A stretch of 64,000 bases of DNA from Gammaproteobacteria bacterium. GTDB taxonomy: Bacteria > Pseudomonadota > Gammaproteobacteria > Burkholderiales > Rhodocyclaceae. Shown one piece after another: positions 1-64,000 of the stretch. Location of the stretch: positions 1 to 64,000 of the forward strand of contig JAHJVE010000023.1 of assembly GCA_018828385.1 (NCBI GenBank). Direction: 5' to 3'. How positions within the stretch are numbered: the stretch's first letter is position 1; every line of letters begins with the position of its first letter. Below the pieces are notes generated by a model. The model was not told where the DNA came from and did not search any database. It saw nothing but the letters and a program-made list of their open reading frames with translations. The position numbers were made by a program, and so were the translations under genes.

Positions 1-1
1 C

Positions 2-256
2 TGGAATTTGAGTTTCATCGGCGCCACGGCGATGGTCACCGACTGCCACACCCCGGCCGAGCGGGGCAAGGCGCAGGGCATGAACGACTTCTTCGTCTTC
101 GCCGCCACGGCGGCCGTGTCGTTCCTCGCGGGGTCGATCCTACACAGCTCGGGCTGGCAAGCGGTCAACTGGATGATCTTCCCGGCCTTGGCGCTGATCC
201 TGGTGCCGCTGCTGTGGCAGGCAGCGCGAAAGCCGCTGCGATCAGATCCAAGATGA
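2..256 (+). CDS. MFS transporter, C-terminal fragment (cut by window edge)
   Basis: The frame is open to the left edge, so only the last ~84 residues of a larger protein are seen. They include the cytoplasmic-loop motif TPAERGKAQGMNDF and two hydrophobic helices, then a basic tail, as in the last helices of major facilitator transporters. Substrate cannot be told. A TTG at position 8 is not a real start because the frame continues upstream. The gene runs toward the ClbS-like gene on the other strand. Confidence 0.75.
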   Translation, partial: WNLSFIGATAMVTDCHTPAERGKAQGMNDFFVFAATAAVSFLAGSILHSSGWQAVNWMIFPALALILVPLLWQAARKPLRSDPR

Positions 257-301
257 TCGAGCCGATGCGGGAGGCGTACCGTCTAGCGGGCGCCCCAGTC
301 G

Positions 302-805
302 TTACATCACCTGCTTCCACTGCCGCATCTTCGACAGTGCGTCGTCGTAGGCCGTAGCGGTGAAGAACTGAATCCTGCGTCCGAGGGTTTGCATCGGGCT
401 CGTCGTGGGATCGAAAAGCCTAACGTCCGAATGGTGCGCCACGATGTCGAGCACCCGGTTCTGGCCCTCTGCAAGCATGGTTTCCAGCTCGCAAAGGTCC
501 CTGTTTGCGAAACGGCGTTGGAACATCCCTGAAAGACCTTCGGCGCGCTTAATCATTGTGTCCGCTGAGAAGAACGAAGCCGAAGGTCCAGGTGTCTGAT
601 CGTGTGCGAGCTGCAGAATCATCGTATTCCAGAGGATCACGTCCACCAGAATCATTGCAGCGCTGGTGTGATGGCGCTGTTCTTGCCAGATCATGGCGAT
701 GCGCCTGTAGTGGTCCGCGGGGACCGTGGCGGTTACCTCCTCCAGCTTTCGGTGGCTGGTGCGAACCTTATCTAGGAGTTCTTGTTTTGTAGTCGGTAGC
801 TTCAT
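302..805 (-). CDS. ClbS/DfsB family four-helix protein
   Basis: A 167-residue protein. The N-terminus LPTTKQELLDKV and the C-terminal stretch YDDALSKMRQWKQ match the ends of the ClbS/DfsB (DUF1706) family. ClbS in colibactin producers is a cyclopropane hydrolase that protects DNA from the toxin; other members have no known substrate. The middle is helical with no signal peptide, so it should be cytoplasmic. No colibactin genes are nearby, so self-resistance is not implied. Family placement rests on the termini and length; function is inference. Confidence 0.7.
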   Translation of the reverse strand: MKLPTTKQELLDKVRTSHRKLEEVTATVPADHYRRIAMIWQEQRHHTSAAMILVDVILWNTMILQLAHDQTPGPSASFFSADTMIKRAEGLSGMFQRRFANRDLCELETMLAEGQNRVLDIVAHHSDVRLFDPTTSPMQTLGRRIQFFTATAYDDALSKMRQWKQVM

Positions 806-1050
806 TCGGAATCCTTAATCCATTGAGAATGCGTGTGTTTGTTGGTCGGAATGCGCTTCCCTATTCGAGTGTTGAGATGACGCATGCGTAACACTGAGTA
901 TTCCGACGTGGCTAGTTGCGCTCCCTGCGACGAATAAGCCACTGATGGCACTATGGGGCATGCCATCGTTGTAACGTCAAGCGGGTGATGCGCGACTGCT
1001 CGGCGAGGTCAGCTGTTCATGGACCGCCGAATGCAAGGGTCCGACTTGCG

Positions 1051-1593
1051 CTACGGCTGAAGCTGCTTCTGCATGGTGTTGTGGTTGTAGTAATCGCTGG
1101 CGTAGACAATTTTTCCGTTCAAAACGCGAAAAAAACTCGCACCGAAATAACTGATATTCGTGCTGGAGGGTGACGTCTCGCCACTGTTTCTCTTGGTGGC
1201 GGTGAATTCCCATTCAATCGCTACGCCATCGTCGGATGAAATCGGTTGCGAGCGGAGTTTCATTTTTCGATCAGGCAAAATTTGCTTCAGAAACTGCGAG
1301 ACTTCGGTGATGGATTCCGGCCCGGTGCGGGATGCTTCATTACTAGTATTGAAATAGACGACGTTGGAGTCGATAACTTTTTTCATATCATTGGTTTTCC
1401 CGCTATTCCAAGCTTCAAGGTATTGTCGAACCACTTTCACATTCTCTGGCTCTTGTGCTTCCTGCGAGGTGGCGCTATAGGCGAACGGGGCCAGGATAAG
1501 AAACATGGCTCCCAACGCCTGCACTGAGCGATGGCGCAGGCCCTTTGAAGATTGAAATGAATGGGATGCCCAAGTGTGCTGCATGTGTTTCAT
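1051..1593 (-). CDS. secreted SnoaL-like/NTF2-fold protein
   Basis: A 180-residue protein with a basic N-terminus followed by a hydrophobic segment (about residues 26-40, ending PFAYSA) that looks like a signal peptide. The mature part begins ENVKVVRQYLEAWNSG and continues with ESITEVSQFLKQILPD and a terminal strand GKIVYASDYYNHNTM, the pattern of SnoaL-like polyketide-cyclase/NTF2 domains. These domains bind many small ligands or act as hydrolases or isomerases, so the substrate is unknown. It stands alone between the ClbS-like gene and the efflux operon. Confidence 0.65.
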   Translation of the reverse strand: MKHMQHTWASHSFQSSKGLRHRSVQALGAMFLILAPFAYSATSQEAQEPENVKVVRQYLEAWNSGKTNDMKKVIDSNVVYFNTSNEASRTGPESITEVSQFLKQILPDRKMKLRSQPISSDDGVAIEWEFTATKRNSGETSPSSTNISYFGASFFRVLNGKIVYASDYYNHNTMQKQLQP

Positions 1594-1808
1594 AGTCGAG
1601 ATTTTCTAAAGTCTGTTGAAATGAAGCCTGATTCAAAAAAATCGGTAGGTAATTTCTCTGCCATTAAGCTAATAAGGTTATGTTGTGATTGACTCCGAGT
1701 TGCTGTAACGGGACAACGGATTTCTATATGTACTTCGGTGAGGAATATCGGTTAATGGCGTTGCTGAGATGGTGTATCCCCGTGTTGGTAATTGGCTCGA
1801 GACTTGGG

Positions 1809-3272
1809 CTAATTGATTGTGCTCTGCTTGGTGGATTGCGCGGTTTCGGAAGGGGTTTCTGGATAAGCCGTTTGCCACCCCCCACCTAATGCCTTGGCTA
1901 GGCTGACCATGTTGAGCGCTTTCTTGGCCTTACTTTCGATCAACTGGTCTTCAGCCAAATAAAGCGTCCGTTCGGCGGTTAGCAACGTTAGGTAATCAAT
2001 CGTTCCAACCTTGCGTTCTCTCAAGGCGCGATCGTAGGTCAGTTGGCTGTCTTCCTTTGCCCTCATCAAGGACTCCTCGCGAACACCTTCCTGATGGGTT
2101 TCGGTCAACGCGTCTTCGACATCGCGGAAAGCGATCTGGACCGTTCGCTGGTAGTCCAGCCTTTGGCCTTCCGTGGTTGCCTTCGCGGCACGAATGCGCG
2201 CCTCGCGTTGCCCTGAGTCAAACAAAGTTTCCGAGCCTGCCAGCGTCACGCTCCAGATCAGGCTCCCGGCTGAAAAAAGCGAACCGTAACCGCTCGCCGC
2301 TGTTCCCAGTGTCAGTGGGATCCGGAAGCGGGGAAAGAGATCGGCAACGGCGACATTGGCTTTGGCTGTTGCCGCGGCAAGTTTTCGTTCAGCTGCCCGA
2401 ATGTCGGGTCGATCCCGCAGAACCTGGGAGGGAATGGACACAGGCAACGTTGGGGGGGCGGGAACCGGAGAGGTGGATTGCGCCAACTGGGCTTGCCAAT
2501 CGCCGGGGAATCCGCCGACGAGAACGGCAATTGCGTGAGAATGTTTGCTCACCCTGGCATGCCAGATCGGCAACTGCGCGACCGCGGCCTGCCATTCCGC
2601 GTGTGCCTGCGTGAGACTAGATGCGTCAACGATCCCTGCACTGCGAAGATGTACATTCGTGTCGTAGGTGGCCTTAGTACGTGCGACATTGCGTTCAGCG
2701 ATCGCCAAGCGCTGTTGCTCCGAACGCAGCTCGATGTAGTTCGACGCAATTTCGGCCAGCAGGCTCGTGAGAATGGCCCGCCGATCCTCCTCAATGTTTC
2801 CTGCCGTAGCATCAGCCGCCTCAATAGACTGCTTGATTCGCCCGAACAGATCAGGCTCCCAACTTGCCTCAAACTCGACTGTTTGGGTGTTGGACACGCC
2901 AATTCCTCTAGGCCAATCAACGAGTGGACTACTGCGTTGATCCAAGGTACTCGCTGCAATGCCTAACTTCGGCCCACGATCCGCAAAAATGGCATCGCGC
3001 TCGGCGCGGGCTGCCAGCAGGCGCTGCGAGGCGATTTTGAGGTCAAGATTGTTTGCAAGCGCGCGGTCAACGAGACGATTGAGTAGAGGGTCGTTGAAGG
3101 CTTTCCACCACGTCTGAAGCTCGGCCACATTGTCGGAGGCATGCTGCATTTTCTCCTGCTCGGCCCAAGCGTTCGGCACGAGTGGTACTGGCTTTTCGTA
3201 GCGAACGGCGTGAGGAACTGCACAACCGGATAACAATGCGAGGACGATGGCAGCTGTAATTGGAATTCGCAT
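1809..3272 (-). CDS. outer-membrane efflux lipoprotein, NodT/OprM type
   Basis: The start at 3272 was chosen over an upstream ATG because it gives a lipoprotein signal, MRIPITAAIVLALLSGC, with a Cys lipobox at residue 17, and lies 7 bp after the HlyD-type gene. The 487-residue protein has two outer-membrane-efflux repeats; NLDLKIASQRLLAARAERDAI and the later IRAAERKLAAATAKANVAVADLFPR are typical. It should form the TolC-like exit duct for the membrane-fusion protein and FUSC pump encoded upstream. It is the last gene of the operon. Confidence 0.9.
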   Translation of the reverse strand: MRIPITAAIVLALLSGCAVPHAVRYEKPVPLVPNAWAEQEKMQHASDNVAELQTWWKAFNDPLLNRLVDRALANNLDLKIASQRLLAARAERDAIFADRGPKLGIAASTLDQRSSPLVDWPRGIGVSNTQTVEFEASWEPDLFGRIKQSIEAADATAGNIEEDRRAILTSLLAEIASNYIELRSEQQRLAIAERNVARTKATYDTNVHLRSAGIVDASSLTQAHAEWQAAVAQLPIWHARVSKHSHAIAVLVGGFPGDWQAQLAQSTSPVPAPPTLPVSIPSQVLRDRPDIRAAERKLAAATAKANVAVADLFPRFRIPLTLGTAASGYGSLFSAGSLIWSVTLAGSETLFDSGQREARIRAAKATTEGQRLDYQRTVQIAFRDVEDALTETHQEGVREESLMRAKEDSQLTYDRALRERKVGTIDYLTLLTAERTLYLAEDQLIESKAKKALNMVSLAKALGGGWQTAYPETPSETAQSTKQSTIN

Positions 3273-3279
3273 GGCAACC

Positions 3280-4191
3280 TCACAGGACCTGTTGAGCCCA
3301 AGCGAGCAGACGCCCCTTGGGGATTGACGTGCCCACGGCAACACTGCACGTCATGCCGGCAGCAAGCATCACGTCGGGAGGCACCTTGTCGATATGCACA
3401 CGCACCGGGATGCGTTGGGCCAGCCGAATCCAGGTGAATACGGGACTGACGCTCGGCAGGCCATGCTGATCGGAGTAGTCGTTGGTGTCCGCCACGCCGC
3501 GACCAATACTGGAAACGTGACCTTGGATCAGTGAATCGAAGCCCATGAGACGAATTTGCGCTTGGTCTCCGGGAGCGATATGCCTGAGCTTGGTTTCCTC
3601 GAAATATCCGGTAATCCAGAAACTGTCCGGATCCAGGATCGCGACCTTGCTGGTACCCTTGGTCGCATAGTCGCCAGTGCGTAGGTGGAGATTTGTGATA
3701 TAGCCGTCAATGGGTGCCACGACCGTCGCTAGCCTGACATCTAGTTCGGCTTTGGCCAGCTCAGCTCTTACATGATCCACTGCCGCCCGCGCTGCACGCA
3801 CGTCACCGTTGGCTTGATCGATTCTTTCGTTGGCGATGATGTCGCCGCCGAGTGTATTGCGCCGTTTAGCAAGATTCATCTTAATTGCGAGGTCGGCTTC
3901 ATGCTGCTCAAGCTCAGCCTTCTTGTCCATAACTTCAAGTTCGAGATCCTCAGTGTCAAGCCGGTAGAGCAGGTCTCCACGGTTCACATGCTGGTTGTCC
4001 TTGATCGCGACTTCGACAACGGTGCCGGAAACTTCCGGGGCAATCTGTACAACCTCGGCACTCACGCGCCCGTCGCGCGTCCAAGGGGAGACTACATACT
4101 CGCGCCATAACACCGAGGTCAGCCATGCCATTCCAGCGACTGCCAGTAGCGTGAGAGAAATCCTAAATAGAGGTTTTAATGTCATTTTCAT
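3280..4191 (-). CDS. aaeA: HlyD-type periplasmic membrane-fusion protein (AaeA-like)
   Basis: From the ATG at 4191 the protein has 303 residues. It has one N-terminal membrane helix, the biotinyl-lipoyl half motifs (VQIAPEVSGTVVEVAIKDNQHVNRGDLLYRLD and VVAPIDGYITNLHLRTGDYA), a short coiled-coil hairpin, and a beta-barrel part ending SVAVGTSIPKGR. This is the AaeA/EmrA family, which links an inner-membrane pump to an outer-membrane factor. Neighbours on both sides are such partners. AaeA in E. coli serves aromatic carboxylic acids; the substrate here is inferred only from operon type. Confidence 0.88.
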   Translation of the reverse strand: MKMTLKPLFRISLTLLAVAGMAWLTSVLWREYVVSPWTRDGRVSAEVVQIAPEVSGTVVEVAIKDNQHVNRGDLLYRLDTEDLELEVMDKKAELEQHEADLAIKMNLAKRRNTLGGDIIANERIDQANGDVRAARAAVDHVRAELAKAELDVRLATVVAPIDGYITNLHLRTGDYATKGTSKVAILDPDSFWITGYFEETKLRHIAPGDQAQIRLMGFDSLIQGHVSSIGRGVADTNDYSDQHGLPSVSPVFTWIRLAQRIPVRVHIDKVPPDVMLAAGMTCSVAVGTSIPKGRLLAWAQQVL

Positions 4192-4204
4192 AGAAGACTC
4201 GGAA

Positions 4205-4399
4205 TCAGAATAAAAGGACGAAGGCTGCGATGATCGATACGAGTAGGGAGAACTCAAACAATGCCGGATGCCAGAAAAGCCGTATCACGCCTGTCCTCGC
4301 CAGCACCGGGCGGATTGCGAGAAATAGCAGCCACGCCACGACGATGTAGAAGAGCAGCGGAGGTATGTAAATGCCCGCGACTGAAAATTCACTTAACAT
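4205..4399 (-). CDS. aaeX: AaeX-like small membrane protein (DUF1656)
   Basis: A 64-residue protein with two membrane helices: IYIPPLLFYIVVAWLLFLAI and FEFSLLVSIIAAFVLLF. Size, the central TGVIRLFWHPALFEF segment and the position between the FUSC pump and the HlyD protein identify the DUF1656/AaeX family. Its start overlaps the end of the pump gene by 11 bp, indicating translational coupling. The molecular role of AaeX is unknown. Confidence 0.88.
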   Translation of the reverse strand: MLSEFSVAGIYIPPLLFYIVVAWLLFLAIRPVLARTGVIRLFWHPALFEFSLLVSIIAAFVLLF

Positions 4400-6455
4400 T
4401 GCGAGTTTCTTGGTTGGTGGCGAACCAGTCGCCGTGAAGTTCGACTAACCCACTCATATCTCGGATGCAGGCGGAAATACGATGGATAGCCCTTCGATTC
4501 GTCGGGTGGGTATCTGCAGACGCGTGGACGACTTCACTAATAACGGCCAGACGCTTGCCCGTCCCTTGCGTGGGATTCCCGGTCTCGTTCAACGCCTCGG
4601 AGGCTTGTTGTCGCACCGAGGTGGGCACCTCAGTATCCTGCAGCGTTAGGTGCAGCCTCGCTGCGGACCGACCTAAATGCAGCACACCAACACCCTTGCT
4701 CAGCAGCGTAGAGGCGTACTCTTTATCTGCTTTCAGGTTCGCCGCAATCCCGACCAGTCGATGGTGCTGCAGGTGTTCCCACACTAGCCGCGAGCCGCTG
4801 TATCCGCTACTGATCAACTGGCGGACATCGTTGCGAATCGCATTGCTTAAGCGTCTGGCATTTCTGCGCGGATCGTGCGGCAGGATCAGTTTTAGGACAT
4901 AGACGGTTGCGATAACTGCGATCATCCAGCCAAGCGCCTTATTGAAGAACGCCGGCATGTCGTAACTCATCAGGTTTGTCTCGCCGATCAGCGTGTTGAA
5001 GGCGACCAGGTATCCCATTCCGGCAAACGCATAGCTTGGTTTCGTGATCGCATAGAAGCCAGCGATCCAGAATGGCAGCATCGCAGCGATCATCAACGGA
5101 AAGCCCTGCACATGTGGTAGCAGGAAAAATCCGCACAAGAACGCAGGCGCTATGGCTACCGCCGTACCTTTGACGAAGGACACTGCGCCTGCAACTGGGT
5201 TGCCTGTCATGGCCATCAGAATGCCGTAGGGAGCAAGCAGCAAGATCGCGGTTTGCCAATCGCGCCAGCCCGTCAGCAAACCCAGTTCGCCGACGAGAGT
5301 AATGAAGATCAGTGCGCGGATTCCGTTCTTGACCGCGCTATGCCAGTCCCGATGAAAGCGAAAGCTGGCAGTACGGTGCGCGCGCGGGCTGTGCAGTTGG
5401 ACCAACCCGATGAGTGCGGCCTCCCAGTCGCTAATCACCTCTATCAGACGGTCCAGATTGATGAGTGCAGTGGAACTCCCTCTTTTCGCCTCGGTCTCGT
5501 CCACCATCCGGTTTAGCCTTCGACGAAGCTGAGCCACTTTTTGCAGGGCCTCTTTAAGTTGGCTTCCTTCGCCACTCTCGACCAGCTCGATGGCTTGGCC
5601 TAGCAACTCGACAGTTTGCTCCGCTGCCGCGCGCTGGGTGTGGTCTTCCATATCCAGTCGTGTGGAGGACTCCGTCGCTCCCAGGAGCGCGCCAAAGAGT
5701 GCGGCCAGTCCATCCCTGACGGCACCGGCACGAACGGCGACCTCCGGTGACTCCGCACGGCTGACTTCGAGGAGATCGTCAATGGCAAACAGTCCGGCGA
5801 TCTGCTCGGGTGTGGCTTGGGAGGCAGGTTGGCCGCCATTACGAGTCCGCGCAAGGATGAGCCGACCCACTTTCCCCAATTCCAAGGCGATGGCCGACTC
5901 CAGCTTTTCACGTGTTGCACGGCGTGAGAACAGGGCGCTGACCACGCCAAGACAGACGACACCGACTGCAACGGTCGCTATACGCCCTGCCACACCGTTG
6001 AAGGCATGTGCGGGATTTTCCAATACCCCATAAGCTGCGAACCCAACGGTGTAGCCAAGGACCGCAAAGGTGGTCGAGCGGAAGTGGCGCAATACGGTCG
6101 CCGCAGCGCTGCACATGCCCAGCCACAGGCCATAGCCGATCAGAAAGAGTGCCGGCGCCTGAATGGTCAGACCCAGCAGCACGATGGCGGCAATCCCGCC
6201 GATGACCGTTCCGGCCAGGCGCGACGCGCCCTTGCCGAGCGTGGCACCTTGACTTGCGCTGGCGACGAGCATGACTGAGTTCGCCGCTGAATATGGAGTG
6301 TCTAGTTGGAGCGAATAGGCCACGGCATAAGCCAGCGCGGCCGCGGCTGCGGAGCGGAATACATAAGCCCAGCCCGGCGTGAGCACGTTCACAGAAGCTA
6401 GCGCCGTGAGCGCATGTTGCGCATAGCTCCGACCTTTCAGAAGCAACATGTTCAT
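4389..6455 (-). CDS. aaeB: FUSC-family inner-membrane efflux pump (AaeB-like)
   Basis: A 688-residue protein with two hydrophobic blocks, about residues 25-180 and 370-520, separated by a soluble helical region: the FUSC (fusaric acid resistance/AaeB) architecture. It should be the energy-coupled inner-membrane part of a tripartite exporter for aromatic acids or similar compounds. First gene of a four-gene leftward operon (aaeB-aaeX-aaeA-outer-membrane factor). The usual divergent LysR regulator gene is missing; a perfect 10-bp dyad lies upstream instead. Confidence 0.9.
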   Translation of the reverse strand: MNMLLLKGRSYAQHALTALASVNVLTPGWAYVFRSAAAAALAYAVAYSLQLDTPYSAANSVMLVASASQGATLGKGASRLAGTVIGGIAAIVLLGLTIQAPALFLIGYGLWLGMCSAAATVLRHFRSTTFAVLGYTVGFAAYGVLENPAHAFNGVAGRIATVAVGVVCLGVVSALFSRRATREKLESAIALELGKVGRLILARTRNGGQPASQATPEQIAGLFAIDDLLEVSRAESPEVAVRAGAVRDGLAALFGALLGATESSTRLDMEDHTQRAAAEQTVELLGQAIELVESGEGSQLKEALQKVAQLRRRLNRMVDETEAKRGSSTALINLDRLIEVISDWEAALIGLVQLHSPRAHRTASFRFHRDWHSAVKNGIRALIFITLVGELGLLTGWRDWQTAILLLAPYGILMAMTGNPVAGAVSFVKGTAVAIAPAFLCGFFLLPHVQGFPLMIAAMLPFWIAGFYAITKPSYAFAGMGYLVAFNTLIGETNLMSYDMPAFFNKALGWMIAVIATVYVLKLILPHDPRRNARRLSNAIRNDVRQLISSGYSGSRLVWEHLQHHRLVGIAANLKADKEYASTLLSKGVGVLHLGRSAARLHLTLQDTEVPTSVRQQASEALNETGNPTQGTGKRLAVISEVVHASADTHPTNRRAIHRISACIRDMSGLVELHGDWFATNQETRNVK

Positions 6456-6540
6456 TGATATTTAGATCCGTGGGCTCGAGACTCAGGCAAGCCAATCGTT
6501 AGGAGTTGTTGAGCAATAAGAATGATTGCTACTATTGCTA

Positions 6541-6569
6541 TTTAAACATACTAACATCCTATGTTTAAA
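6541..6569. promoter_or_regulatory. 10-bp inverted repeat upstream of aaeB, likely operator
   Basis: TTTAAACATA and TATGTTTAAA form a perfect dyad with a 9-bp spacer, 86 bp before the aaeB start. It is AT-rich in a GC-rich setting. A repressor or activator site is the simplest reading; the regulator is not identified in the window. Confidence 0.5.
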
Positions 6570-6759
6570 GAAGGAAGTGACAGCCTAGGAAGGGGGGGGG
6601 GCATGGCGAGATCGCCACACGTGTAGCGCTGCGTGTGGGGACGGCCTTAACAGCTGAGGCGCTCGAACGTTTGCGGTCCCGGACGCTGTATGAAAACCCG
6701 TTCTCAACTTGAAGGTCCGTCCGGTAAAGTTTGCGGACGTATTGAACGCAGAGGTCAAC

Positions 6760-6930
6760 ATGCCCAGATTCATCGAGGGTCAAGACAGGCAGCAGGTCAT
6801 GCTGCTGCCGGAGTGTCTGGGCGACTCATGGACGAGTTGGGGTTGCGGCCTTGGAGTTCAGCGGCATACAGCCCCCCTCTAACGCCCCTCTGCACTGTTG
6901 AAGCTCTACCATGCGGTTAGGGATTGTTCG
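6760..6930 (+). pseudogene. decayed N-terminal remnant of an IS1182-family transposase
   Basis: An ATG at 6760 opens MPRFIEGQDRQQVMLLPECL, the standard N-terminus of an IS1182-family transposase. The frame breaks soon after, and further pieces appear in shifted frames: DELGL near 6832 and LKLYHAV near 6897, matching the VDELDL and LLKLYIYGYL regions of such enzymes. Several indels have destroyed it. It is a different transposase from the intact one at 9.6 kb. The rest of 6570-7120 shows no gene I can support. Confidence 0.6.
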
Positions 6931-7122
6931 CCGTGCGCGTCCAACTGCACAACCGTTTAAGTGCAGCGCCGGATGCCAAAACCCTGCAGAGATTCCGTCG
7001 AGGGTAGCTGGGCTTGAGAAAGGTTGGATCCGCCCGTATTCACCTTGAGCCTGGGGCGTAGTGAAATGCCGGCACGGCGCAGTTCTACACCACACTCCAG
7101 AAACACGCCGGCCAAGGAGGTG

Positions 7123-7515
7123 TTAGATCCTGCATCGGGCGACAAGTAATTGCTCCGAAGGTGAAGGACTTCCCCCTGCGTGGACAAGACAAATCTCGTC
7201 GAACGAGTCAACGATAAAGCCTGAACCAGTGTTGTAAACCCTGGGTACAAGTGCGATGCTGGCAAGCAAGTCGTCAAAGTACTTAAAGGCGACAACGCCC
7301 TCTTGCGGGACGGCCAGGCGCTCCAAGTCGTGATGGAACTTCGGCGCATCGCGAGCTGGTTCATTTATCCCTCTGATGACCATGATCAGCCTCCGTTCGA
7401 CCAGGCTATAGTGCTGATAAAAAGGCCGCGTGGCTCGTGGCCAAATAATTGACGCGACCGCCGAACCAATAGGTGCGTCACCAGATGCGTATGCGCTATC
7501 ATTGGGTGAATCCAT
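7123..7515 (-). CDS. hypothetical protein, doubtful
   Basis: An open frame of 130 residues from the ATG at 7515, divergent from the FadR-type regulator with a 38-bp gap. No signal peptide or membrane segment is evident and I recognise no family. The segment WPRATRPFYQHYSLVERR is followed by a more globular part. It may be a real small gene or the degenerate part of one beside the IS remnant. Confidence 0.25.
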   Translation of the reverse strand: MDSPNDSAYASGDAPIGSAVASIIWPRATRPFYQHYSLVERRLIMVIRGINEPARDAPKFHHDLERLAVPQEGVVAFKYFDDLLASIALVPRVYNTGSGFIVDSFDEICLVHAGGSPSPSEQLLVARCRI

Positions 7516-7553
7516 GTTGGATGATCCTATCTTTAGAGTATTCCCCAATCGCG

Positions 7554-8252
7554 ATGACTGATGGCACCACACTTCCGCACGCGCCGAGGCGCTCCCTGGT
7601 CGACACGACGATTGAGCTGATCCGCCGTCAGATCGAGAATGGCGTCTGGCCAGTGGGTGAGAAGATTCCGAAAGAGCAGGAACTGGCTGACATGTTGAAT
7701 GTAGCTCGCAACACCGTGCGGGAAGCTATTCGCGTGCTGTCGCATGGGCAGGTGCTTGAAGTTCGGCAAGGAGATGGCACCTATGTGCGCACCAATGTCG
7801 ATCCTGTCGAGGTCATGCGTCGTATTGGCCGTTCGAGCCTGCGCGAGCACCTTGCGCTACGCAGCATGCTCGAAACCGAAGCCGCGCGACTGGCCGCTAT
7901 CAACCGCTCCAAGGCGGACTTGGCGATGTTGCGCCGTCTCCTGAAGGCGCGCGGGGAACAAAGCGATCATGAATCGCGCGCCTTGTTCGTGGACGCCGAC
8001 ACGGCCTTTCACTGTGCCATTGCGCGGGTATGCGGCAATAATGCGCTGTCTGAGTTGTACCGCTACTTTTCGAACTCCGTTCGAATGAACACTCTGGCCG
8101 TGCTGGAGGATGAAGACTTGCCTGAGCCTGGCCTGGATGCCCATGAGGCGATCGTCGATGCGATCGAATGCCAAGACCCAGACGGAGCCGCAGAGGCTGT
8201 GCGTAATGTCGTAGCGCCGCTGGTCACCGCGCTGAATCATCGTTCGGCGTAA
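7554..8252 (+). CDS. FadR-type GntR transcriptional regulator (FCD domain)
   Basis: The start at 7554 gives 232 residues. Residues ~12-80 are a GntR winged helix (RSLVDTTIELIRRQIENG, then KEQELADMLNVARNTVREAIRVLSHGQVLEVRQGDGTYV). Residues ~90-225 are an FCD ligand domain with RSMLETEAARLAA, DADTAFHCAIARVCGN and DAHEAIVDAIECQDPDGA, whose Asp/His residues usually bind a metal. FCD regulators respond to small carboxylates. Its target is unclear: neighbours are the IS remnant and the broken receptor. An MFS partner may have been lost. Confidence 0.9.
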   Translation: MTDGTTLPHAPRRSLVDTTIELIRRQIENGVWPVGEKIPKEQELADMLNVARNTVREAIRVLSHGQVLEVRQGDGTYVRTNVDPVEVMRRIGRSSLREHLALRSMLETEAARLAAINRSKADLAMLRRLLKARGEQSDHESRALFVDADTAFHCAIARVCGNNALSELYRYFSNSVRMNTLAVLEDEDLPEPGLDAHEAIVDAIECQDPDGAAEAVRNVVAPLVTALNHRSA

Positions 8253-8514
8253 GCCGAACTGCCCCCGTTTCACCCCAATACGGAGCCTTGCCGATCCTTC
8301 GCCGCCGACACGCCGGGTGCTCAGGTTAGTCGTGCCTTTAAGCAGTTCCGTTCTGAGCGATCCAGAAGACCACATCCAGCTTGTTGTGGGGCGGGAAGCA
8401 CCATCACGAGACTCCTATCGGGCGATTGGATTCACCGCAGCTTGCACATTTCTCGCTCCATCGTCAGGCTATCTTGTTGCCTGAAGCGATTGAAGCGAGT
8501 GATAGATCGTGCAG

Positions 8515-9531
8515 TCAGAGCTTGTAGTTCAGCGTCAGCACAATGTTGCGGGGTGCGCCATAGACGACTTGGTTGTAGAACCCGCTCATAAGCGTGTAGC
8601 GCCGATCGGTTAGGTTGTTGACGGTCAGCATCAGGTCTATGTTGCGTGTTGCCCGATACTTGGCCATCAGGGAGGCTAGTGCGTAAGATTTCTGTTCCAC
8701 ATTGACGCTGGCACCTTGTGGGTTTGTTGCGCTCTGGTAAGTGCCGCTTTGCCAGGTCACCCCCCCGCCAACGGTCAACTTAGACCAATCGCCGGGAAGC
8801 CGATAGGTGGTGAATAGACGCGCAGTTGTGCGCGGAAGGTACGCACTTAGCCGCTCGCCCGTAGCGTCGGTGGAATTGAAGTGGGCAACGCCCCCATAGA
8901 TGTTCCAGTCATCGGCCAGTTCCCCCTGGAGGTCGAATTCGACACCTCTCGACTTTGTCCCATTCACTGTGTGATACGCCCACGTACCATTTGGTAGCGC
9001 GTAGTTTTCCGCCTGCGCCAAGTTATCGAGCCGCGTTTCAAACAAGGCGATCGAAGCATTCAGGCGCCCGTCTAAATATTCACCCTTCAACCCGACTTCG
9101 GTGTTTTTTCCATTGGTTGGCGGGAGCACCTGGTTGTTGACATTCCGGTAAGACGACTGCGGATTGAAAATTTCCGTGTAACTCGCATAGGCTGAGTAAG
9201 TGTCGTTGATGTCGTACACGACACCTGCATATGGGGTGAACTTGGCAGTCTTTTTGTAATGCGTAGGTGTGCTACCGTCGAATTCGTCGAGTTTATAGTT
9301 GTTGAATCGCCCGCCTAGAATAGCTTTCATGGAATCCGTTAGGGAAAGGCGCACGGCGCCATAGACGCCGCTTTGTTCGATAGTGGTATGCGTGCTGGTG
9401 AAACCGTTCGCTGCGAAATTCGGTTCAGGATACTGGCCGTCATAGCCGAAAATACTCGGCATAGGCATTGAAGGATAAACAAATCCACTGTTGTATTCAT
9501 CCTCCGTTCGACGAGACGCCAGAACCCCTAG
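8515..9531 (-). pseudogene. TonB-dependent siderophore receptor, 3' part (split by IS)
   Basis: This frame encodes the last ~337 residues of a ferric-siderophore receptor barrel. Read from the insertion point it starts GVLASRRTEDEYNSGF, continues through DTYSAYASYTEIFNPQ and GLKGEYLDGRLNASIALFETR, and ends NIVLTLNYKL with the C-terminal aromatic/hydrophobic strand of outer-membrane proteins. It joins exactly to the 5' part at 11095 when the insertion element and one CTAG copy are removed. On its own it has no signal peptide or start, so no functional receptor is expected. Confidence 0.9.
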
Positions 9532-11094
9532 CAGCCTGTCGGACTTTTCCCCTCGCCGGTAGAATTGCGCATCGCTCCTGGAACCTGACTGTATGAGCCG
9601 CTTTCGACCGATAAACCGCGAAATCGACTACTTGCTCCCGCCGTCGGTGCAGGACTGGCTGCCCGAGTCACATTTGGCGCGCTACGTGGTGGAGGTCGTA
9701 GAGGGCCTGGATCTGTCGAAGCTGGAGAGCGTCTATGCGGGCCGTGGCAGCGCTGCCTACCATCCGGCTATGTTGCTGTCGTTGCTGATCTACGGCTATG
9801 CCACGGGTGCGTATTCAAGCCGCAAGATCGAGCGAGCCAGCTATGACTCCCTGGCGTTCCGGTTTATCGCCTGCGACCAGCACCCGGATCACGACACCCT
9901 GGCCAGCTTCCGCCGTCGCCACGGAGAGCAGTTCGCCGCGACCTTTGTGCAGGTACTGCAAATCGCGCGCGAGAACCAAGTCTCGCGTTTTGGCACGGTC
10001 AGTCTGGACGGCACCAAGATCCACGCCAATGCCTCGCGGCACAGCGCCCTGTCCTATGCTCACGCCGAGAAGATCGAGGCCCAGCTAAAGGCCGAGGTCC
10101 AGGAGATGCTCAAGCTGGCAGAAGCGGCCGATCAGAGCGACCTCCCCGACGGGGTCAGTCTGCCCGACGAGATCAAGCGGCGCGAAGACCGCCTGGCCGC
10201 CATAGCAGAAGCCAAGACCAAGATCGAAGCGCGGGCCAAGGAACGCCTCGAGCGCGAGCAGGCCGAGTATCAAGCCAAGCTGGACAAGCGCGAGGCCAAG
10301 GAAAAGGCCAACGGCAAGAAGCCTGGAGGCAAACCGCCGAAGCCGCCGCAGGTGGGCCCGCGCCCGGACGACCAGATCAACCTGACCGACGAAGAGTCGC
10401 GCATCATGAAGGTGGCTGGTGGCGGCTTCGAGCAGTGCTACAACGCCCAAGCGCTGGTCGATAGCGAATCCATGTTGGTCATGGCGCCGCATGTGACCCA
10501 GGCGGGCAACGACAAGGAACAGGTCGTACCGATGCTGGCCAAGCTTCAAGCGCTTCCCGAGGAGCTGAACCAGCCGGAGAAATTCCTGGCCGATAGCGGC
10601 TACTTCAGCGAGAAGAATGTCGAAGCCTGCGAGGCCGCCAGGATCGAGCCCCTGATTGCCGTGGGCCGCGACGCCCACCATCGGCACTGGCGCGAGCGTT
10701 TCGAAGAGCCGGCAGCGTCATCGGAGCCGACCAGTCCGGTCGACAAAATGAAGCACCGACTCAAGACCAAGGCCGGGCGCGCGGCCTATGGGCAGCGCAA
10801 GCAGACGGTGGAACCGGTATTCGGAATCATCAAGTCGGTGATGGGCTTCCGTCAGTTCCTGCTGCGCGGTCTGGCGAATGTCCAGAACGAATGGACCCTG
10901 GTGTGCCTGGCGTGGAACTTGAAACGCATGGCCACGTTGCGCCCGCATTCCGTTCAAAATGCGTGAACAGAGGCTGAATCCGCTCGAATTCAGGAAATTC
11001 AGGGCAACAACCGGTTAAAAACGCTCAAATAGTGGGCAATTCGCTTTGTCTTTGTCGCGCTCTGTCCATTTATGAATTCAAGTCCGACAGGCTG
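9532..11094 (+). mobile_element. complete IS1182-family insertion sequence
   Basis: A 1563-bp element with perfect terminal inverted repeats CAGCCTGTCGGACTT (9532-9546) and its complement (11080-11094). It is flanked by the 4-bp duplication CTAG (9528-9531 and 11095-11098). It carries one intact transposase gene. It lies inside the siderophore receptor gene in the opposite orientation. The perfect ends and clean duplication indicate a recent insertion. Confidence 0.93.
9593..10966 (+). CDS. IS1182-family transposase
   Basis: A 457-residue intact enzyme. The N-terminal DUF772-type region contains YHPAMLLSLLIYGYATGAYSSRKIE and DQHPDHDTLASFRRRH. The DDE catalytic core shows SLDGTKIHANASRH (first Asp), LADSGYFSEKNVEAC (second Asp) and QRKQTVEPVFGIIKSVMGFRQFLLRG (Glu region). 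A long charged, Ala/Lys/Glu-rich insert (about residues 160-265) sits between. It moves the element that carries it. Confidence 0.95.
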   Translation: MSRFRPINREIDYLLPPSVQDWLPESHLARYVVEVVEGLDLSKLESVYAGRGSAAYHPAMLLSLLIYGYATGAYSSRKIERASYDSLAFRFIACDQHPDHDTLASFRRRHGEQFAATFVQVLQIARENQVSRFGTVSLDGTKIHANASRHSALSYAHAEKIEAQLKAEVQEMLKLAEAADQSDLPDGVSLPDEIKRREDRLAAIAEAKTKIEARAKERLEREQAEYQAKLDKREAKEKANGKKPGGKPPKPPQVGPRPDDQINLTDEESRIMKVAGGGFEQCYNAQALVDSESMLVMAPHVTQAGNDKEQVVPMLAKLQALPEELNQPEKFLADSGYFSEKNVEACEAARIEPLIAVGRDAHHRHWRERFEEPAASSEPTSPVDKMKHRLKTKAGRAAYGQRKQTVEPVFGIIKSVMGFRQFLLRGLANVQNEWTLVCLAWNLKRMATLRPHSVQNA

Positions 11095-12289
11095 CTAGGA
11101 CCAGCTCATGCTTGCGGCCAAGTAATTCGAATGGACCACTGACCATTGCATCGAAGCTGTTCTGCCTGGACGGAGTTGAATCAGAGATCGCCAGCGGGAT
11201 CATCCCCAAGCCGGTGTTTCGGTCTGGGTAACCGAGCGGCGAGAGGAGTCGAGCATTGGACTTCGAGCGCTGATTGGTAATGGTCGCGTTCAATTTCCAG
11301 CCATTTTCGAATCCGTGTTCGATACCAATGAACGCGTTTTCTAACCGGTTGTCCCAGCGGGTCCAATCAGGCGCCATGGATTTCGAGCGCGACCAATTTG
11401 TGTTTGATCCATCGCTAAACCAAAGCGGCACGCCGCCCCAGGTGACGCCTTTGGGCTTGATGTCCTGATAGTCATAGCCCATGCTCAGCACGGTATCGGG
11501 AGTGAGATCGACCTCGACTAAACCAAAGAAGGCGTTCTTCTTCTGCTGGTATCGATCTTGATATGAATGCCGATCTTGAGTGACGCCCACGATTCTGGCG
11601 CGAACACGGCCATCCTCGGTCATCGGGGTGGAGACATCTAGCATGCTGCGATAGTTGTCCCATGATCCTGCGCTCACCGAGGCATTTGCTTGGAACTCGC
11701 GCGTCGGCCTCTTTCTCACCAGGTTGATCGATGCAGACGGGTTGCCTGCGCCCGTGAGCAAGCCCGTGGCGCCGCGCACGATTTCGATGCGGTCATAGAA
11801 GGCCGTGTCTAGAAAGCTTGCGCCATTAACGAAGCCGGTGGGGATTCCGTCGTATTGGAAGCTATCAATAGAAAAGCCCCTTGCATGGAAAGTCACTTGC
11901 TCGCTGCCCAAGGTGCGAGAGCCGACGCCTGTTGACTGTGCTAAGGCATCCTTAATTGTGTTGAGCTGCTGATCCTCCATGTGCTGCCGGGTTATGACAG
12001 TTACAGCTTGGGGCGTGTCCCGGATGGCAAGTGGCAGTCGCGTGGCGGCAGAGGTGCGTGGTGTGGTGTAGGAGTTTGAACCTTCGGTGGTCTCCGAGGA
12101 GGTTTCCCCGGTGACCGTTACCGCTGGGAGCGTTACAGCCTCAGGCACCTCGCCCTTTCCCGGGTCACCCAGCCCTTGTGCATCTGCCCCTGGCGCGGCC
12201 AGCACCAGCGCGAGACTGAACGGGCCGATGACCTTGCGACCCACGTAATTCGTGCTTGTAGCACGCGATTTATGTTCTGATTTTTTCAT
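11095..12289 (-). pseudogene. TonB-dependent siderophore receptor, 5' part (split by IS)
   Basis: Encodes a signal peptide (FSLALVLAAPGADAQ), a plug domain (DTPQAVTVITRQHMEDQQL ... ARGFSIDSFQYDGIP ... IVRGATGLLTGAGNPSASINL) and the first barrel strands, ending HELVL at the insertion. The frame then adds AACRT from the insertion end and stops at 11078. The rejoined protein would be about 735 residues, normal for FpvA/FhuE-type receptors. The plug could still be exported but no pore can form. Confidence 0.9.
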
Positions 12290-12301
12290 GGCGCGGGCCG
12301 C

Positions 12302-12718
12302 TCATACCGAATCGTTCATGCGACCACCGGCGAGAACGTGCCGGCCCAGAGCCTCTGCCTCGTCACGGCTGGCGCGCGCGGCTTGCGGCGTGCCAAAGGC
12401 CTTTACGAGCATCGGCAGCATTTCCTCCAACTGCGCTCGCTTGGTCGGTTCGGGTTCTACATGTATGAGCGCCAGCAAGATGCCGTCCAGCATCTCCTTG
12501 TGGCTTTTCAGCCAAGCACCGCGCATGACGCGATCGTCGTGTGCCTCATCCGGCCCGCCTGCGACGTAGATGAGGATAAAGGGCTTGCCGCGAGCGAGGA
12601 ACTCATCCATCTCCGCGCACCAGGGGGCGCCGTAGCCTTCGTAGATGCTGGAGCCTTCGAGTCGGACTATAGGGAAGTCGCTGGCGTCGTGAACTTTTGG
12701 CTGTTGCTGTTGCGACAT
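12302..12718 (-). CDS. hypothetical protein co-transcribed with the siderophore receptor
   Basis: A 138-residue soluble protein with a good ribosome binding site (GAAAGGAA). I do not recognise the family. The fold appears alpha/beta: KPFILIYVAGGPDEA is a buried strand, followed by a helix-rich C-terminus (LEEMLPMLVKAFGTPQAARASRDEAEALGR). It ends 12 bp before the receptor start, so it is the first gene of the same unit and probably iron-regulated with it. A role in siderophore uptake or its control is inference from position only. Confidence 0.65.
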   Translation of the reverse strand: MSQQQQPKVHDASDFPIVRLEGSSIYEGYGAPWCAEMDEFLARGKPFILIYVAGGPDEAHDDRVMRGAWLKSHKEMLDGILLALIHVEPEPTKRAQLEEMLPMLVKAFGTPQAARASRDEAEALGRHVLAGGRMNDSV

Positions 12719-12764
12719 GGTCTATTCCTTTCAATTTGTTTACATCCTAACATCCTACCTTTGT

Positions 12765-12779
12765 TGAGAATTACTTGCA
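12765..12779 (-). promoter_or_regulatory. candidate Fur box
   Basis: On the leftward strand TGCAAGTAATTCTCA matches 10 of the 14 fixed positions of the 7-1-7 Fur consensus TGATAATNATTATCA. It lies 47 bp before the start of the receptor operon, where iron repression would be expected. Not a perfect dyad, so moderate confidence. Confidence 0.45.
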
Positions 12780-12837
12780 ACTGAAATGGGCATGGGCACA
12801 CCGCCGTGCAGCGCCAAGTGACAGGCGAAATGAGGGC

Positions 12838-12868
12838 TTGACCTTCCAACAATGGGAGGCCCTACAGT
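12838..12868 (+). promoter_or_regulatory. CueR/MerR-type metal-responsive promoter for the DUF305 gene
   Basis: A -35 TTGACC and a -10 TACAGT are separated by 19 bp, the over-long spacer typical of promoters activated by MerR-family metal sensors. The spacer contains the dyad CCTTCC-N8-GGGAGG centred between the two boxes, as in CueR operators. It lies 33 bp before the DUF305 gene. No MerR-type gene is in the window, so a host or distant regulator would act on it. Confidence 0.75.
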
Positions 12869-12900
12869 GAACCCATCAACCTCATTCAAGGAGTTTTTTC

Positions 12901-13599
12901 ATGAAGGTCAACAAGTTCAGCCTCTTGTTCATTGCGGGCGCCGTCGTGGTCGCCGCCGGCCTGGTGGCCGTCCAGAAGAAGGTGGACCCGTCGGGTGAAG
13001 CGACGCATGCCAGCGCCAGCGCAGGTCACCAGGGGCACGCGATGCCCTCCAGCGCTTCGGCCAATGACAGCCCCTCCACGACCGCGTATCGCGCCGTGAA
13101 CGACCAGATGCACGCCGGGATGGGGGCGCAGTTTTCTGGCAACCCCGACGTCGATTTCATGCGCGGCATGATCCCGCACCACCAGGGTGCGATCGACATG
13201 GCCAAGGTGGCGCTGCAGTACGGCAAGGACCCGGAGGTTCGCAAGCTCGCCCAGGACGTCATCACCGCGCAGGAAGGCGAGATCGCCATGATGAACAAGT
13301 GGCTGGGCGACAACGGCCAGCAGGCGACGACCGGCAGCTCGGGCGATGCCTCGACGGCCGCCTATCGTGCCGGCAACGACCGCATGCATGCGGACATGAT
13401 GATCGACTTCAGCGGCGACGCAGATGTGGATTTCATGCGCGGCATGATCCCACACCACCAGGGCGCGATCGACATGGCCAAGGTGGAGCTTCAGTACGGC
13501 AAAGATTCAGAGGTCCGCAAGCTGGCCCAGGAAGTCATAACCGCCCAGGAAGGCGAGATCGCCATGATGAAGAGCTGGCTTGCCGCTCGGGGCAAGTGA
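12901..13599 (+). CDS. DUF305 metal-binding protein with two tandem domains
   Basis: A 232-residue protein with an N-terminal membrane anchor or signal (residues ~6-24) and a His/Met-rich linker ([12 protein letters not shown]). Two DUF305 units follow (about 60-140 and 150-232), each with [21 protein letters not shown] and [14 protein letters not shown]305 proteins such as CopM bind copper in the periplasm through His/Met residues. The two units are nearly identical, so this is an internal duplication. The promoter type supports induction by copper or a similar metal. A ribosome binding site AAGGAG precedes the start. Confidence 0.88.
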
Positions 13600-13609
13600 A
13601 GGTGTGACT

Positions 13610-14910
<1,301 letters not shown>

Positions 14911-14914
14911 AGCC

Positions 14915-14943
14915 TGCCACCCGTTCAAACAGAACGTGTGGCA
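14915..14943. terminator. hairpin between the converging kdsA and traI genes
   Basis: TGCCAC-C-CGTTC and GAACG-T-GTGGCA form a stem with a 5-nt loop, followed rightward by CTTCCCCTCTT. It can serve as a weak terminator for kdsA and lies right after the traI stop on the other strand. Confidence 0.5.
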
Positions 14944-14960
14944 CTTCCCCTCTTAGTCGG

Positions 14961-16832
14961 CTATTTGAGCGACAGATAAGGATTGTTCGGTGGAACGGCA
15001 TCGAATATGTGCGATGGGTCTTCGAGCAAATAGCCATGCACCTGGCGCGTTTTGCGCGGTCCCATGACCTCGCACGTCCTGATGTTCAGACCCGATGGCT
15101 GTTTCCTGTGGAGTCCGAGTTTTTCAAAGCGCTTCTGCACCCACTGCCAGTCCTGCAGGGCCGCGTCCTTCGCAAGCGGCCCAATGGTTGGATGCTCTTG
15201 TGCGTAGCGCTGGAAAACACCAGGGCTGATCAGGTAAACCGTGTCGGACACGGTATGTACCAGGGCCTTGGCGTCATTGATGATGAGCTTGCGGGTCTGG
15301 ACGGCCTGTTTCAGCCAGGCCATGAAATGCTCGCCCGATGGCCGCCCGGTAAATGAGGCGAAATCGTGCGGCGCAGGCGCGGCGGTCGGCGCCGAAGGAC
15401 CTGGGGCCGATGCGGGAGGGTCGAGCGGCACCGCTGCATCGTCGGCACCCTCTGGCGGGGCTTCGACGGACTGCTCCGGCTCAGGCGTTGTCTCGAACAT
15501 CGCCAGCATGCTTTCCAGTGGGTCGGCCGGATTGCGCTGCGTGCTGGGAGGTATGGCGCGACTTCCGCCCGACTGATCTGGACGGCTGCTTGCTGCGGGC
15601 TCCTTCTCCGTTGCCACCGCTGCTCCAGGTAGCAATGCAGCGTCGGGTGCGGACGGGCGCGGCCCGTCCTCGGCCTCGCCGGCGTTGTCCACGGTCACGG
15701 TTCCCGCAAATGGGCTGGGTCGCTCCGAGGGCTCCCAGATCAGCGCCGGGGCCAGGCGCAGGAGCGTGAAGGCATGGGACCAGCCACTCTCACTGGTAAT
15801 AGTTGCGCGCCAGATGGCCTTGCCGGAGGCGGTGGGCTGCAACATGGCATGATCCTGTAGCACGTTGAACACGGCCGTGTTGTTCGCGGGGATGCCATCG
15901 ACCCCCTGGGACAGCAGGTGCGCGCGCAGCTTGTCCGAGACTGTCTTGCTCACCAGCCACAGCGCGTCCTCGGTGAGCCAGCCATCGGAGGCCTCCGGCT
16001 GGTTCAGTTTCAGCTCTTCCTTGAGCAGGTAGCGCAGCCCGTTGACCAGCTTGCGTTGGAGCGAGTGCTTGGGCGCGGCCATGGCGCGCGCGGGATCGCC
16101 GCCCAGCTCCTGGGCGACGGAGGCGCGGTCGGCCTGCACGACAAGCTCGCCCAGAACCCCGGCGTGCTCGTACTGCCCAGCCAAGACGTAGAGCAGCGGC
16201 GCCCACAAGGATGGATAGCCACTGAGCCAGTCCAGCAGATCGCGATTGAGCAATTGCTGGTACAGCAAGCCTGTCGCGGCGCTATGAAGCCGGTACTCGC
16301 GGTCGTCGCGGTAGCGGAAGCGGTACGGTTGGCGCAGCGGGCCGTGCCATGGGTGCCAGGTGCTGCCGTCGGCCAGCTCGACGTGCAGATCGACGGCCAC
16401 CTTGCCGATGTCATGGAGCAGTGCGGCATAGGCGACGGCCGCAGTCCAGGCTTCGGCCTGCGCCGCCTGGTCTTCGGGGCTGGCCCCGATGGGCAGCAGA
16501 TGGGACTGCCGCAGCTTTAGGCTGTAGGCGACGATTTCGAGGCCATGGTCGAGCATGCCGCCCGGGTAGGCATGGTGATGCGCTTCGGAAGCCGGGAAGG
16601 CCTGGACCAGCTCGGCGTAGCGCTCCAGCGGCGCGCGGTACAGGGAGGCGAACTGCTTGCGCGAAAGCGAGGTGCGCTGCCAGATGTGTTCCAGCAGCTT
16701 CTGCCGGCGCGGGGTGGCGAGCAACGATGCGGCCGACTCCGGCCGCATCAACCCTTTCGGGAGGTCGGTGGCGGGTGCTGGCGACGGCGCGGCAGCGACC
16801 GGGGGCCGTTTTCGCTGGAACAGGGAGAGCAT
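14961..16832 (-). CDS. traI: MobH-family relaxase TraI
   Basis: A 623-residue protein. The N-terminal TraI_2 domain (about 30-350) carries the HD-like metal motifs EAHHHAYPGGMLDHGLEIV and AALLHDIGKVAVD plus GQYEHAGVLGELV, characteristic of MobH relaxases of ICEclc, SXT and PFGI-1. A Pro/Ala/Ser-rich linker (about 385-490) leads to a C-terminal DUF1528-type domain (FMAWLKQAVQTRKLIINDAKALVHTV). It nicks and pilots the transferred strand. The start MLSLFQRKRP follows CAGGACACCGAC. It is the leftmost conjugation gene, next to the cargo, as in ICEclc. Confidence 0.92.
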   Translation of the reverse strand: MLSLFQRKRPPVAAAPSPAPATDLPKGLMRPESAASLLATPRRQKLLEHIWQRTSLSRKQFASLYRAPLERYAELVQAFPASEAHHHAYPGGMLDHGLEIVAYSLKLRQSHLLPIGASPEDQAAQAEAWTAAVAYAALLHDIGKVAVDLHVELADGSTWHPWHGPLRQPYRFRYRDDREYRLHSAATGLLYQQLLNRDLLDWLSGYPSLWAPLLYVLAGQYEHAGVLGELVVQADRASVAQELGGDPARAMAAPKHSLQRKLVNGLRYLLKEELKLNQPEASDGWLTEDALWLVSKTVSDKLRAHLLSQGVDGIPANNTAVFNVLQDHAMLQPTASGKAIWRATITSESGWSHAFTLLRLAPALIWEPSERPSPFAGTVTVDNAGEAEDGPRPSAPDAALLPGAAVATEKEPAASSRPDQSGGSRAIPPSTQRNPADPLESMLAMFETTPEPEQSVEAPPEGADDAAVPLDPPASAPGPSAPTAAPAPHDFASFTGRPSGEHFMAWLKQAVQTRKLIINDAKALVHTVSDTVYLISPGVFQRYAQEHPTIGPLAKDAALQDWQWVQKRFEKLGLHRKQPSGLNIRTCEVMGPRKTRQVHGYLLEDPSHIFDAVPPNNPYLSLK

Positions 16833-17148
16833 GTCGGTGTCCTGATGGCGGGCCGGGCGGGAGGCCTTTTGGCCTTTTCAAGGTAGGGCCTTTCCCCTTG
16901 CACCCCATTCCCTTGCCGTTTCGACCCTTTGGCCTTTAACCGTTTCGGTATAGCGGGGCCTGGGCTGCGGCTCCAGCGTCAATGCGGAACCCGCACGAAT
17001 GGATTAGACGGCGACCTGGCGCTGGGCCCCGGCCTATGCTGCCGGGGCGCTACACCGCCAGGTAGGCTCCCACCCGGGCGACTAAGTTGACAAATGCGAC
17101 AAAGGAGACTAGAGTGAATCCTGTCTCAAACCTACCTGGGAGCTGACC
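16833..17148. other. divergent intergenic region between traI and the RES operon; candidate oriT
   Basis: Between two divergent genes there are 316 bp without a gene. The traI-proximal part has five GGCCTTT copies (about 16862-16935) with an AT-richer stretch. Further right is a GC-rich dyad (about 17025-17047). The right end holds the promoter and operator of the toxin-antitoxin pair. In ICEclc the transfer origin lies close to traI, so this is a reasonable place for oriT; no nick site can be read directly. Confidence 0.35.
17058..17139 (+). promoter_or_regulatory. sigma-70 promoter flanked by operator dyad of the Xre/RES operon
   Basis: TTGACA (17087-17092), a 17-bp spacer and TAGAGT (17110-17115) form a strong sigma-70 promoter 34 bp before the antitoxin. 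CCAGGTAGG (17058-17066) and CCTACCTGG (17131-17139) are exact inverted copies on either side of it. This arrangement fits autorepression by the antitoxin, as known for toxin-antitoxin systems. Confidence 0.65.
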
Positions 17149-17775
17149 ATGCCCACTGCGATCGAATTCATTGCCGACCGGCTGCCGCGAGTCACGGTGG
17201 AGGATGTGCGACGCTTCGCCGATACCGTCGAAATCCGGGATGCACCGGCGTTCGCGGCTGAGTTGCAGGCGTTCATCCACGAGCGCGTGGAGGCGGTGAC
17301 GCTGCCCGCCAACCTGGAAGGTGAAACGGTGGCGCAGGCCTTGCAGCGCAAGGCGGCCGCGTTGCGCTCCGACACGCGCTGGACACCGGCTGAAACCGAT
17401 GTCCAGCGAGGCCGCGCCTTGCTGCTGGAAGCCTTCAACCAGCCGGACAACCTGCCGCCTGCCGAGTTCGCCAAGCTGGCGGACAAGTCGCGCCAGCAAA
17501 TCTACAAGGACATCCTCGCCCGTCGGCTGCTGGCGCTGAACGTGGGGCCGCGCGGCCAGAAGCTGCCCGACTGGCAGCTCGACCCGGTGAAGCAGCAGTT
17601 GACCCAAACCGTGCTCCAGGAGGTCGAGGGCATCGACCACTGGACGATCTACCGCGCGCTGTCCGAACCCCTCGAAGGCCTGGGTGGTCGCTCGCCCGTG
17701 GATGCGGTGACGCATGGCACGATCGATGACGTGGCCGAGGCCGTGTTCAACGTGCTGGGCGTCCAGGTGCATTGA
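17149..17775 (+). CDS. antitoxin-like Xre/MbcA/ParS-type protein of a RES pair
   Basis: A 208-residue soluble protein directly upstream of a RES-domain toxin (12-bp gap). Residues ~75-130 (RWTPAETDVQRGRALLLEAF ... LADKSRQQIYKDILARRLLAL) look like a helix-turn-helix region, followed by a C-terminal part with the PVDAVTHGTIDDVAEAVFNVLGV ending similar to DUF2384/MbcA-type antitoxin tails. It should neutralise the toxin and bind the flanking dyad. It is longer than classic Xre partners; the N-terminal ~70 residues are of unknown fold. Confidence 0.75.
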   Translation: MPTAIEFIADRLPRVTVEDVRRFADTVEIRDAPAFAAELQAFIHERVEAVTLPANLEGETVAQALQRKAAALRSDTRWTPAETDVQRGRALLLEAFNQPDNLPPAEFAKLADKSRQQIYKDILARRLLALNVGPRGQKLPDWQLDPVKQQLTQTVLQEVEGIDHWTIYRALSEPLEGLGGRSPVDAVTHGTIDDVAEAVFNVLGVQVH

Positions 17776-17787
17776 AGCGAGACCGCC

Positions 17788-18420
17788 ATGAGCCACGAGC
17801 TGCCTTCGTTCCTGATCGATGCCGGTGAACTGCTCCAGCATGTGAGCCGCGTCGTCTATCGGGGCAGCCCGCTGTACTATGGCCGCAGCAGCACGAATCG
17901 CTACGATGACCCAGCGGGGGCCTACGGCGTGCTCTACCTGGGGCGCGACCTGCCCACGGCGCTGATGGAGTCGGTGTTTCACAAGCACCAGTGGCTTGCG
18001 GACACGCAACGCTCGATCGCGCTGAAAGAAGTCCAAGCCCGGATGGTGCGCGCAGTAGGCGTGATGGACGACGTGTTTCTGGCCGATCTCACGGCGCCGG
18101 GCGTCATGGCGGGCTACTTCGGCCTGAACCTGGAGCAGTTGGCCAGCCGCGACTACACGCACACGCAGCGGGTGTCCGCCCAGGTGCATGCGATGCTCGG
18201 AGATGATGGCCAGGCGCTGTTCGACGGGGTGCTCTATCCGTCGCGCAACAACTATCCCGCCAAGAGCATCGCCCTGTTCGAGCGTGCGGGAGCGAAGGTT
18301 GGCGTCATCGAGGACATCGACCTGGTGGACCATGTGGACTGGCCGCGTTTCGTTGTTACCTACCGCATCGGCGTTGAACCCGACCCCGGCCCGGTGGGGC
18401 CGGATGACGAAGCGTCCTGA
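17788..18420 (+). CDS. RES-domain toxin (NAD+-consuming)
   Basis: A 210-residue RES protein: RVVYRGSPLYYGRSSTNRYDDPAGAYGVLYLGRDLPTALMESVF contains the Arg, Tyr and Glu of the family active site; the conserved Ser region appears as GVLYPSRNNY. RES toxins degrade NAD+ by phosphorolysis or hydrolysis when freed from their antitoxin. Located between traI and the TraG-like gene, it probably stabilises the ICE against loss. Confidence 0.85.
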   Translation: MSHELPSFLIDAGELLQHVSRVVYRGSPLYYGRSSTNRYDDPAGAYGVLYLGRDLPTALMESVFHKHQWLADTQRSIALKEVQARMVRAVGVMDDVFLADLTAPGVMAGYFGLNLEQLASRDYTHTQRVSAQVHAMLGDDGQALFDGVLYPSRNNYPAKSIALFERAGAKVGVIEDIDLVDHVDWPRFVVTYRIGVEPDPGPVGPDDEAS

Positions 18421-18504
18421 AGCAGCAAGAAAACACATTGAAGCCGCAAACCGAATGAAGTGGAGCAAACTGGAATAGGCATTCCTCAACAGCAGGAGAC
18501 GACC

Positions 18505-18870
18505 ATGAACACGACGACCCGCACCAGCACCGCAGAACGCCTCTGCCGCGCCTTTGGCCGCGGATGGCGTGCCTATGCGCGACGCGAACGGCGGGCGTCG
18601 AACTGGTTGGTGTCCAAGGGCATGCCGCGAGCTGGCGCTACCGCGCTCGTGTGGGTAGCCAAGCTGGCTGTACTGGGGGTGCTGCTCTACGTTGCGTTTT
18701 GGTTTGCACTCGTGATGCTGGGCGTTGCGGCGGCGGGATGGGCTGCTGCTGCAAATACTTCGGATGAGGACGAGTGGCCTTTCACCGACCTCACCGAGCT
18801 GCGCAAGACGCCGGGCTACGATCCCAACCTGTACAACGACACGTCGCACGAGTTGTACACCGACGACTGA
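18505..18870 (+). CDS. DUF3742 family membrane protein
   Basis: A 121-residue protein with one or two membrane helices (about residues 50-80, LAVLGVLLYVAFWFALVMLGVAAAGWAAAA) and an acidic soluble C-terminus (DEDEWPFTDLTELRKTPGYDPNLYND), the pattern of DUF3742 proteins found beside traI in ICEs of this type. The start at 18505 follows CAGGAGACGACC. Function unknown. It converges with the TraG-like gene. Confidence 0.75.
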   Translation: MNTTTRTSTAERLCRAFGRGWRAYARRERRASNWLVSKGMPRAGATALVWVAKLAVLGVLLYVAFWFALVMLGVAAAGWAAAANTSDEDEWPFTDLTELRKTPGYDPNLYNDTSHELYTDD

Positions 18871-18881
18871 CCGGCCTCGCG

Positions 18882-20402
18882 CTATTTCAGTTTTCCTCCG
18901 GTGAGCGCCCCGGCACCCTTGCCGCCAGCTTGGCCGGCGCTCTTGCTGCCATCGGAAAGTCCCTGGATGACGTGCCCGGCCCGAATCCCAACCCAGGTAA
19001 GGCTCGCCAGCCAGAATCCCGGCAGAACCAGGAACATCGTGCCCATGACGAACATCAGGAGCATGTCGCCGAAGGCGTTGTTCAACCCTACCAGCGGGTC
19101 AAAGTTGGTGTGCGGCCGGTTCCAGCCAAAGCCCCAGCCATAAAGCGCGTCCAGAATCGTTGAATCGATCCAGCGTGCGAGCTGGAACCAGAAGTCCGTG
19201 AAGAACAGCGCGAACTGCACGACGCTGACGGTGACGACCGTCTTCAGGTCGTAGGTGCCCACAACCAGCACGAGCGGGATGCAGATGACCAGCGCCATCT
19301 TCAGTAAGGCGAGGATCATGGGCAGGGATTGGCGCACGACATCCATGGCAGGAAACGCGGCAATCGCGCCGACTGCCATCCCCACGTCGCCCGTGGCGCG
19401 CGTCACGATGTTCGGCAGGGTCTTGTCGATCTGGCCGCCGTAGTCCGTATAGACGCTGCCCTGGTTCAGTTTCTGCTGCCGCGGTGACGCGATGGCGCGG
19501 ATCACCGAATCGTCCACCTCGGCCCGGCTGAGGAACCCGGCCCAGCCCGCCAGGCGATTCAGCAGGGTCGGGTCCACTTGCCCCAGCAGCCGCGCGCGCA
19601 GGCCGTTGCTGCCGTCTGACCACCACTGCCTGCAGGTCGGGTAGCCGCCACCATTGGCAACCTGCGCGAGGCCTGCATCGCGGGTGTCGTCATAGGGCCA
19701 TGCCTCGCGCGCCGTGCTGGAGCGGTAGCTGTCGTAGTAGCCACCCGTGTCCGTGAAAAAGCGCGAGCCGATCCAGGTTACGTCGTGCATCTGCTGCTCA
19801 TCGAGATCCGGGCGCTGCATGAACAATTTGGCCCGCGCAGGCCCATAGCAATCCCGCGAGAAGTCCGCGACCTCCTGAGCCAGTACCGGGTCGTCAATGC
19901 GGGTCGCGTCGATCTCCATCCTCATCTGCCGCAGGTCCGTACCGCACGGGATCGCCGCTACCGAGGCGCTCGTGACGGCGCGCGAGAGCGCGTGCATGAA
20001 AGCCCACCAGACCGGCACCTTCGCCGACTGGTTGTTGATGGTGCTGAAGGACTGCGACCAGCCGGTTTCCGTGGGCTGCGGCACGCTGACCTGGCACTGC
20101 GCCGAGCGCGAGCTGTCGTACTGGATGGTGCTGAGGTCCACGTCGATGAACGGAATGCCCGCGAACATCACCACCACGATCGCGACGAACACCCGGTTCT
20201 CGATACGGGCGGCACTCAGAACGCCTTTGTTGCCCTCGTCAGCGCCTTCCGCGCGGGCCTTCAGCCACTCCTGCACGACGATGGCGACGAAAGGCAGCGC
20301 GAACACCCCGCTGGACACCAGCACGGCCCAGATACCGTTGTTGACGATCCAGGACACGAGGGTGAGGTAGTACTCCAGATAGTCGGTCGTGAAGAGCGTC
20401 AT
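18882..20402 (-). CDS. TraG-like inner-membrane conjugation protein
   Basis: A 506-residue protein with several membrane helices at the N-terminus (VSWIVNNGIWAVLVSSGVFALPFVAIVVQEW) and a group near 365-490, with a large periplasmic part between containing Cys residues. It matches the TraG N-terminal domain family of ICEclc-type elements, which stabilises mating pairs and the channel. Last gene of a five-gene leftward unit. The Gly/Lys-rich tail (SAGQAGGKGAGALTGGKLK) is typical. Confidence 0.85.
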   Translation of the reverse strand: MTLFTTDYLEYYLTLVSWIVNNGIWAVLVSSGVFALPFVAIVVQEWLKARAEGADEGNKGVLSAARIENRVFVAIVVVMFAGIPFIDVDLSTIQYDSSRSAQCQVSVPQPTETGWSQSFSTINNQSAKVPVWWAFMHALSRAVTSASVAAIPCGTDLRQMRMEIDATRIDDPVLAQEVADFSRDCYGPARAKLFMQRPDLDEQQMHDVTWIGSRFFTDTGGYYDSYRSSTAREAWPYDDTRDAGLAQVANGGGYPTCRQWWSDGSNGLRARLLGQVDPTLLNRLAGWAGFLSRAEVDDSVIRAIASPRQQKLNQGSVYTDYGGQIDKTLPNIVTRATGDVGMAVGAIAAFPAMDVVRQSLPMILALLKMALVICIPLVLVVGTYDLKTVVTVSVVQFALFFTDFWFQLARWIDSTILDALYGWGFGWNRPHTNFDPLVGLNNAFGDMLLMFVMGTMFLVLPGFWLASLTWVGIRAGHVIQGLSDGSKSAGQAGGKGAGALTGGKLK

Positions 20403-20417
20403 GGCCCCGATCTCCCC

Positions 20418-20789
20418 TCAAGCGGCCTGCATCAACAGGCTGGCTTCCAGCGCGACGATGGCGACGACGCCGGCGACCTCGGTACGGATCAGCCGGCGCC
20501 GCGCCTGCCCATCTGTCCCGCTTTGGTCTTCGCGGGCCAGCACCCGGCGGCGCATCCAGAACCATCCATAGGCCGTTGCCGCGTACACGCACAGCCGCCA
20601 GATGAAGAAATACCCTGCGGAGGCCGCCAGCCACCGTTCCCAGCCTGCAACGCTGCCGACCAGGTTGATGCCCGCGACGTTCGCCCCCACTGCGGCGGCA
20701 ACGATAAGCACCAGCCACAGCAGCGTCTTCGCCGCGCGCCGGCTGAACAACCAGCGCAGCGGCCGCCAGGCCATGCGCGCCGGGCTCAT
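20418..20789 (-). CDS. conserved ICE membrane protein
   Basis: A 123-residue protein with three or four hydrophobic segments (TLLWLVLIVAAAVGANVAGINLV, WLAASAGYFFIWRLCVYAATAYGWFW, VAGVVAIVALEASLLMQ). It starts inside the end of the preceding gene (4-bp overlap) and lies between the TIGR03755-type protein and the TraG-like protein, as in other elements of this family. Probably an accessory part of the mating channel; no enzyme motif is seen. Confidence 0.75.
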   Translation of the reverse strand: MSPARMAWRPLRWLFSRRAAKTLLWLVLIVAAAVGANVAGINLVGSVAGWERWLAASAGYFFIWRLCVYAATAYGWFWMRRRVLAREDQSGTDGQARRRLIRTEVAGVVAIVALEASLLMQAA

Positions 20790-22183
20790 GGCCGACTCCC
20801 CGGATTGCCCTTCTGGAGCTGGTCGAGACGGTCTGGCACAGGATCGCCCTCGTAGATGCCGCGCGAACCGGCCGCGCGCGCGCCGTGGCGCTGGATGATC
20901 GCCATGGGCGAGTTGTTCGCCAGTTCGCGCCGCAGCTCCAGTTCGGTCTTGAGGTTGCGAATCTCACGGTCGAGCGTGTCGCTCTCGTGGTTCACCGCCT
21001 CCACGGCAAGTTCGTTCGCCGCGACGTTGGGCTCCTTCTTGCCCGTGAGCAGCGTGCGCTGCAGCAGCAGCGCTTTCTCCAGCACGGATGCCAGCGCGAC
21101 CTCGGACGCGAGGCGCTGCGACAGCAGGTGCTGGTCGGGCTCGTCGCGCAGCGCCTCGATCACGCCGCGCGTGATCGGCAGCGACGCACTGCCAGCTTCG
21201 CGCAGGTTCTCCGGCGTCGTGTTCTTGGCCTTGGTTACCAGGTCCTGGAGCGCCTGCAGCTTGGCGTCGTACTCCTCCTGGATCAGCGGCGTGAGCCCGA
21301 CGCCCGGCGTCGTCTCGGTCTTGGTGCAGGCATCGCACGTGCGCTGCTCCTTCTCGCCGAGCACGCGCGTGGCCCACTCGACGGCAGCCTGCGGCGAGGT
21401 CCAGGTCTGGCACGAGAGACTGCTGCAACTGGCCGGCGCAATGGACGAGGTGTCGGTCACGCCGCGGCCGTTGACCAGGTTGTAGCCAGCGCGGGTGACA
21501 TCGCCGACGACCTTGATCGCGGGCTGGCCGGAGCCGCCCGCGTTGCTGCCCCCGACCCACGGCACGCCGTCATTGCCGCGGCGCGTCTCGGCCTGCTCGA
21601 TGGCCGAGACCGCATCCGTGCTCGACACGGCATCGCGCAGCGCCAGCCCTTCGGCCATCTGGCTCCAGCCGAGTTGGCCGCCCGCCGTTTCGGCCATCTT
21701 CTCGGCCATGGCACGGCACGTCAGCTTGCTGCGGTCGAAATCCAGCCGCGCCTGCAGCACGCCATTGGTGAGCAGGTTGTACAGACCGGGATCGGCCCGC
21801 TGGATGATCAGTGCGGGCAACGATGCCACCGCACTGGTGGCACTCTGGATCACCGACGACATGATTTGCTGGAAGCCGTTGGTAATGCCGTTAAGTTGGT
21901 TCTTCAACGTGGTCTGGATGCTCATGTCGCCGCAGATCAAGTTGCTGTTCCAACCCACGCCGACACCGATGGAGCGCATGCCGGCTGCACGTCCCATCGA
22001 CACGGCGTTGCCGCCACCGATCGAGTACATGACGTCATCGCCGATGACGCTGCCGCTGGTCTGGTATCCCAGTTGACCCCAGGCCACGCCGCTGCCCAGC
22101 GCGAGCGCGCCGGCCAGTGCCAGGACGATCTCCGTGCGACGTACCCGGCGGGAGAACGGATTGAATGCAGGACGGAACTTCAT
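20786..22183 (-). CDS. ICE conjugation protein, PFL_4711 family (TIGR03755), TraH-like
   Basis: A 465-residue periplasmic protein with a signal segment (IVLALAGALALGSGVAWGQ). The mature N-terminus YQTSGSVIGDDVMYSIGGGNAVSMGRA is characteristic of the TIGR03755 family. Paired cysteines (CSSLSCQTW, CDACTK) suggest disulfides, and the C-terminal half is helical/coiled (LDREIRNLKTELELRRELAN). It corresponds to TraH in F-like systems, which helps pilus assembly at the outer membrane. Overlaps the downstream gene by 4 bp. Confidence 0.88.
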   Translation of the reverse strand: MKFRPAFNPFSRRVRRTEIVLALAGALALGSGVAWGQLGYQTSGSVIGDDVMYSIGGGNAVSMGRAAGMRSIGVGVGWNSNLICGDMSIQTTLKNQLNGITNGFQQIMSSVIQSATSAVASLPALIIQRADPGLYNLLTNGVLQARLDFDRSKLTCRAMAEKMAETAGGQLGWSQMAEGLALRDAVSSTDAVSAIEQAETRRGNDGVPWVGGSNAGGSGQPAIKVVGDVTRAGYNLVNGRGVTDTSSIAPASCSSLSCQTWTSPQAAVEWATRVLGEKEQRTCDACTKTETTPGVGLTPLIQEEYDAKLQALQDLVTKAKNTTPENLREAGSASLPITRGVIEALRDEPDQHLLSQRLASEVALASVLEKALLLQRTLLTGKKEPNVAANELAVEAVNHESDTLDREIRNLKTELELRRELANNSPMAIIQRHGARAAGSRGIYEGDPVPDRLDQLQKGNPGSRP

Positions 22184-22192
22184 GGCACCCCC

Positions 22193-23140
22193 TCAGAGGA
22201 AATCGACGCTGCCCAGGAACACCTGGCCCCGGCGCTCGCAGCAGGCATACGGCCGCCACAGCGCCCATGCGTAGTCGCCTTGCTGGGCCTGGGTAAGGAA
22301 GCCGCTGCGCGGGAAGACCGTGCAGGACGAGGACAGGACGGGCGTGAGTTCTTGCCACTTGCCGGTCGAGGCATCGCCCTCCATCAGCGCGCCGGCCGGC
22401 CAGTAGCCGTCACGGGAGTTGGCAAGCAACGGCTGATAGACGTGGATCTGCCCGCGGCGCGTGACCACATCGCCCGCACGCTGGGCCACCACTGCGCCGG
22501 CCTTGAAGTCGTCGGTCTGGTGCAGGAAGCCGCCACGGGGATACACGTTGCCCCAGAGATTCATCGTGGTACGGGCACCGACTTCGCGCCGGCCCGGAAT
22601 CAGCGCTTCCGGGTAGGCCATCTCGGGCACGTTGTAGCGCCAGGCCAGCGTATCCAGGGTGCTGAGCAAGTACGGCATAAACGCCGTGCCCGCGCCCTCA
22701 CAGAAGTAGCCTGACGAAGAGACGAACTGGTTGAACACCTCTGCGCCGGGGTGACCGATGACATCCGCGTTCTTGAATTTGGCGAGGCTGTTTTCGTGAT
22801 CCTCGTTCGTCGTTCCGTCGCCGCCAGCTTGGGCGGACGGGTTGGGCGTGCTCATTGCCTGGACTTCGACCCAGGGGTTTTCTCCGGTATTCGAGTACGA
22901 CGACACCACTGCATCGGGGATGTAGTGGCGCACCTTGATCGACGTGCGCACGGTGCAGCCCGTCCATGTGCAGTAGAGCCAGTAGCAGATGCCGACGACG
23001 CGGTATTCGAGGCAATCGGGCGATGCCACCGAGCCGATGATGGTCGCTGTATTGAGGGCGTAGCTGCCCGTGGCGCTGAGCAGCAGCAACGAAGCCACGC
23101 CAGCGCGCAGGCGGCGCATCAGGTCGAATGGTCGGGTCAC
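22193..23140 (-). CDS. ICE conjugation protein, PFL_4710 family (TIGR03756), TraU-like
   Basis: The GTG at 23140 overlaps the upstream stop (GTGA), so it is preferred to the ATG 21 bp later. A signal segment (GVASLLLLSATGSYA) leads to a Cys-rich mature part (CLEYRVVGICYWLYCTWTGC ... YFCEGAGTAFMPY ... YACCERRGQVFLG) like TraU of F-type systems, which acts in pilus and channel assembly in the periplasm. 315 residues, normal for the family. Confidence 0.88.
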   Translation of the reverse strand: MTRPFDLMRRLRAGVASLLLLSATGSYALNTATIIGSVASPDCLEYRVVGICYWLYCTWTGCTVRTSIKVRHYIPDAVVSSYSNTGENPWVEVQAMSTPNPSAQAGGDGTTNEDHENSLAKFKNADVIGHPGAEVFNQFVSSSGYFCEGAGTAFMPYLLSTLDTLAWRYNVPEMAYPEALIPGRREVGARTTMNLWGNVYPRGGFLHQTDDFKAGAVVAQRAGDVVTRRGQIHVYQPLLANSRDGYWPAGALMEGDASTGKWQELTPVLSSSCTVFPRSGFLTQAQQGDYAWALWRPYACCERRGQVFLGSVDFL

Positions 23141-23583
23141 GGCTGGGTCCTCCGGTGCTGCTCGATGCGCGCGACAGCGCGAGCCACATCCGGCTCGCCA
23201 TAGACCACATAGCGCCTGTCCACCACCACGGCCGGGAGGCTGGTGATGCCGAGGCTCCATGCGTCGGTAACGCCTTGGTATGCGGAAGCGATGCGTCGCT
23301 GCAGATCGGCACCGCCGCCATTCAGCCGGCGCTTGACGATGGCCGTCGCCTGTTCGGGGTCGGTGGGCAGTCCCGCGGAAAGCTCCGCTTCAATCCTGTG
23401 GGCTTCGTCCAGCTCGATCAGCCGCTCGCCGCCCATGGTCTTGACCGGGTGGCGGCTGTCGGTGACGACCACCACGTCGGCGGCGAAGGTGGCCGGGCTG
23501 AAAACGGCCAGGGCTGCCGGCAGCGCCACGGCCCGGCCGAGGGTTCGCCAGCCCGGCGCGAACCTGGAAAGGGATGCTGTCAT
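23137..23583 (-). CDS. ICE conjugation protein, PFL_4709 family (TIGR03757), TrbC/TraW-like
   Basis: A 148-residue protein with a signal peptide (ALPAALAVFSPATFAADV). The mature part has VVVVTDSRHPVK, DPEQATAIVKRRLNGGG and SLGITSLPAVVVDRRYVVYGEPDV, matching TIGR03757. The last segment resembles a thioredoxin-fold edge without Cys, as in TrbC-type proteins. First gene of the unit running to 18882, and directly behind the shared TTGTTTGTTG box. Confidence 0.85.
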   Translation of the reverse strand: MTASLSRFAPGWRTLGRAVALPAALAVFSPATFAADVVVVTDSRHPVKTMGGERLIELDEAHRIEAELSAGLPTDPEQATAIVKRRLNGGGADLQRRIASAYQGVTDAWSLGITSLPAVVVDRRYVVYGEPDVARAVARIEQHRRTQP

Positions 23584-23640
23584 GTCGCGTGCCCTTGAAG
23601 TTGATCAGAGCAGTAGTCAAACGCGAAGCCGACGCGGCCC

Positions 23641-23654
23641 CAACAAACAATGCG
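23641..23654 (-). promoter_or_regulatory. shared transfer-unit upstream box, copy 1
   Basis: Leftward-strand CGCATTGTTTGTTG, about 58 bp before the first gene of the 23.6-18.9 kb unit. Near-identical boxes lie about 60 bp before pilL (40220-40234) and before the RAQPRD gene (32996-33010). Position and conservation suggest a promoter or activator site common to the three transfer operons. Confidence 0.5.
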
Positions 23655-23694
23655 CATCGCGCACTGCCCGCATACCTGCTTGTCTCGCGCCCAT

Positions 23695-23720
23695 GAAAAA
23701 GCGGAGGCCGAAGCCTCCGC
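23695..23720 (-). terminator. intrinsic terminator after radC
   Basis: On the leftward strand GCGGAGGC-TTCG-GCCTCCGC is followed by TTTTTC. It lies 26 bp past the radC stop and separates that gene from the transfer unit to its left. Confidence 0.85.
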
Positions 23721-23745
23721 GTGGATCAGGGAGCCGATGCCGTCG

Positions 23746-24240
23746 CTACAGCAGGCCGGATTCCGCGAACGAGTACGGCGTGCCCTGGCCGACGATGAGG
23801 TGATCCAGCACCCTCACGTCGATCAGCGACAACGCGGCCCTCAGCGTTTGGGTCAAAGCACGGTCCGCGCTCGACGGCTCCGTGCAGCCCGAAGGGTGTT
23901 GGTGAGAAAAAATGACCGCTGCCGCATTCAGTTCCAAGGCACGCTGCACGATCGGACGCGCATGCACCGAGGTCGAATGGATCGTGCCTCTGAACATCGG
24001 CTCGTAGGCCAGCACCTCGTGCATGCTGTTGAGGAACACGATGGCGAAGACTTCATTGGGCTCGGCGGCCAGTTTCAGGCGCAGGTAGTCCTTGACGGCG
24101 GCAGGCCTCTCCAGGGATGGCCCCTTCTTGAAGACCCGCTGCTCCAGCAGCGCGATGGCTTGCCGGATGATCCAGTCATCGGATTGGGACATGGGGGCAA
24201 AACGTGGCTCCACGCAGGAGTCGTTGGCGACGAGAGACAT
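23746..24240 (-). CDS. radC: RadC-family JAB-domain protein
   Basis: From the ATG at 24240 (behind GGAGGTCCGCC) it has 164 residues and consists mainly of the JAB/MPN domain: VFAIVFLNSMHEVLAYEPMFRGTI, then the metal-site motif FSHQHPSG (HxHP) and a following acidic Asp in SSADRALTQ. It lacks the N-terminal helix-hairpin-helix of chromosomal RadC. Such short RadC proteins are common on mobile elements; function uncertain (recombination or hydrolase). It shares the structured element and leader hairpin of the 46-61 kb genes. Confidence 0.9.
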   Translation of the reverse strand: MSLVANDSCVEPRFAPMSQSDDWIIRQAIALLEQRVFKKGPSLERPAAVKDYLRLKLAAEPNEVFAIVFLNSMHEVLAYEPMFRGTIHSTSVHARPIVQRALELNAAAVIFSHQHPSGCTEPSSADRALTQTLRAALSLIDVRVLDHLIVGQGTPYSFAESGLL

Positions 24241-24320
24241 GGCGGACCTCCAGAAAGTGAGCGGAGGGCGCCACCCTGGGAGGGCAAGCCCTCCTGGGGA
24301 TGGAAACAGCGGAACAAGGT

Positions 24321-24459
24321 GCATCCATCACCGCGCGGCGGTGATTGTTCGCGGCCAGGATGCGAAAGCGAACGGGTAGCGGTCAGCGCGGCGAGCCGCG
24401 CCGTAGCCTTCAAGACCGAGGGCTACCTGGGCATGTCGCCGACAACGTCGGCAGGCATT
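24321..24459 (-). repeat. three-dyad structured element, copy 1 (upstream of radC)
   Basis: Dyads: GCATC (24322 region)/GATGC (24359-24363), then GTAGCC/GGCTAC (24402-24425), then GCCGAC/GTCGGC (24438-24452). Conserved unpaired GCGAACGGG and CTGGGCATGT lie between. Lies 80 bp or more before the radC start. Its right end overlaps the 3' end of the upstream thioredoxin-like gene, encoding the last residues MPADVVGDMPR. See the four other copies near 54.3, 55.9, 58.8 and 59.7 kb. Confidence 0.7.
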
Positions 24460-25208
24460 TCGGATGTGGGGGTGGCGGGCGAATCCGGCGCGTCGCTGGC
24501 CATTTCCCCGGCCGCCAGCAGGTCCATGGCCGAGAGCAAGGCATCGCCCTCGATCGGCCCCTGCAACAGGATGGCCTGGCCCGTCTGGCGATCGAGCAGT
24601 CGCAGCGACGGCGTGGCGGTCACGCCGCTCTTGGTGGCTTCCGCGGCCTGCGCGCGGATGGCCACGTTGGGGCGCTCGCTAGCCATGCACTGTTCGATGG
24701 CTGACGTTGTTTCGGGGTAACGCAAGCCATCGGGCAAGCCCTGGCCGTCGCTGCGCGTGTGGGCATAGACCCATTCGACCGCCTGCCAGAACGCCGCATG
24801 CCCGCCCGCTTCGGCGGCGCACTCGGCCAGACGTGCCTCGGCCGACGCGGCAGGCTCGTGCGCGGCCAGCGGCTGGTGATGCCATTGCAGCGCCACGTCG
24901 GTGTTGTTGCCGACCCAGCGCTTGAGCTGCGGGAAATACTCCCGGCAGAACGGGCATTCCAGGTCGGCATAGAGCGTCAGCGTGAAACGGCCTTCCGGGT
25001 TGCCCATCTGCCAGGGTGGCCCAGCGACCTGCGCCGTGCTGACCGGCGCGCGCGACGGCGCTGAGGATTCGCCGGGCGTCCGGGACACCAGCCAGATCAG
25101 CAGCAGCGCGACCAGCGCAGCAGCCAATACCCAGGGCCAGCGAGGCCGCCAGCGGCGACGGCGGAACGCCTGGACCTGCATCGGAATGGAAGGACGTTTC
25201 TGTTCCAT
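24423..25208 (-). CDS. DsbA/DsbG-type thiol-disulfide protein of the transfer operon
   Basis: A 261-residue inner-membrane-anchored protein (helix WPWVLAAALVALLLIWLV at ~24-42). Its periplasmic thioredoxin-fold domain has LTLYADLECPFCREYFPQL, with the CPFC active site, and a cis-Pro in VTATPSLRLLD. It probably makes or repairs disulfides in the Cys-rich TraU/TraH-like pilus proteins. The C-terminal PADVVGDMPR tail is encoded by the repeated structured element. It follows the VirB4-type ATPase gene by 13 bp. Confidence 0.85.
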   Translation of the reverse strand: MEQKRPSIPMQVQAFRRRRWRPRWPWVLAAALVALLLIWLVSRTPGESSAPSRAPVSTAQVAGPPWQMGNPEGRFTLTLYADLECPFCREYFPQLKRWVGNNTDVALQWHHQPLAAHEPAASAEARLAECAAEAGGHAAFWQAVEWVYAHTRSDGQGLPDGLRYPETTSAIEQCMASERPNVAIRAQAAEATKSGVTATPSLRLLDRQTGQAILLQGPIEGDALLSAMDLLAAGEMASDAPDSPATPTSEMPADVVGDMPR

Positions 25209-25221
25209 GGCGTTCTCCGGT

Positions 25222-28098
25222 TTACGACAGTTCCAGGGCCGGCGACTCGATGCCGCGGGCCTGGTCGATCTTCTCGGCCACCTTGAAAGCCGCTTCCAGT
25301 TCGGTGCAGCCGTACTGCTGCATGAGCTGGTAGCGTTCGGCCTTCTCCTCGGGTTCTGTCTGCGCGAGGGCGAGGTACAGGGACGGCGGCACGGCGCGGA
25401 ACAGCACTTCCATGCTCTTGGAGAGGATGACGCCTTCGGTGAATTTCCCCGCTTCCTTGCGCGCCGAAAGCATCAGCGCCTTCTGCGCGGGCGAGAGTTC
25501 GCGGAACCGCGCGATCTTCTCAACTTCATCGGGCGGCATGCTGAGACAGATCCACCACTCGATCATGTTGAGCATGGGCTCCGCGGCGCGCGGCAGGTCG
25601 TCGATGTTCTGCGTCGCGAGCCAGAACCAGGCCCCCAATTTCCTCCACATCTTTGTAATTTTCACGACGTAGGGCGCGAGCAGCGGGTTCTTCGTGATGA
25701 TGTGGCCTTCGTCGGTGACGTTGATGATCGGGCGTCCCAGATATTGGTCGCGCTCGGCGATGTTGTTCACCGTGCTGATCAGGCTGATGTAAGCGATGGA
25801 GAGCTGCGCGTTGTAGCCCTCGCGGGCGTATGTCGCGAGGTCAACCAAGGTGATGTCGGCTTCGGGCCACGGCGTGCCGTCGCGGTCGAACATTTCGCCG
25901 TCCGTGCCTTGACAGAACATGTCCATCGCATCCGCCATCTCCAGCAGCCGCACGCGGCGCATTTCGGGCAGCGTCGGGTCCTGGCCGCGGGCGCGCAACG
26001 CGTTGCGCACGTCGCGCGTAAGCACCGTGCGTTTGTCGGCCACGCAGTGCTCGGCGGCGTCGAGGATGCACTGACGGATCAGCGAGCGGTCAGCCCGCGT
26101 CATCCGGGCTTCCTCCTTGTCCTCTCCGCCCGTGATCATCAGCCGCGCCGTGATCTCCAGTTCGCCTAGCACGTCGCGCTGCTCGTCCGCCTCCATGGCC
26201 GAGGCATCTGGTGGCGGGTCTTCATCCAGCGCGTCGGCGTCGAGCGTCTGCACGTCGCTGGGCGTCTCGATCAGCCGACGCGCGTCTGCGAATGGCGCGA
26301 GGCTGATGCCCGAACCTGGGGCCAGCTTGACCCGGTTTACCGTCAGCCCGAGCATGCGTGCGAAGTCGCTGAACAGGCCGAAGCTGTTGCCAGCCTCCAC
26401 GATGAACAGCCGCGGTCGGTAGATGGCCGTGACCTGATTCAAGAGGTTGTTGAGCGTGGCGCTCTTGCCGGAGCCGGTGGGGCCGAACAGGAACAGATGG
26501 GCGTTCATCTGCCGATCCAGGCGGCTGAGCGGGTCGAAGGTGATCGGCCCGCCACCGCGGTTGAACATCGTGATGCCCGGGTGCCCCGTACCTTGAGCGC
26601 GGCCCCACACCGGCGACAGGTTCGCCGCGTGCTGAGCGAACATCAGTTGGGTGTACCACTTGCGCCGATCCTGGCCGGGGTTGTAGCAGCATGGCAGCCA
26701 CCGCAAGTAGCTGTTGAGCGGCGCCACCTCGTCGTCCTCGCGCACCGGCTGCAAGCCAGCATTGAGCATCACGTTCGCCAGGTCCAGGCCGCGCCGGTCC
26801 AGTTCCGCTTCGTCGCGTCCGCGCAGGTAGAATGCCAGCGTCCCCCGGTAGAGCTTGTGTGCGCTGCCGATGAGGGAGCGGGCTTCCTGCACGTCCTTCA
26901 ACGTCTGCTCCGACGCCAGCGTCTCGCCCACGGCCTTCTTCGCCAGGTGGTTGAGATCCGCTTCCAGGACATCCTGCGGCGTGGCGACCATCGTGAGACA
27001 CAGCAAGGTGTCTTCCGGCATCTGGTCGAACAGCGTGTTGATGGCATCCCCTTTGCGGGTCTCGCCGGTCAGGTGTCCGGTGCCGGGCGGCATGCGCAGC
27101 CGGTCGGTGATCAGCACGCGGTGCGGCATGCCGTCGAAATACCAGGTGCCGTGCTCCACGTCGGAGCGTGGCTGGCCGAAGAACAGCCGCTGGCTGAAAT
27201 CCCGCCCGCTCGCCAGCTCGATTTCGCCGGCCTCGCTTTCTTCGGTGCTGTCGGGGTAGCGCGCCAGCGCGTAGAAGCGCTCCCGGTCCTCTGCACTCGG
27301 TCCAAGCATCGCCGGGCGCGGATTGAACCACCGCAGCAGCCAGTCGTGGACGTCGGCTGCGACCATGCGCCGTGCCTGGATGCCGGCGTTCGCCAGGCCG
27401 CCGCACAGGCGGTCGCAGACGATGTTCAGCATCTGCTCGGGCGTCTGGCCGCGGCGGCTTGCCTGCCCAGTTGCACGGCGATAGATCACCATGCGCACCC
27501 GCCGCGTCTGGCCGCGCCAGCGCAGCCGCGTGACCACCGTGTCCTCGAACAGGCCGCCCGGCTTGGCGACCGCGCGCAGGTGGTGGCCGAAGAAGCGCAA
27601 GTAGAACTCGGTGAAAGCGGTGCTGCGGGCACGCGGCTGCACGTAGTCGCGCAGGGTCTGCATGTACTGGTCGAAGCTGGGCTCGTCCTGGGCATAGAGC
27701 TGGAGTACCCAGGGGTTTTCGTCCAGCTCATCGAACGAGTCCTGGAGCGCGTTCTCCAAGGCATCGCGGGCATGCGCGAGCCAGCCGGGCTCCCGCCCCT
27801 CGGTGCCCAGCGGCACCAGCTCGTAGAAGGCAGCGACCGACTGCCCATCCTCCAGCAGCATGGACTTCGACTGCGGCAAGAACTCCACCCAAGGCAGCAG
27901 TTCCGCGAACGACGGCGCGACGTCGTACAGCGCCTGCTCGTCGGCTACCGTCGCCGGCCTGCGGCCCTGGACCGCTGCGCCGGGTTCAGGGACGCCGGCC
28001 TGGCGCAAGGCCTCGACGTGGCGCTGCCAGCCGTCCGGCTTCTCTTCGTCGCCGGTGCCGGATGCGGCCAGCTTCGGCCAGGGAAGTTCCCAGCGCAT
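25222..28098 (-). CDS. VirB4/TraC-type conjugative ATPase (TIGR03744, PFL_4706 family)
   Basis: A 958-residue cytoplasmic ATPase that powers pilus assembly. Walker A is FLFGPTGSGKSATLNNL (about residue 530); Walker B is in the IINVTDEGHIITKNP region, where the usual Asp-Glu pair is DE. The N-terminal half is the TraC family domain; the C-terminal half is the P-loop domain. The ATG at 28098 overlaps the upstream stop (TGATG); a TTG one codon earlier is not needed. Length is normal for the family. Confidence 0.93.
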   Translation of the reverse strand: MRWELPWPKLAASGTGDEEKPDGWQRHVEALRQAGVPEPGAAVQGRRPATVADEQALYDVAPSFAELLPWVEFLPQSKSMLLEDGQSVAAFYELVPLGTEGREPGWLAHARDALENALQDSFDELDENPWVLQLYAQDEPSFDQYMQTLRDYVQPRARSTAFTEFYLRFFGHHLRAVAKPGGLFEDTVVTRLRWRGQTRRVRMVIYRRATGQASRRGQTPEQMLNIVCDRLCGGLANAGIQARRMVAADVHDWLLRWFNPRPAMLGPSAEDRERFYALARYPDSTEESEAGEIELASGRDFSQRLFFGQPRSDVEHGTWYFDGMPHRVLITDRLRMPPGTGHLTGETRKGDAINTLFDQMPEDTLLCLTMVATPQDVLEADLNHLAKKAVGETLASEQTLKDVQEARSLIGSAHKLYRGTLAFYLRGRDEAELDRRGLDLANVMLNAGLQPVREDDEVAPLNSYLRWLPCCYNPGQDRRKWYTQLMFAQHAANLSPVWGRAQGTGHPGITMFNRGGGPITFDPLSRLDRQMNAHLFLFGPTGSGKSATLNNLLNQVTAIYRPRLFIVEAGNSFGLFSDFARMLGLTVNRVKLAPGSGISLAPFADARRLIETPSDVQTLDADALDEDPPPDASAMEADEQRDVLGELEITARLMITGGEDKEEARMTRADRSLIRQCILDAAEHCVADKRTVLTRDVRNALRARGQDPTLPEMRRVRLLEMADAMDMFCQGTDGEMFDRDGTPWPEADITLVDLATYAREGYNAQLSIAYISLISTVNNIAERDQYLGRPIINVTDEGHIITKNPLLAPYVVKITKMWRKLGAWFWLATQNIDDLPRAAEPMLNMIEWWICLSMPPDEVEKIARFRELSPAQKALMLSARKEAGKFTEGVILSKSMEVLFRAVPPSLYLALAQTEPEEKAERYQLMQQYGCTELEAAFKVAEKIDQARGIESPALELS

Positions 28099-28538
28099 CA
28101 ATAGTCCTCCAGCCGTTCGCCGGGCATGGCGTACTGCACGCGCTGGTACAGGGGGAAGACCGTCGTGTAGCCCGGAACCGGCACGGGGTCCGTGCCCGCC
28201 AGGTGCGGGTACACATACATGACGAGATCGGGGTTGGGCAGGCGCTGGAACTGGCGATAAACCTCGTTGCGCGCCGTGCGCGTGTAGCGCATCTGCTCGA
28301 CGGGCGCAGCCTGCACATCGGCGTCGGTCAGCGGCCGGCGCAGGCTCTGGCGCGCGTCGAGCAACTGCCGGCGCGCGACCTGGCCGGTGCCACTGCCGCC
28401 GCCACCCGTTTCCTGCTGCCAGATGTCCATCATGGTGCGGTCGCTATGGGTCAGCAGTTCTTCCTTGCTGGTGGCGCAACCGCTGAGCACGGCGACGGCC
28501 GCGGCCAGCGCGAGGCCCTTAATCGAGTTCGAGCGCAT
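28098..28538 (-). CDS. ICE conjugation lipoprotein, PFL_4705 family (TIGR03751), TraV-like
   Basis: From the ATG at 28538 the protein has 146 residues with a lipobox (LALAAAVAVLSGC; Cys at 20). The C-terminus NPDLVMYVYPHLAGTDPVPVPGYTTVFPLYQRVQYAMPGE matches TIGR03751. It should be the outer-membrane core lipoprotein of the channel, like TraV/VirB7. Its start overlaps the end of the TraB-like gene by 20 bp. Confidence 0.9.
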   Translation of the reverse strand: MRSNSIKGLALAAAVAVLSGCATSKEELLTHSDRTMMDIWQQETGGGGSGTGQVARRQLLDARQSLRRPLTDADVQAAPVEQMRYTRTARNEVYRQFQRLPNPDLVMYVYPHLAGTDPVPVPGYTTVFPLYQRVQYAMPGERLEDY

Positions 28539-29937
28539 GGCTTTCTCCTGCACGGTGATCGACGCGCCGGCCTTCGGGGTCGTGATCGATGGCCAGCGGC
28601 TTTTCGAGGTGGACGGCGACCTTGGCGCCTGGCTGCACATAGACGGCGGCGAAAGCCTGTCCGTAGAGCTTGTTGACCCAGGTCGACATGTCCCGGACGC
28701 CGCCCGCGAGGATCTGGCCGACTGCTTCCTTGCCGCTGATGCCCACGGTGCCGATGGCGCCGTCCGAGCCGACGTAGGACATGCGGCCGCTGTCGCTCTC
28801 GATGAGCGAGGCCACGCCGGCTCCGGCCGCGGTGATCAGAGCTTGCGACCCGAGGTACTGCTGGGCGTTGCTGCGCCGTTCGCCGCTGACGCACGGGATG
28901 CCGTGCGGGTCGCTGATCCAGCCCAGGCCGTCGCGCTGCTGGTTGTTCTGCTGGTTGCCTTCGCGGTCTTCGGGAATCGTGCGGATCGTGCCGTCGTTGA
29001 AGACGAAGGTGATGCTGCGAACCTGGCCGCGCACGCACGAGAGCGTCCAGTCGCCCGATGCGGTTCCGGAGAACACCGCGCCGGCCACGTCGGGAATGTC
29101 GATGCCGTTGGCAGTCAGATTGTCCGGCCCGACCAGCACCTTGAAGGGGTACGGATCGTTCACCGTCCCGTCGATCGGCACGCGCCCAATCAGCGCCGTC
29201 ATCGCCACGGAGCCCATCAGTGTCGAGTTGGTCGGCACGGTATAGACCGGCTTGGCGCTCTTGACGCCTGCCGCACCTGCGCCGGCGTTCGCCACGGTTT
29301 CCGCGGTGGTTTCCAGTGTGCTTTGTGCCGGGCCGAAGCTCGTCGGGAAGCTCATGCCGCTGCCTGCGCCACGACTGCCATTGCGGCCCTCGGCCTTCTT
29401 CGCGTCGTCCGGTTCGACCCAGCGCATGCCGCCTTCCATGCCGGCCTCGTCGCCGCCGCGCAGCCCCAGGCCCACCGGCAGATCAGCGTGACCGCCGCCG
29501 CGCCCGCCAATGCTGTCCAGGCGCCGCTGCAGGTCGGCGAGCAGCCCCTCGGTCTGCTGGCGCGCGCTGGCCGCCTGTTCCTGGTCGCGGCGCAGGTTGG
29601 AGCGCTCGGATTCGAGGGCCGAATTGATGCGCTGATCAATGGAGTTCTCCCGCTGGCGCAGCCGCTGGTTTTCCTCGCGCTGCGACTTGTTGTCGGTCAG
29701 CGCGGTCTGAAGCTCGGTGCGCAACTGTTTCACCTGGGCGACGAGCGTTGCCACGGTATCGCGCGGGGTATCGCCTTCGATGCCCAACGCCTTCATTTCC
29801 TCGGGCGTGAGCTTGGAGCCGGCATCCGCGGCGGGCGGTGCCGACGTGCTTCCGCCGGAGAACAGCCGGATGGCAACGAACAGCACCAGCAAGGCGACCG
29901 GGATCATCAGCCACTTGAGCAAGCCGTTACTGCGCAT
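28519..29937 (-). CDS. ICE conjugation protein, PFL_4704 family (TIGR03752), TraB/VirB10-like
   Basis: A 472-residue protein: N-terminal membrane helix (LLKWLMIPVALLVLFVAIRLF), a coiled-coil region (about 65-145, with LRTELQTALTDNKSQREENQRLRQ), then a VirB10-like beta-barrel domain (VYTVPTNSTLMGSVAMTALIGRVPI ... DPYPFKVLVGPDNLTANGI ... GAKVAVHLEKPLAID). It spans the envelope as the core of the secretion channel. Overlaps the TraK-like gene by 11 bp. Confidence 0.92.
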   Translation of the reverse strand: MRSNGLLKWLMIPVALLVLFVAIRLFSGGSTSAPPAADAGSKLTPEEMKALGIEGDTPRDTVATLVAQVKQLRTELQTALTDNKSQREENQRLRQRENSIDQRINSALESERSNLRRDQEQAASARQQTEGLLADLQRRLDSIGGRGGGHADLPVGLGLRGGDEAGMEGGMRWVEPDDAKKAEGRNGSRGAGSGMSFPTSFGPAQSTLETTAETVANAGAGAAGVKSAKPVYTVPTNSTLMGSVAMTALIGRVPIDGTVNDPYPFKVLVGPDNLTANGIDIPDVAGAVFSGTASGDWTLSCVRGQVRSITFVFNDGTIRTIPEDREGNQQNNQQRDGLGWISDPHGIPCVSGERRSNAQQYLGSQALITAAGAGVASLIESDSGRMSYVGSDGAIGTVGISGKEAVGQILAGGVRDMSTWVNKLYGQAFAAVYVQPGAKVAVHLEKPLAIDHDPEGRRVDHRAGESHALELD

Positions 29938-30844
29938 GGCGGGCCTCCTTGCCGTCGTCGGCTTCCGCTTCCGGCTGCGGCAGGAGCGCAGCCGGGTCGA
30001 AGCGGTGGATCGCCGGCAGCAGCGATTGCGCGAGGCCGTGCCCGCGCGTCACCAGGTACAGGACGGTCGTGTCCTCGGGCGTCCCGCGCGGGCCGAGCGC
30101 TTCGTGCTGGAAGGTGGCGGTGAGGAAATCGCCTTGCAGCACGCGCGGGTCGAGCGTGACCGAGCCGCTGCTGCTGTTGGTCAGACGCACGGCGGTGACC
30201 CACTGGTCTTCCAGACGCCACGACGCGAGAGCGACCGCGCGCACGGGCAGCGTCGGCATCAGCGTGCCGAGGTCGAGGCCACGGCGCAGGTTCACCCGCA
30301 TGACGCCCGGCAACGGCTCCACGGTGCGCAGCGGCGCGTAGAGGTTCTGCGCGGCAAAGCGCGTCAGGACGACCGGAACCGGCGTCTCGCGCCGCGCTGC
30401 CAGCGTACCTGCCTGATCCTGGGCGCGTGCCGGGGCCTCATCGGCACCGCCTGGCTGATCGCCATAGCGCGCCGGGGTGCTGCTGCCCTCGACGATGCGC
30501 ACCGGCTCCAGCTCGGCTTCGCCGTCCTTGGGCGGCTCGGCCGCGATGTCGAGCAGGATCAGCGCGCCCGTGTCGGCGTCCTGCAATTGCAGCCGCGTGG
30601 GCTCGATCGGCTCGCTGGCGCGCAGGTACACCGCGCCACCCGCGCTCTGCACGCGCAGGCGCTCGCCAACGCCCGCAGGCACTCCCACGCGGACGTTCCG
30701 ATCGATGAACACGATGCGCTCCTGGCCGACTTTCAGCGGCACCGCGAGCGGCATGCGTTCCCAGCGCAGAATCTCCACAGCATGGGAGACGGGTGCCGCG
30801 GCCGCGGCCAGCAGCCCCAGCAGCACGAGTACAGGATGCTTCAT
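29927..30844 (-). CDS. ICE conjugation protein, PFL_4703 family (TIGR03749), TraK/VirB9-like
   Basis: A 305-residue periplasmic protein with a signal peptide (PVLVLLGLLAAAAAPVSHAVEI). The mature N-terminus RWERMPLAVPLKVGQERIVFIDRNVRVGVPA and the later RLTNSSSGSVTLDPRVLQGDFL identify TIGR03749. It forms the outer-membrane core complex with the TraV- and TraB-like proteins encoded next to it. Confidence 0.9.
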   Translation of the reverse strand: MKHPVLVLLGLLAAAAAPVSHAVEILRWERMPLAVPLKVGQERIVFIDRNVRVGVPAGVGERLRVQSAGGAVYLRASEPIEPTRLQLQDADTGALILLDIAAEPPKDGEAELEPVRIVEGSSTPARYGDQPGGADEAPARAQDQAGTLAARRETPVPVVLTRFAAQNLYAPLRTVEPLPGVMRVNLRRGLDLGTLMPTLPVRAVALASWRLEDQWVTAVRLTNSSSGSVTLDPRVLQGDFLTATFQHEALGPRGTPEDTTVLYLVTRGHGLAQSLLPAIHRFDPAALLPQPEAEADDGKEARHAQ

Positions 30845-31533
30845 GGGGTGTTTCCTCCTTGGGGCGCTTGCGGAGACAGGCCGCCAGGCGCCGGGCGCGT
30901 CGGCTCCGGGGCGCTGATGCGCTGGGGGGCACCGTCGTAGCAGTCCAGCGCCAGGCCGAACGGGTTGCGGGCGGGGTCAACGTCCACCCGCGTGACCTTC
31001 ACCGGGTAGCGCACGAGCGCGCGCTTGACCTGCTCGGCGCCGTAGTACTCGTCGGCGGTGATGTCGAGCGTCACCACCCAGTCGCGGTCGGAGACCACGC
31101 GCACGCGCGCCGTGGGGTCGTCGCCGTAGCCGCGGCCGGGTATTTCGTAGATGCCGCGCACGCGCTGGCGCAGTTCGCCCGTGCTGCGGCGGTAGTCGTA
31201 GTCCGCGCGCAGGAAGGCCTGGCAGGACGGGGTGAGATACGGCGAGAGCGTATGGAGGTTGCGCGGGTAGTCCTCTTCGCCATTCGTCGGCCAGCGGTTG
31301 AGGGTCTGGAACACGTAGAACGTGAACGCATAGACCGATTCGGGCGGCACTTCCCACCACTTTCGGGTACTGCCGGAGCGCAGATCGGGCGGGACGTGGA
31401 TGGTCAGGTCGCGCGGCGCGCTCCACCAGCCGCCGCCCATGACCAGGGCGACGATGACCAGCGCACCGGCCCCCAGGCGAAGCGTCTTGATGTGCGCCTG
31501 CAGGTGGGTGATCTCATTCTTGAAGCGGCTCAT
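30841..31533 (-). CDS. ICE conjugation protein, PFL_4702 family (TIGR03746), TraE/VirB8-like
   Basis: The start at 31533 was chosen over a much longer frame: it is preceded by GGGGAGCACG and overlaps the upstream stop by 4 bp. The 230-residue protein has one helix (LGAGALVIVALVMGGGWWSA) and a periplasmic VirB8-like part (YAFTFYVFQTLNRWPTNGEEDYP ... VRVVSDRDWVVTLDITADEYYGAEQVKRALVRYPVKVTRVDV). It is part of the inner-membrane complex. Confidence 0.9.
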   Translation of the reverse strand: MSRFKNEITHLQAHIKTLRLGAGALVIVALVMGGGWWSAPRDLTIHVPPDLRSGSTRKWWEVPPESVYAFTFYVFQTLNRWPTNGEEDYPRNLHTLSPYLTPSCQAFLRADYDYRRSTGELRQRVRGIYEIPGRGYGDDPTARVRVVSDRDWVVTLDITADEYYGAEQVKRALVRYPVKVTRVDVDPARNPFGLALDCYDGAPQRISAPEPTRPAPGGLSPQAPQGGNTP

Positions 31534-31940
31534 CGTGCTCCCCTTGAGGCAGACCTTCGGGTGGACCAGAAGCCGGAACGCGAGATCAGCACGTGGCCGC
31601 CTACCCATCCCGCCATCAGCGGATGGCGCGTGGCAATGCGCCATTGCAGTTGCCGGTACAGCCAGGTGTCGGGGCGCCCGCGCTTGAGGCGGCGCAGGAT
31701 GCCGCCGCCGATGAAGACGCCCAGGGCCACGCCCAGCACGACGAACGTCGGCGCGATGGCGATCGTGCGGAACACCCAGGACAGCGGCGCGCCGACCAGC
31801 ATGCCGGCGGCGCCGGACAGGCCGCAGCAGATCCACAGTTCGTCGGCGGTGAGGCCGCGCACGACCATGGGGTGGCGGTTGAGCCGGTGCGGAAGGAACG
31901 TGACCGTCCCGTCCGCACGGACGTGCTGCTGCTCGGACAT
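31530..31940 (-). CDS. ICE conjugation protein, PFL_4701-type (TIGR03750), TraL-like
   Basis: A 136-residue membrane protein: the basic cytoplasmic start TVTFLPHRLNRHPMVVRGLTADELW, then two helices (CCGLSGAAGMLVGAPLSWVFRTIAIAPTFVVLGVALGVFIGG) and a basic C-terminus. The pattern and position before the TraE-like gene are those of TIGR03750, corresponding to TraL/VirB3. Confidence 0.88.
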   Translation of the reverse strand: MSEQQHVRADGTVTFLPHRLNRHPMVVRGLTADELWICCGLSGAAGMLVGAPLSWVFRTIAIAPTFVVLGVALGVFIGGGILRRLKRGRPDTWLYRQLQWRIATRHPLMAGWVGGHVLISRSGFWSTRRSASRGAR

Positions 31941-31952
31941 ACCGGCCTCGCC

Positions 31953-32312
31953 TTACAGGATGCCGGTGGCTTCGGTGAGCAGCCAGATGCCGATCACGAG
32001 CAGCACGGCACCGATCGCGACGGTGAGGCCGAACTGGCCCCAGGTCTTGCGGCCGGTGTGGATTTCGGCGTAGGTGCCGTAGGCGTGGTAGCAAACGCCG
32101 ATAAACATCGACGCCACGACCAAGAGGGCCACGAGCATGATGATGTCGTAGCCATAGTTCCTGATCGTTTCCATGATGCCGTTGCCAGTGCCGCGGGTCG
32201 GGTTTTCCAACTGCGGCAAGCCTTGCGCGAACGACAGCGCGGGCAGCGCGGCGGAGCCCAGTGCCACAGCGGCGCGCTGGGCAAGGCGGGAACGGAGGAT
32301 GCGGTTTTGCAT
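31953..32312 (-). CDS. ICE pilin-like protein (TIGR03745)
   Basis: A 119-residue protein with a signal peptide (AAVALGSAALPALSFAQG) followed by a short polar stretch and two long hydrophobic helices (IIMLVALLVVASMFIGVCYHAYGTY and GLTVAIGAVLLVIGIWLLTEATGI). This is the VirB2/TraA pilin pattern and matches TIGR03745. It probably forms the conjugative pilus. Confidence 0.88.
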   Translation of the reverse strand: MQNRILRSRLAQRAAVALGSAALPALSFAQGLPQLENPTRGTGNGIMETIRNYGYDIIMLVALLVVASMFIGVCYHAYGTYAEIHTGRKTWGQFGLTVAIGAVLLVIGIWLLTEATGIL

Positions 32313-32328
32313 GGTCGTGCCTTTCAGG

Positions 32329-32562
32329 TCAGGAGAGGAGGAAGAAGCTCAGGACGAGGTACATCGCGACGAAGCGGATGCAGACGCCGAGGAACTGGCG
32401 CTGGTTGAGGCGGCTCTCGGACCACCCCACGTAGGCCGTTCGGATGGCCCAGACGCCCCAGACGAGGAGCACCGCGAACACGGCGCCGACCAGGACGGTC
32501 GCCATCGCCGAAGGCGCGATGCCGCTGTTGGCTTGAAATGCCGAGACCTGGGCGCCGTTCAT
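32329..32562 (-). CDS. ICE conjugation small membrane protein (TIGR03758)
   Basis: A 77-residue protein with two hydrophobic helices (AMATVLVGAVFAVLLVWGVWAI and GVCIRFVAMYLVLSFFLL). It starts inside the end of the RAQPRD gene (4-bp overlap). Size and place match the TIGR03758 family of ICEclc-type elements. It may be a second pilin or pilin-assembly component. Confidence 0.85.
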   Translation of the reverse strand: MNGAQVSAFQANSGIAPSAMATVLVGAVFAVLLVWGVWAIRTAYVGWSESRLNQRQFLGVCIRFVAMYLVLSFFLLS

Positions 32563-32939
32563 GGCTTGGCTTCCGTAGTCGTCGGCGATGGCGAAGCGGA
32601 CCGCTCGGTGCGGTAGTCGCTGGCCAGTTCGGAGGGGTCGCGCGGCTGGGCACGCGACGGTGTGAGATGGGCCTGGATGCCGGCGCGCACGCGCGCCAAG
32701 TCAGCCAGCAACCGCGGGTAATCGAAGTGGTAGCGCTCGCCCGGCTGGATGGGGGCACGCGCGGCGCTGTCGGCGACGGTGCGCTCCAGCGCGTCGAGTT
32801 GGCGCAGCGCGGCGACCAGCTCCTGGCGCTGTGCGGGGGACTCGGCCAACGCCATCGGGGACTGACCCAGCAGCAGGGCCGTCACGAGAAAAATGGGCAC
32901 GCCGCGATGCGCGGCGCGCTGCCAGATCGGAGCCAACAT
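32559..32939 (-). CDS. RAQPRD family ICE protein (TIGR01690)
   Basis: A 126-residue exported protein: signal segment (GVPIFLVTALLLGQSPMALAES) and helical mature part containing LTPSRAQPRDPSELASDYR, which holds the eponymous RAQPRD motif. Conserved in ICEs of this kind; exact role unknown. First gene of the long unit running left to the DsbA-like gene, and the shared TTGTTTGCTG box lies upstream. Confidence 0.92.
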   Translation of the reverse strand: MLAPIWQRAAHRGVPIFLVTALLLGQSPMALAESPAQRQELVAALRQLDALERTVADSAARAPIQPGERYHFDYPRLLADLARVRAGIQAHLTPSRAQPRDPSELASDYRTERSASPSPTTTEAKP

Positions 32940-32995
32940 CGCGCCATTCCTGTGTGATCAGAATAGTGCGATGGTGGAGTTCAGGGTGACTGCAG

Positions 32996-33010
32996 GCAGC
33001 AAACAATAGG
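32996..33010 (-). promoter_or_regulatory. shared transfer-unit upstream box, copy 2
   Basis: Leftward-strand CCTATTGTTTGCTGC, about 60 bp before the RAQPRD gene. It is the second of three near-identical boxes in front of transfer operons. Between it and the gene, CTATTCTGATCA resembles a -10 region; the first copy has GCTCTGATCA at the comparable place. Confidence 0.5.
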
Positions 33011-33147
33011 AAACTGCGCTGATCGGTTTGATTGGCAGCGTGCGTCCAGTTCGCTCAGGGAGTGGTCGTCAGGCCAGAATTCAAGAAGGGAATTTCCACC
33101 GGCCGCGTGGCAAAATATCAACGCTCTTACAAAGATCCAGGATAAAA

Positions 33148-34077
33148 ATGCAAGGACTGACCTTTAGAACTGATCAAGATTTTGAGGAAATTTGCTGCTA
33201 CCTCATGAGGGACTGGGTCGCGCGGAATATGAGGTATGACGTGCAATTCAGAAGATACGGCGGAAATGGGCAAAGGCAGCATGGCATTGACATTTTTCCT
33301 GCCGTTGGCGGCTACTCAGTGTTTGGGCAGGCAAAATTTGTTAATCAACTAAACTCTACAGACGTTACGGCTGAGTTGAGTAAGACCGATTCCTTCCCTG
33401 AGCCGATTGGTTGTTATGTGATTTTCACAACGGCAAATCGCCATACCAGCATAAATCATCATCAGTTCCATGGCACTCAACACAAAAGGCTGGATGGATC
33501 GACTTTTCCGGTTCACGTGGTCTATTGGGGTGAAATTTCTGATATTAGTTTTATCCCACAAGATGTCTGTAAGAGAATTTTCCCATCAGCATTTCAAGTT
33601 GCCAGGAGCGCATTAACGCCTCAGCAGATGGCGGATTCCATAGCCACACTTCAAAATATTGTTCCTTCATATTTCAGGTCTGACTTTCTCGACTGGCTCG
33701 AAACATGGGACTTTTCATGTGGTTACATTCCATCTGTGCATTATGACGCCGTGGACAATCTTTACATTGAGTTGGATCGGGTAGGATGGGGAATGAAGGG
33801 TGTCAATGATTTTTTATATGCCCAAGGTCGCATTGACTTATCTCGTGCGCTTCCGGCTGGCGATGCCTTCTTTTATGCTCTCACTGAATTTCGAGATTCA
33901 ATATATAACTACATAGCTTTTGTACGCGGACAGGATGGGCAGGGCTACGTTACATTGCAAGGAATGGATGGGCGCGGCGCAACAGATTTCCCAAAGATTA
34001 CAGAGCAGTGGAGCATGAGGGCGCGCCATTTGGCCAATATGTATCGCGAGAAAATCCTTGGTCAGCAAATTCAATAA
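33148..34077 (+). CDS. PD-(D/E)XK nuclease-like protein inserted in the transfer block
   Basis: From the ATG at 33148 (behind AGGATAA) it has 309 residues. The N-terminal ~130 residues look like a restriction-endonuclease fold: DFEEICCYLMRDW helix, YDVQFRRYGGNGQRQHGIDIFP, and SVFGQAKF, giving the D-x(n)-QxK catalytic pattern of Mrr-type nucleases. The C-terminal part is unrecognised. Its AT content is clearly higher than its neighbours, it runs against the surrounding operons, and it separates RAQPRD from TIGR03747, so it was acquired separately. A stand-alone defence or restriction role is likely but not shown. Confidence 0.7.
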   Translation: MQGLTFRTDQDFEEICCYLMRDWVARNMRYDVQFRRYGGNGQRQHGIDIFPAVGGYSVFGQAKFVNQLNSTDVTAELSKTDSFPEPIGCYVIFTTANRHTSINHHQFHGTQHKRLDGSTFPVHVVYWGEISDISFIPQDVCKRIFPSAFQVARSALTPQQMADSIATLQNIVPSYFRSDFLDWLETWDFSCGYIPSVHYDAVDNLYIELDRVGWGMKGVNDFLYAQGRIDLSRALPAGDAFFYALTEFRDSIYNYIAFVRGQDGQGYVTLQGMDGRGATDFPKITEQWSMRARHLANMYREKILGQQIQ

Positions 34078-34123
34078 ATAAGAAATACTGAATGAGTTGC
34101 CTAATGATCTGGTTTCTCTGTCA

Positions 34124-34885
34124 TCACAAGTATTTTTTGAAGCTGCCCGCAGTCAGGCTCACGGCCAGTCCCAGCAAGGCTGCGCTGGGCAGCAGGATCA
34201 GCAGTGGATGCACAGAGATCGGCAAGGCCAGGTACGTGACCCACGGCAGCACGGCCAGCGGCATCAGGCTCGCCTTCGCGCGGTGGTAGATGAAGCCGGA
34301 TTCCCGGCCTGCGCCGAACCGGCGCACGTCCCGCCGCACAAGACCGTCGATCAGGCCGACGAACGCCGCGGTGCAGATCAGCGGCAACGTGAGCACCAGA
34401 ACCAGCAGGCGCACCAGAAACGTGAGGGTGGTGAAGGCCGCGGCAATCAGGTAGTTCTCGGTCCAGACATAGACCTGGCTGATGTAGTAGCGAAAGTTGC
34501 GCCCCCCGTCCTGGATCCTCCCGTGGCTCGGCGCGCGGGCGCGCTCGGCGGTCTGGCTCATGCGCTCCAGCAGCCCGGAGCGAACGAATACCCATTCGTA
34601 GCCGGTATCCACCAGTTCGTGCGCGGTGCGCCCCGGCTCCTGCACGACGACGCTGCGCGTGAAGTGGCTGGACAGGTGCCCCAGTTCGTACTGCAACATC
34701 TGCTGCGAGTGCCGCCAGCCCTGGTCCTTCCAGAACAGGTGCATGCCGACGCACTCCACGACGATCGAGAACAGCAGCGAGCCGATCAGCACCCCGAGCA
34801 GCCGGAACGGCAAGGTGATGGTGCCGACGATCAGGCCCTGGCGCTGGTTCTGCTCCCGTTGTGCAGTCGAGGCGGCGTCCTTCAT
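34124..34885 (-). CDS. ICE conjugation membrane protein (TIGR03747, PFL_4697 family)
   Basis: A 253-residue protein with a helix near the N-terminus (LIVGTITLPFRLLGVLIGSLLFSIVVECVGMHLF) and three or more further helices in the C-terminal half (VRLLVLVLTLPLICTAAFVGLIDGLV ... LPISVHPLLILLPSAALLGLAVSLTAGSF). Place after traD and sequence pattern match TIGR03747. Last gene of the 40.2-34.1 kb unit; start overlaps the traD stop by 4 bp. Confidence 0.85.
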   Translation of the reverse strand: MKDAASTAQREQNQRQGLIVGTITLPFRLLGVLIGSLLFSIVVECVGMHLFWKDQGWRHSQQMLQYELGHLSSHFTRSVVVQEPGRTAHELVDTGYEWVFVRSGLLERMSQTAERARAPSHGRIQDGGRNFRYYISQVYVWTENYLIAAAFTTLTFLVRLLVLVLTLPLICTAAFVGLIDGLVRRDVRRFGAGRESGFIYHRAKASLMPLAVLPWVTYLALPISVHPLLILLPSAALLGLAVSLTAGSFKKYL

Positions 34886-37074
34886 GGCGAGGCCTTGTTG
34901 CCGGTGTCCTCGTCGGTGGCAATGGCCACCGCGGGAGGTTCGGCCGCAGCGGCGTCATCCAGCAGGTCGTCGGGCAGGCCCGTGTCCTGCAAGGCGGGGG
35001 AACTGGTGAACTCCCACCACTGCGTCGCTTCGCTGTAGCTCTGGCGCATGTACCCGGCCAGTTGCTGCAAGTCTGCCGGCATCACTTCGTCCGGGTCCGG
35101 CGCCGGCAGCGGCATGCGCACTTTCCAAAGCTGGCCGCCCTGCAGCAACGCGAAGCACTGGCCTTTCGGCAGGCCGACGACGTGCGACGGCTCGATCATC
35201 GGCACGCTGGACATGCTGATGCGGTCCTGAGTGTTCGACGTGAAATCCGTCGCCCCGCGAATGTCCGAGCTGTCGGTCGCGCCGCTGACGATGGTGGTCG
35301 TATAGACCTCGACCTTCGGCAATTGCCGGGTCAGCAGTTCGGCGGTCGCGGTCTCGCGCACGCGCAGCATGAACAGGTTGTTGAAATTCCCGATCACCTG
35401 GCCTGCCTTCGCGCGGTTGCCGATGCGGGCCTCGATGTCCGACAGGGTCTGCGTGTACGCAGTGACTTGCAGGCCGGCACCGCCGCCCTTGTTGATCAGC
35501 GGGATGAACTCGTCGCCCATCAATTCGTTGAACTCGTCGGCATGGACGTTGATCGGCACGCGCGCACCGGCCGATGCGCCCGGCAGGCCATCGTCGATCC
35601 CATGCTTGTAGATATGCCCGGCGACCGACACGAGATCGCTGAACATCGAGTTGCCGACCGCGGTGGCGACCTCGGCGTCGGAGAGCGCATCCAGGCCCAC
35701 ATAGACGATGGCCCTCTTACGGATGATCTGCATCCAGTCGAAGATCGGGCGCGGGTCGGCCAGGTCGGAGTAGTTCGGGGCCAGGAGCTGCGCGATCTTG
35801 CCGCTAGTGAGCTTCTCCAGCAGCGGCAGCAGCGATGCGACGATCTTGTCGAAGTACGTCTTGTCGTAGCGAACCGCCGAGCGCAGGCCATCCAGCACCG
35901 GGTCGTAGTTGCGCGCCTGCGAGAGGTACTGCTCCAGCGCCACCACGCGCTTCTCGCGCCCGATCATGTTGCGCGGGATGTTCTTCTCGTTGAGCTTGGC
36001 CTCGATCTGGACGATCACCTCCCAGGCCTTGGGCTCGGTCTTGGCGAAGTAATGCTGGGCGTACTCGATGAACAGCGCGTCGATGTTGATGACGTGCCGT
36101 TGGATCAGCATGTAGTCGGGCCGCTGTCCCAGCTCCACCAGGGCGCGGGCAATGATGTTGACGAACCGCCACGCAAACTCTCGGAAGGCGGCCGAGTTGC
36201 CTTCACCGGAAAGCTGCCCCGCAACGCGGGTGGCGACTTCCGATATACGCCCGAATCGCCCCACGGCGTTGTAGCGCGCGGAGATGTCCGGCCATCCCAG
36301 GTGGAAGACGTAGAACTCGCCTTCGCGGCCGGCGCGCTTAGCCTCGACGTACATCCGCTTCAGGAGATCGGCATCGCCCTTGGGGTCAATGACGATCACC
36401 ACCTCGTGCTCGCCCGCGGCGTTCACGCGCCGGATGTCCTGGGTCACGAATAGTTCGGCCAGCCGGGTCTTGCCGACGCGCGTCGTGCCCAGCACCAGCG
36501 AGTGGCCGACGCGCTCGCCCAGCGGCAGGCTGACGTCCATCTCCTCGGGTTCGATGCCGTGCAGGCGCGGCAGGCCGCCCACAGGCGGCAACGGCCGCAC
36601 CGGGTTGAAAGGTACGTCCCAGCCGGTGAGTTTCGACAGCCGGGACAGCGGGAACGGCGCGTACTCCAGCCGTTCTTCCAGCCGTCGCGCCAGCCGGTAG
36701 GCTGGTGTGGGCTCGACGTAGCGGCGGAACTCCGGCCGGTACGTTTGCATGAGCCTATGGGTGTGCTTCTGCTCCCACAGGAACCCGCGCCCCACGAACA
36801 GCCGCTGCTGGCTGACCGGCACGTCCTTGCTGGTCATCACGTAGCGCGGCAGGCGGCGGATGTTGCGCCGGTAGCGCAGGATGACGCGGGCATCGCGGTA
36901 GCGGATGGCACCGTAGGCGCCGAACGCCAGCGCGCTGCCGACGCCCATGGACGGGCTCAGCGCGAGCGACCATGGGGCCACCAGGGACAGAAACGCGGCG
37001 CCCGCGCATGCGGCAACGGTGTATAGCTCCACCGCTGGGCGAAGCAGTACCTCGACCGGCTGTTTCCCCGACAT
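34882..37074 (-). CDS. traD: conjugative coupling protein TraD (SXT/PFL type, TIGR03743)
   Basis: A 730-residue VirD4-type ATPase. Two N-terminal helices (AACAGAAFLSLVAPWSLALSPSMGVGSALAFGAYG), Walker A VLGTTRVGKTRLAELF (about residue 195), Walker B EVVIVIDPKGDADLL nearby, and VHADEFNELMGDEFIPLINKGGGAG further on. It links the TraI-DNA complex to the secretion channel. Walker A reads GTTRVGKT. The acidic/Pro-rich C-terminal tail is typical. Confidence 0.93.
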   Translation of the reverse strand: MSGKQPVEVLLRPAVELYTVAACAGAAFLSLVAPWSLALSPSMGVGSALAFGAYGAIRYRDARVILRYRRNIRRLPRYVMTSKDVPVSQQRLFVGRGFLWEQKHTHRLMQTYRPEFRRYVEPTPAYRLARRLEERLEYAPFPLSRLSKLTGWDVPFNPVRPLPPVGGLPRLHGIEPEEMDVSLPLGERVGHSLVLGTTRVGKTRLAELFVTQDIRRVNAAGEHEVVIVIDPKGDADLLKRMYVEAKRAGREGEFYVFHLGWPDISARYNAVGRFGRISEVATRVAGQLSGEGNSAAFREFAWRFVNIIARALVELGQRPDYMLIQRHVINIDALFIEYAQHYFAKTEPKAWEVIVQIEAKLNEKNIPRNMIGREKRVVALEQYLSQARNYDPVLDGLRSAVRYDKTYFDKIVASLLPLLEKLTSGKIAQLLAPNYSDLADPRPIFDWMQIIRKRAIVYVGLDALSDAEVATAVGNSMFSDLVSVAGHIYKHGIDDGLPGASAGARVPINVHADEFNELMGDEFIPLINKGGGAGLQVTAYTQTLSDIEARIGNRAKAGQVIGNFNNLFMLRVRETATAELLTRQLPKVEVYTTTIVSGATDSSDIRGATDFTSNTQDRISMSSVPMIEPSHVVGLPKGQCFALLQGGQLWKVRMPLPAPDPDEVMPADLQQLAGYMRQSYSEATQWWEFTSSPALQDTGLPDDLLDDAAAAEPPAVAIATDEDTGNKASP

Positions 37075-37078
37075 GGCT

Positions 37079-37618
37079 TCATTGCTCGATGCCGGTGGCC
37101 GTGATCAGCACCGGGTAGTGCCGCAGGCCCAGGCGCTCGGCCAGGTCATCGCCGGACACGGGCGCGAGGGGTACGCCGGGCACCAGGGCGCGCAGCCGCG
37201 CCAGGCCCTGCACGGTCTCGACGTTGACCACCAGGCCGACCGCGCCGCGCTCGCGCAGCGCTGCCGCCTGGCGGCGCATCCAGGCCCGGGAGGTTTCGTC
37301 GTCGCCGACGACCACGAAAGGCCGAAGACCCGGAGCCTCGATGACCCGCCGCGCGACGGTGCCGGGCGCGAGCTTGGCGCTGCGTACCGGCAGCATTGCG
37401 GCCTCGCCTGCCGGGGTGGCGGGAACCTGGGTCGTCGGGATCGGCGGCCGGGCCGGCCCGTTGGCGCGCGGCTGGAGGTTCAGGGCTTCGTAGTACGGCA
37501 GCGCCGACGTGCCGCCGCGGTCTTCGACCACGATCAGCGGCTCGCCGGCAAGCGAGGCCAGCGGCAGACTCGCCAGCAGCACGAGCAGGCCTCGTAAGGC
37601 CAGATGGGATGTCGTCAT
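37079..37618 (-). CDS. ICE conjugation protein, PFL_4695 family (TIGR03765)
   Basis: A 179-residue exported protein (signal LALRGLLVLLASLPLASLAGEP). EPLIVVEDRGGTSALPYYEALN and the C-terminus VPLAPVSGDDLAERLGLRHYPVLITATGIEQ identify TIGR03765. It sits between the lytic transglycosylase gene (4-bp overlap) and traD (4-bp gap). Role in transfer not known in detail. Confidence 0.88.
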   Translation of the reverse strand: MTTSHLALRGLLVLLASLPLASLAGEPLIVVEDRGGTSALPYYEALNLQPRANGPARPPIPTTQVPATPAGEAAMLPVRSAKLAPGTVARRVIEAPGLRPFVVVGDDETSRAWMRRQAAALRERGAVGLVVNVETVQGLARLRALVPGVPLAPVSGDDLAERLGLRHYPVLITATGIEQ

Positions 37619-38205
37619 GGGGATGTCTCCTGGCGCGCGGCGAGGACCGCGGCGGTTGGGCGCGGGCCCTGCACGCGGGCAAGGTGGCGGGATACGCTGC
37701 GCCGGTAGCGGGCGGCAGGCTCACCCCCGGCAGGACGGTGGTAGCGGCCGATCGCCAGCAACCAGTCCTCGCCGGGGGTGTGCTGCTCCCGCAGGATCTC
37801 GGCGGCGATGGCGAGGTTGCGGTACGGGTCTAGCAAGTCGCACGCGCTGGTGTAGCGCTGCTGGTGGTAGCCGAGGTTGATCTGGCCCAGGCCCGCGTCG
37901 ATGCGCGTGTGCGGCGTGGAGCGCATTGCCCGCTGCAAGCCCGCGCAGGCGTCGGCACGGGTCGCGTAGCGGTGCGACTGGCCGGCGACATTAAGGGACC
38001 ACGGCCACGGAACGATGCGCCCGTGGCGGCGGATGCCGCTCTCTTGCAAGGCCACGGCGTAGAGCACCGTCGAGGGGATGCCAGCGCGCTGCGCGGCGAG
38101 CTGATAGGCCGGTGGCGGAACCTCCTCGGCCTGGGCAACGCAGGCGCAGAAGCCGGCGATGAGCACCAGTGCGCGCAGGAGAGCGGCTACGGCTGGCGCT
38201 GCCAT
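37615..38205 (-). CDS. lytic transglycosylase of the conjugation apparatus
   Basis: A 196-residue SLT-type enzyme with a signal peptide. The catalytic Glu lies in STVLYAVALQESGIRR (ALQES), and HTRIDAGLGQINLGYHQQRY is the second SLT motif. It cuts peptidoglycan locally so that the pilus and channel can pass, like VirB1. Overlaps the neighbouring TIGR03759-type gene by 19 bp. Confidence 0.9.
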   Translation of the reverse strand: MAAPAVAALLRALVLIAGFCACVAQAEEVPPPAYQLAAQRAGIPSTVLYAVALQESGIRRHGRIVPWPWSLNVAGQSHRYATRADACAGLQRAMRSTPHTRIDAGLGQINLGYHQQRYTSACDLLDPYRNLAIAAEILREQHTPGEDWLLAIGRYHRPAGGEPAARYRRSVSRHLARVQGPRPTAAVLAARQETSP

Positions 38206-38912
38206 TGGCCGTTCACCTCGCGCACGACCGCCGGCAGATCGCCGGGCACCCCCAATGTTAGCCAGCGACCGCCGTCGTGGTTGAGCGTGATGCTTCCGCT
38301 GCGCACGCGTGCCGGATCGACGTTCGCGCGCTTGGCCCAGTCGCGGATGCGCGCGTCATCCTGGCGGCTGCCGACCATGTACAGGTCGAATTCGGCGCCC
38401 GTAGATTGCAGGCGCTGGACGAGCTGGCTGCAGGCCACGCAGCCGTCCTTGACGAACACTGCTGTGCGGCCGGAGCCGCGCGTGGCGCCGGCGACCGGCT
38501 TGTCGTCCGGCAGGTTCACCCGCTGCATTCCGGGGTTCAGGCGCTGCCAGGCCTCGTCGTAGGCGCGCTGATAGGCAAGCAGCTTCTCGACGCGGCGCGC
38601 CTCGACCTGCACCTGCAGTTCTGCGTAGCGGCGCCGCTCCTCGTCGGTGCGGGCCTCGATGCCTAGGGCCGACAGCGGGTCCAGGTTGGGCGAGTAGATG
38701 CCCAGCGGCCCGTCCATCAGTTCGCGGTAGCGCGCCCACTCCTGCGGTTGCAGGCCCCAGTCGCTTGACACCCGGCCGTCCAGAGCGCGTGCGGCCAGCG
38801 GGCGCTCCTGGCTCTGCGCATTGCGGGCCGGAGCCGTGGCCGGCTGCTGAGCCCACGCGGGAAACTGGGTGGATGCCAGCAGGAGCGCGGAAAGGACGAT
38901 CGATGGCTTCAT
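38187..38912 (-). CDS. ICE conjugation protein, PFL_4693 family (TIGR03759)
   Basis: The ATG at 38912 gives a signal peptide (IVLSALLLASTQFPAWAQQ); the mature protein has DWGLQPQEWARYRELMDGPLGIYSPNLDPLSALGIEA, the family hallmark, and a C-terminal thioredoxin-like part with VFVKDGCVACSQLVQRL (CVAC). 241 residues. Another periplasmic thiol protein serving the Cys-rich transfer proteins is likely. Confidence 0.88.
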   Translation of the reverse strand: MKPSIVLSALLLASTQFPAWAQQPATAPARNAQSQERPLAARALDGRVSSDWGLQPQEWARYRELMDGPLGIYSPNLDPLSALGIEARTDEERRRYAELQVQVEARRVEKLLAYQRAYDEAWQRLNPGMQRVNLPDDKPVAGATRGSGRTAVFVKDGCVACSQLVQRLQSTGAEFDLYMVGSRQDDARIRDWAKRANVDPARVRSGSITLNHDGGRWLTLGVPGDLPAVVREVNGQWQRQP

Positions 38913-38926
38913 GCGCTGTACTCCGG

Positions 38927-39568
38927 TCAGGGAATCGCCACGCGGCGGGTCTGGTCGCCGGCCTGGAACACCGCGGTGTTGCCCTCGACGGCCTGCAAGC
39001 GCCACGGGCCGACCGCATCACCTGGCAGCAGCACTTGAAGCTGGTCGGGCGTGAAGTCGCCACTGCTCGGCGCGACGGACACGCTGCGCTCGCCGGCACG
39101 CAGTTCGGCACCCACGATGCGGAACGGGAGCGGCGGTGGTTCGGGCTTGGCGGTGGGCTTGTTCCCGCTGCGCGGCTGGGCGGGTGCAGCGGCGCGCGCA
39201 GCGGTCTGCCGCGTCTTGACTTGCTCGACTTCGGCGCGCAGCGCCTGAAGGTCGGCGGCGGCGGCATAGTCGCTCAGCGATTGCTCGACCTGGGCGGCGC
39301 GTGCCTCCAGGATTTGGCGCGTGTCCTTGAGGTCCGTCGCCGTGGCGACGGCTGGACGCTGCTGGATGGCCTCGACGGTCTCGGCCAGGCCCGTCGCCAG
39401 CGCTTCGAGGCGTTGCAGGCGGGAATTGAGGCGATCCTGGTCGGCCTGATCGTTCATGGCCTGGTAGCCGAGGGCAATGAGGACACTGAGGCCGATCAGC
39501 CAGAGCCACATCAGGCTCTGCACCACCACGGCGGCGGTTGAGCGCTGGGCGGGCTGCGGGCCGTTCAT
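38927..39568 (-). CDS. ICE protein with membrane anchor and coiled coil, next to pilL
   Basis: A 213-residue protein: N-terminal helix (VVQSLMWLWLIGLSVLIALGYQAM), a coiled coil (about 45-110, DRLNSRLQRLEALATGLAETVEAI ... LRAEVEQVKTRQ), a Pro-rich linker and a small C-terminal domain (FRIVGAELRAGERSVSVAP ... GPWRLQAVEGNTAVFQAG). This domain resembles PilP/TrbI-like beta folds. Conserved at this place in such ICEs; function not assigned. Overlaps pilL by 4 bp. Confidence 0.75.
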   Translation of the reverse strand: MNGPQPAQRSTAAVVVQSLMWLWLIGLSVLIALGYQAMNDQADQDRLNSRLQRLEALATGLAETVEAIQQRPAVATATDLKDTRQILEARAAQVEQSLSDYAAAADLQALRAEVEQVKTRQTAARAAAPAQPRSGNKPTAKPEPPPLPFRIVGAELRAGERSVSVAPSSGDFTPDQLQVLLPGDAVGPWRLQAVEGNTAVFQAGDQTRRVAIP

Positions 39569-40164
39569 GGCTGGCCTCCCGATGCCGCGGGCGCCAGCGG
39601 AAACGTCTGCACCGCCTCGTTGGCGGGCAGCGCGGGTGCCTTGTCGGCGGTCATGCTGTCGTTGGGACGCTCGAAGCAGATTTGCCGCGCGCGGTCATCC
39701 GCGTGCAGTTCCCAGGCCGGACCAGCAAGGGTGAGCAGCGCTTCGCGCAGGGTCATGGGGCCTAGGTGCAGGTGCGCCGCCGGCAGCGGCAGTGCGTACA
39801 GCTCGACCACCGCGTGCGCCGTCTGGCACAAGCCGTAGCCGCTGCGCTTGAGCACATGCCGTAGCCCGTCGCCGACCGTGGCGCGGGCATCCTCGGGCAT
39901 CGACACGTCGATGGTCTGCAAAAGCAGGTCGCGCTGCGCTGCTGTCGGTGCCAGTTCCACGAGGGTGTAGCGCCCGTAGCGCACGACGGGGATGTATTCG
40001 GGCGCCTCGGATGCGGGCGCGGCCGAGGATTCCTCGATTGTGTCGGGCGCGACCGGCGCGCTCGTCGTCGCGCAGCCGCCAGCCAGCACCGACCAAAGGA
40101 GGCCGAGAAAACCCGCCAGCAGGCGGCGTTCGGGGTGGTGAAACCAGGGTGGTGAGGGGCACAT
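39565..40164 (-). CDS. pilL: PilL-type ICE protein (TIGR03748)
   Basis: A 199-residue lipoprotein-like protein (LLAGFLGLLWSVLAGGC; Cys 31). The conserved core YIPVVRYGRYTLVELAPTAAQRDLLLQTIDVSMP and VGDGLRHVLKRSGYGLC matches the PFGI-1-class PilL N-terminal family. First gene of the leftward unit ending with TIGR03747; the shared TTGTTTGCTG box lies about 57 bp before its start. Confidence 0.88.
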   Translation of the reverse strand: MCPSPPWFHHPERRLLAGFLGLLWSVLAGGCATTSAPVAPDTIEESSAAPASEAPEYIPVVRYGRYTLVELAPTAAQRDLLLQTIDVSMPEDARATVGDGLRHVLKRSGYGLCQTAHAVVELYALPLPAAHLHLGPMTLREALLTLAGPAWELHADDRARQICFERPNDSMTADKAPALPANEAVQTFPLAPAASGGQP

Positions 40165-40219
40165 GGCGCGTCGTCCTGAAACATCGAGCCCTCACCATCG
40201 CCGCTGCGTGAGGTTGCGA

Positions 40220-40234
40220 CAGCAAACAATGCGA
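40220..40234 (-). promoter_or_regulatory. shared transfer-unit upstream box, copy 3
   Basis: Leftward-strand CGCATTGTTTGCTGT, about 57 bp before pilL. Identical over CGCATTGTTTG to copy 1 at 23641 and nearly so to copy 2 at 32996. Confidence 0.5.
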
Positions 40235-40265
40235 AATGAGGGCCGTCCGATTTCCTGGCGCCGAC

Positions 40266-40291
40266 CAAAACAAACGGCCCCGAAGGGCCGT
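40266..40291 (-). terminator. terminator at the end of the decayed MFS gene
   Basis: On the leftward strand ACGGCCC-TTCG-GGGCCGT is followed by TTGTTTTGG. It lies about 75 bp past the MFS remnant stop and before the pilL promoter region, so it isolates the transfer operon from upstream reading. Confidence 0.65.
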
Positions 40292-40367
40292 GGGCATAGA
40301 AGGTCGGTCGCTGGGGTGCATCAGGCCAGACGCGACATCGCAGGGAATCGATCGACGTGGCGCATCC

Positions 40368-41516
40368 TCATCGGTTGAGGCGGCCCAGTGCAACCGTTCC
40401 GGTCAGCATCAGGACGACAGCCAACCCTAAGCCCAGTACCGGCGAGGTCATCGTCCATACGGTGCCTACGACCGCACTCGACAGGAACTTGGCGCTGCCA
40501 TCGACGGTGCCCAGCGCTCCGTAGCTCATAGTCAGCGCTTGCGGTTCGATCATGCCCGCGGCGACCGTGGATTCCAGCGCCTCCTGCATCGCCACGTAGA
40601 GCCCCGCGGCCACAAAACTGGTGGCGAGCAGCGGCAGGCTGCCTATGCCCAGGCAGAAGGCGAGTGCCGCCAGCACAGCAGTGGCCGCGCCCAGCGCGTA
40701 GCCCGCCACCCATAGCGGCAGCGGGCCGATGCGATCCGCCCAGGCGCTAACCGGATAGGAAGCCAGCACCTGCACGGCGTTGCGTCCCACGTAGAGCAGC
40801 CCGGCGACCTGTGTCGCATGCATGATGTCGATCGAGGGCGCCAGCAAGTGCGTGGCGGCCAGGATCAGCAGGCTGTGCGAGAAGTTCCCCAGGCCAGACA
40901 ACCCGACCGCGCAGAGGTAGCGTTTGAACCGTGTTGGCAGCTCGTGCAGCGCGCCGAAGAAGCGCAGGCCGGGATTGGGCGATTGCTGGGGGCGTTCACG
41001 AGCGTCAGGAAAACCAGCACGGCCAGCAGGCCAGGGATCACGGACAGCCCGAGCACCACGCGGAACGGGCTGGCTACGTCGTCTCAATGCAGCGTCTGCG
41101 CCCACCCCAGCGCAGCCACGCCCAGCAGCTGCCCGGCGACCGCATCCACCGTATCCATCGCCCGGTGAAAGCCGAACGCGCGTCCAGGGGTCTGCGCGCT
41201 CACCGCCTGGATCACGATGGCGTCGCGTAGCGGCCCGCGCAGTCCCTTGCCGAATCAGGACAGCAACTGACCCAGGAGCAGCAGCGGCCATCCCACCGCC
41301 AGTGCGATGAAGACCTGGACGAGCGGAGTGAGCGCATAGCCGAGCAGGACCAGTGCTTTGCGATGGCCGAGCGAGGTAGCCCGACACCATCTTGGTGAAG
41401 CTGGCCACCGCATCGGCCGCGCCCTCGATTAGGCCCAGCGCCGCGGCCGGCACCCCAGCACCGCCAGGGAGCCCGGCAGGGATCCGAAGGGATTCACTGA
41501 AACTGCGCTCGACCAT
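40368..41516 (-). pseudogene. MFS transporter, frameshifted remnant
   Basis: The longest frame starts as an MFS protein (LGLIEGAADAVASFTKMVSGYLAR), then becomes a non-membrane, Arg-rich stretch, and resumes as MFS from about GLRFFGALHELPTRFKRYL to the end with clean helices. The missing central helices are found in another frame (VLGLSVIPGLLAVLVFLTLVNAP at ~41059-40985; an internal stop lies at 41084). At least two frameshifts and a stop have inactivated it. It is divergent from the fluoride operon. Confidence 0.85.
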
Positions 41517-41537
41517 TTCGTCACGAAAGGGTATAGT
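41509..41537 (+). promoter_or_regulatory. promoter of the fluoride operon
   Basis: TCGACC (41509-41514), a 17-bp spacer and TATAGT (41532-41537) place the start of transcription at about 41544, right at the 5' end of the riboswitch aptamer. The -10 fits the consensus at 5 of 6 positions. Confidence 0.6.
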
Positions 41538-41544
41538 GCGCGCT

Positions 41545-41635
41545 TGGAGATGGCGTTCCTCCTGGGAAACCGAACCGCAGCATTCGCTGCCGATGACGCC
41601 TACAGTTACCTGACCTTCTGTCGGGGCTGTAGGCG
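41545..41635 (+). ncRNA. fluoride riboswitch (crcB motif) with expression platform
   Basis: The aptamer has GGAGATGGCGTTCCTCC (41545-41561), AACCG pieces, a hairpin GCAGC-ATTC-GCTGC (41577-41590) and CGATGACGCCTAC (41591-41603). These match the crcB-motif consensus GGNGATGG-NGTTC-CC ... TGATGRC-CCTAC. The 3' part CGCCTACAG (41597-41605) can instead pair with CTGTAGGCG (41627-41635), giving a mutually exclusive structure. No T-run follows, so control may act on translation or through Rho. Confidence 0.9.
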
Positions 41636-41668
41636 TTCACGTCCACATCTCTTGCATGGGTCAGCCCG

Positions 41669-43051
41669 ATGGATTTCGAGCGAACCGACCCCATGCCTAA
41701 TCGCCGTCTAGAACAGCTTGAGCTGCTGCCCTACGTGGGCAAGTGGCTTCTCATCGCCAGCGTTGTTGCCGTCCTGGCCGGCAGCGCCTCCGCCTTCTTC
41801 CTCGTCTCCCTCGATCATGCCACGGCCTGGCGCGAGTCCCACCCTTGGGTGATTTGGCTGCTGCCGCTGGCCGGCCTGGGCGTGGGCCTCGTGTATCACC
41901 TGCTCGGCAAGACGGTGGACGGAGGCAACAACCTCATCATCGACGAGATCCACGACCCCAAGAAGGTGGTTCCGCTACGCATGGTGCCGCTGGTGCTGGG
42001 CGGCACGGTGGTGTCACACCTCTTCGGTGCTTCCGTGGGCCGCGAAGGCACTGCGGTGCAGATGGGCGGCGCGCTGGCCGACCAACTCACCCACGTGTTC
42101 CGCCTGGAACATGAAGACCGACGCATCCTGCTGATGTGCGGCATCGCCGCAGGCTTCTCGTCGGTGTTCGGCACGCCCATGGCGGGCGCCGTGTTCGGGC
42201 TGGAAATCCTGGCCATCGGGCGCATGCGTTATGACGCCCTGTTCCCCTGCATGGTGGCGGGCATCGTGGCCGATCAGGTATGTCTGGCCTGGGGCGTGCA
42301 CCACGCCCATTACGCGATCGGGCAGATCGTGCCGGTCGGCGCTTGGAGCGTGGTGGCGGTCGTGCTCGCCGGGGTCGTGTTCGGCATCGTCGGCATGCTG
42401 TTCGCCCGCGTCACTCACGCGCTCGGGGCGCGGGTCAAGCGGCTCATCCATTACGCACCCCTTCGGCCGTTCGCCGGCGGCATCGTCATCGCCCTCGCGG
42501 TCTGGGCGCTCGATGGCTACCAGTATATCGGTCTGGGCATCCCGGAGATCGAGCGCGCCTTCCAGGAGCCGATGCAGCCGTGGGATTTCCTTGGCAAGTT
42601 CGGCTTCACGGTCGCGTCGCTGGGCACGGGCTTCAAGGGCGGTGAGGTCACCCCGCTGTTCTACATCGGCGCTACCCTGGGCAACGCACTGGCGCCGATC
42701 CTGCAGATGCCGTTCGCTTTCATGGCCGGCATCGGCTTCGTCGCGGTGTTCTCCGGCGCGGCCAACACCCCGATTGCCACGACCCTGATGGCGATGGAAC
42801 TGTTCGGTGCCGAGATCGGTCCGCTGGCGGCCATCGGCTGCGTCACGGCTTACCTGTTCTCGGGGCACACCGGCATTTACCACGCGCAGCGCGTAGGCCA
42901 CAGCAAGCACCGCCGGCATCGGGCCGCTGTCCCTGAAGACCTGCGCATCGCCGATCTTGCCGCCTTCCTCAAGAAGCGCCGCGAAACCTCGAAGTCTTCC
43001 GCCGCAGATCCTGTGGCACTGCCCCCTGTCTCCAAGGAAAGCGTTGAATGA
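41669..43051 (+). CDS. CLC-F type fluoride/proton antiporter
   Basis: A 460-residue CLC membrane protein. VDGGNNLIIDEIH replaces the usual GSGIP motif, and GASVGREGTAVQMGGALADQ carries the gating Glu; together these mark the fluoride-specific CLC-F group (EriC-F). Other CLC motifs: GFSSVFGTPMAGAVFGLE and GFKGGEVTPLFYIGATLGNALA. It expels F- in exchange for protons. The ATG at 41669 is used; a second at 41693 is possible. A basic/Ser-rich tail follows the last helix. First gene behind the fluoride riboswitch. Confidence 0.92.
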   Translation: MDFERTDPMPNRRLEQLELLPYVGKWLLIASVVAVLAGSASAFFLVSLDHATAWRESHPWVIWLLPLAGLGVGLVYHLLGKTVDGGNNLIIDEIHDPKKVVPLRMVPLVLGGTVVSHLFGASVGREGTAVQMGGALADQLTHVFRLEHEDRRILLMCGIAAGFSSVFGTPMAGAVFGLEILAIGRMRYDALFPCMVAGIVADQVCLAWGVHHAHYAIGQIVPVGAWSVVAVVLAGVVFGIVGMLFARVTHALGARVKRLIHYAPLRPFAGGIVIALAVWALDGYQYIGLGIPEIERAFQEPMQPWDFLGKFGFTVASLGTGFKGGEVTPLFYIGATLGNALAPILQMPFAFMAGIGFVAVFSGAANTPIATTLMAMELFGAEIGPLAAIGCVTAYLFSGHTGIYHAQRVGHSKHRRHRAAVPEDLRIADLAAFLKKRRETSKSSAADPVALPPVSKESVE

Positions 43052-43443
43052 AAACAGACACGTCCCAGACCATCGCGGCGCTGCGGCTGTACTTCCCGAC
43101 CGCAACCCGGGCCAAGGTCACCCGTTTCTGGCACCACCTGAGCGCGCCTGCACTGGCGCATCACCTGCTTACCGTGGCCAAGAAGGCCAACATCCTGCAG
43201 GCCATGCTGCACCGGGTCAGTTCGGGCTACCTGCCAGGAGAACGCTTGTCGCACCAGCACCCCGAACTGACGGGCATGCGGCACCCGGAATGCCTGGAAT
43301 TGCTGGACACCGAGCAGCGGCTGCGGGCGTTCATGCACGAGCACGGGGACGAGTTGAAGAAGGTCCACGCCGTGCTGTTCCTGTGTGAGCTGCCGCTGTC
43401 GCACCTGAGGACCGCCTCCGGCAATGCGACCCGGGGCGTTTGA
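43048..43443 (+). CDS. PII-like (DUF190-type) protein, divergent
   Basis: A 131-residue soluble protein overlapping the antiporter stop (ATGA). The stretch HHLLTVAKKANILQAMLHRVSSGYLPGERLSHQHPELTG ... CLELLDTEQRLRAFMHEHGDELKKVHAVLFL follows the beta-alpha-beta pattern of DUF190 proteins, which have a PII-like fold and often sit beside crcB. A clearer DUF190 gene lies just downstream of crcB, so the operon would have two. Assignment by pattern only. Confidence 0.55.
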   Translation: MKTDTSQTIAALRLYFPTATRAKVTRFWHHLSAPALAHHLLTVAKKANILQAMLHRVSSGYLPGERLSHQHPELTGMRHPECLELLDTEQRLRAFMHEHGDELKKVHAVLFLCELPLSHLRTASGNATRGV

Positions 43444-43445
43444 CG

Positions 43446-43835
43446 ATGAGCGGCGCATACGCAGTCCTGGCCATCAGCCTCGGCTCCATCATCGGCGCGC
43501 TCCTGCGCTACGGCCTGAGCGTGGCGATGAACGCCCTGGTGCCGCCGATCCCGATGGGCACCCTGGCATCGAACCTGATTGCGGCCTACATCGTGGGTTT
43601 TGCGATCGCCTACTTCGGGATGGCACCGGGCTTGTCGCCCGTGTGGCGCCTGTTCGTGATCACCGGGCTCGCTGGTGGTCTGTCCACCTTTTCCACGTTC
43701 TCGGCCGAACTGCTCACGCTGCTGCGCGACGGCCGCCTGGGCTGGTCGGCCGGCATGCTGGCGCTGCACGTGGGCGGCTCGCTCACGATGACGGCGCTGG
43801 GCATGGCGTCCGCATCCGCTACTCGCCAATCGTAA
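43446..43835 (+). CDS. crcB: CrcB/Fluc fluoride channel
   Basis: A 129-residue protein with four membrane helices. GSIIGALLRYGLSVAMN contains the N-terminal Gly/Arg motif, TLASNLIAAYIVGFAIAYF the conserved Asn, and TGLAGGLSTFSTFSAEL the polar/Phe box lining the fluoride pore. Fluc proteins work as dual-topology dimers that let F- leave the cell. The ATG at 43446 is preferred over an in-frame TTG 6 bp earlier. Confidence 0.93.
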   Translation: MSGAYAVLAISLGSIIGALLRYGLSVAMNALVPPIPMGTLASNLIAAYIVGFAIAYFGMAPGLSPVWRLFVITGLAGGLSTFSTFSAELLTLLRDGRLGWSAGMLALHVGGSLTMTALGMASASATRQS

Positions 43836-43845
43836 AGGAGACCCC

Positions 43846-44169
43846 ATGAAAGGCTACCAACTGACATTCTTCACGGCGCAGGACCGCCGCCACGGGCACA
43901 AGCCCATCGGTGACTGGCTCCTGGAGTTCGCCAAGGACCATGGCGCTGTCGGCGGCACGCTGGTGGGCGGTGCGGAAGGATTCGATCACGTCGGCCGCTT
44001 CCACTCCGCGCACTTCTTCGAACTGGCCGACCAACCGCTGGCGGTGACCGTCTCCGTAGACGAAGCGGCCTGCCGGCGTTTGATGGACGCGCTGGCGCAG
44101 GAAGCGATCGACCTGACCTACGTGAAGGTGCCCGTCGAGTACGGACGCATCGGTCTGGGCGCGAAGTAA
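43846..44169 (+). CDS. DUF190 family PII-like protein
   Basis: A 107-residue protein with the DUF190 pattern: YQLTFFTAQDRRHGHKPIGDWLLEFAKDHGAVGGTLVGGAEGFDHVGRFHSAHFFELADQPLAVTVSVDE. DUF190 proteins are linked to crcB in many genomes, even fused to it, and have a PII-like fold; a regulatory or sensing role in fluoride export is thought likely. It starts 10 bp after crcB behind AAGGAGACC. Confidence 0.88.
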   Translation: MKGYQLTFFTAQDRRHGHKPIGDWLLEFAKDHGAVGGTLVGGAEGFDHVGRFHSAHFFELADQPLAVTVSVDEAACRRLMDALAQEAIDLTYVKVPVEYGRIGLGAK

Positions 44170-44210
44170 GCACCTTTGGCGCGACTCATGACTTGGTCCA
44201 GGAGACTGCC

Positions 44211-45850
<1,640 letters not shown>

Positions 45851-45885
45851 TGTCTTGAAAACCTGTTTTTATGGAGAGTGAATGA

Positions 45886-46503
45886 ATGACAAACGTTATC
45901 CTGACCCGTCATGGTCATGTGGACTGGATCGCGCCTGAGCGCTTTCGCGGGCGTGCCGAACTGCCACTTTCGGAGCTGGGAAAGCGGCAGGCTGAAGCGC
46001 TCGGCAGGCGCGTCGCAGAGGGCTGGAAGCCCGATGCCATCTACGCCAGCCCGCTCTCGCGGTGTGTTCACACGGGGGAGGCCATCGGCCGCGCCACGGC
46101 CTCGAAGGTGCACGTGCTCGAAGACCTTGCCGATACCGACTACGGTCAGTGGCAGGGACTCACGCACGAAGAGGTGCGTTCACGCTGGCCCGACGAGTCG
46201 CGTCTGTGGTTTGAGGCACCCGATCTTGCCGTGATTCCGGGTGGCGAGACGATGGCCGGTGTGCTGGGGCGCGCCATCAACGTACTGCGGATCGTGCTGC
46301 GCAAGCATCGGGACCAGACGGTCGTCCTGGTGGGCCACGACAGCATCAATCGCGTCCTGCTGCTGCATAGCCTGGGTCTGCCACTGTCGCGCTACTGGCG
46401 CATCAAGCAGGACCCGTGCTGCCTCAATGAGATCGAGCTGCAGGACACGGTGTTCACCATCCATCGTGTCAATGAAAGCCACCACACCGCGAGCCTCGCC
46501 TGA
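45886..46503 (+). CDS. histidine phosphatase family protein (phosphoglycerate mutase-like)
   Basis: A 205-residue protein with the catalytic LTRHGHVDW motif (RHG), the second Arg in ASPLSRCVHTGEAI, an acidic Glu in LEDLADTDYGQWQG, and the second His in VVLVGHDSINRVLL. It belongs to the phosphoglycerate mutase/phosphatase superfamily (CobC/PGM-like). Position after the enolase suggests action on a phosphorylated glycolytic metabolite, but phosphatase substrates in this family cannot be read from sequence. Last gene of the fluoride unit. Confidence 0.85.
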   Translation: MTNVILTRHGHVDWIAPERFRGRAELPLSELGKRQAEALGRRVAEGWKPDAIYASPLSRCVHTGEAIGRATASKVHVLEDLADTDYGQWQGLTHEEVRSRWPDESRLWFEAPDLAVIPGGETMAGVLGRAINVLRIVLRKHRDQTVVLVGHDSINRVLLLHSLGLPLSRYWRIKQDPCCLNEIELQDTVFTIHRVNESHHTASLA

Positions 46504-46570
46504 CACGGCAAGGCGCTGACTTCGTCAAGGAGAAAAGCCGGCGCCTGATGGCGCCAGCTTGTGAGACGGA

Positions 46571-48850
46571 TCACGCCGCCACGAGTTGCCTCGCGAGAGC
46601 GACCTCTACCGAGTCTCCATCCTGATTGAGGACGTCGAGCCCGGATTCGGGCACGTCTCCCGACGTGCTCTGGGACACCATGATCTTCTTGGCCATCAGC
46701 TCCAGGCAGGTCATCTGCGAGGAACCGGCGTAGCCGAGGTAGATCACGCGCACCGGCTGTTTCTGTCCGATGCGCCAGGAGCGGCGTGCCGCCTGCTGGA
46801 GCGAGTACACGTTGTAGCCCGACTGCATGAAAACGATCGTCGGGAAGTCCAACAGGTCCAGTCCCGTCTTGACCAGTTCGGGATTGGTGATGAGCACGTC
46901 GATGCCACGGTCCAGTTGCTCGGCGATCCAGTCCTCGCGTCGGCTGGCGTCCACGCTTGCGCGCAGCACCGCCACCCTAAAGCCTTCCTGCTCCAGCAGC
47001 ACCTTCAAGCGCGACGTGGTGTCACGCGTGCCGGTATAGACCGTGTAGGCCAGGACCTTGCGGCCCTGCGCCTTCTCTTCCTTGCAGATGTCGATCAGCT
47101 CGCGCTCTTTCGGCGTCACCTCGAACTCGTTGAACTGAGCCGGGACGAACGCCAAGGTGTTGCGCGTGCGCGGATGCACCACGGTCTCCGACCGGAAGCA
47201 GCAGTCCGGCCAGGCCAGCAGTACGTTGAGCACCACACCCAGCAGCGTCGTATCGCGTCGCGCAAGAGCCTGTTTCAGCTCCGCGGTCAGCCGACCCGCC
47301 AGGTCGCGGTAGGCCGCGGCTTGTGCCGTGTCCATTGCGACTTCACGGAACTCCTCGTCATACGGCGGCAGGACGTTGCCGCCGATGTCCTTGAGCTTGA
47401 GGAAGATCGTGAACGGCAGGATGCACCGCAAGACCCCCTTCGGCCCGAAGCCCGGAGCCTTGACCGTGCGCACCGATACCTTGGTGCCCCTGGCCGTCTT
47501 GTGCGCCGTGCCGGTGTTTTCGGAGTAGATGTCCTTGAGGACCCCGTGGTCCCTCATGAACGCCATGGCCGCCGAGGTCATGCTGCCGCTCGTGGTCGGG
47601 CGGTAGCCGTCTTCGATCATCCGCCCAGGCAGGGCTCGGAACAGCAGGTAGAACAGGTCGTCCCCGTAGCCGCCCATCAGCGTGCCTGTCAGCAGCAAGG
47701 TCTTACGAGCCTTCGCCGCCAGCACGCCCATGGCTTGGCCCTGGGCACTGCCACCGTTCTTGTACTCGTGTGCCTCGTCCGCGATGCACAGGTCGAACGT
47801 GCCTTGCGGCAGGTAGCGCTTGATGAACTCGGACGGCTGGTAGCCGCCCTCGCCAAAGCCGAGCTCCATGTTGGCCATCGCACGCTCCATGCGCGTGGCC
47901 TGACGGTCGGAAAACACCAGTTCGCCGTTGCCGTCCATGAGGTTGATGAACTCATGGATGTTGTCGCCCAGCATCGACGCCAGGAACCCGTCGCCGAACT
48001 TCTGCATCAGCTTCTGCGCGGTGACTTCCCCGATCGTCGGGATGCGCTTCAAGGCTTTCAGCACGGCCGAGGACCGGTCGCTGCCGGACAGGCTGCGCGG
48101 GCGGATCAGTGTCCACAGGGGTGCGGCGCAATGGCTGCACTTCCTGCGGTATTCCTCGGCTTGGAGCGCGACCGGGTTGACCGGCTCGCCGTCGAGGTCG
48201 GTGATGACCGTACCGCAGTCCGGGCACGCCGCCACGTTGCCATGGCGGGTACGCCGCTGGGTGAAGACAGGCTTCCAGTGGAACCCCATCCGCATCCTGA
48301 CCCGGCCCAAGACGAAGAACTCCTGGCCCGTGGGCTGGACATTCAATTGCTCGCGCAGCTTGATGAGCTTGACGAGCGTGTCCGGCCCGTTGAGCACCCA
48401 CACCTTGGCGCCTGCCACTGTCTCCTGGATCTCGCGCCGCCACTTGTAAACAAGGTGCGGTGGCGAAAGAACCAGGGTGCGGCGGTAGCCTTCGGCGTTG
48501 AGAACGGCGGCCGTGGCGATGCCGACGGTCGTCTTGCCACAGCCCATTTCGCCATTGACAATCGCGGCGCGTTCGCCACGGTCGATCAGCAGTTCGGCGG
48601 CGGCGTGGACGACTTCGGCCTGGGCCGGGAACAGCTTGCGCTTGAGGCTGGCGACGACGAGTTGCCGGTGCGCCTGCGGCTGGCCGTTATAGACCGGCGG
48701 GTTGGCGCTGTTGAGGGCGTCGAGCAGTTCGTCGCCGAACTCGCCGACGAAATCCTGAAGGCTCAGGGTCAGAGGGGAAGATTCCGCATCGAGCAGTTCG
48801 CCCTGTACGGGTGCGGCTTCAACGGCAGTGGTTTCGAGATCGAGGGACAT
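46571..48850 (-). CDS. SNF2/DEAD-like helicase of the ICE
   Basis: A 759-residue superfamily 2 helicase. Motif I is IVNGEMGCGKTTVGIA, motif II IADEAHEYKN, motif VI QAARRSWRIGQKQPVRVIYLG, as in SNF2 enzymes. A Cys4 zinc finger (CPDCGTVI ... CSHCAAPLW, about residues 210-250) lies between motifs I and II. The ATG at 48850 was chosen over the longer frame because the leader hairpin lies directly upstream. Conserved in ICEclc-type elements beside the methyltransferase gene; role in DNA processing or protection during transfer is inferred. Confidence 0.88.
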   Translation of the reverse strand: MSLDLETTAVEAAPVQGELLDAESSPLTLSLQDFVGEFGDELLDALNSANPPVYNGQPQAHRQLVVASLKRKLFPAQAEVVHAAAELLIDRGERAAIVNGEMGCGKTTVGIATAAVLNAEGYRRTLVLSPPHLVYKWRREIQETVAGAKVWVLNGPDTLVKLIKLREQLNVQPTGQEFFVLGRVRMRMGFHWKPVFTQRRTRHGNVAACPDCGTVITDLDGEPVNPVALQAEEYRRKCSHCAAPLWTLIRPRSLSGSDRSSAVLKALKRIPTIGEVTAQKLMQKFGDGFLASMLGDNIHEFINLMDGNGELVFSDRQATRMERAMANMELGFGEGGYQPSEFIKRYLPQGTFDLCIADEAHEYKNGGSAQGQAMGVLAAKARKTLLLTGTLMGGYGDDLFYLLFRALPGRMIEDGYRPTTSGSMTSAAMAFMRDHGVLKDIYSENTGTAHKTARGTKVSVRTVKAPGFGPKGVLRCILPFTIFLKLKDIGGNVLPPYDEEFREVAMDTAQAAAYRDLAGRLTAELKQALARRDTTLLGVVLNVLLAWPDCCFRSETVVHPRTRNTLAFVPAQFNEFEVTPKERELIDICKEEKAQGRKVLAYTVYTGTRDTTSRLKVLLEQEGFRVAVLRASVDASRREDWIAEQLDRGIDVLITNPELVKTGLDLLDFPTIVFMQSGYNVYSLQQAARRSWRIGQKQPVRVIYLGYAGSSQMTCLELMAKKIMVSQSTSGDVPESGLDVLNQDGDSVEVALARQLVAA

Positions 48851-48863
48851 GGTGATGTTCCAA

Positions 48864-48909
48864 TAAAAAATGGGGCATGCCCCCCCACAGCGGGGTGATG
48901 GCATGCCCC
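48864..48909 (-). terminator. terminator-like hairpin just before the helicase start
   Basis: On the leftward strand GGGGCATGCC ... GGCATGCCCC is followed by ATTTTTTATT, ending only 13 bp before the ATG. It has the form of an intrinsic terminator between the upstream gene and the helicase, so it may act as an attenuator or a processed 5' end. Confidence 0.7.
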
Positions 48910-48953
48910 GTGGTGGGATGAAGAGACGGCAGGCGGCCGTCGGGTGGAGAGAA

Positions 48954-49265
48954 TCAGTACTCGCTAGGCAGCAGCAGCGTGGTCACGCTGCGATCCGATT
49001 CGGTGATGATCCAAAGCTGCAGGCCGGGTGCGATCTGGTAGGAAGAGAACAGGCGGTCCTCGCCGGACTCCAGCGCGGCTTCGTTCTGCCGCTTGTCGTA
49101 GTCGTCGAGGTCGCCCCAGTCGCCATTGAGGTGGCGGTGCAGGTACGGCACCGGGTTGAGCCGGCCTTGCTGGACCAGGGCGTCAACGCCGCAGGTCACG
49201 ACGGTCTCGCCTGGGAAGAAGCGCCGGCTCGATGTCTGGCCGATGGGAAGTGCTTGGGCTGCCAT
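48954..49265 (-). CDS. conserved ICE protein of unknown function
   Basis: From the ATG at 49265 the protein has 103 residues, soluble and acidic: SRRFFPGETVVTCGVDALVQQGRLNPVPYLHRHLNGDWGDLDDYDKRQNEAAL ... RLFSSYQIAPGLQLWIITESDRSVTTLLLPSEY. This pattern is common in ICE small proteins that look plasmid-derived. No catalytic motif is visible. A leader hairpin with GCCCC-ATC-GGGGC and a AAGGAG site precede it. Confidence 0.75.
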   Translation of the reverse strand: MAAQALPIGQTSSRRFFPGETVVTCGVDALVQQGRLNPVPYLHRHLNGDWGDLDDYDKRQNEAALESGEDRLFSSYQIAPGLQLWIITESDRSVTTLLLPSEY

Positions 49266-49367
49266 GGAAGGCTCCTTGAAGATGGAGGGGCCACGGCGCC
49301 CCATCGGGGCGACTGGACCCCGGTGGGTGGAGGAAGCCGACGGTGACCGTCAGCGGTAGAGAAGCGA

Positions 49368-50477
49368 TCAGCGGATGGTCAACACCTCGCCCCGCGTGGG
49401 GGAGCCAGGCGTCATGTCCCACGCGCGGATGACGGGCACGAACTTGTCGGTGAGGATGCGGGTCTCGGCGATGGAGCCGTCTTCGCGTTCGGTGAATTCG
49501 CGTTGAAGCGTCTTGTCCTTGTGGGTGTCACCTTTGACGACGAGTACGCGCCCGGTCTTGGAGCGCACAACCCCCGAGATCGCGCCCGCGGCCAGAGCCA
49601 GGGCGAGATGCCAGTGGGACAAGGCACGCGCCGGTGGACGCAGCGACTGCTGCGCGGCCCCCAGGTGCGTGTCCTGCGACGGCCAGAGGCCTTGCAGCCG
49701 GCCGACTTCATCGGCGAACTGCTCTGGCTCCATCGTCACGCGGAAGAAATGCTCCGGCTCGGCCGGACTGGCGGGGACGATGTACGGCAGGAACGGCCAT
49801 TCGCTCGGCAGTTCCTCGGCTTCGACTTCACCAAGCCCGATCTGCAGCAGCAGATTGCGCACGGCCTTGAGACCATCGGGTGCCAGCTCGCGCTGGCGCA
49901 CCCTGCGGCCGAAGATCACCACCTGCTTGAACTGCGTTTCCACCGCTCGGTAGATGCGTAGGTCCGTGTAGTGGCGTGTCAGCCAGCCGACCAGCTCGGC
50001 GTCGAGCACGTAGCCAGGGACGATGAAGACCAGCACGCCGCCATACTGCAATAGCGAGAGGCTGCGCTGATAGAAGAGCTTCTCGAAGCGGGCACGGCCC
50101 TGGCCCTGATAGCCGATGTTGCCGTTGACGTCCTTGGACAGATCGCCATACGGTGGGTTGAGCCAGAGCAGTCCGAAGGACTGCTTGGAGATCATCGTGT
50201 CCATCAGGTCCGCGTGCAGGCAGTGATCGACCAGGCCGCGGGCATGGCGTGCCCGCTCCGCGTCGAACTCGACGGCGAACGCCTTGGCTTGCTCGCGCCC
50301 GAGAGCATGAGCGGCTTCGGCGATCGCCACGCCTTCGCCGGCGCAGGGATCGAGGATGCACATCGGGCCATCGCTGGGCATCAGTGCGTTGAGGGCTCTT
50401 TCGAGCGTGGGTTCGTCGGTCGGGTAATACCCGTTCTTGGCGAAATTGCGGGCGAGCCGCGGGAACATGAGAGCCAT
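49368..50477 (-). CDS. DNA methyltransferase-like protein (NPPY motif)
   Basis: A 369-residue protein. MCILDPCAGEGVAIAEAAHALG is the SAM-binding motif I, and FGLLWLNPPYGDLSKD is the NPPY catalytic motif IV of N6-adenine or N4-cytosine methyltransferases. No partner endonuclease is adjacent, so an orphan modifying or anti-restriction role is likely. The C-terminal third (about 230-369) is unrecognised. ATG at 50477 behind CAGGAGACTTCC. Confidence 0.85.
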   Translation of the reverse strand: MALMFPRLARNFAKNGYYPTDEPTLERALNALMPSDGPMCILDPCAGEGVAIAEAAHALGREQAKAFAVEFDAERARHARGLVDHCLHADLMDTMISKQSFGLLWLNPPYGDLSKDVNGNIGYQGQGRARFEKLFYQRSLSLLQYGGVLVFIVPGYVLDAELVGWLTRHYTDLRIYRAVETQFKQVVIFGRRVRQRELAPDGLKAVRNLLLQIGLGEVEAEELPSEWPFLPYIVPASPAEPEHFFRVTMEPEQFADEVGRLQGLWPSQDTHLGAAQQSLRPPARALSHWHLALALAAGAISGVVRSKTGRVLVVKGDTHKDKTLQREFTEREDGSIAETRILTDKFVPVIRAWDMTPGSPTRGEVLTIR

Positions 50478-50541
50478 GGAAGTCTCCTGGTTGGCGGGGA
50501 TGAAGTGCGAAAGCACGCCTTGGCGTGCTCTCGCGGGCGGG

Positions 50542-51192
50542 TCAAGCCGCTACCGCTTCCGGCGTCCAAATCTTGGCCGGATAGGGATAGGCGGTGAGTA
50601 CGTCACTGCGGATCAGGGAGCCCAGCGCCAGGGTCAGCGCCGGCACGTCGATGGCGAGCCGATTGCCTTCCAGCGGCCCGAGGGCGAACGGAAGGCGGGC
50701 CAGCATCTCGCGGGTCTGTAGCAGTTCCAGCACGGTTTCGCGCCAGTGGTCGAGCAGCGGCAGTGGGCAGGTGTCCCGCACCAGCATCCACAGGCGGTCA
50801 AGCCGGTGGGCGCTGCCCTTGGGCAGCAATGCCAGTGCGCTGGCGTTTGCCTTGTCGGGCTTGATGCAGCGGCGGTCGAACAGCCACACGTTGGACAGCG
50901 AACCGAACAGCGTTCGCCGGTAGGCACGGGTCATGCGCTTTTCCAGGCGATCGACGTTGCTGACGAACACCGGGACGCTGCCGCCCTGGTCGGTGATGAC
51001 GTGGAACTGGTCCAGGCCCTGTTCGTCGCGCCCGAGGGTCAGACGAGCGAGGAACTGCTGGACGGCGGTGTCGCGCGCCCAGATCGACAGGAAGATCAGA
51101 TTGCCCTGGTCATCGCCGACGCAAGCATCGGCCATCACGTCGGAGCATTCGTCGATGCGATACAGCGTGGTGGAAGAAGTGTTTTCGGGCAT
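50542..51192 (-). CDS. conserved ICE protein of unknown function
   Basis: A 216-residue soluble protein from the ATG at 51192. Alpha/beta N-terminus (VGDDQGNLIFLSIWARDTAVQQFLARLTLG ... VPVFVSNVDRLEKRMTRAYRRTLFGSLSNVWLFDRR) and a helical C-terminus with an ALGPLEG... segment. No known motif. Found in the small-protein block of related ICEs. A GGGGCA/TGCCCC leader hairpin lies upstream. Confidence 0.75.
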   Translation of the reverse strand: MPENTSSTTLYRIDECSDVMADACVGDDQGNLIFLSIWARDTAVQQFLARLTLGRDEQGLDQFHVITDQGGSVPVFVSNVDRLEKRMTRAYRRTLFGSLSNVWLFDRRCIKPDKANASALALLPKGSAHRLDRLWMLVRDTCPLPLLDHWRETVLELLQTREMLARLPFALGPLEGNRLAIDVPALTLALGSLIRSDVLTAYPYPAKIWTPEAVAA

Positions 51193-51268
51193 GGTGGTGT
51201 CCTCGGATGAACGGGAACAGCACCGCCCGCTGGGGCAAGTACTGCCCCAGGGGGTGGAAGAAAGCCGC

Positions 51269-51529
51269 TCAGTCCGGCTCGAACTGCCGGGTGTGCGGGT
51301 TGAAGTGAAGCGCCTCATCTACCGAAGTGATTGGCGTGAAGCCCTCCAGGTAGATGTTGTTGAGGTACTGGTCGCGGTGGGTCAGTGCCTGCCGTGCCTG
51401 TGCCTCGGTGAGGCCGTTGCTGATGAAGTACTCCAGCATTTCCTCGTCGGAAGAAACTTCGTCGTTGGACAAACTCCCTTCAACGAGCTTCAACAGCGAG
51501 GGCGGAAGCGCAGCCAGGATCGGGTCCAT
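51269..51529 (-). CDS. small acidic ICE protein
   Basis: An 86-residue protein (MDPILAALPPSLLKLVEGS ... LEYFISNGLTEAQARQALTHRDQYLNNIYLEGFTPITSVDEALHFNPHTRQFEPD), acidic and helical, no known motif. It follows the upstream gene by 16 bp with GGAGGAACC before the ATG and lacks the leader hairpin, so it is co-translated with that gene. Confidence 0.7.
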   Translation of the reverse strand: MDPILAALPPSLLKLVEGSLSNDEVSSDEEMLEYFISNGLTEAQARQALTHRDQYLNNIYLEGFTPITSVDEALHFNPHTRQFEPD

Positions 51530-51545
51530 GTCGGTTCCTCCTGGC

Positions 51546-51953
51546 TCAGGCCATCAGCGCTGCGGTGGGTGCCGCAGGTGCCGTGGGTGTGCGCCGCCGC
51601 GCGTGGTAGGCGCGAACGCCTGCACGCCAGTCGGCGGACTGCTCTGGTGCGAGGTCCAGATAGGACAGCGGGCACGTGTAGTAGTACGGGTGCATGGACT
51701 CGTCCAGTGGCTTGTAGCCCCACTGGTCGCCGCTGCGTTCGAGAAGATCGCAGCGGATGTAGCGCAGGGATTGGCCTGGCGCCAGATGACGATGCACGCC
51801 TTCGACCTTGGCCGTCACTTCCGTGACGGACCACAGGACGTTGCCGCGCAGCGCGTGGGCGATGACCTTGACGCTGGCGCGCTCGGTCTCTTGCGGTGCG
51901 ATCAGTTCCGCGATCAGTTCAGACCGCGATTGGGGGGAGAAATACCAGCCCAT
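51546..51953 (-). CDS. conserved ICE protein of unknown function
   Basis: From the ATG at 51953, 135 residues: MGWYFSPQSRSELIAELI, then EVTAKVEGVHRHLAPGQSLRYIRCDLLERSGDQWGYKPLDESMHPYYYTCPLSYLDL. Beta-rich and Tyr-rich; this form recurs in plasmid and ICE small proteins. No catalytic motif. A GGGGG-AGAG-CCCCC leader hairpin precedes it. Confidence 0.75.
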   Translation of the reverse strand: MGWYFSPQSRSELIAELIAPQETERASVKVIAHALRGNVLWSVTEVTAKVEGVHRHLAPGQSLRYIRCDLLERSGDQWGYKPLDESMHPYYYTCPLSYLDLAPEQSADWRAGVRAYHARRRTPTAPAAPTAALMA

Positions 51954-52053
51954 GAAAGGCCTCCTGAAGAATCGAGCCGGAGGCCTGCCCGTGGGGGAGA
52001 GCCCCCAGCGGGTGATGGAATGCCGCGCGTGCGGCGATGGAGTCCGGTGCGGA

Positions 52054-52377
52054 CTAGGAGCCGCAACCGGCTGGGCAGTAGCCCAGTTCGATGCCATGGG
52101 AGCAGTAGCCGTTCGCAGCGTTCCACTCCTGCGTTTCCTGCCGTTCGGCAGGGGTTGCGTAGTCCCATTCCTGGGTCGCGATTTCCAGGGCCTGAGCCCG
52201 CTGGGTTTCCGGCAACCGACTGGCTTGCGCGTCGATCTCCGAACTGAAAAGCGTGACCCAGTGATCCCAGGACAGGCCGCAACCACGCTGGGCGTGCTCG
52301 GCGGCCGTCTTGCAGACAGCGCGCCACGCGGGTTCGTCCAGCGTGCAATGAGGTGCATCGCAAGCGATGGTGGACAT
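52054..52377 (-). CDS. conserved Cys-containing ICE protein
   Basis: From the ATG at 52377, 107 residues. It contains CDAPHC at the start and CSHGIELGYCPAGC at the end, a pattern that may bind zinc, with a helical Trp-rich middle (LSWDHWVTLFSSEIDAQASRLPETQRAQALEIATQEWDYATPAERQE). Family not recognised. Confidence 0.7.
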   Translation of the reverse strand: MSTIACDAPHCTLDEPAWRAVCKTAAEHAQRGCGLSWDHWVTLFSSEIDAQASRLPETQRAQALEIATQEWDYATPAERQETQEWNAANGYCSHGIELGYCPAGCGS

Positions 52378-52471
52378 GATGGAGACCTCCAGAAGAAAGT
52401 CGGAGCCTCCCCCGCATGGGGAAGGAACCCCGGCGGATGGATCAAGAACACCGCGGATGCGGCGTCTGCGA

Positions 52472-53161
52472 TCACGCAGGTTGCAGTTCGGCCTGGCGGC
52501 TCCACTCCTGCGTCTTGAAGTCCAGCGCGTAGCCCAGTTCACCCAGGCGGGCGATCTGCGCGCGCAGGGTGCGGCGGTCGATGGTCGAATCCAGTTTCAC
52601 GGACTCTCCCAGCGGCCAGAGCAGCCCGAATAGCGCGGCGTCGCCATCTTCGGTGCTGCCGGGGGCAGCAGCCGCAGCGGGCGGCGGGGCATCCACACCA
52701 AAAGGCGTGGTATCGATCAGCGGGTCCGCGGACGCCTGCACGGATGCGGGCTTGGCGGGTCTGGATGCCTTGGCGGGCTTGGCCGGCGTTGACGCAGGCT
52801 GCGCGCCCAGTTCTTCATCGAGCGGATCGACTTCCTGGGTGGTGAAGCTGCGTGCCTCGTCACGGCTCAGTTTGTCGATGCCGTTGAGCGTCATCCCGTC
52901 CAGGTTGGCACGGATCTCGAACCGCATGCCGTCGCCGACGGGATAGGACTTCGGGAAGATGTAGCGGATGACGAACTCCCCGTCGTACTTGCCTTCGGGG
53001 TACTGCTCCAGCTCCGCATCCTTCACCGCGAACTTGCCGATGGGGGTGACAAGTCGGCCGACGTTGAAAGGGCCGTTTCTTCCGCGGATCGTGCGCAGCG
53101 TGAGTTGGCCTGGGACGGTGATGGGCGAACCCGATTGGTCGGGCGCCGATGTGACTGCCAT
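52472..53161 (-). CDS. DUF3275 family protein
   Basis: A 229-residue protein. The N-terminal ~100 residues (ITVPGQLTLRTIRGRNGPFNVGRLVTPIGKFAVKDAELEQYPEGKYDGEFVIRYIFPKSY) are the DUF3275 domain, which looks like a single-strand-binding-type beta fold. A Pro/Ala/Lys-rich linker leads to a short C-terminal helical part. Start at 53161 behind AAGGAGAACC. DUF3275 proteins are ICE markers of unknown role; nucleic-acid binding is an inference. Confidence 0.85.
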   Translation of the reverse strand: MAVTSAPDQSGSPITVPGQLTLRTIRGRNGPFNVGRLVTPIGKFAVKDAELEQYPEGKYDGEFVIRYIFPKSYPVGDGMRFEIRANLDGMTLNGIDKLSRDEARSFTTQEVDPLDEELGAQPASTPAKPAKASRPAKPASVQASADPLIDTTPFGVDAPPPAAAAAPGSTEDGDAALFGLLWPLGESVKLDSTIDRRTLRAQIARLGELGYALDFKTQEWSRQAELQPA

Positions 53162-53218
53162 GATGGTTCTCCTTGGGGAATAGGAAAAAGGCAAGGCCCC
53201 GTGAGGGGCCATGCCGGA

Positions 53219-54136
53219 TCAGAACGAAGCAGCCAATGCCGGCTCCTGCTCCTCGACTTCACCTGCGGGCTCGCGCACGGCGGGCTCGACAGGCTGGTCG
53301 GCAGCGGTGTCGGCGGCAACCTCGGCTTCGGGCGCGGGTGCGTCCTCGGCTTGCGGCGCCTCGGCTTGCGCCTGGCTCGTCGGATAGACCTGGGTGCCGT
53401 CGATCTTGATGAGACCGATGTGGACCAGCGTCGATTCCAGGCTCGCTCCCGGTTCCCCGGCGCGCTCGCCCTTGGTGCGGATGTACGGATCGATCTTCAT
53501 GTCGTTCAGACGGAAGGCGATCAGCACCTTGCGGTCCCCTTCGATGGCCTGCACGCACCGGCGAACCAGGTGCTCGGCTTCAGGGGTGGCGACGATGGTG
53601 TCGAAGTACCGATATTCCGGTTCACCGACAGGTCCGGCCAGCGCCGCGACGCAGCACGACAGGAACGGATCGCCATCCTTGGGGGAGACGTCCTTCGGGC
53701 GGCTGAGGTAGCCGATGCCGCGGGTGATCAGCTCGTGCTGCTTGATCGAAGCCAGTTCGGCCCGGTCAAGCGGCTCGGCCTTCAGCAGTCGCGCCTTCAG
53801 AGACGCGGCGGCCTGGCCCTTGTGCTCACCCTTGTCGCGGATGTACGCATCGCCCCAGAGGTCGCCGAGGCGGAAGCGCACCAGCGGCCGCTGCTTGGGA
53901 TCGTCAACGCCGATGTAGCGCTCGACCAGTTTCTTGGCCTCGGCACCCGAGACCTTGACGTCGAAGTAGCGGTAGCTGGGGTCCTTGGCGGAGCCGACCA
54001 GCGCGGCGATGGTGCATGCCAGGAAGGGCTGCGCACGGCGGCCGCCCCGGACGGGAACCTCGCGGACACGCTGGATGTAGCCGATGCCCGAGGTGTGGAG
54101 GTCGAAATACGATTTCTCGTTGGACGTGGTGCTCAT
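53219..54136 (-). CDS. DUF3577 family protein with two repeats
   Basis: From the ATG at 54136, 305 residues. Two similar units (about 15-120 and 130-240) each have GIGYI/L, PFL(A/S)C, A-x-x-G, YRYFD, VRFRL/IAFRL and Y-I-R-x-KGE. This is the DUF3577 (STY4534-like) family seen on ICEs; the whole protein is an internal duplication plus an acidic, low-complexity tail (about 245-300). Function unknown; the beta pattern suggests nucleic-acid binding. Structured element copy 2 lies upstream. Confidence 0.85.
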   Translation of the reverse strand: MSTTSNEKSYFDLHTSGIGYIQRVREVPVRGGRRAQPFLACTIAALVGSAKDPSYRYFDVKVSGAEAKKLVERYIGVDDPKQRPLVRFRLGDLWGDAYIRDKGEHKGQAAASLKARLLKAEPLDRAELASIKQHELITRGIGYLSRPKDVSPKDGDPFLSCCVAALAGPVGEPEYRYFDTIVATPEAEHLVRRCVQAIEGDRKVLIAFRLNDMKIDPYIRTKGERAGEPGASLESTLVHIGLIKIDGTQVYPTSQAQAEAPQAEDAPAPEAEVAADTAADQPVEPAVREPAGEVEEQEPALAASF

Positions 54137-54227
54137 GGTGAATCTCCATTGGGATGAAGCGGAGACACACCGGCCCCACGCATGCGGGGAAAGGTGCGTA
54201 ACCCCGCGGTGGGTTGATAAGGCGAAA

Positions 54228-54364
54228 GCATCCGCCACCAGGACTGGTGGCCGCTCGCGGATGGATGCGGTGCGAGCTGGCTCGGTCACGCAGTGGAAAC
54301 TGCGCGGCAACCTCGAAGACCGATGGTTGCCTGGCATGTCGCTGACAACGTCAGCAGGCATGGG
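54228..54364 (-). repeat. three-dyad structured element, copy 2 (upstream of DUF3577 gene)
   Basis: Dyads GCATCC/GGATGC (54228-54268), GCAACC/GGTTGC (54307-54330) and GCTGAC/GTCAGC (54340-54354). The box GCGAGCTGG and the linker CTGGCATGT are shared with the other copies. It lies after a terminator and 92 bp or more before the DUF3577 start. Surveys have named candidate RNA motifs after DUF3085 and DUF3577; whether this is one of them is not settled here. Confidence 0.75.
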
Positions 54365-54446
54365 GGCAGCATGGACGGGCTTCGCGCGCGCGGCAGTAAT
54401 CAATCGGCATCCGGACGCTTCCCTTTGTCCATGCCGCCAGCGCCGC

Positions 54447-54473
54447 AAAAAAAGAAGCCCCCATGAAGGGGGC
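54447..54473 (-). terminator. terminator after the DUF3085 gene
   Basis: Leftward strand GCCCCC-TTCAT-GGGGGC then TTCTTTTTTT, 25 bp past the DUF3085 stop. Strong intrinsic terminator. It is followed by structured element copy 2, which therefore starts a new unit. Confidence 0.88.
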
Positions 54474-54497
54474 CGTGAGGGGACAGTGGTATTCGCA

Positions 54498-54851
54498 CTA
54501 CATCGATGGCACCACCTCCAGCGACAGGTGCGTCGTGGTGGCGGATAGCATCAGATCGTCCATGCCGCGCAGGATGCGGGCGAAGACGCCTTCCTTCGGA
54601 TCGAAGAACTCGCCGAAGTCGTCGCCACCCAGCTCGGCACGCGCCAGTTCCCACCAGCCGTCAAACGGGTCGGTATCCGGGTTGCAGCCGACGGCATAGG
54701 CCAGCAGCTTCACGCGGCCATCGGGACGGCGCTCTCCCTGCTCGGCGAGGAAGTACACGCCCTGGTCCTTGGCGAGGACGACGCGGCATTGGTTGGCAAC
54801 GGCCTCGGCCAGCACGGGGCGCAGGTCGGAACCTTTGAATCGCAGTGACAT
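54498..54851 (-). CDS. DUF3085 family protein
   Basis: A 117-residue protein: SDLRPVLAEAVANQCRVVLAKDQGVYFLAEQGERRPDGRVKLLAYAVGCNPDTDPFDGWWELARAELGGDDFGEFF is the DUF3085 pattern. Soluble; function unknown. A terminator-form hairpin ends right at its ribosome binding site, as described for the neighbouring leader feature. Confidence 0.85.
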   Translation of the reverse strand: MSLRFKGSDLRPVLAEAVANQCRVVLAKDQGVYFLAEQGERRPDGRVKLLAYAVGCNPDTDPFDGWWELARAELGGDDFGEFFDPKEGVFARILRGMDDLMLSATTTHLSLEVVPSM

Positions 54852-54867
54852 GGTTGATCTCCTGAAG

Positions 54868-54902
54868 AAAAAGGCCCTCCACCCGAATGGATGGAAGGCC
54901 TA
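54868..54902 (-). promoter_or_regulatory. terminator-form leader of the DUF3085 gene
   Basis: Leftward strand GGCCTTCCATCC-ATTC-GGGTGGAGGGCC, then TTTTTCTTC and CAGGAG, with the ATG 9 bp later. The hairpin and T-run are a full intrinsic terminator placed directly on the ribosome binding site. Either it ends the upstream transcript or it attenuates this gene. Confidence 0.7.
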
Positions 54903-54929
54903 TGGGGGCAAGTCGCCGGTAGGCTGCGG

Positions 54930-55733
54930 TCAGCCGTAGCGCCGCTTGGTTGCCTTGGCGTCGATGACGCTCACGTCGATCAGACGCCAGTGCCCGTCGT
55001 CGATAAGCCGCTCCAGCACTTCACCGAGCATGTCGAAATACACCTCGTCGTGCCGATCGACCAGTTCGCCGTCGCGGCTCAGTTCCACCGCGTAGGTGTC
55101 GCCGCCGCGGTCGTAGAGGATCGTCACCTGGCCCTCGAACTTCGAGGTCGAAACCGAGAAGCTGATCGCCGGGGGTGTCTCGATGATCTTGGACGGCTTC
55201 GGATCGACCCAGGTGAAGTCGCGGGCACCCGCATCGACCAGCATGTGGGTGATGCGCCGGAACCCATCGGGAGCCGGCATTTCCTCCAACTGCTGGATGA
55301 GCTGTCCCAGTTCCATGCACTGCGGCTCGGGGATGGGCAGCTTGGCAGGCGCGGAGCCGAGGATGTGCCTGGTGATGGTGTAGGGAACACCGTCCGCGGT
55401 CTTCTCGGTGATTACTTCCGGGGTGTCCGCGCGCAGGCCGTCGAAGCGGCGGCGGGCATACGGTTGGACATGCACCTTGGCGCCTTCGCTGGGAAGGGTG
55501 GTCACCAGGTGGGGGTCGAGCACCGCGAACTCGCTGGGCTTGAGCTTGACGACGATGGCGTCGTCGCTGGCCGCGACCACCTTGCCGTCGAAGGGCTGGG
55601 GGTCGATGGCGAAGCCCAGCGTCGAGGACTGCGGCTGATCATCGAACACGCGATACTTGAACGACCGCACGTTGCGGGGCACATGGCCTGCGACAAGCGA
55701 AGGCATCATGGATTTGATGAGGGAACGGTCCAT
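54930..55733 (-). CDS. conserved ICE protein of unknown function
   Basis: From the ATG at 55733, 267 residues. Beta-rich N-terminal half (FKYRVFDDQPQSSTLGFAIDPQPFDGKVVAASDDAIVVKLKPSEFAVLDPHLVTTLPSEGAKVHVQPYARRRFDG) and a helical C-terminal half with ITHMLVDAGARDF and VYFDMLGEVLERLIDDGHWRLIDVS. No known catalytic motif. Structured element copy 3 lies upstream. Confidence 0.75.
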   Translation of the reverse strand: MDRSLIKSMMPSLVAGHVPRNVRSFKYRVFDDQPQSSTLGFAIDPQPFDGKVVAASDDAIVVKLKPSEFAVLDPHLVTTLPSEGAKVHVQPYARRRFDGLRADTPEVITEKTADGVPYTITRHILGSAPAKLPIPEPQCMELGQLIQQLEEMPAPDGFRRITHMLVDAGARDFTWVDPKPSKIIETPPAISFSVSTSKFEGQVTILYDRGGDTYAVELSRDGELVDRHDEVYFDMLGEVLERLIDDGHWRLIDVSVIDAKATKRRYG

Positions 55734-55799
55734 GGGAATCTCCTTGAGGAAGAACAAGGGATTCCCCGCCCGCAAGGGAGAGGTCCCTTGTGGGTGGAT

Positions 55800-55908
55800 G
55801 GACGCGGTGCGTCCGTAGGAAGAAACAACCAGCGCGGTTTCCCGTGCTTGCAGCCTCGAAGGTCTCGGCTGCCTGGGCATGTGTCGGCAACGCCGACGAA
55901 CATGGGGG
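55800..55908 (-). repeat. three-dyad structured element, copy 3
   Basis: Dyads GGACGC-GGT-GCGTCC (55800-55814), GCAGCC/GGCTGC (55850-55872) and GTCGGC-AA-CGCCGAC (55883-55897). The linker CTGGGCATGT is kept. Shorter than other copies because the first dyad has only a 3-nt loop. It is 67 bp or more before the start of the gene ending at 54930. Confidence 0.7.
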
Positions 55909-55987
55909 CAAGGATGGCCCTGGGCCGGGCTACCCGCCCGCATGAAACGGCACTGCGCCGCACCCGGTTTCCCGCGCTGGGGACAAG

Positions 55988-56010
55988 AAAAAGGCCCCTC
56001 GAAAGGGGCT
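55988..56010 (-). terminator. terminator after the 92-residue protein gene
   Basis: Leftward strand AGCCCC-TTTCGA-GGGGCC then TTTTTC, 8 bp past the stop at 56018. Separates that gene from structured element copy 3. Confidence 0.85.
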
Positions 56011-56017
56011 GGTTGGA

Positions 56018-56296
56018 TCAGGCTTGGTACACGAAGTAGTGTTCGCGCTGACGCGGGAAGAACACATGCTTCCACGTGTCGCCGCCGGTGTTGCCACCGT
56101 CGAAGACGACCATCTCGTAGTCGTCAATGTCGGTGTCCACCAAGTCGGCGCCGGCGATATGGCGCATGTGCAGCGTGCCGTGCGTGCGCTCGAATACCAG
56201 GATCTGGCCGATGGCGTCGTCCTGGCTCATGGCGTTGACGCAGGCTCCGAGCTGGTGCTCGAAGTCCGGTGCGCGCGAAATGAGGTTGGGGAACAT
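56018..56296 (-). CDS. small conserved ICE protein
   Basis: From the ATG at 56296, 92 residues: APDFEHQLGACVNAMSQDDAIGQILVFERTHGTLHMRHIAGADLVDTDIDDYEMVVFDGG, then a basic C-terminus. Acidic middle, no membrane helix, no known motif. Leader hairpin CCAGCCCG/CGGGCTGG and TAGGAGC precede it. Confidence 0.7.
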   Translation of the reverse strand: MFPNLISRAPDFEHQLGACVNAMSQDDAIGQILVFERTHGTLHMRHIAGADLVDTDIDDYEMVVFDGGNTGGDTWKHVFFPRQREHYFVYQA

Positions 56297-56390
56297 GAGG
56301 TTGCTCCTATGAAAATGGACCAGCCCGACTCTTGGGGGAGACGGGCTGGCATGAGGGGACAAAGAGGAAGACCCGCGTGTCGCGCGGCTG

Positions 56391-57128
56391 CTAGCCCTCG
56401 GCCAGCGGCAGGCCCAGCAACGCGGGTGCGTCTGCATCGAGGATGAGGATGCGCACATCGGCCTGGCCAGCCAGTTCAAGGATGTTCGCCAGGTCGTCCG
56501 GCATGCCCTTGTTCCGGTGCTCCTGTCGAAGCTGCTCGGCGGTGATGCCCTCGGCGTGCTCCAGGTTCTGGTCCGTCCAGGGCGTGGAAATCAGCTTGAC
56601 GCCGATCGCCGGGCTGTACGGCACACGGAAGGCGATGAACAACATGGCCTCCGGCGTGGCGATGTCCGCCAGGCCGGCGAGGTAGTGCCAGCTATCGACC
56701 GTGATGTGCTCACGGCTGATTTCCCAGCACCGGCTGTAGTAGCCGGTCTCGAAACTCAGGCGCTGCATCGCTTCCCGCGCGGCCTCGGCCGAATAGGCGT
56801 CACCGACGTGGACTGGGCGGCCGTCGAAGTCCTCGCCATGGATGGCATAGACCACGGCACCGATCACACCTTCGCCGCTGACGCCTTCACCGGCATCGCA
56901 TTCGGCCAGTACCTCGGCGTTCACGGCTTCGCGGCCATCGCTGACCACGGCGAAATCGTTGGCGACGATGCAGGACGATGAAACCAGTTCCTCGTCGGAG
57001 AGGTGTTGCTGGCTCGCGTGGATGTTGCGCCAGACATGCGGGCTTCCGTCCTCGTAGCTGATGCACAGCGTGCGGACGATTTTCAGATTCCAGTAGCCAC
57101 GGTGAAAGGGATTGGGTTTCTGGGACAT
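56391..57128 (-). CDS. conserved ICE protein of unknown function
   Basis: From the ATG at 57128, 245 residues, soluble. YWNLKIVRTLCISYEDGSPHVWRNIHASQQHLSDEELVSSSCIVANDFAVVSDGREAVNAEVLAE is followed by GEDFDGRPVHVGDAYSAEAAREAMQRLSFETGYYSRCWEISREHITVDSWHYL. No catalytic motif. The last stretch ends LDADAPALLGLPLAEG. Leader hairpin CCAATTCCCG/CGGGAATTGG upstream. Confidence 0.72.
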   Translation of the reverse strand: MSQKPNPFHRGYWNLKIVRTLCISYEDGSPHVWRNIHASQQHLSDEELVSSSCIVANDFAVVSDGREAVNAEVLAECDAGEGVSGEGVIGAVVYAIHGEDFDGRPVHVGDAYSAEAAREAMQRLSFETGYYSRCWEISREHITVDSWHYLAGLADIATPEAMLFIAFRVPYSPAIGVKLISTPWTDQNLEHAEGITAEQLRQEHRNKGMPDDLANILELAGQADVRILILDADAPALLGLPLAEG

Positions 57129-57208
57129 TGGGAACTCTCCAGATTGAATAATGGAGCCAATTCCCGCCACCGGGAATTGGACCCGGTGGGTTGAAAATGG
57201 AAAATGCG

Positions 57209-57895
57209 TCAGGCGGCGCTGATCGTTGGCATCTGGGCCAGTCGGTCGGCGACGCGACGGCGCACATTCAGGCGGAACTGCTCGTCGTTGATGCCTGCGA
57301 GCAGGTTGGCGGCCTCCAGCGCGATCAATGCCGAGGCCTCTTCGATGTCGGCGGACAGGATCGTCTTGCGCAGTTGGTCGCCGAGTTGGAGCGCCTGCGA
57401 GGACGTTCTGAAGACCTGGACCTCGCGGCTCAGGTAGCAGCCGTTGCCGCCGAACTCGAACAGCCTCGGCCTGCTGCAATGCCAGCAGCCTTCGAACTGG
57501 ATGGCGGTCAGGCGATGGCCGTCATCGAAGCAGGAAGCGATCAGAAGCAAGGCTTCCAGGTCGGCGCTGTCCTCGAACTTGTGGTGCTCGATCAGGTTCT
57601 CCAGCTCCGCGTCCTGCTCGGCACCGAAGTGCGCGGCCAGCCGTTCGAGCAGAGGTGGAATCGACAACTCTTCGTCGTCGGGCATGGGGATGCCGAGTTG
57701 TGCGGCCAGGTCTTCCAGGCCGTCCAGCACATCCGTCCAGCGCGGATCATTGGTCTCGGCGATCTGGGCGATGTAGGCCTGCCCGTTGCCGGGATGGCCT
57801 TCGTTCAGCGCGAAGGCGCCGAACAGCGCCTTGATGACGGGGGTGACACGCTCCAGCACGAGAACGCCCGTGCCTTCGTAGTAGTTGTTCGCCAT
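57209..57895 (-). CDS. conserved ICE protein of unknown function
   Basis: From the ATG at 57895, 228 residues, helical and acidic (VLVLERVTPVIKALFGAFALNEGHPGNGQAYIAQIAETNDPRWTDVLDGLEDLAAQLGIPMPDDEELSIPPLLERLAAHF). A Cys pair with His (FEGCWHCSRPRLFEFGGNGCYLS) may form a metal site. Leader hairpin TGCGGA/TCCGCA upstream. Family not recognised. Confidence 0.72.
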   Translation of the reverse strand: MANNYYEGTGVLVLERVTPVIKALFGAFALNEGHPGNGQAYIAQIAETNDPRWTDVLDGLEDLAAQLGIPMPDDEELSIPPLLERLAAHFGAEQDAELENLIEHHKFEDSADLEALLLIASCFDDGHRLTAIQFEGCWHCSRPRLFEFGGNGCYLSREVQVFRTSSQALQLGDQLRKTILSADIEEASALIALEAANLLAGINDEQFRLNVRRRVADRLAQMPTISAA

Positions 57896-58038
57896 GGTGG
57901 CTCCTTTCGAGAAAGCGGAGCCAGCCCATGCGGACGATGGCATCCGCAGGGTGATGGAGAAGAAATTGAGGGACATGGCCTTTTGGGCGCATGTCCCTCT
58001 CGGGGGGAACGAAAGACAGTGGTGTGCCGGAGACCGGC

Positions 58039-58431
58039 TCACCAACCGTTGTAGTTCACGAGCAGGTCGGCGATGACCTTGCGGCGTTGCAGGTCGAGAC
58101 CGTCGAAGTCCGACAGCCCGTGGAAGTGGCAGCGCTTGAGCATGGCACCGCCCTCACGCGCGTTGTAGAAGCTGACCATGGCAGACAGGAACATGCGTTC
58201 GCCGCTGCTCAGGACGCCGAGGGCGTCGTTGAGCCGCAGCATGTTGGGACGCAGATCCCACTTGCTCTTGGCCTGGTTCAGACCTTCACGGGTGCCGTCG
58301 CCGAACCACTCGGGGCCAGCAATCTCGACGCCACGCTTCCATGCCTCGAAAAAGGCTTGAGGCGCGGCGGCGAAATGCTGTTCTTCCCGCATGATCTGAT
58401 CGACGACTTCCCGCGGCAGTAGCTGGTTCAT
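58039..58431 (-). CDS. conserved ICE protein of unknown function
   Basis: From the ATG at 58431, 130 residues, helical: LPREVVDQIMREEQHFAAAPQAFFEAWKRGVEIAGPEWFGDGTREGLNQAKSKWDLRPNMLRLNDALGVLSSGERMFLSAMVSFYN. It starts 22 bp after the upstream small gene and lacks its own leader hairpin, so the two are one unit. No known motif. Confidence 0.72.
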   Translation of the reverse strand: MNQLLPREVVDQIMREEQHFAAAPQAFFEAWKRGVEIAGPEWFGDGTREGLNQAKSKWDLRPNMLRLNDALGVLSSGERMFLSAMVSFYNAREGGAMLKRCHFHGLSDFDGLDLQRRKVIADLLVNYNGW

Positions 58432-58453
58432 GACGTGATTCCTCCAGTTTGGA

Positions 58454-58678
58454 TCAAGGAACGGCGAGCTGGGACCAGCCGCCTCTTTCGAGGGCACGTT
58501 GAGCCGCGGCATAGCTGCGGAAGTACTCGCGGGATTCCCGCGAAACGGGGCCTTCGGTATCGCGCGTGCCGATGTAGTGGCCGGCGGCGCTTTGCAGGAC
58601 TTCGAGCGGCAGGAACTTGCCGCAGTAGGTCGAGGCCAATTGCCCGAAGGTTTGGCCGAAAGAGGCTTGCTGGGACAT
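58454..58678 (-). CDS. small conserved ICE protein
   Basis: From the ATG at 58678, 74 residues: FGQTFGQLASTYCGKFLPLEVLQSAAGHYIGTRDTEGPVSRESREYFRSYAAAQRALERGGW. Helical; no membrane segment or catalytic motif. AAGGAG precedes the start. Structured element copy 4 lies upstream; the preceding gene is separated by a terminator. Confidence 0.7.
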   Translation of the reverse strand: MSQQASFGQTFGQLASTYCGKFLPLEVLQSAAGHYIGTRDTEGPVSRESREYFRSYAAAQRALERGGWSQLAVP

Positions 58679-58749
58679 GGATGGGCTCCTTGGAAAAGCG
58701 GGGCCTCGTCCCTCACGGGATGGCAGCTCCCGCACGCGGTTGATAAAAA

Positions 58750-58880
58750 GCATCGACGTCACGGGGACGCGCGTCCGCAGACCTGATGCGATGCGGACTG
58801 GTGGGCAACGCGGGAGAGACCCGCGGCAGCCTGGAACCCTGGCTGCTGGCATGTGCTGACGGATCAGCGAACATGCGGGC
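58750..58880 (-). repeat. three-dyad structured element, copy 4
   Basis: Dyads GCATC/GATGC (58750-58789), GCAGCC/GGCTGC (58826-58845) and GCTGAC-GG-ATCAGC (58855-58868 region). The box GCGGACTGG and the linker CTGGCATGT are kept. It lies after the terminator at 58952 and 72 bp or more before the gene at 58678. Confidence 0.7.
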
Positions 58881-58951
58881 AGCTTCGTGCGCGGGCCGTG
58901 CCGCGTCAGTTGGAAAACGGCATCCGGCCCAGCCCCGATTGATGCGCGCAG

Positions 58952-58983
58952 AAAAAAAGAAGCCCCGCATCGAGTGCGGGGCT
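58952..58983 (-). terminator. terminator after the 185-residue protein gene
   Basis: Leftward strand AGCCCCGCA-CTCGA-TGCGGGGCT then TCTTTTTTTC, 26 bp past the stop at 59009. Strong intrinsic terminator. Structured element copy 4 follows. Confidence 0.9.
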
Positions 58984-59008
58984 GTCAGGAGGGTGCGTCG
59001 GTACTGGA

Positions 59009-59566
59009 TCAGTCGGGCTTGTCGCCCAGGACATGCTGCTTCCACAGGTCGAATGCCTGCTCGGGAGGAAGCTCGGCGAGGATGACGATGGGCTGGGCCT
59101 GCCGGGCGCGCAGCGAGGCGAAGTACGCCTTGCGGTCAGCGATGGCCTTGAGCTTGATGCCCTTGAGGAACTTCAGCTTGCCGTCCTTGATGAACAGCAC
59201 TTTGTTGCCGATGTCCCGGTTGAACGCGGCTCGCACCTTGCGTTCCGCGTGCATGGCATCGGCCAGTTCATCGACCAGGAAGTCGAGCGTCATGTCGATG
59301 TAGTGAGGGTCTTCACCCTCCTGGCCGAGGTCAAGCGGCGCAGGCGGCAGGCCCTTAGCGAAGGCTTCGGCTTGAGCCAACAGCGCTGCCTTGCCGTTGA
59401 GCGCGTGGAGGAACGTCGAGCCGCCGTGGCCATCGTTGCGGGCCTCGGCGATGGGAGTGCCGTCGAACACGACGGTGGCGCTGAAGCACATCGTCTCCTC
59501 GCTGGCGAAATCTGCCACCTTGAGGTTCTTCAGCGTGATGCGGTCTTGCTTGGTGATGTTTTCCAT
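59009..59566 (-). CDS. conserved ICE protein of unknown function
   Basis: From the ATG at 59566, 185 residues: DRITLKNLKVADFASEETMCFSATVVFDGTPIAEARNDGHGGSTFLHALNGKAAL, then DPHYIDMTLDFLVDELADAMHAERKVRAAFNRDIGNKVLFIKDGKLKFLKGIKLKA. The first half looks like a small beta domain, the second helical and basic. No catalytic motif recognised. Structured element copy 5 lies upstream. Confidence 0.75.
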   Translation of the reverse strand: MENITKQDRITLKNLKVADFASEETMCFSATVVFDGTPIAEARNDGHGGSTFLHALNGKAALLAQAEAFAKGLPPAPLDLGQEGEDPHYIDMTLDFLVDELADAMHAERKVRAAFNRDIGNKVLFIKDGKLKFLKGIKLKAIADRKAYFASLRARQAQPIVILAELPPEQAFDLWKQHVLGDKPD

Positions 59567-59643
59567 GGGAAGTCCTGAAATCGACCGGGTGGCGACATGC
59601 CCCTGACGGGACGTGGCGGCCATCCCGTGGGTTGGAGAAATGA

Positions 59644-59779
59644 GGCATCGATGCCCCGGTGGGCAGCGTTCGCCGGTGAGATGCCGAGGCGAACTGGCTG
59701 GTGGCGTGGGCGGAACCCACGGCAGCCTTGACACCCTGGCTGCGGGCTGCTGCCGATACATCGGCAATGCAGGAGGGAG
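59644..59779 (-). repeat. three-dyad structured element, copy 5
   Basis: Dyads GGCATC/GATGCC (59644-59685), GCAGCC/GGCTGC (59722-59743) and GCCGAT-AC-ATCGGC (59752-59765). The box GCGAACTGG is kept; the linker is changed to GGGCTGCT. It lies 78 bp or more before the gene at 59566 and 31 bp past the methyltransferase stop. Confidence 0.7.
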
Positions 59780-59809
59780 AATGGCGCGGCCCGCTGGCTG
59801 CGTCGCTGA

Positions 59810-61417
59810 TCAATCCGAAGCGGTCGAGCCCGTCTTGTGCAGGCATTGCACGAGGCGTTGGCCCAGCCATGCCATGCACGGGACGGCCATGGAGTTGCCG
59901 ATCGCCTTGTAGCGCGGAGCATCCGCGGCGGACTTGCCGCGGTACGGGATCAGCGTGTAGTCGTCGGGCATTCCTTGCAGCCGCTCGCACTCAACTGGCA
60001 TCAACCGCCGCACGCGCCAGTGCGACCAGTCGCCTGGGCCGGGGTCGTTCCAGTCGTAGCGAAAATGCGCCTCGAAGTCGGGGGCCAGGGCATGGGGCTT
60101 GTCCGCGCCACCGCTGCTGGTGCGCAGTGCGCCCACTACGCTGCCGCCCAGCTCGGCGGCAAGACCCTGCTCACGGCCGCGCAGAGAGACGTAGGCCACC
60201 ATCGGCACGCCGTAGCCCGGCTTGCCGTTGGATAGCACGGTGCAAGCGACCTGGCCATGGCCCGACTCGAAACGCACTTCACCACGGTTGTTCTGCGCGA
60301 AGGCTATGGCGGGCACGACACCGGCGTTCGCATGGCTATTGCGATGCCCGCCGGCGCGCAGCGTCGGCGCCAGGTCGAGCGTGGCATCCGCGCCGCTGCC
60401 CTGGGCGGTGAAGGCGATGATCGGAACACCCTTGCCTGTGCCGTCCTCGCTGCTGGCCTTGCCGTTGTTGGCGGTGTCGAGAGTGTGGGCGCTGCTGCCG
60501 GCGACCGACTGCACCATGAACGTCTCGGTACGGATGTCGTGCTTGGGGCCAGCGGCCATCAGGCATGCCGCCACATCGACGGGGCCGGTGCCGCCGCTGA
60601 ACCCGAACGTCGTGGTGACCTTGCCGTAGGGCTGCTTTAGTCCTGCGAATTCTGCGTATCCGCCTGCTGCTTCAGCACCCGGTCCAGCATCGCGGGCAGC
60701 TTCTTGCCACGGCGCGCGGCCCGCACAAGAATCCCCGAGCACGCCTGCGCGCTCAAAAAGTACTTCTGCGGGATCGAGGTCATCTCCACCACTTGCCACA
60801 AGAAACACGCGCTTGCGGCGTTGGGCGACACCGAAATATTGAGCGTCGAGCACGCGCCACGCGATGCGGCGGCGGGGTCCAGACACACAACCAGCGTGCG
60901 CCCATTTTTCCCCTGGCGGCTGGAGCGCACGGCTTTCTCCGGCCAGTGCCCCCAGGAAATACCCGAAGGCATTGCTGCGGTCGTTGAGGACGCCGGGGAC
61001 GTTTTCCCAGACGAGCGTGGCCGCCGGGCGGCGGTCTTGTTGGCGGGTTTGGTCGATGGCATTGGCAAGCTCCACATAGGCAAGGGAAAGGGCTCCGCGC
61101 GGGTCATCCAGCCCGCGACGGCTACCTGCAACGCTGAACGACTGGCACGGCGTGCCGCCGACCAGGATGTCGGGTGCCGGCACGGTGCCGGCGCGCACCT
61201 GGCGGGCGATCGCGGTCATGTCGCCCAGGTTGGGCACGCGGGGATAGCGGTGGGCGAGCACGGCGCTCGGGAACGGTTCGATTTCGGCGAACCACGCGGC
61301 TTCGAGGCCGAGGGGTTGCCAGGCGAGGCTCACGGCCTCGATGCCGCTGCACACGCTGCCGTACAGCAGTGGCGCGGCCTGGGGCGCACCGCGTGGGGTG
61401 CGAGGTTGCGGGTTCAT
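59810..61417 (-). CDS. dcm: DNA (cytosine-5) methyltransferase
   Basis: From the ATG at 61417, 535 residues. Motif I YGSVCSGIEAVSLAWQPLG, motif IV DILVGGTPCQSFSVAG (catalytic PC), motif VI WENVPGVL, motif VIII QRRKRVFLVAS, and motifs IX-X near the end (RRLMPVECERLQGMPDDYTLIPY ... RYKAIGNSMAVPCMAWLG). The large region between VIII and IX (about 250-450) is the target-recognition part and is rich in Gly/Ala. No endonuclease gene is adjacent, so it is an orphan enzyme, probably protecting transferred DNA. Confidence 0.93.
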   Translation of the reverse strand: MNPQPRTPRGAPQAAPLLYGSVCSGIEAVSLAWQPLGLEAAWFAEIEPFPSAVLAHRYPRVPNLGDMTAIARQVRAGTVPAPDILVGGTPCQSFSVAGSRRGLDDPRGALSLAYVELANAIDQTRQQDRRPAATLVWENVPGVLNDRSNAFGYFLGALAGESRALQPPGEKWAHAGCVSGPRRRIAWRVLDAQYFGVAQRRKRVFLVASGGDDLDPAEVLFERAGVLGDSCAGRAPWQEAARDAGPGAEAAGGYAEFAGLKQPYGKVTTTFGFSGGTGPVDVAACLMAAGPKHDIRTETFMVQSVAGSSAHTLDTANNGKASSEDGTGKGVPIIAFTAQGSGADATLDLAPTLRAGGHRNSHANAGVVPAIAFAQNNRGEVRFESGHGQVACTVLSNGKPGYGVPMVAYVSLRGREQGLAAELGGSVVGALRTSSGGADKPHALAPDFEAHFRYDWNDPGPGDWSHWRVRRLMPVECERLQGMPDDYTLIPYRGKSAADAPRYKAIGNSMAVPCMAWLGQRLVQCLHKTGSTASD

Positions 61418-61946
61418 GTCGGGTCTCCTGTTCGTGTGGGGCCCAGGGCGGGCCGGGACGTTGATCGGCAGGAGAAAGGCGCCGAAGGCCGTGTGGCCTT
61501 CGGCTCGGGAGGACAGAACCACCCGTGGGCTGTTGCAGGCCCGGTCGTCGCTAGAACCGTCTGCTGTCAGCAATCGCACCCGGCGCATGTCGTGGTTGGC
61601 GCCGGCATCTTCTGGCGCACATCCGCGCACAAAAGGAGCCCAGTTTTTCGCCGTTGGGCACGGCATCGAATACCGCTGACCACGAAGGGTCTCCGGGTGA
61701 CTCGCGCAGCATGGCAAGTCATCGGGGGACCCTTCGCAGAAGCGGAAAAATGCAGATCAGCAGAACGCGCCGGAAATCCCGGACATGGTTCGCGGAGAAG
61801 CTACCTTCAGGCCCCGCGGCCGGGGACGGCTGGGCGGGACGCGCACACGGACAAGAGAAGGCGTTGCGCGCTGGGCGTCCCGCAGGGCGTGCGGGACATG
61901 GGCCACGCCGCCGATGGCGGGCACGGCTCTCGGGGAGAGGGGGCGG
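61418..61946. other. 529-bp gene-free region between dcm and topB
   Basis: I see no credible gene here. It holds the dcm leader hairpin CCGAAGGCC-ACAC-GGCCTTCGG (61482-61503), a long hairpin at 61683-61736, and a GC-rich stretch toward topB (61800-61946). Open frames crossing it have no family resemblance. Confidence 0.6.
61683..61736. ncRNA. long imperfect hairpin, candidate structured RNA
   Basis: CGAAGGGTC pairs with GACCCTTCG at the base (9 bp), then TCC with GGG, then after a small internal loop TGACT pairs with AGTCA, closing a 14-nt loop CGCGCAGCATGGCA. It lies alone between topB and dcm. Strand and function cannot be told. A small RNA or an operator are possible. Confidence 0.4.
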
Positions 61947-63959
61947 TCAGGAGCCCTTGCGGCCGCTACTGCGCGGGCGCGAGGCACCGCGTTTGGACGC
62001 GCCGCTCTCGATCGGCAGCGTGCCTTTGCAGTCGGGGTAGCGACTGCACGACCAGAAGGGGCCGGTCTTGCCGGTTCGCTGGCGCGTCGGTGTGCCGCAC
62101 TGCGGGCAAGCAGGACCCTGGGGAACCTTGATGGACAGCGAGGTGCTGCCGTACTGCGCGATCAGTTGCGAAATCCATGCGGCCTGTTTGTCGATGAACA
62201 CATCCAAGGTGAGCTGTCCGGCCTCGATCATGTCGAGCGCCTGCTCCCACACGGCGGTGGTTCCGGGGTCGGCAATCGCCGCGGGCACGGCGTCGATCAA
62301 CGTGAATGCCGCATCCGATGCACGGATGGAGCGTCCTTTCTTCACGAGGTAGCCGCGGGCGATCAGCCCACTGATGATGTTGGCCCGTGTCGCCTCGGTG
62401 CCGATGCCGACCGTATCCTTGAGCTTCTGCTTCAGACGCGGGTCCGTCACCAGCTTGGCGACCCCCTTCATGGACTTGACCAGTTCGCCCTGCGTGTAGG
62501 GCTTGGGCGGCATCGTCTTGAGCGCCTTGATCTCGGCTTCGGCCACCCGGCACGCCATGCCCTCGCGCAGCGCGGGGAGCACCTGGCTGCGCGCCGTGGC
62601 TTCTCCATCCTCGTCCGCTTGCGGCTCGGCCAGCACCAGGCGCCAGCCCTTGACGACCACCTGCTTGCCGGTGGCCACCAGCTTCTGCTGGCCGCAGGAC
62701 AGCTCGGCGACAGTGCGGTCGAACTCGTGGTGAGGGAGGAACTGCGCCAGGTAGTGCGCGCGGATCAGCCGGTACACCGCCAGTTCCTTCGCGCTCATGG
62801 CCGAGAGGTTCGGGGGTTCGAGCGTCGGGATGATGCCGTGGTGCGCCGTGACTTTACCGTCGTTCCAGGCGCGAGAGCGCTGGTAGTGGTCGAGCTTGCC
62901 CAGGATGGAGCGCAGCGAGGGATCGGTCTTGAGCAGGCTGTCCAGAACCGTGGGCACCTCGGCAAACATGCTTTCAGGCAGGTAGCCGGAATCCGAACGC
63001 GGGTACGTCGTGGCCTTGTGAGTTTCATATAAGGCCTGGGCAATCTCCAGGGTCTCCTGCACGTCCAGCCCAAGCTGCTTGGAACAAACCTCCTGCAAGG
63101 TGCCTAGGTCGAACAGCAGCGGAGGGCCTTCGCGCACGCGCTCGGTCTCGACCGATACCACCTGGGCGCTGCCCGCAGCGCGGATCTGCTGCGAGGCCTG
63201 CTGGGCGACTGGCTGCTGCAGGCAGCGGCCGGCATCGTCGGTGCAGCCATCGGGCGGAACCCACTGCGCGCTGAAAGCCTGTCCACCTGCGGACAGGGAC
63301 ACGTCGATGGCCCAGAACGGCACCGACTTGAAGGCCGCGATCTCGCGATCGCGGTCCACGACGAGCTTCAAGGTCGGCGTCTGGACGCGCCCGACGGATA
63401 GCACGCCGTCGTAGCCTGCCTGCCGGCCCAGCACGGTGAACAACCGGCTGAGGTTCATGCCCACCAGCCAGTCGGCGCGTGAGCGCGCCAGTGCCGAGTA
63501 GTACATCGGCAGCGTTTCGGAAGACGGCCGCAACTTGCCGAGCGCGGTGCGGATCGACGCATCGTTGAGCGCCGACAACCACAGCCGTTCGATGGGGCCG
63601 CGGTAACCGCACAGGTCGATGATCTCGCGGGCGATCAGCTCTCCCTCGCGGTCGGCATCGGTGGCGATGACCAAATGGGTCGCCTTCGCCAGAAGCGCTT
63701 TGACGACCTTGAATTGCGTGGCGGTCTTCGGTTTGACCTCGACCCGCCACTGCTGGGGAACGATGGGCAACTGCTCCAGCGACCAGCGCTTGAGCGCCGC
63801 GTCATAGACCTCGGGAGCTGCCGCTTCTACGAGATGGCCGATGCACCAGGTGACGGTGACGCCGGAGCCGCTGAGACAGCCTTCACCGCGCTGCGTCGCG
63901 CCGAGAATCCGGCCAATGTCTTTGCCCTGGGAGGGCTTCTCGCACAAGAACAGCCGCAT
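61947..63959 (-). CDS. topB: DNA topoisomerase III
   Basis: A 670-residue type IA topoisomerase: TOPRIM domain at the start (MRLFLCEKPSQGKDIGRIL ... LVIATDADREGELIAREI), catalytic Tyr in the SVGRVQTPTLKLVVDRD / TTYPRSDSGYLPESMF region, and a C-terminal Cys4 zinc-finger (CPQCGTPTRQRTGKTGPFWSCSRYPDC). TopB is a standard gene of ICEclc-type islands and resolves DNA intermediates in replication or transfer. Ends with a basic tail. Upstream neighbours lie beyond the right edge. Confidence 0.95.
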   Translation of the reverse strand: MRLFLCEKPSQGKDIGRILGATQRGEGCLSGSGVTVTWCIGHLVEAAAPEVYDAALKRWSLEQLPIVPQQWRVEVKPKTATQFKVVKALLAKATHLVIATDADREGELIAREIIDLCGYRGPIERLWLSALNDASIRTALGKLRPSSETLPMYYSALARSRADWLVGMNLSRLFTVLGRQAGYDGVLSVGRVQTPTLKLVVDRDREIAAFKSVPFWAIDVSLSAGGQAFSAQWVPPDGCTDDAGRCLQQPVAQQASQQIRAAGSAQVVSVETERVREGPPLLFDLGTLQEVCSKQLGLDVQETLEIAQALYETHKATTYPRSDSGYLPESMFAEVPTVLDSLLKTDPSLRSILGKLDHYQRSRAWNDGKVTAHHGIIPTLEPPNLSAMSAKELAVYRLIRAHYLAQFLPHHEFDRTVAELSCGQQKLVATGKQVVVKGWRLVLAEPQADEDGEATARSQVLPALREGMACRVAEAEIKALKTMPPKPYTQGELVKSMKGVAKLVTDPRLKQKLKDTVGIGTEATRANIISGLIARGYLVKKGRSIRASDAAFTLIDAVPAAIADPGTTAVWEQALDMIEAGQLTLDVFIDKQAAWISQLIAQYGSTSLSIKVPQGPACPQCGTPTRQRTGKTGPFWSCSRYPDCKGTLPIESGASKRGASRPRSSGRKGS

Positions 63960-64000
63960 GTCCGTCCATCCGATTTCCGTGGTTCATTGAGTTGCTGGAA

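Follow-up and report, generated by a model that had tools for sequence, protein, structure and literature searches.

Five radC RNA leaders in an ICEclc-family conjugative element and their possible role as a translational switch

The 64,000-nucleotide stretch of DNA analysed here (the window) contains five copies of a structured element that are, near certainly, RNA leaders. It is likely that the leader acts as a translational switch, and on the sequence features described below we consider it probable that this mRNA switch is common to several transcripts of the element. The structured RNA itself is not new: since all five copies match radC RNA (Rfam RF01754), they represent five further members of that family.

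Five copies of radC RNA in the window

A cmscan search returned five RF01754 matches in the window, all on the minus strand, which is the gene-sense strand, with E values of 1.8e-25 to 7.8e-12 (Table 1). The five-copy element of the initial annotation is therefore real, each copy matching at 74-134 bits, or 1.8 to 3.3 times the curated gathering threshold of 40 bits for this family (Rfam type "Cis-reg"), and across full model positions 1-149. A search of the whole assembly gave the same five matches only. No Rfam family of the DUF3085 or DUF3577 motif type reached gathering level in the window, so the guess that the element might be one of those motifs gives way to RF01754, and comparison with Rfam, by finding an existing family, also removes the claim of novelty. 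The copy coordinates given earlier agree with the matches within 10 bases, except that the 3' end of copy 3 lies 32 bases further on.

Table 1. Positions of the radC RNA copies, associated hairpins and downstream genes in the window
Feature	Position	Strand	Details
radC RNA copy 1	24321..24469	-	RF01754 133.7 bits; upstream of RadC gene
Copy 1 leader 3' of RNA	24241..24294	-	P6 about 24294-24279; Shine-Dalgarno hairpin P7 about 24272-24263 with 24251-24241; RNAfold
RadC-family gene (JAB domain, 164 aa)	23746..24240	-	PF04002 2.3e-40
radC RNA copy 2	54228..54372	-	RF01754 122.8 bits; upstream of STY4534/DUF3577 gene
Copy 2 leader	54137..54207	-	P6 54207-54202 with 54189-54184; P7 54171-54161 with 54147-54137
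Copy 2 possible alternative pairing	54207-54202 with 54164-54159; 54199-54193 with 54171-54165	-	
STY4534 family ICE replication protein (DUF3577)	53219..54136	-	NF040584 1.9e-74, PF12101 7.3e-91
radC RNA copy 3	55768..55914	-	RF01754 98.9 bits
Copy 3 Shine-Dalgarno hairpin P7	55734..55766	-	55766-55755 with 55746-55734
Gene downstream of copy 3	54930..55733	-	function unassigned by family; position of ICEclc ORF84835
radC RNA copy 4	58750..58885	-	RF01754 80.7 bits; position upstream of ICEclc ORF88400
Gene downstream of copy 4	58454..58678	-	no family match
radC RNA copy 5	59645..59782	-	RF01754 73.7 bits; position upstream of ICEclc ORF89247
Gene downstream of copy 5	59009..59566	-	no family match
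Intrinsic-terminator-like hairpin	54456..54474	-	after DUF3085 gene, before copy 2
Intrinsic-terminator-like hairpin	55994..56009	-	before copy 3
Intrinsic-terminator-like hairpin	58961..58983	-	before copy 4

All five copies are located in sense orientation upstream of a coding region. The RadC-family and DUF3577/STY4534 assignments were confirmed, and for the three genes 3' of copies 3, 4 and 5 nothing in Pfam or NCBIfam matched at E 0.001. The distance from the 3' end of the RNA to the start codon taken is 80, 91, 34, 71 and 78 nt for copies 1-5, a range of 34-91 nt instead of the 65-170 bp first proposed. Three copies do follow terminator-like hairpins, as had been noticed, and the gene upstream of copy 1 (ORF 24423-25208) stops at 24423 inside that copy, overlapping the first 47 nt of the RNA. 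Topoisomerase and DNA methylase genes are also found near the copies.

A 2010 table (PMC2864571) lists radC RNA, in Proteobacteria, with RNA 'Y', cis-regulatory 'y' and riboswitch '?'. Our literature searches, covering the titles and abstract starts of open-licence papers, found no functional study of radC RNA; a search on ICE with Shine-Dalgarno and pseudoknot gave none among the matches listed, and one on post-transcriptional control in ICEclc gave no ICEclc paper among the matches listed. The word 'radC' is absent from PMC2892462 and PMC4063739. Of 398 genomes sampled from a single family, apparently Pseudomonadaceae, 133 carry the RNA.

Fold, strand bias and promoter placement

In a covariation set of 126 distinct radC RNA rows, 95.0% of cells were paired, compared with 78.8% after shuffling and 27-44% when slid, and changes on both sides were found in 41 of the 46 pairs. 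The earlier observation that both arms change together thus extends, as strong covariation, to these relatives. Helices 1, 2, 3, 5 and 8, which cover P1, P2, P3 and the terminal hairpin and are in the alignment model, were paired in 88-99% of cells, and in the helices outside it covarying pairs made up 5/5 of PKa, 5/6 of P4 and 3/6 of PKb (alignment A4 held 139 matches, the two cut by the locus end being kept). These three helices go beyond the RF01754 structure line as printed, which also ends before the hairpins P6 and P7 described below, and two of them make pseudoknots. A 2020 paper (PMC7657543) had already pointed out that covarying pairs are missing from the radC structures of Rfam and ZWD. 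The GCATC/GATGC pairing of the initial annotation is indeed a helix, but it crosses P4 and so forms a pseudoknot and not a plain stem, while the "GCGAACTGG-like box" is not free-standing but one arm of the covarying P4.

At paired positions on the gene-sense strand, G.U outnumbered A.C by 373:75 (186:39 after thinning to 66 rows), the excess being smaller in the MAFFT alignment A3 (77:28 overall; the three added helices together give 18:12, and P4 shows the reverse at 1:4). Invariant unpaired bases are few (3 columns at 90% or more), which may suit recognition by a protein better than a small-molecule pocket. Of 78 non-redundant copies, drawn from 125 contexts, 40 carry a TTGAC box between -47 and -33 relative to the first stem, against a shuffled mean of 0.64, and with this placement transcription of those 40 copies would be expected to begin at that stem. 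The ICEclc-type copies are without TTGAC and instead have a GCCGATT/GCCGTTT-like box upstream, which may be the real activator site.

A predicted hairpin over the Shine-Dalgarno sequence

A start codon could be guessed 20-110 nt after the RNA in 97 of the 126 distinct copies, and the Shine-Dalgarno tests excluded the rest, among them L102:1-142, which had no start guess, and those about 500 nt from a DUF3987 gene. The starts were guessed by script, except in a RefSeq-annotated set, and near-identical leaders were thinned to 49-60.

The hairpin P7, which pairs the Shine-Dalgarno sequence, is commoner in leaders than in controls. In the counts that omit L163, L202 and window copy 4 (58750), a stem score of at least 18 was reached by 34/52 leaders and 35/135 controls, and the Shine-Dalgarno stem lay above the 95th percentile of shuffles in 29/52 leaders. 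The mean P(unpaired) of the Shine-Dalgarno sequence was below 0.3 in 48/49 leaders compared with 53/113 control starts, in a test that included those three leaders, with doubtful starts in L163 and copy 4, and in which, owing to the high G+C content of the DNA, 61% of trials with shuffled upstream arms still hide the Shine-Dalgarno sequence. With RefSeq-annotated starts in pKLC102 and a Stutzerimonas megaplasmid, six leaders scored 13.0-23.0, five of them at least 17, compared with a median of 14.5 over 21 other starts, four of which scored at least 22. Covariation of P7 in a plain MAFFT alignment was moderate (77.4% paired, 72.2% shuffled), with five pairs changing on both sides, a number not above shuffles. 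No clear Shine-Dalgarno hairpin was found in window copies 4 and 5 (59645), and a convincing P7 was also missing in their relatives L158 and L145. The automatic stem finders missed the P7 that RNAfold predicts in copy 1, the P7 stem of copy 2 was picked up by one of them, and P6 was read from RNAfold output without comparison to controls.

An alternative pairing was scored in 49 of the 52 leaders, stems below 15 being dropped; it beat shuffled sequences at p<0.05 in 19 and did not in 30. In copy 2 it was not better than shuffles (p=0.21), and copy 1 entered the count with p=1.0, the script having chosen the wrong stem. For copies 2 and 3 the OFF fold has the better predicted energy, with -26.8 kcal/mol for P6+P7 of copy 2 compared with -18.6 kcal/mol for the alternative. 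In copy 3, the P5 arm CAAGGGA (55790-55784) can pair with either the 3' arm of P5 itself or the 5' arm of P7. We also considered attenuation at an intrinsic terminator in front of the gene and rejected it, a terminator-like hairpin lying between RNA and start codon in only 1/52 leaders (five T in a row in 8/52).

From P6, P7 and the alternative pairing we infer repression by P7, a switch with a direction, and a ligand: the leader would most likely keep translation off until the ligand acts. Each copy is, near certainly, a leader within an mRNA transcribed from a conjugative element of the ICEclc family, with radC RNA, a compact fold with two pseudoknots, as the putative sensor half. The output half, 3' of the Rfam model, would in many relatives consist of P6 followed by P7 pairing the Shine-Dalgarno sequence beside the start codon. 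Some leaders would allow P6 to pair through its 5' arm with the anti-Shine-Dalgarno arm of P7 instead, freeing the ribosome site once the candidate ligand had changed the fold. This ligand would be a protein encoded by the element or by the host, a small molecule being less likely. In this way the leaders would co-regulate, after transcription, the DNA-processing and replication transcripts of the element (those of RadC, of the STY4534 replication protein and of genes without known function). Translational riboswitches and autoregulatory mRNA leaders that sequester the Shine-Dalgarno sequence are known, and radC leaders resemble them in layout: a structured sensor comes first, a hairpin covering the ribosome site lies 3' of it, and some leaders have a possible anti-anti-Shine-Dalgarno arm as well. 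The radC leaders differ in that a single mobile element carries five of them, and in their few invariant unpaired bases.

Comparison with ICEclc and alternative explanations

ICEclc (PMC9286271, PMC2892462) belongs to the same element family, and the equivalents of copies 1-5 lie upstream of its ORFs 58432, 81655, 84835, 88400 and 89247. The first base of radC RNA is 235 nt upstream of ORF81655, and a weak primer-extension end reported about 250 bp upstream of this ORF (PMC2892462) is consistent with an RNA leader. The ICEclc authors infer extra post-transcriptional control since the P81655 and Pint reporters behaved similarly while read coverage did not (PMC9286271).

It is conceivable, though unlikely, that transcript elongation or stability is what the leader chiefly affects, the double-pseudoknot 5' part protecting the mRNA, blocking or recruiting an RNase, or binding an antitermination factor for long transfer operons. 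Three copies lie directly after terminators, the transcript of ORF81655 ranks with the most abundant ones and is predicted to be up to 14.3 kb (PMC2892462), the regions upstream of ORF84835 and ORF89247 gain coverage without bimodal reporter expression, and transcript processing is one possibility named by the authors (PMC9286271). However, the hairpin over the Shine-Dalgarno sequence points to translation, terminator-like sites between RNA and gene are confined to 1 of the 52 leaders, and ORF73676 shows the same coverage effect as ORF84835 and ORF89247, yet is without radC RNA.

Some copies are located about 500 nt upstream of a different type of gene, which counts against the translational switch. 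Such copies, found in 12 sequences where some 500 nt separate the RNA from the next large ORF, would agree with a mainly trans-acting small RNA released from the leader, but the guessed start codon close behind most of the distinct copies and the terminator-like site in just one of the 52 leaders make this very improbable.

The initial annotation had offered two readings, a shared 5' leader RNA and a two-site operator of a master activator. The leader RNA is borne out by the Rfam family, the covariation and strand bias, promoters positioned for a start at the RNA in half of its relatives and, in many, the hairpin over the Shine-Dalgarno sequence. A double-stranded operator for the master activator (BisDC in ICEclc), with the dyads as protein sites, would suit the GCCGATT/GCCGTTT-like box in place of TTGAC in ICEclc-type copies and the presence of three of the five ICEclc radC RNA sites (ORF58432, 81655 and 88400) among nine bimodal promoter regions (PMC9286271). 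Eight bimodal promoters of ICEclc are described as sharing a 27-bp motif (PMC9286271), but the paper's own lists separate motif and radC RNA both ways: there is no radC RNA match at five promoters credited with the motif (alpA, inrR, ORF67231, traI and intB13), and the radC RNA regions of ORF84835 and ORF89247 are among those said to be without it. Gibbs sampling (27 wide) over promoter regions of LB400, seven in all, failed to settle on a single common motif. Since the radC RNA is dissociated from the ICEclc motif and G.U exceeds A.C on one strand, the operator is disfavoured; with, in addition, crossing helices that are difficult to interpret as operators, a TTGAC promoter box preceding the RNA in about half of the relatives, and one conserved copy inside an operon overlapping the upstream gene, we regard it as extremely unlikely.

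Genes such as RadC are also found in the leading regions of plasmids, and an Frpo-type promoter folds the template strand of transferred DNA. A single-stranded DNA structure for conjugative entry in the recipient (an Frpo-like promoter or priming site) would fit the RadC-type genes, the topoisomerase and DNA methylase genes nearby and the ability of G.T pairs to form in single-stranded DNA too, but it is just as extremely unlikely as the operator, the G.U:A.C excess being on the mRNA-like strand where the template strand is expected, a duplex-DNA promoter box preceding 40 of the 78 copies, and a Shine-Dalgarno hairpin working only in RNA.

Returning to the translational switch, we suggest more tentatively, again from sequence comparison, that radC RNA could be the sensor of a new class of such switches, in which a double-pseudoknot domain is joined to a two-hairpin platform with anti-anti-Shine-Dalgarno pairing. 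With up to five per conjugative element in the ICEclc family, and relatives in pKLC102-type elements, these leaders may constitute a post-transcriptional regulon gating DNA-processing and replication proteins in response to a ligand from the element or from the transfer state. If the extended leader is a translational switch common to several transcripts, a widespread family of conjugative elements would have a second, post-transcriptional layer of control beside its known bistable promoters.

Identity, setting and distribution

Five minus-strand matches to radC RNA (RF01754) were found in the window by cmscan against Rfam 15, with scores of 73.7-133.7 bits where the gathering score is 40. Each of the five copies of the paired-arm element described in the initial annotation is such a match, so that part of the annotation is borne out and the membership of the element in a known RNA family is strongly supported. 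An assembly-wide search returned the window's five copies and no others. In the 2010 paper that describes it (PMC2864571), radC RNA is graded certain as an RNA ("Y"), probable as cis-regulatory ("y") and "?" as a riboswitch.

The genes downstream of the copies include those for RadC and an STY4534-family ICE replication protein (DUF3577), and the other three of the five have no match in Pfam or NCBIfam. The neighbours in the window are of ICEclc type, comprising the conjugative ATPase traC_PFL_4706, TraD, TIGR03752 and TIGR03759 proteins and topoisomerase III. A helicase-like and a methyltransferase-like gene in the element core have matches below curated cut-offs only. Apart from radC RNA, a fluoride riboswitch is the window's sole Rfam hit at gathering level; the gene 3' of it has weak to moderate matches to ClC-type channels, and together they are likely to be fluoride-resistance cargo.

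Features of the window, of the P. xenovorans LB400 genome (G060, L024) and of related sequences
Feature	Position	Strand	Remark
radC RNA, copy 1	24321-24469	minus	
radC RNA, copy 2	54228-54372	minus	
radC RNA, copy 3	55768-55914	minus	
radC RNA, copy 4	58750-58885	minus	
radC RNA, copy 5	59645-59782	minus	
Region with upstream box, copies 2, 3, 4	54373-54420, 55915-55960, 58886-58940		GCCGATT or GCCGTTT
Region with upstream box, copy 5	59783-59830		CGGATTGAT
Fluoride riboswitch RF01734	41537-41609	plus	46 bits; directly before the ClC-like gene
ClC-like gene	41669-43051		
Helicase-like gene	46571-48904		
Methyltransferase-like gene	49368-50516		
Group II intron, LB400	L024 4512-4803		
185-aa frame, LB400	G060:C1:3572763-3573320		after fifth radC RNA
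Palindrome, LB400	G060:C1:3565993, 3566135, 3568144		CTATCCCC(A/T)GGGGATAG
Long conserved stretch (sequences L177, L180, L184, L185, L189, L191, L193, L194, L195, L197, L106, L110)			downstream of radC RNA at ~1500-1645

Relatives were searched with a covariance model built in this analysis. Among the best 80 of 168 DUF3577 relatives, and hence in a close sample, radC RNA lay directly upstream of the DUF3577 gene in all 80 loci, which held 226 copies in total. Of four more distant carriers, two had it, each in three copies: pKLC102 and a Stutzerimonas megaplasmid. The examined stretches of the other two, ICEHin1056 and a B. cenocepacia plasmid, had none; the plasmid gave a 10-bit match with E 0.26. 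In whole-genome samples with the host counted in, radC RNA occurred in 3/60 relatives, 2/369 genomes of the class and 6/398 of the phylum, and with the host left out in 133/398 genomes of one family, inferred to be Pseudomonadaceae. In twelve sequences, also inferred to be from Pseudomonadaceae, a conserved stretch of ~420-500 nt that is apparently non-coding lies 3' of the radC RNA. It contains a CGCCCGTCTCT/AGAGACGGGCG hairpin, plus a GCCTCC/GGAGGC pairing close to the end; in one sequence (L184) a DUF3987 gene follows. The six of the twelve that were scanned gave no further Rfam family at gathering level. A similar stretch precedes a YfjI-family gene on a 19-kb P. putida plasmid. The conserved stretch may be an extended, structured leader belonging to an integrative element.

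Fold and strand bias

When 30 diverse copies were aligned with MAFFT (A3), three covarying helices came out that are not in the Rfam structure as printed. In PKa, the P2 loop pairs with a segment 3' of P3; P4 is GTTCGC/GCGAAC, with the variants GCTCGC/GCGAGC, GTCCGC/GCGGAC, GTGCGA/TCGCAC and GCTTGC/GCAAGC; and PKb is GCATCC/GGATGC, with GCTTCC/GGAAGC and GCATTC/GAATGC. The fold thus holds two pseudoknots, one from the crossing of PKa with P2 and the other from that of PKb with P4. A second alignment (A4; 139 matches from 97 sources, 126 distinct rows) was made by a model built without these helices. Over the distinct rows the whole structure was paired in 95.0% of cells, compared with 78.8% when shuffled and 27-44% when slid, and double changes numbered 910 against 237 in shuffles. 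Both sides changed in 5/5 pairs of PKa, 5/6 of P4 and 3/6 of PKb, a count not fully independent since the helices were first read off A3, whose sequences are partly in A4. PMC7657543 already states that covarying pairs are missing from the Rfam and ZWD radC structures, so the mere existence of extra pairs has been claimed before.

The element had also been read as a duplex-DNA operator of a master activator. If the dyads served a protein dimer on duplex DNA, no strand bias would be expected, yet at paired positions of the gene-sense strand G.U exceeded A.C by 373 to 75 (126 rows) and by 186 to 39 (66 rows, <85% identity). PKa, P4 and PKb, which lie outside the model, gave 98 to 28 and 38 to 16, respectively. 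On the plain MAFFT alignment the counts were 77 to 28 in total and 18 to 12 in the three added helices, with P4 running in the reverse direction (1 to 4). The bias is clear overall, though not in each helix, and the operator reading is disfavoured.

Promoters and correspondence with ICEclc

Of 125 contexts, 78 non-redundant ones were counted; 40 of these have a TTGAC box 33-47 nt ahead of the first stem, where shuffles give 0.64, and one has it further upstream. A region of -10-like hexamer stands out ~13-18 nt before that stem, near which transcription would be predicted to start. Terminator-like hairpins lie within 150 nt upstream of the RNA in 27/88. The TTGAC box is absent from all five window copies, and a sigma-70 promoter scan found none before copies 2-5. 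These four have a box upstream (Table) that may be an activator site for their promoters; by a loose pattern, 15 of the 38 contexts without TTGAC also have a box of this kind. Copy 1 has none, and 47 nt of it overlap the 3' end of the gene upstream.

The LB400 element carries five radC RNAs, the sole ones in that genome by the search made here, and another genome (G943) has two element copies with 99.94% identity to LB400 over 49.8 kb. With ICEclc ORFs numbered after AJ617740, as in PMC2892462, LB400 stop codons match exactly for ten ORFs down to 89746, are one base off for ORFs 88400, 85934 and 84835, and match exactly again for twelve ORFs from 81655 on, past a ~1.85 kb insertion. The LB400 element has a group II intron between its third and second radC RNAs, where the numbering makes this jump. 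The five RNAs lie upstream of ORF58432 (RadC), 81655 (DUF3577), 84835, 88400 and 89247. The 185-aa frame after the fifth continues to 88944, and the stop for number 89247 was found one base off in a different frame; ORF89247 is probably a shorter reading of this gene, by a difference between records or elements.

PMC2892462 places a weak primer-extension end ~250 bp before ORF81655, which lines up with the first base of the radC RNA, 235 nt upstream. According to PMC9286271, read coverage rises in the regions before ORF84835 and 89247 with no bimodal expression of the reporters; of the two fragments, that of 89247 was above background in the main population and that of 84835 was not. P58432 is there a weak or no independent promoter, as expected for a copy lying inside an operon. 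Three of the eight promoters for which that paper gives a common 27-bp motif have a radC RNA. LB400 also has three copies of a palindrome that is possibly the site of a regulator; a pair of these, 142 bp from each other, precedes the inrR transcript.

Output hairpins and a candidate translational switch

A guessed start codon follows the RNA by 20-110 nt in 97/126 copies. A pair of hairpins, P6 and P7, forms in many of these leaders, and P7 pairs the Shine-Dalgarno sequence. The mean probability of this sequence being unpaired was below 0.3 in 48/49 non-redundant leaders, compared with 53/113 control starts drawn from elements of the same family (Mann-Whitney p 4e-12), and still in 61% with shuffled upstream arms. 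Median simple stem scores were 20 for 52 leaders and 15 for 135 controls (p 1e-10), with 29/52 leaders above the 95th percentile of shuffles. The pKLC102 and Stutzerimonas megaplasmid leaders, six in all and with RefSeq-annotated starts, scored 13.0, 22.5, 17.0, 22.0, 20.0 and 23.0; the median of 21 other starts there was 14.5. With 49 leaders aligned by MAFFT, P7 was paired in 77.4% of cells (72.2% shuffled, 32-57% slid) and had 34 double changes against 20.9 shuffled; the number of pairs with a double change was not above shuffles. A clear P7 is absent from window copies 4 and 5.

An alternative pairing can join the P6 5' arm (GCGGGGA, GGAGGGC) to the P7 5' arm (UCUCCGC, GCCCUCC, AUCCCUUGU); the P6 arm can be replaced by the P5 arm (ACAAGGGAU) in copy-3 types. 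This complementarity was better than shuffles (p<0.05) in 19/49. Computed energies were -26.8 kcal/mol for the P6+P7 fold and -18.6 for the alternative in copy 2, and -22.3 against -9.2 kcal/mol in copy 3.

The best reading of the radC RNA leader is a translational leader switch. The sequences show family membership, the fold, a strand bias, the promoter positions in relatives and a P7 commoner than in controls. We propose that P7 would repress translation, that P6/P7 and the alternative pairing would exchange, and that a ligand bound by the radC domain would drive the exchange. Conservation of at least 90% is seen in just three unpaired columns, a weak argument that a protein may be a better fit as ligand than a small molecule. 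While the RNA family itself is already known, what is new is a testable hypothesis for how radC RNA works.
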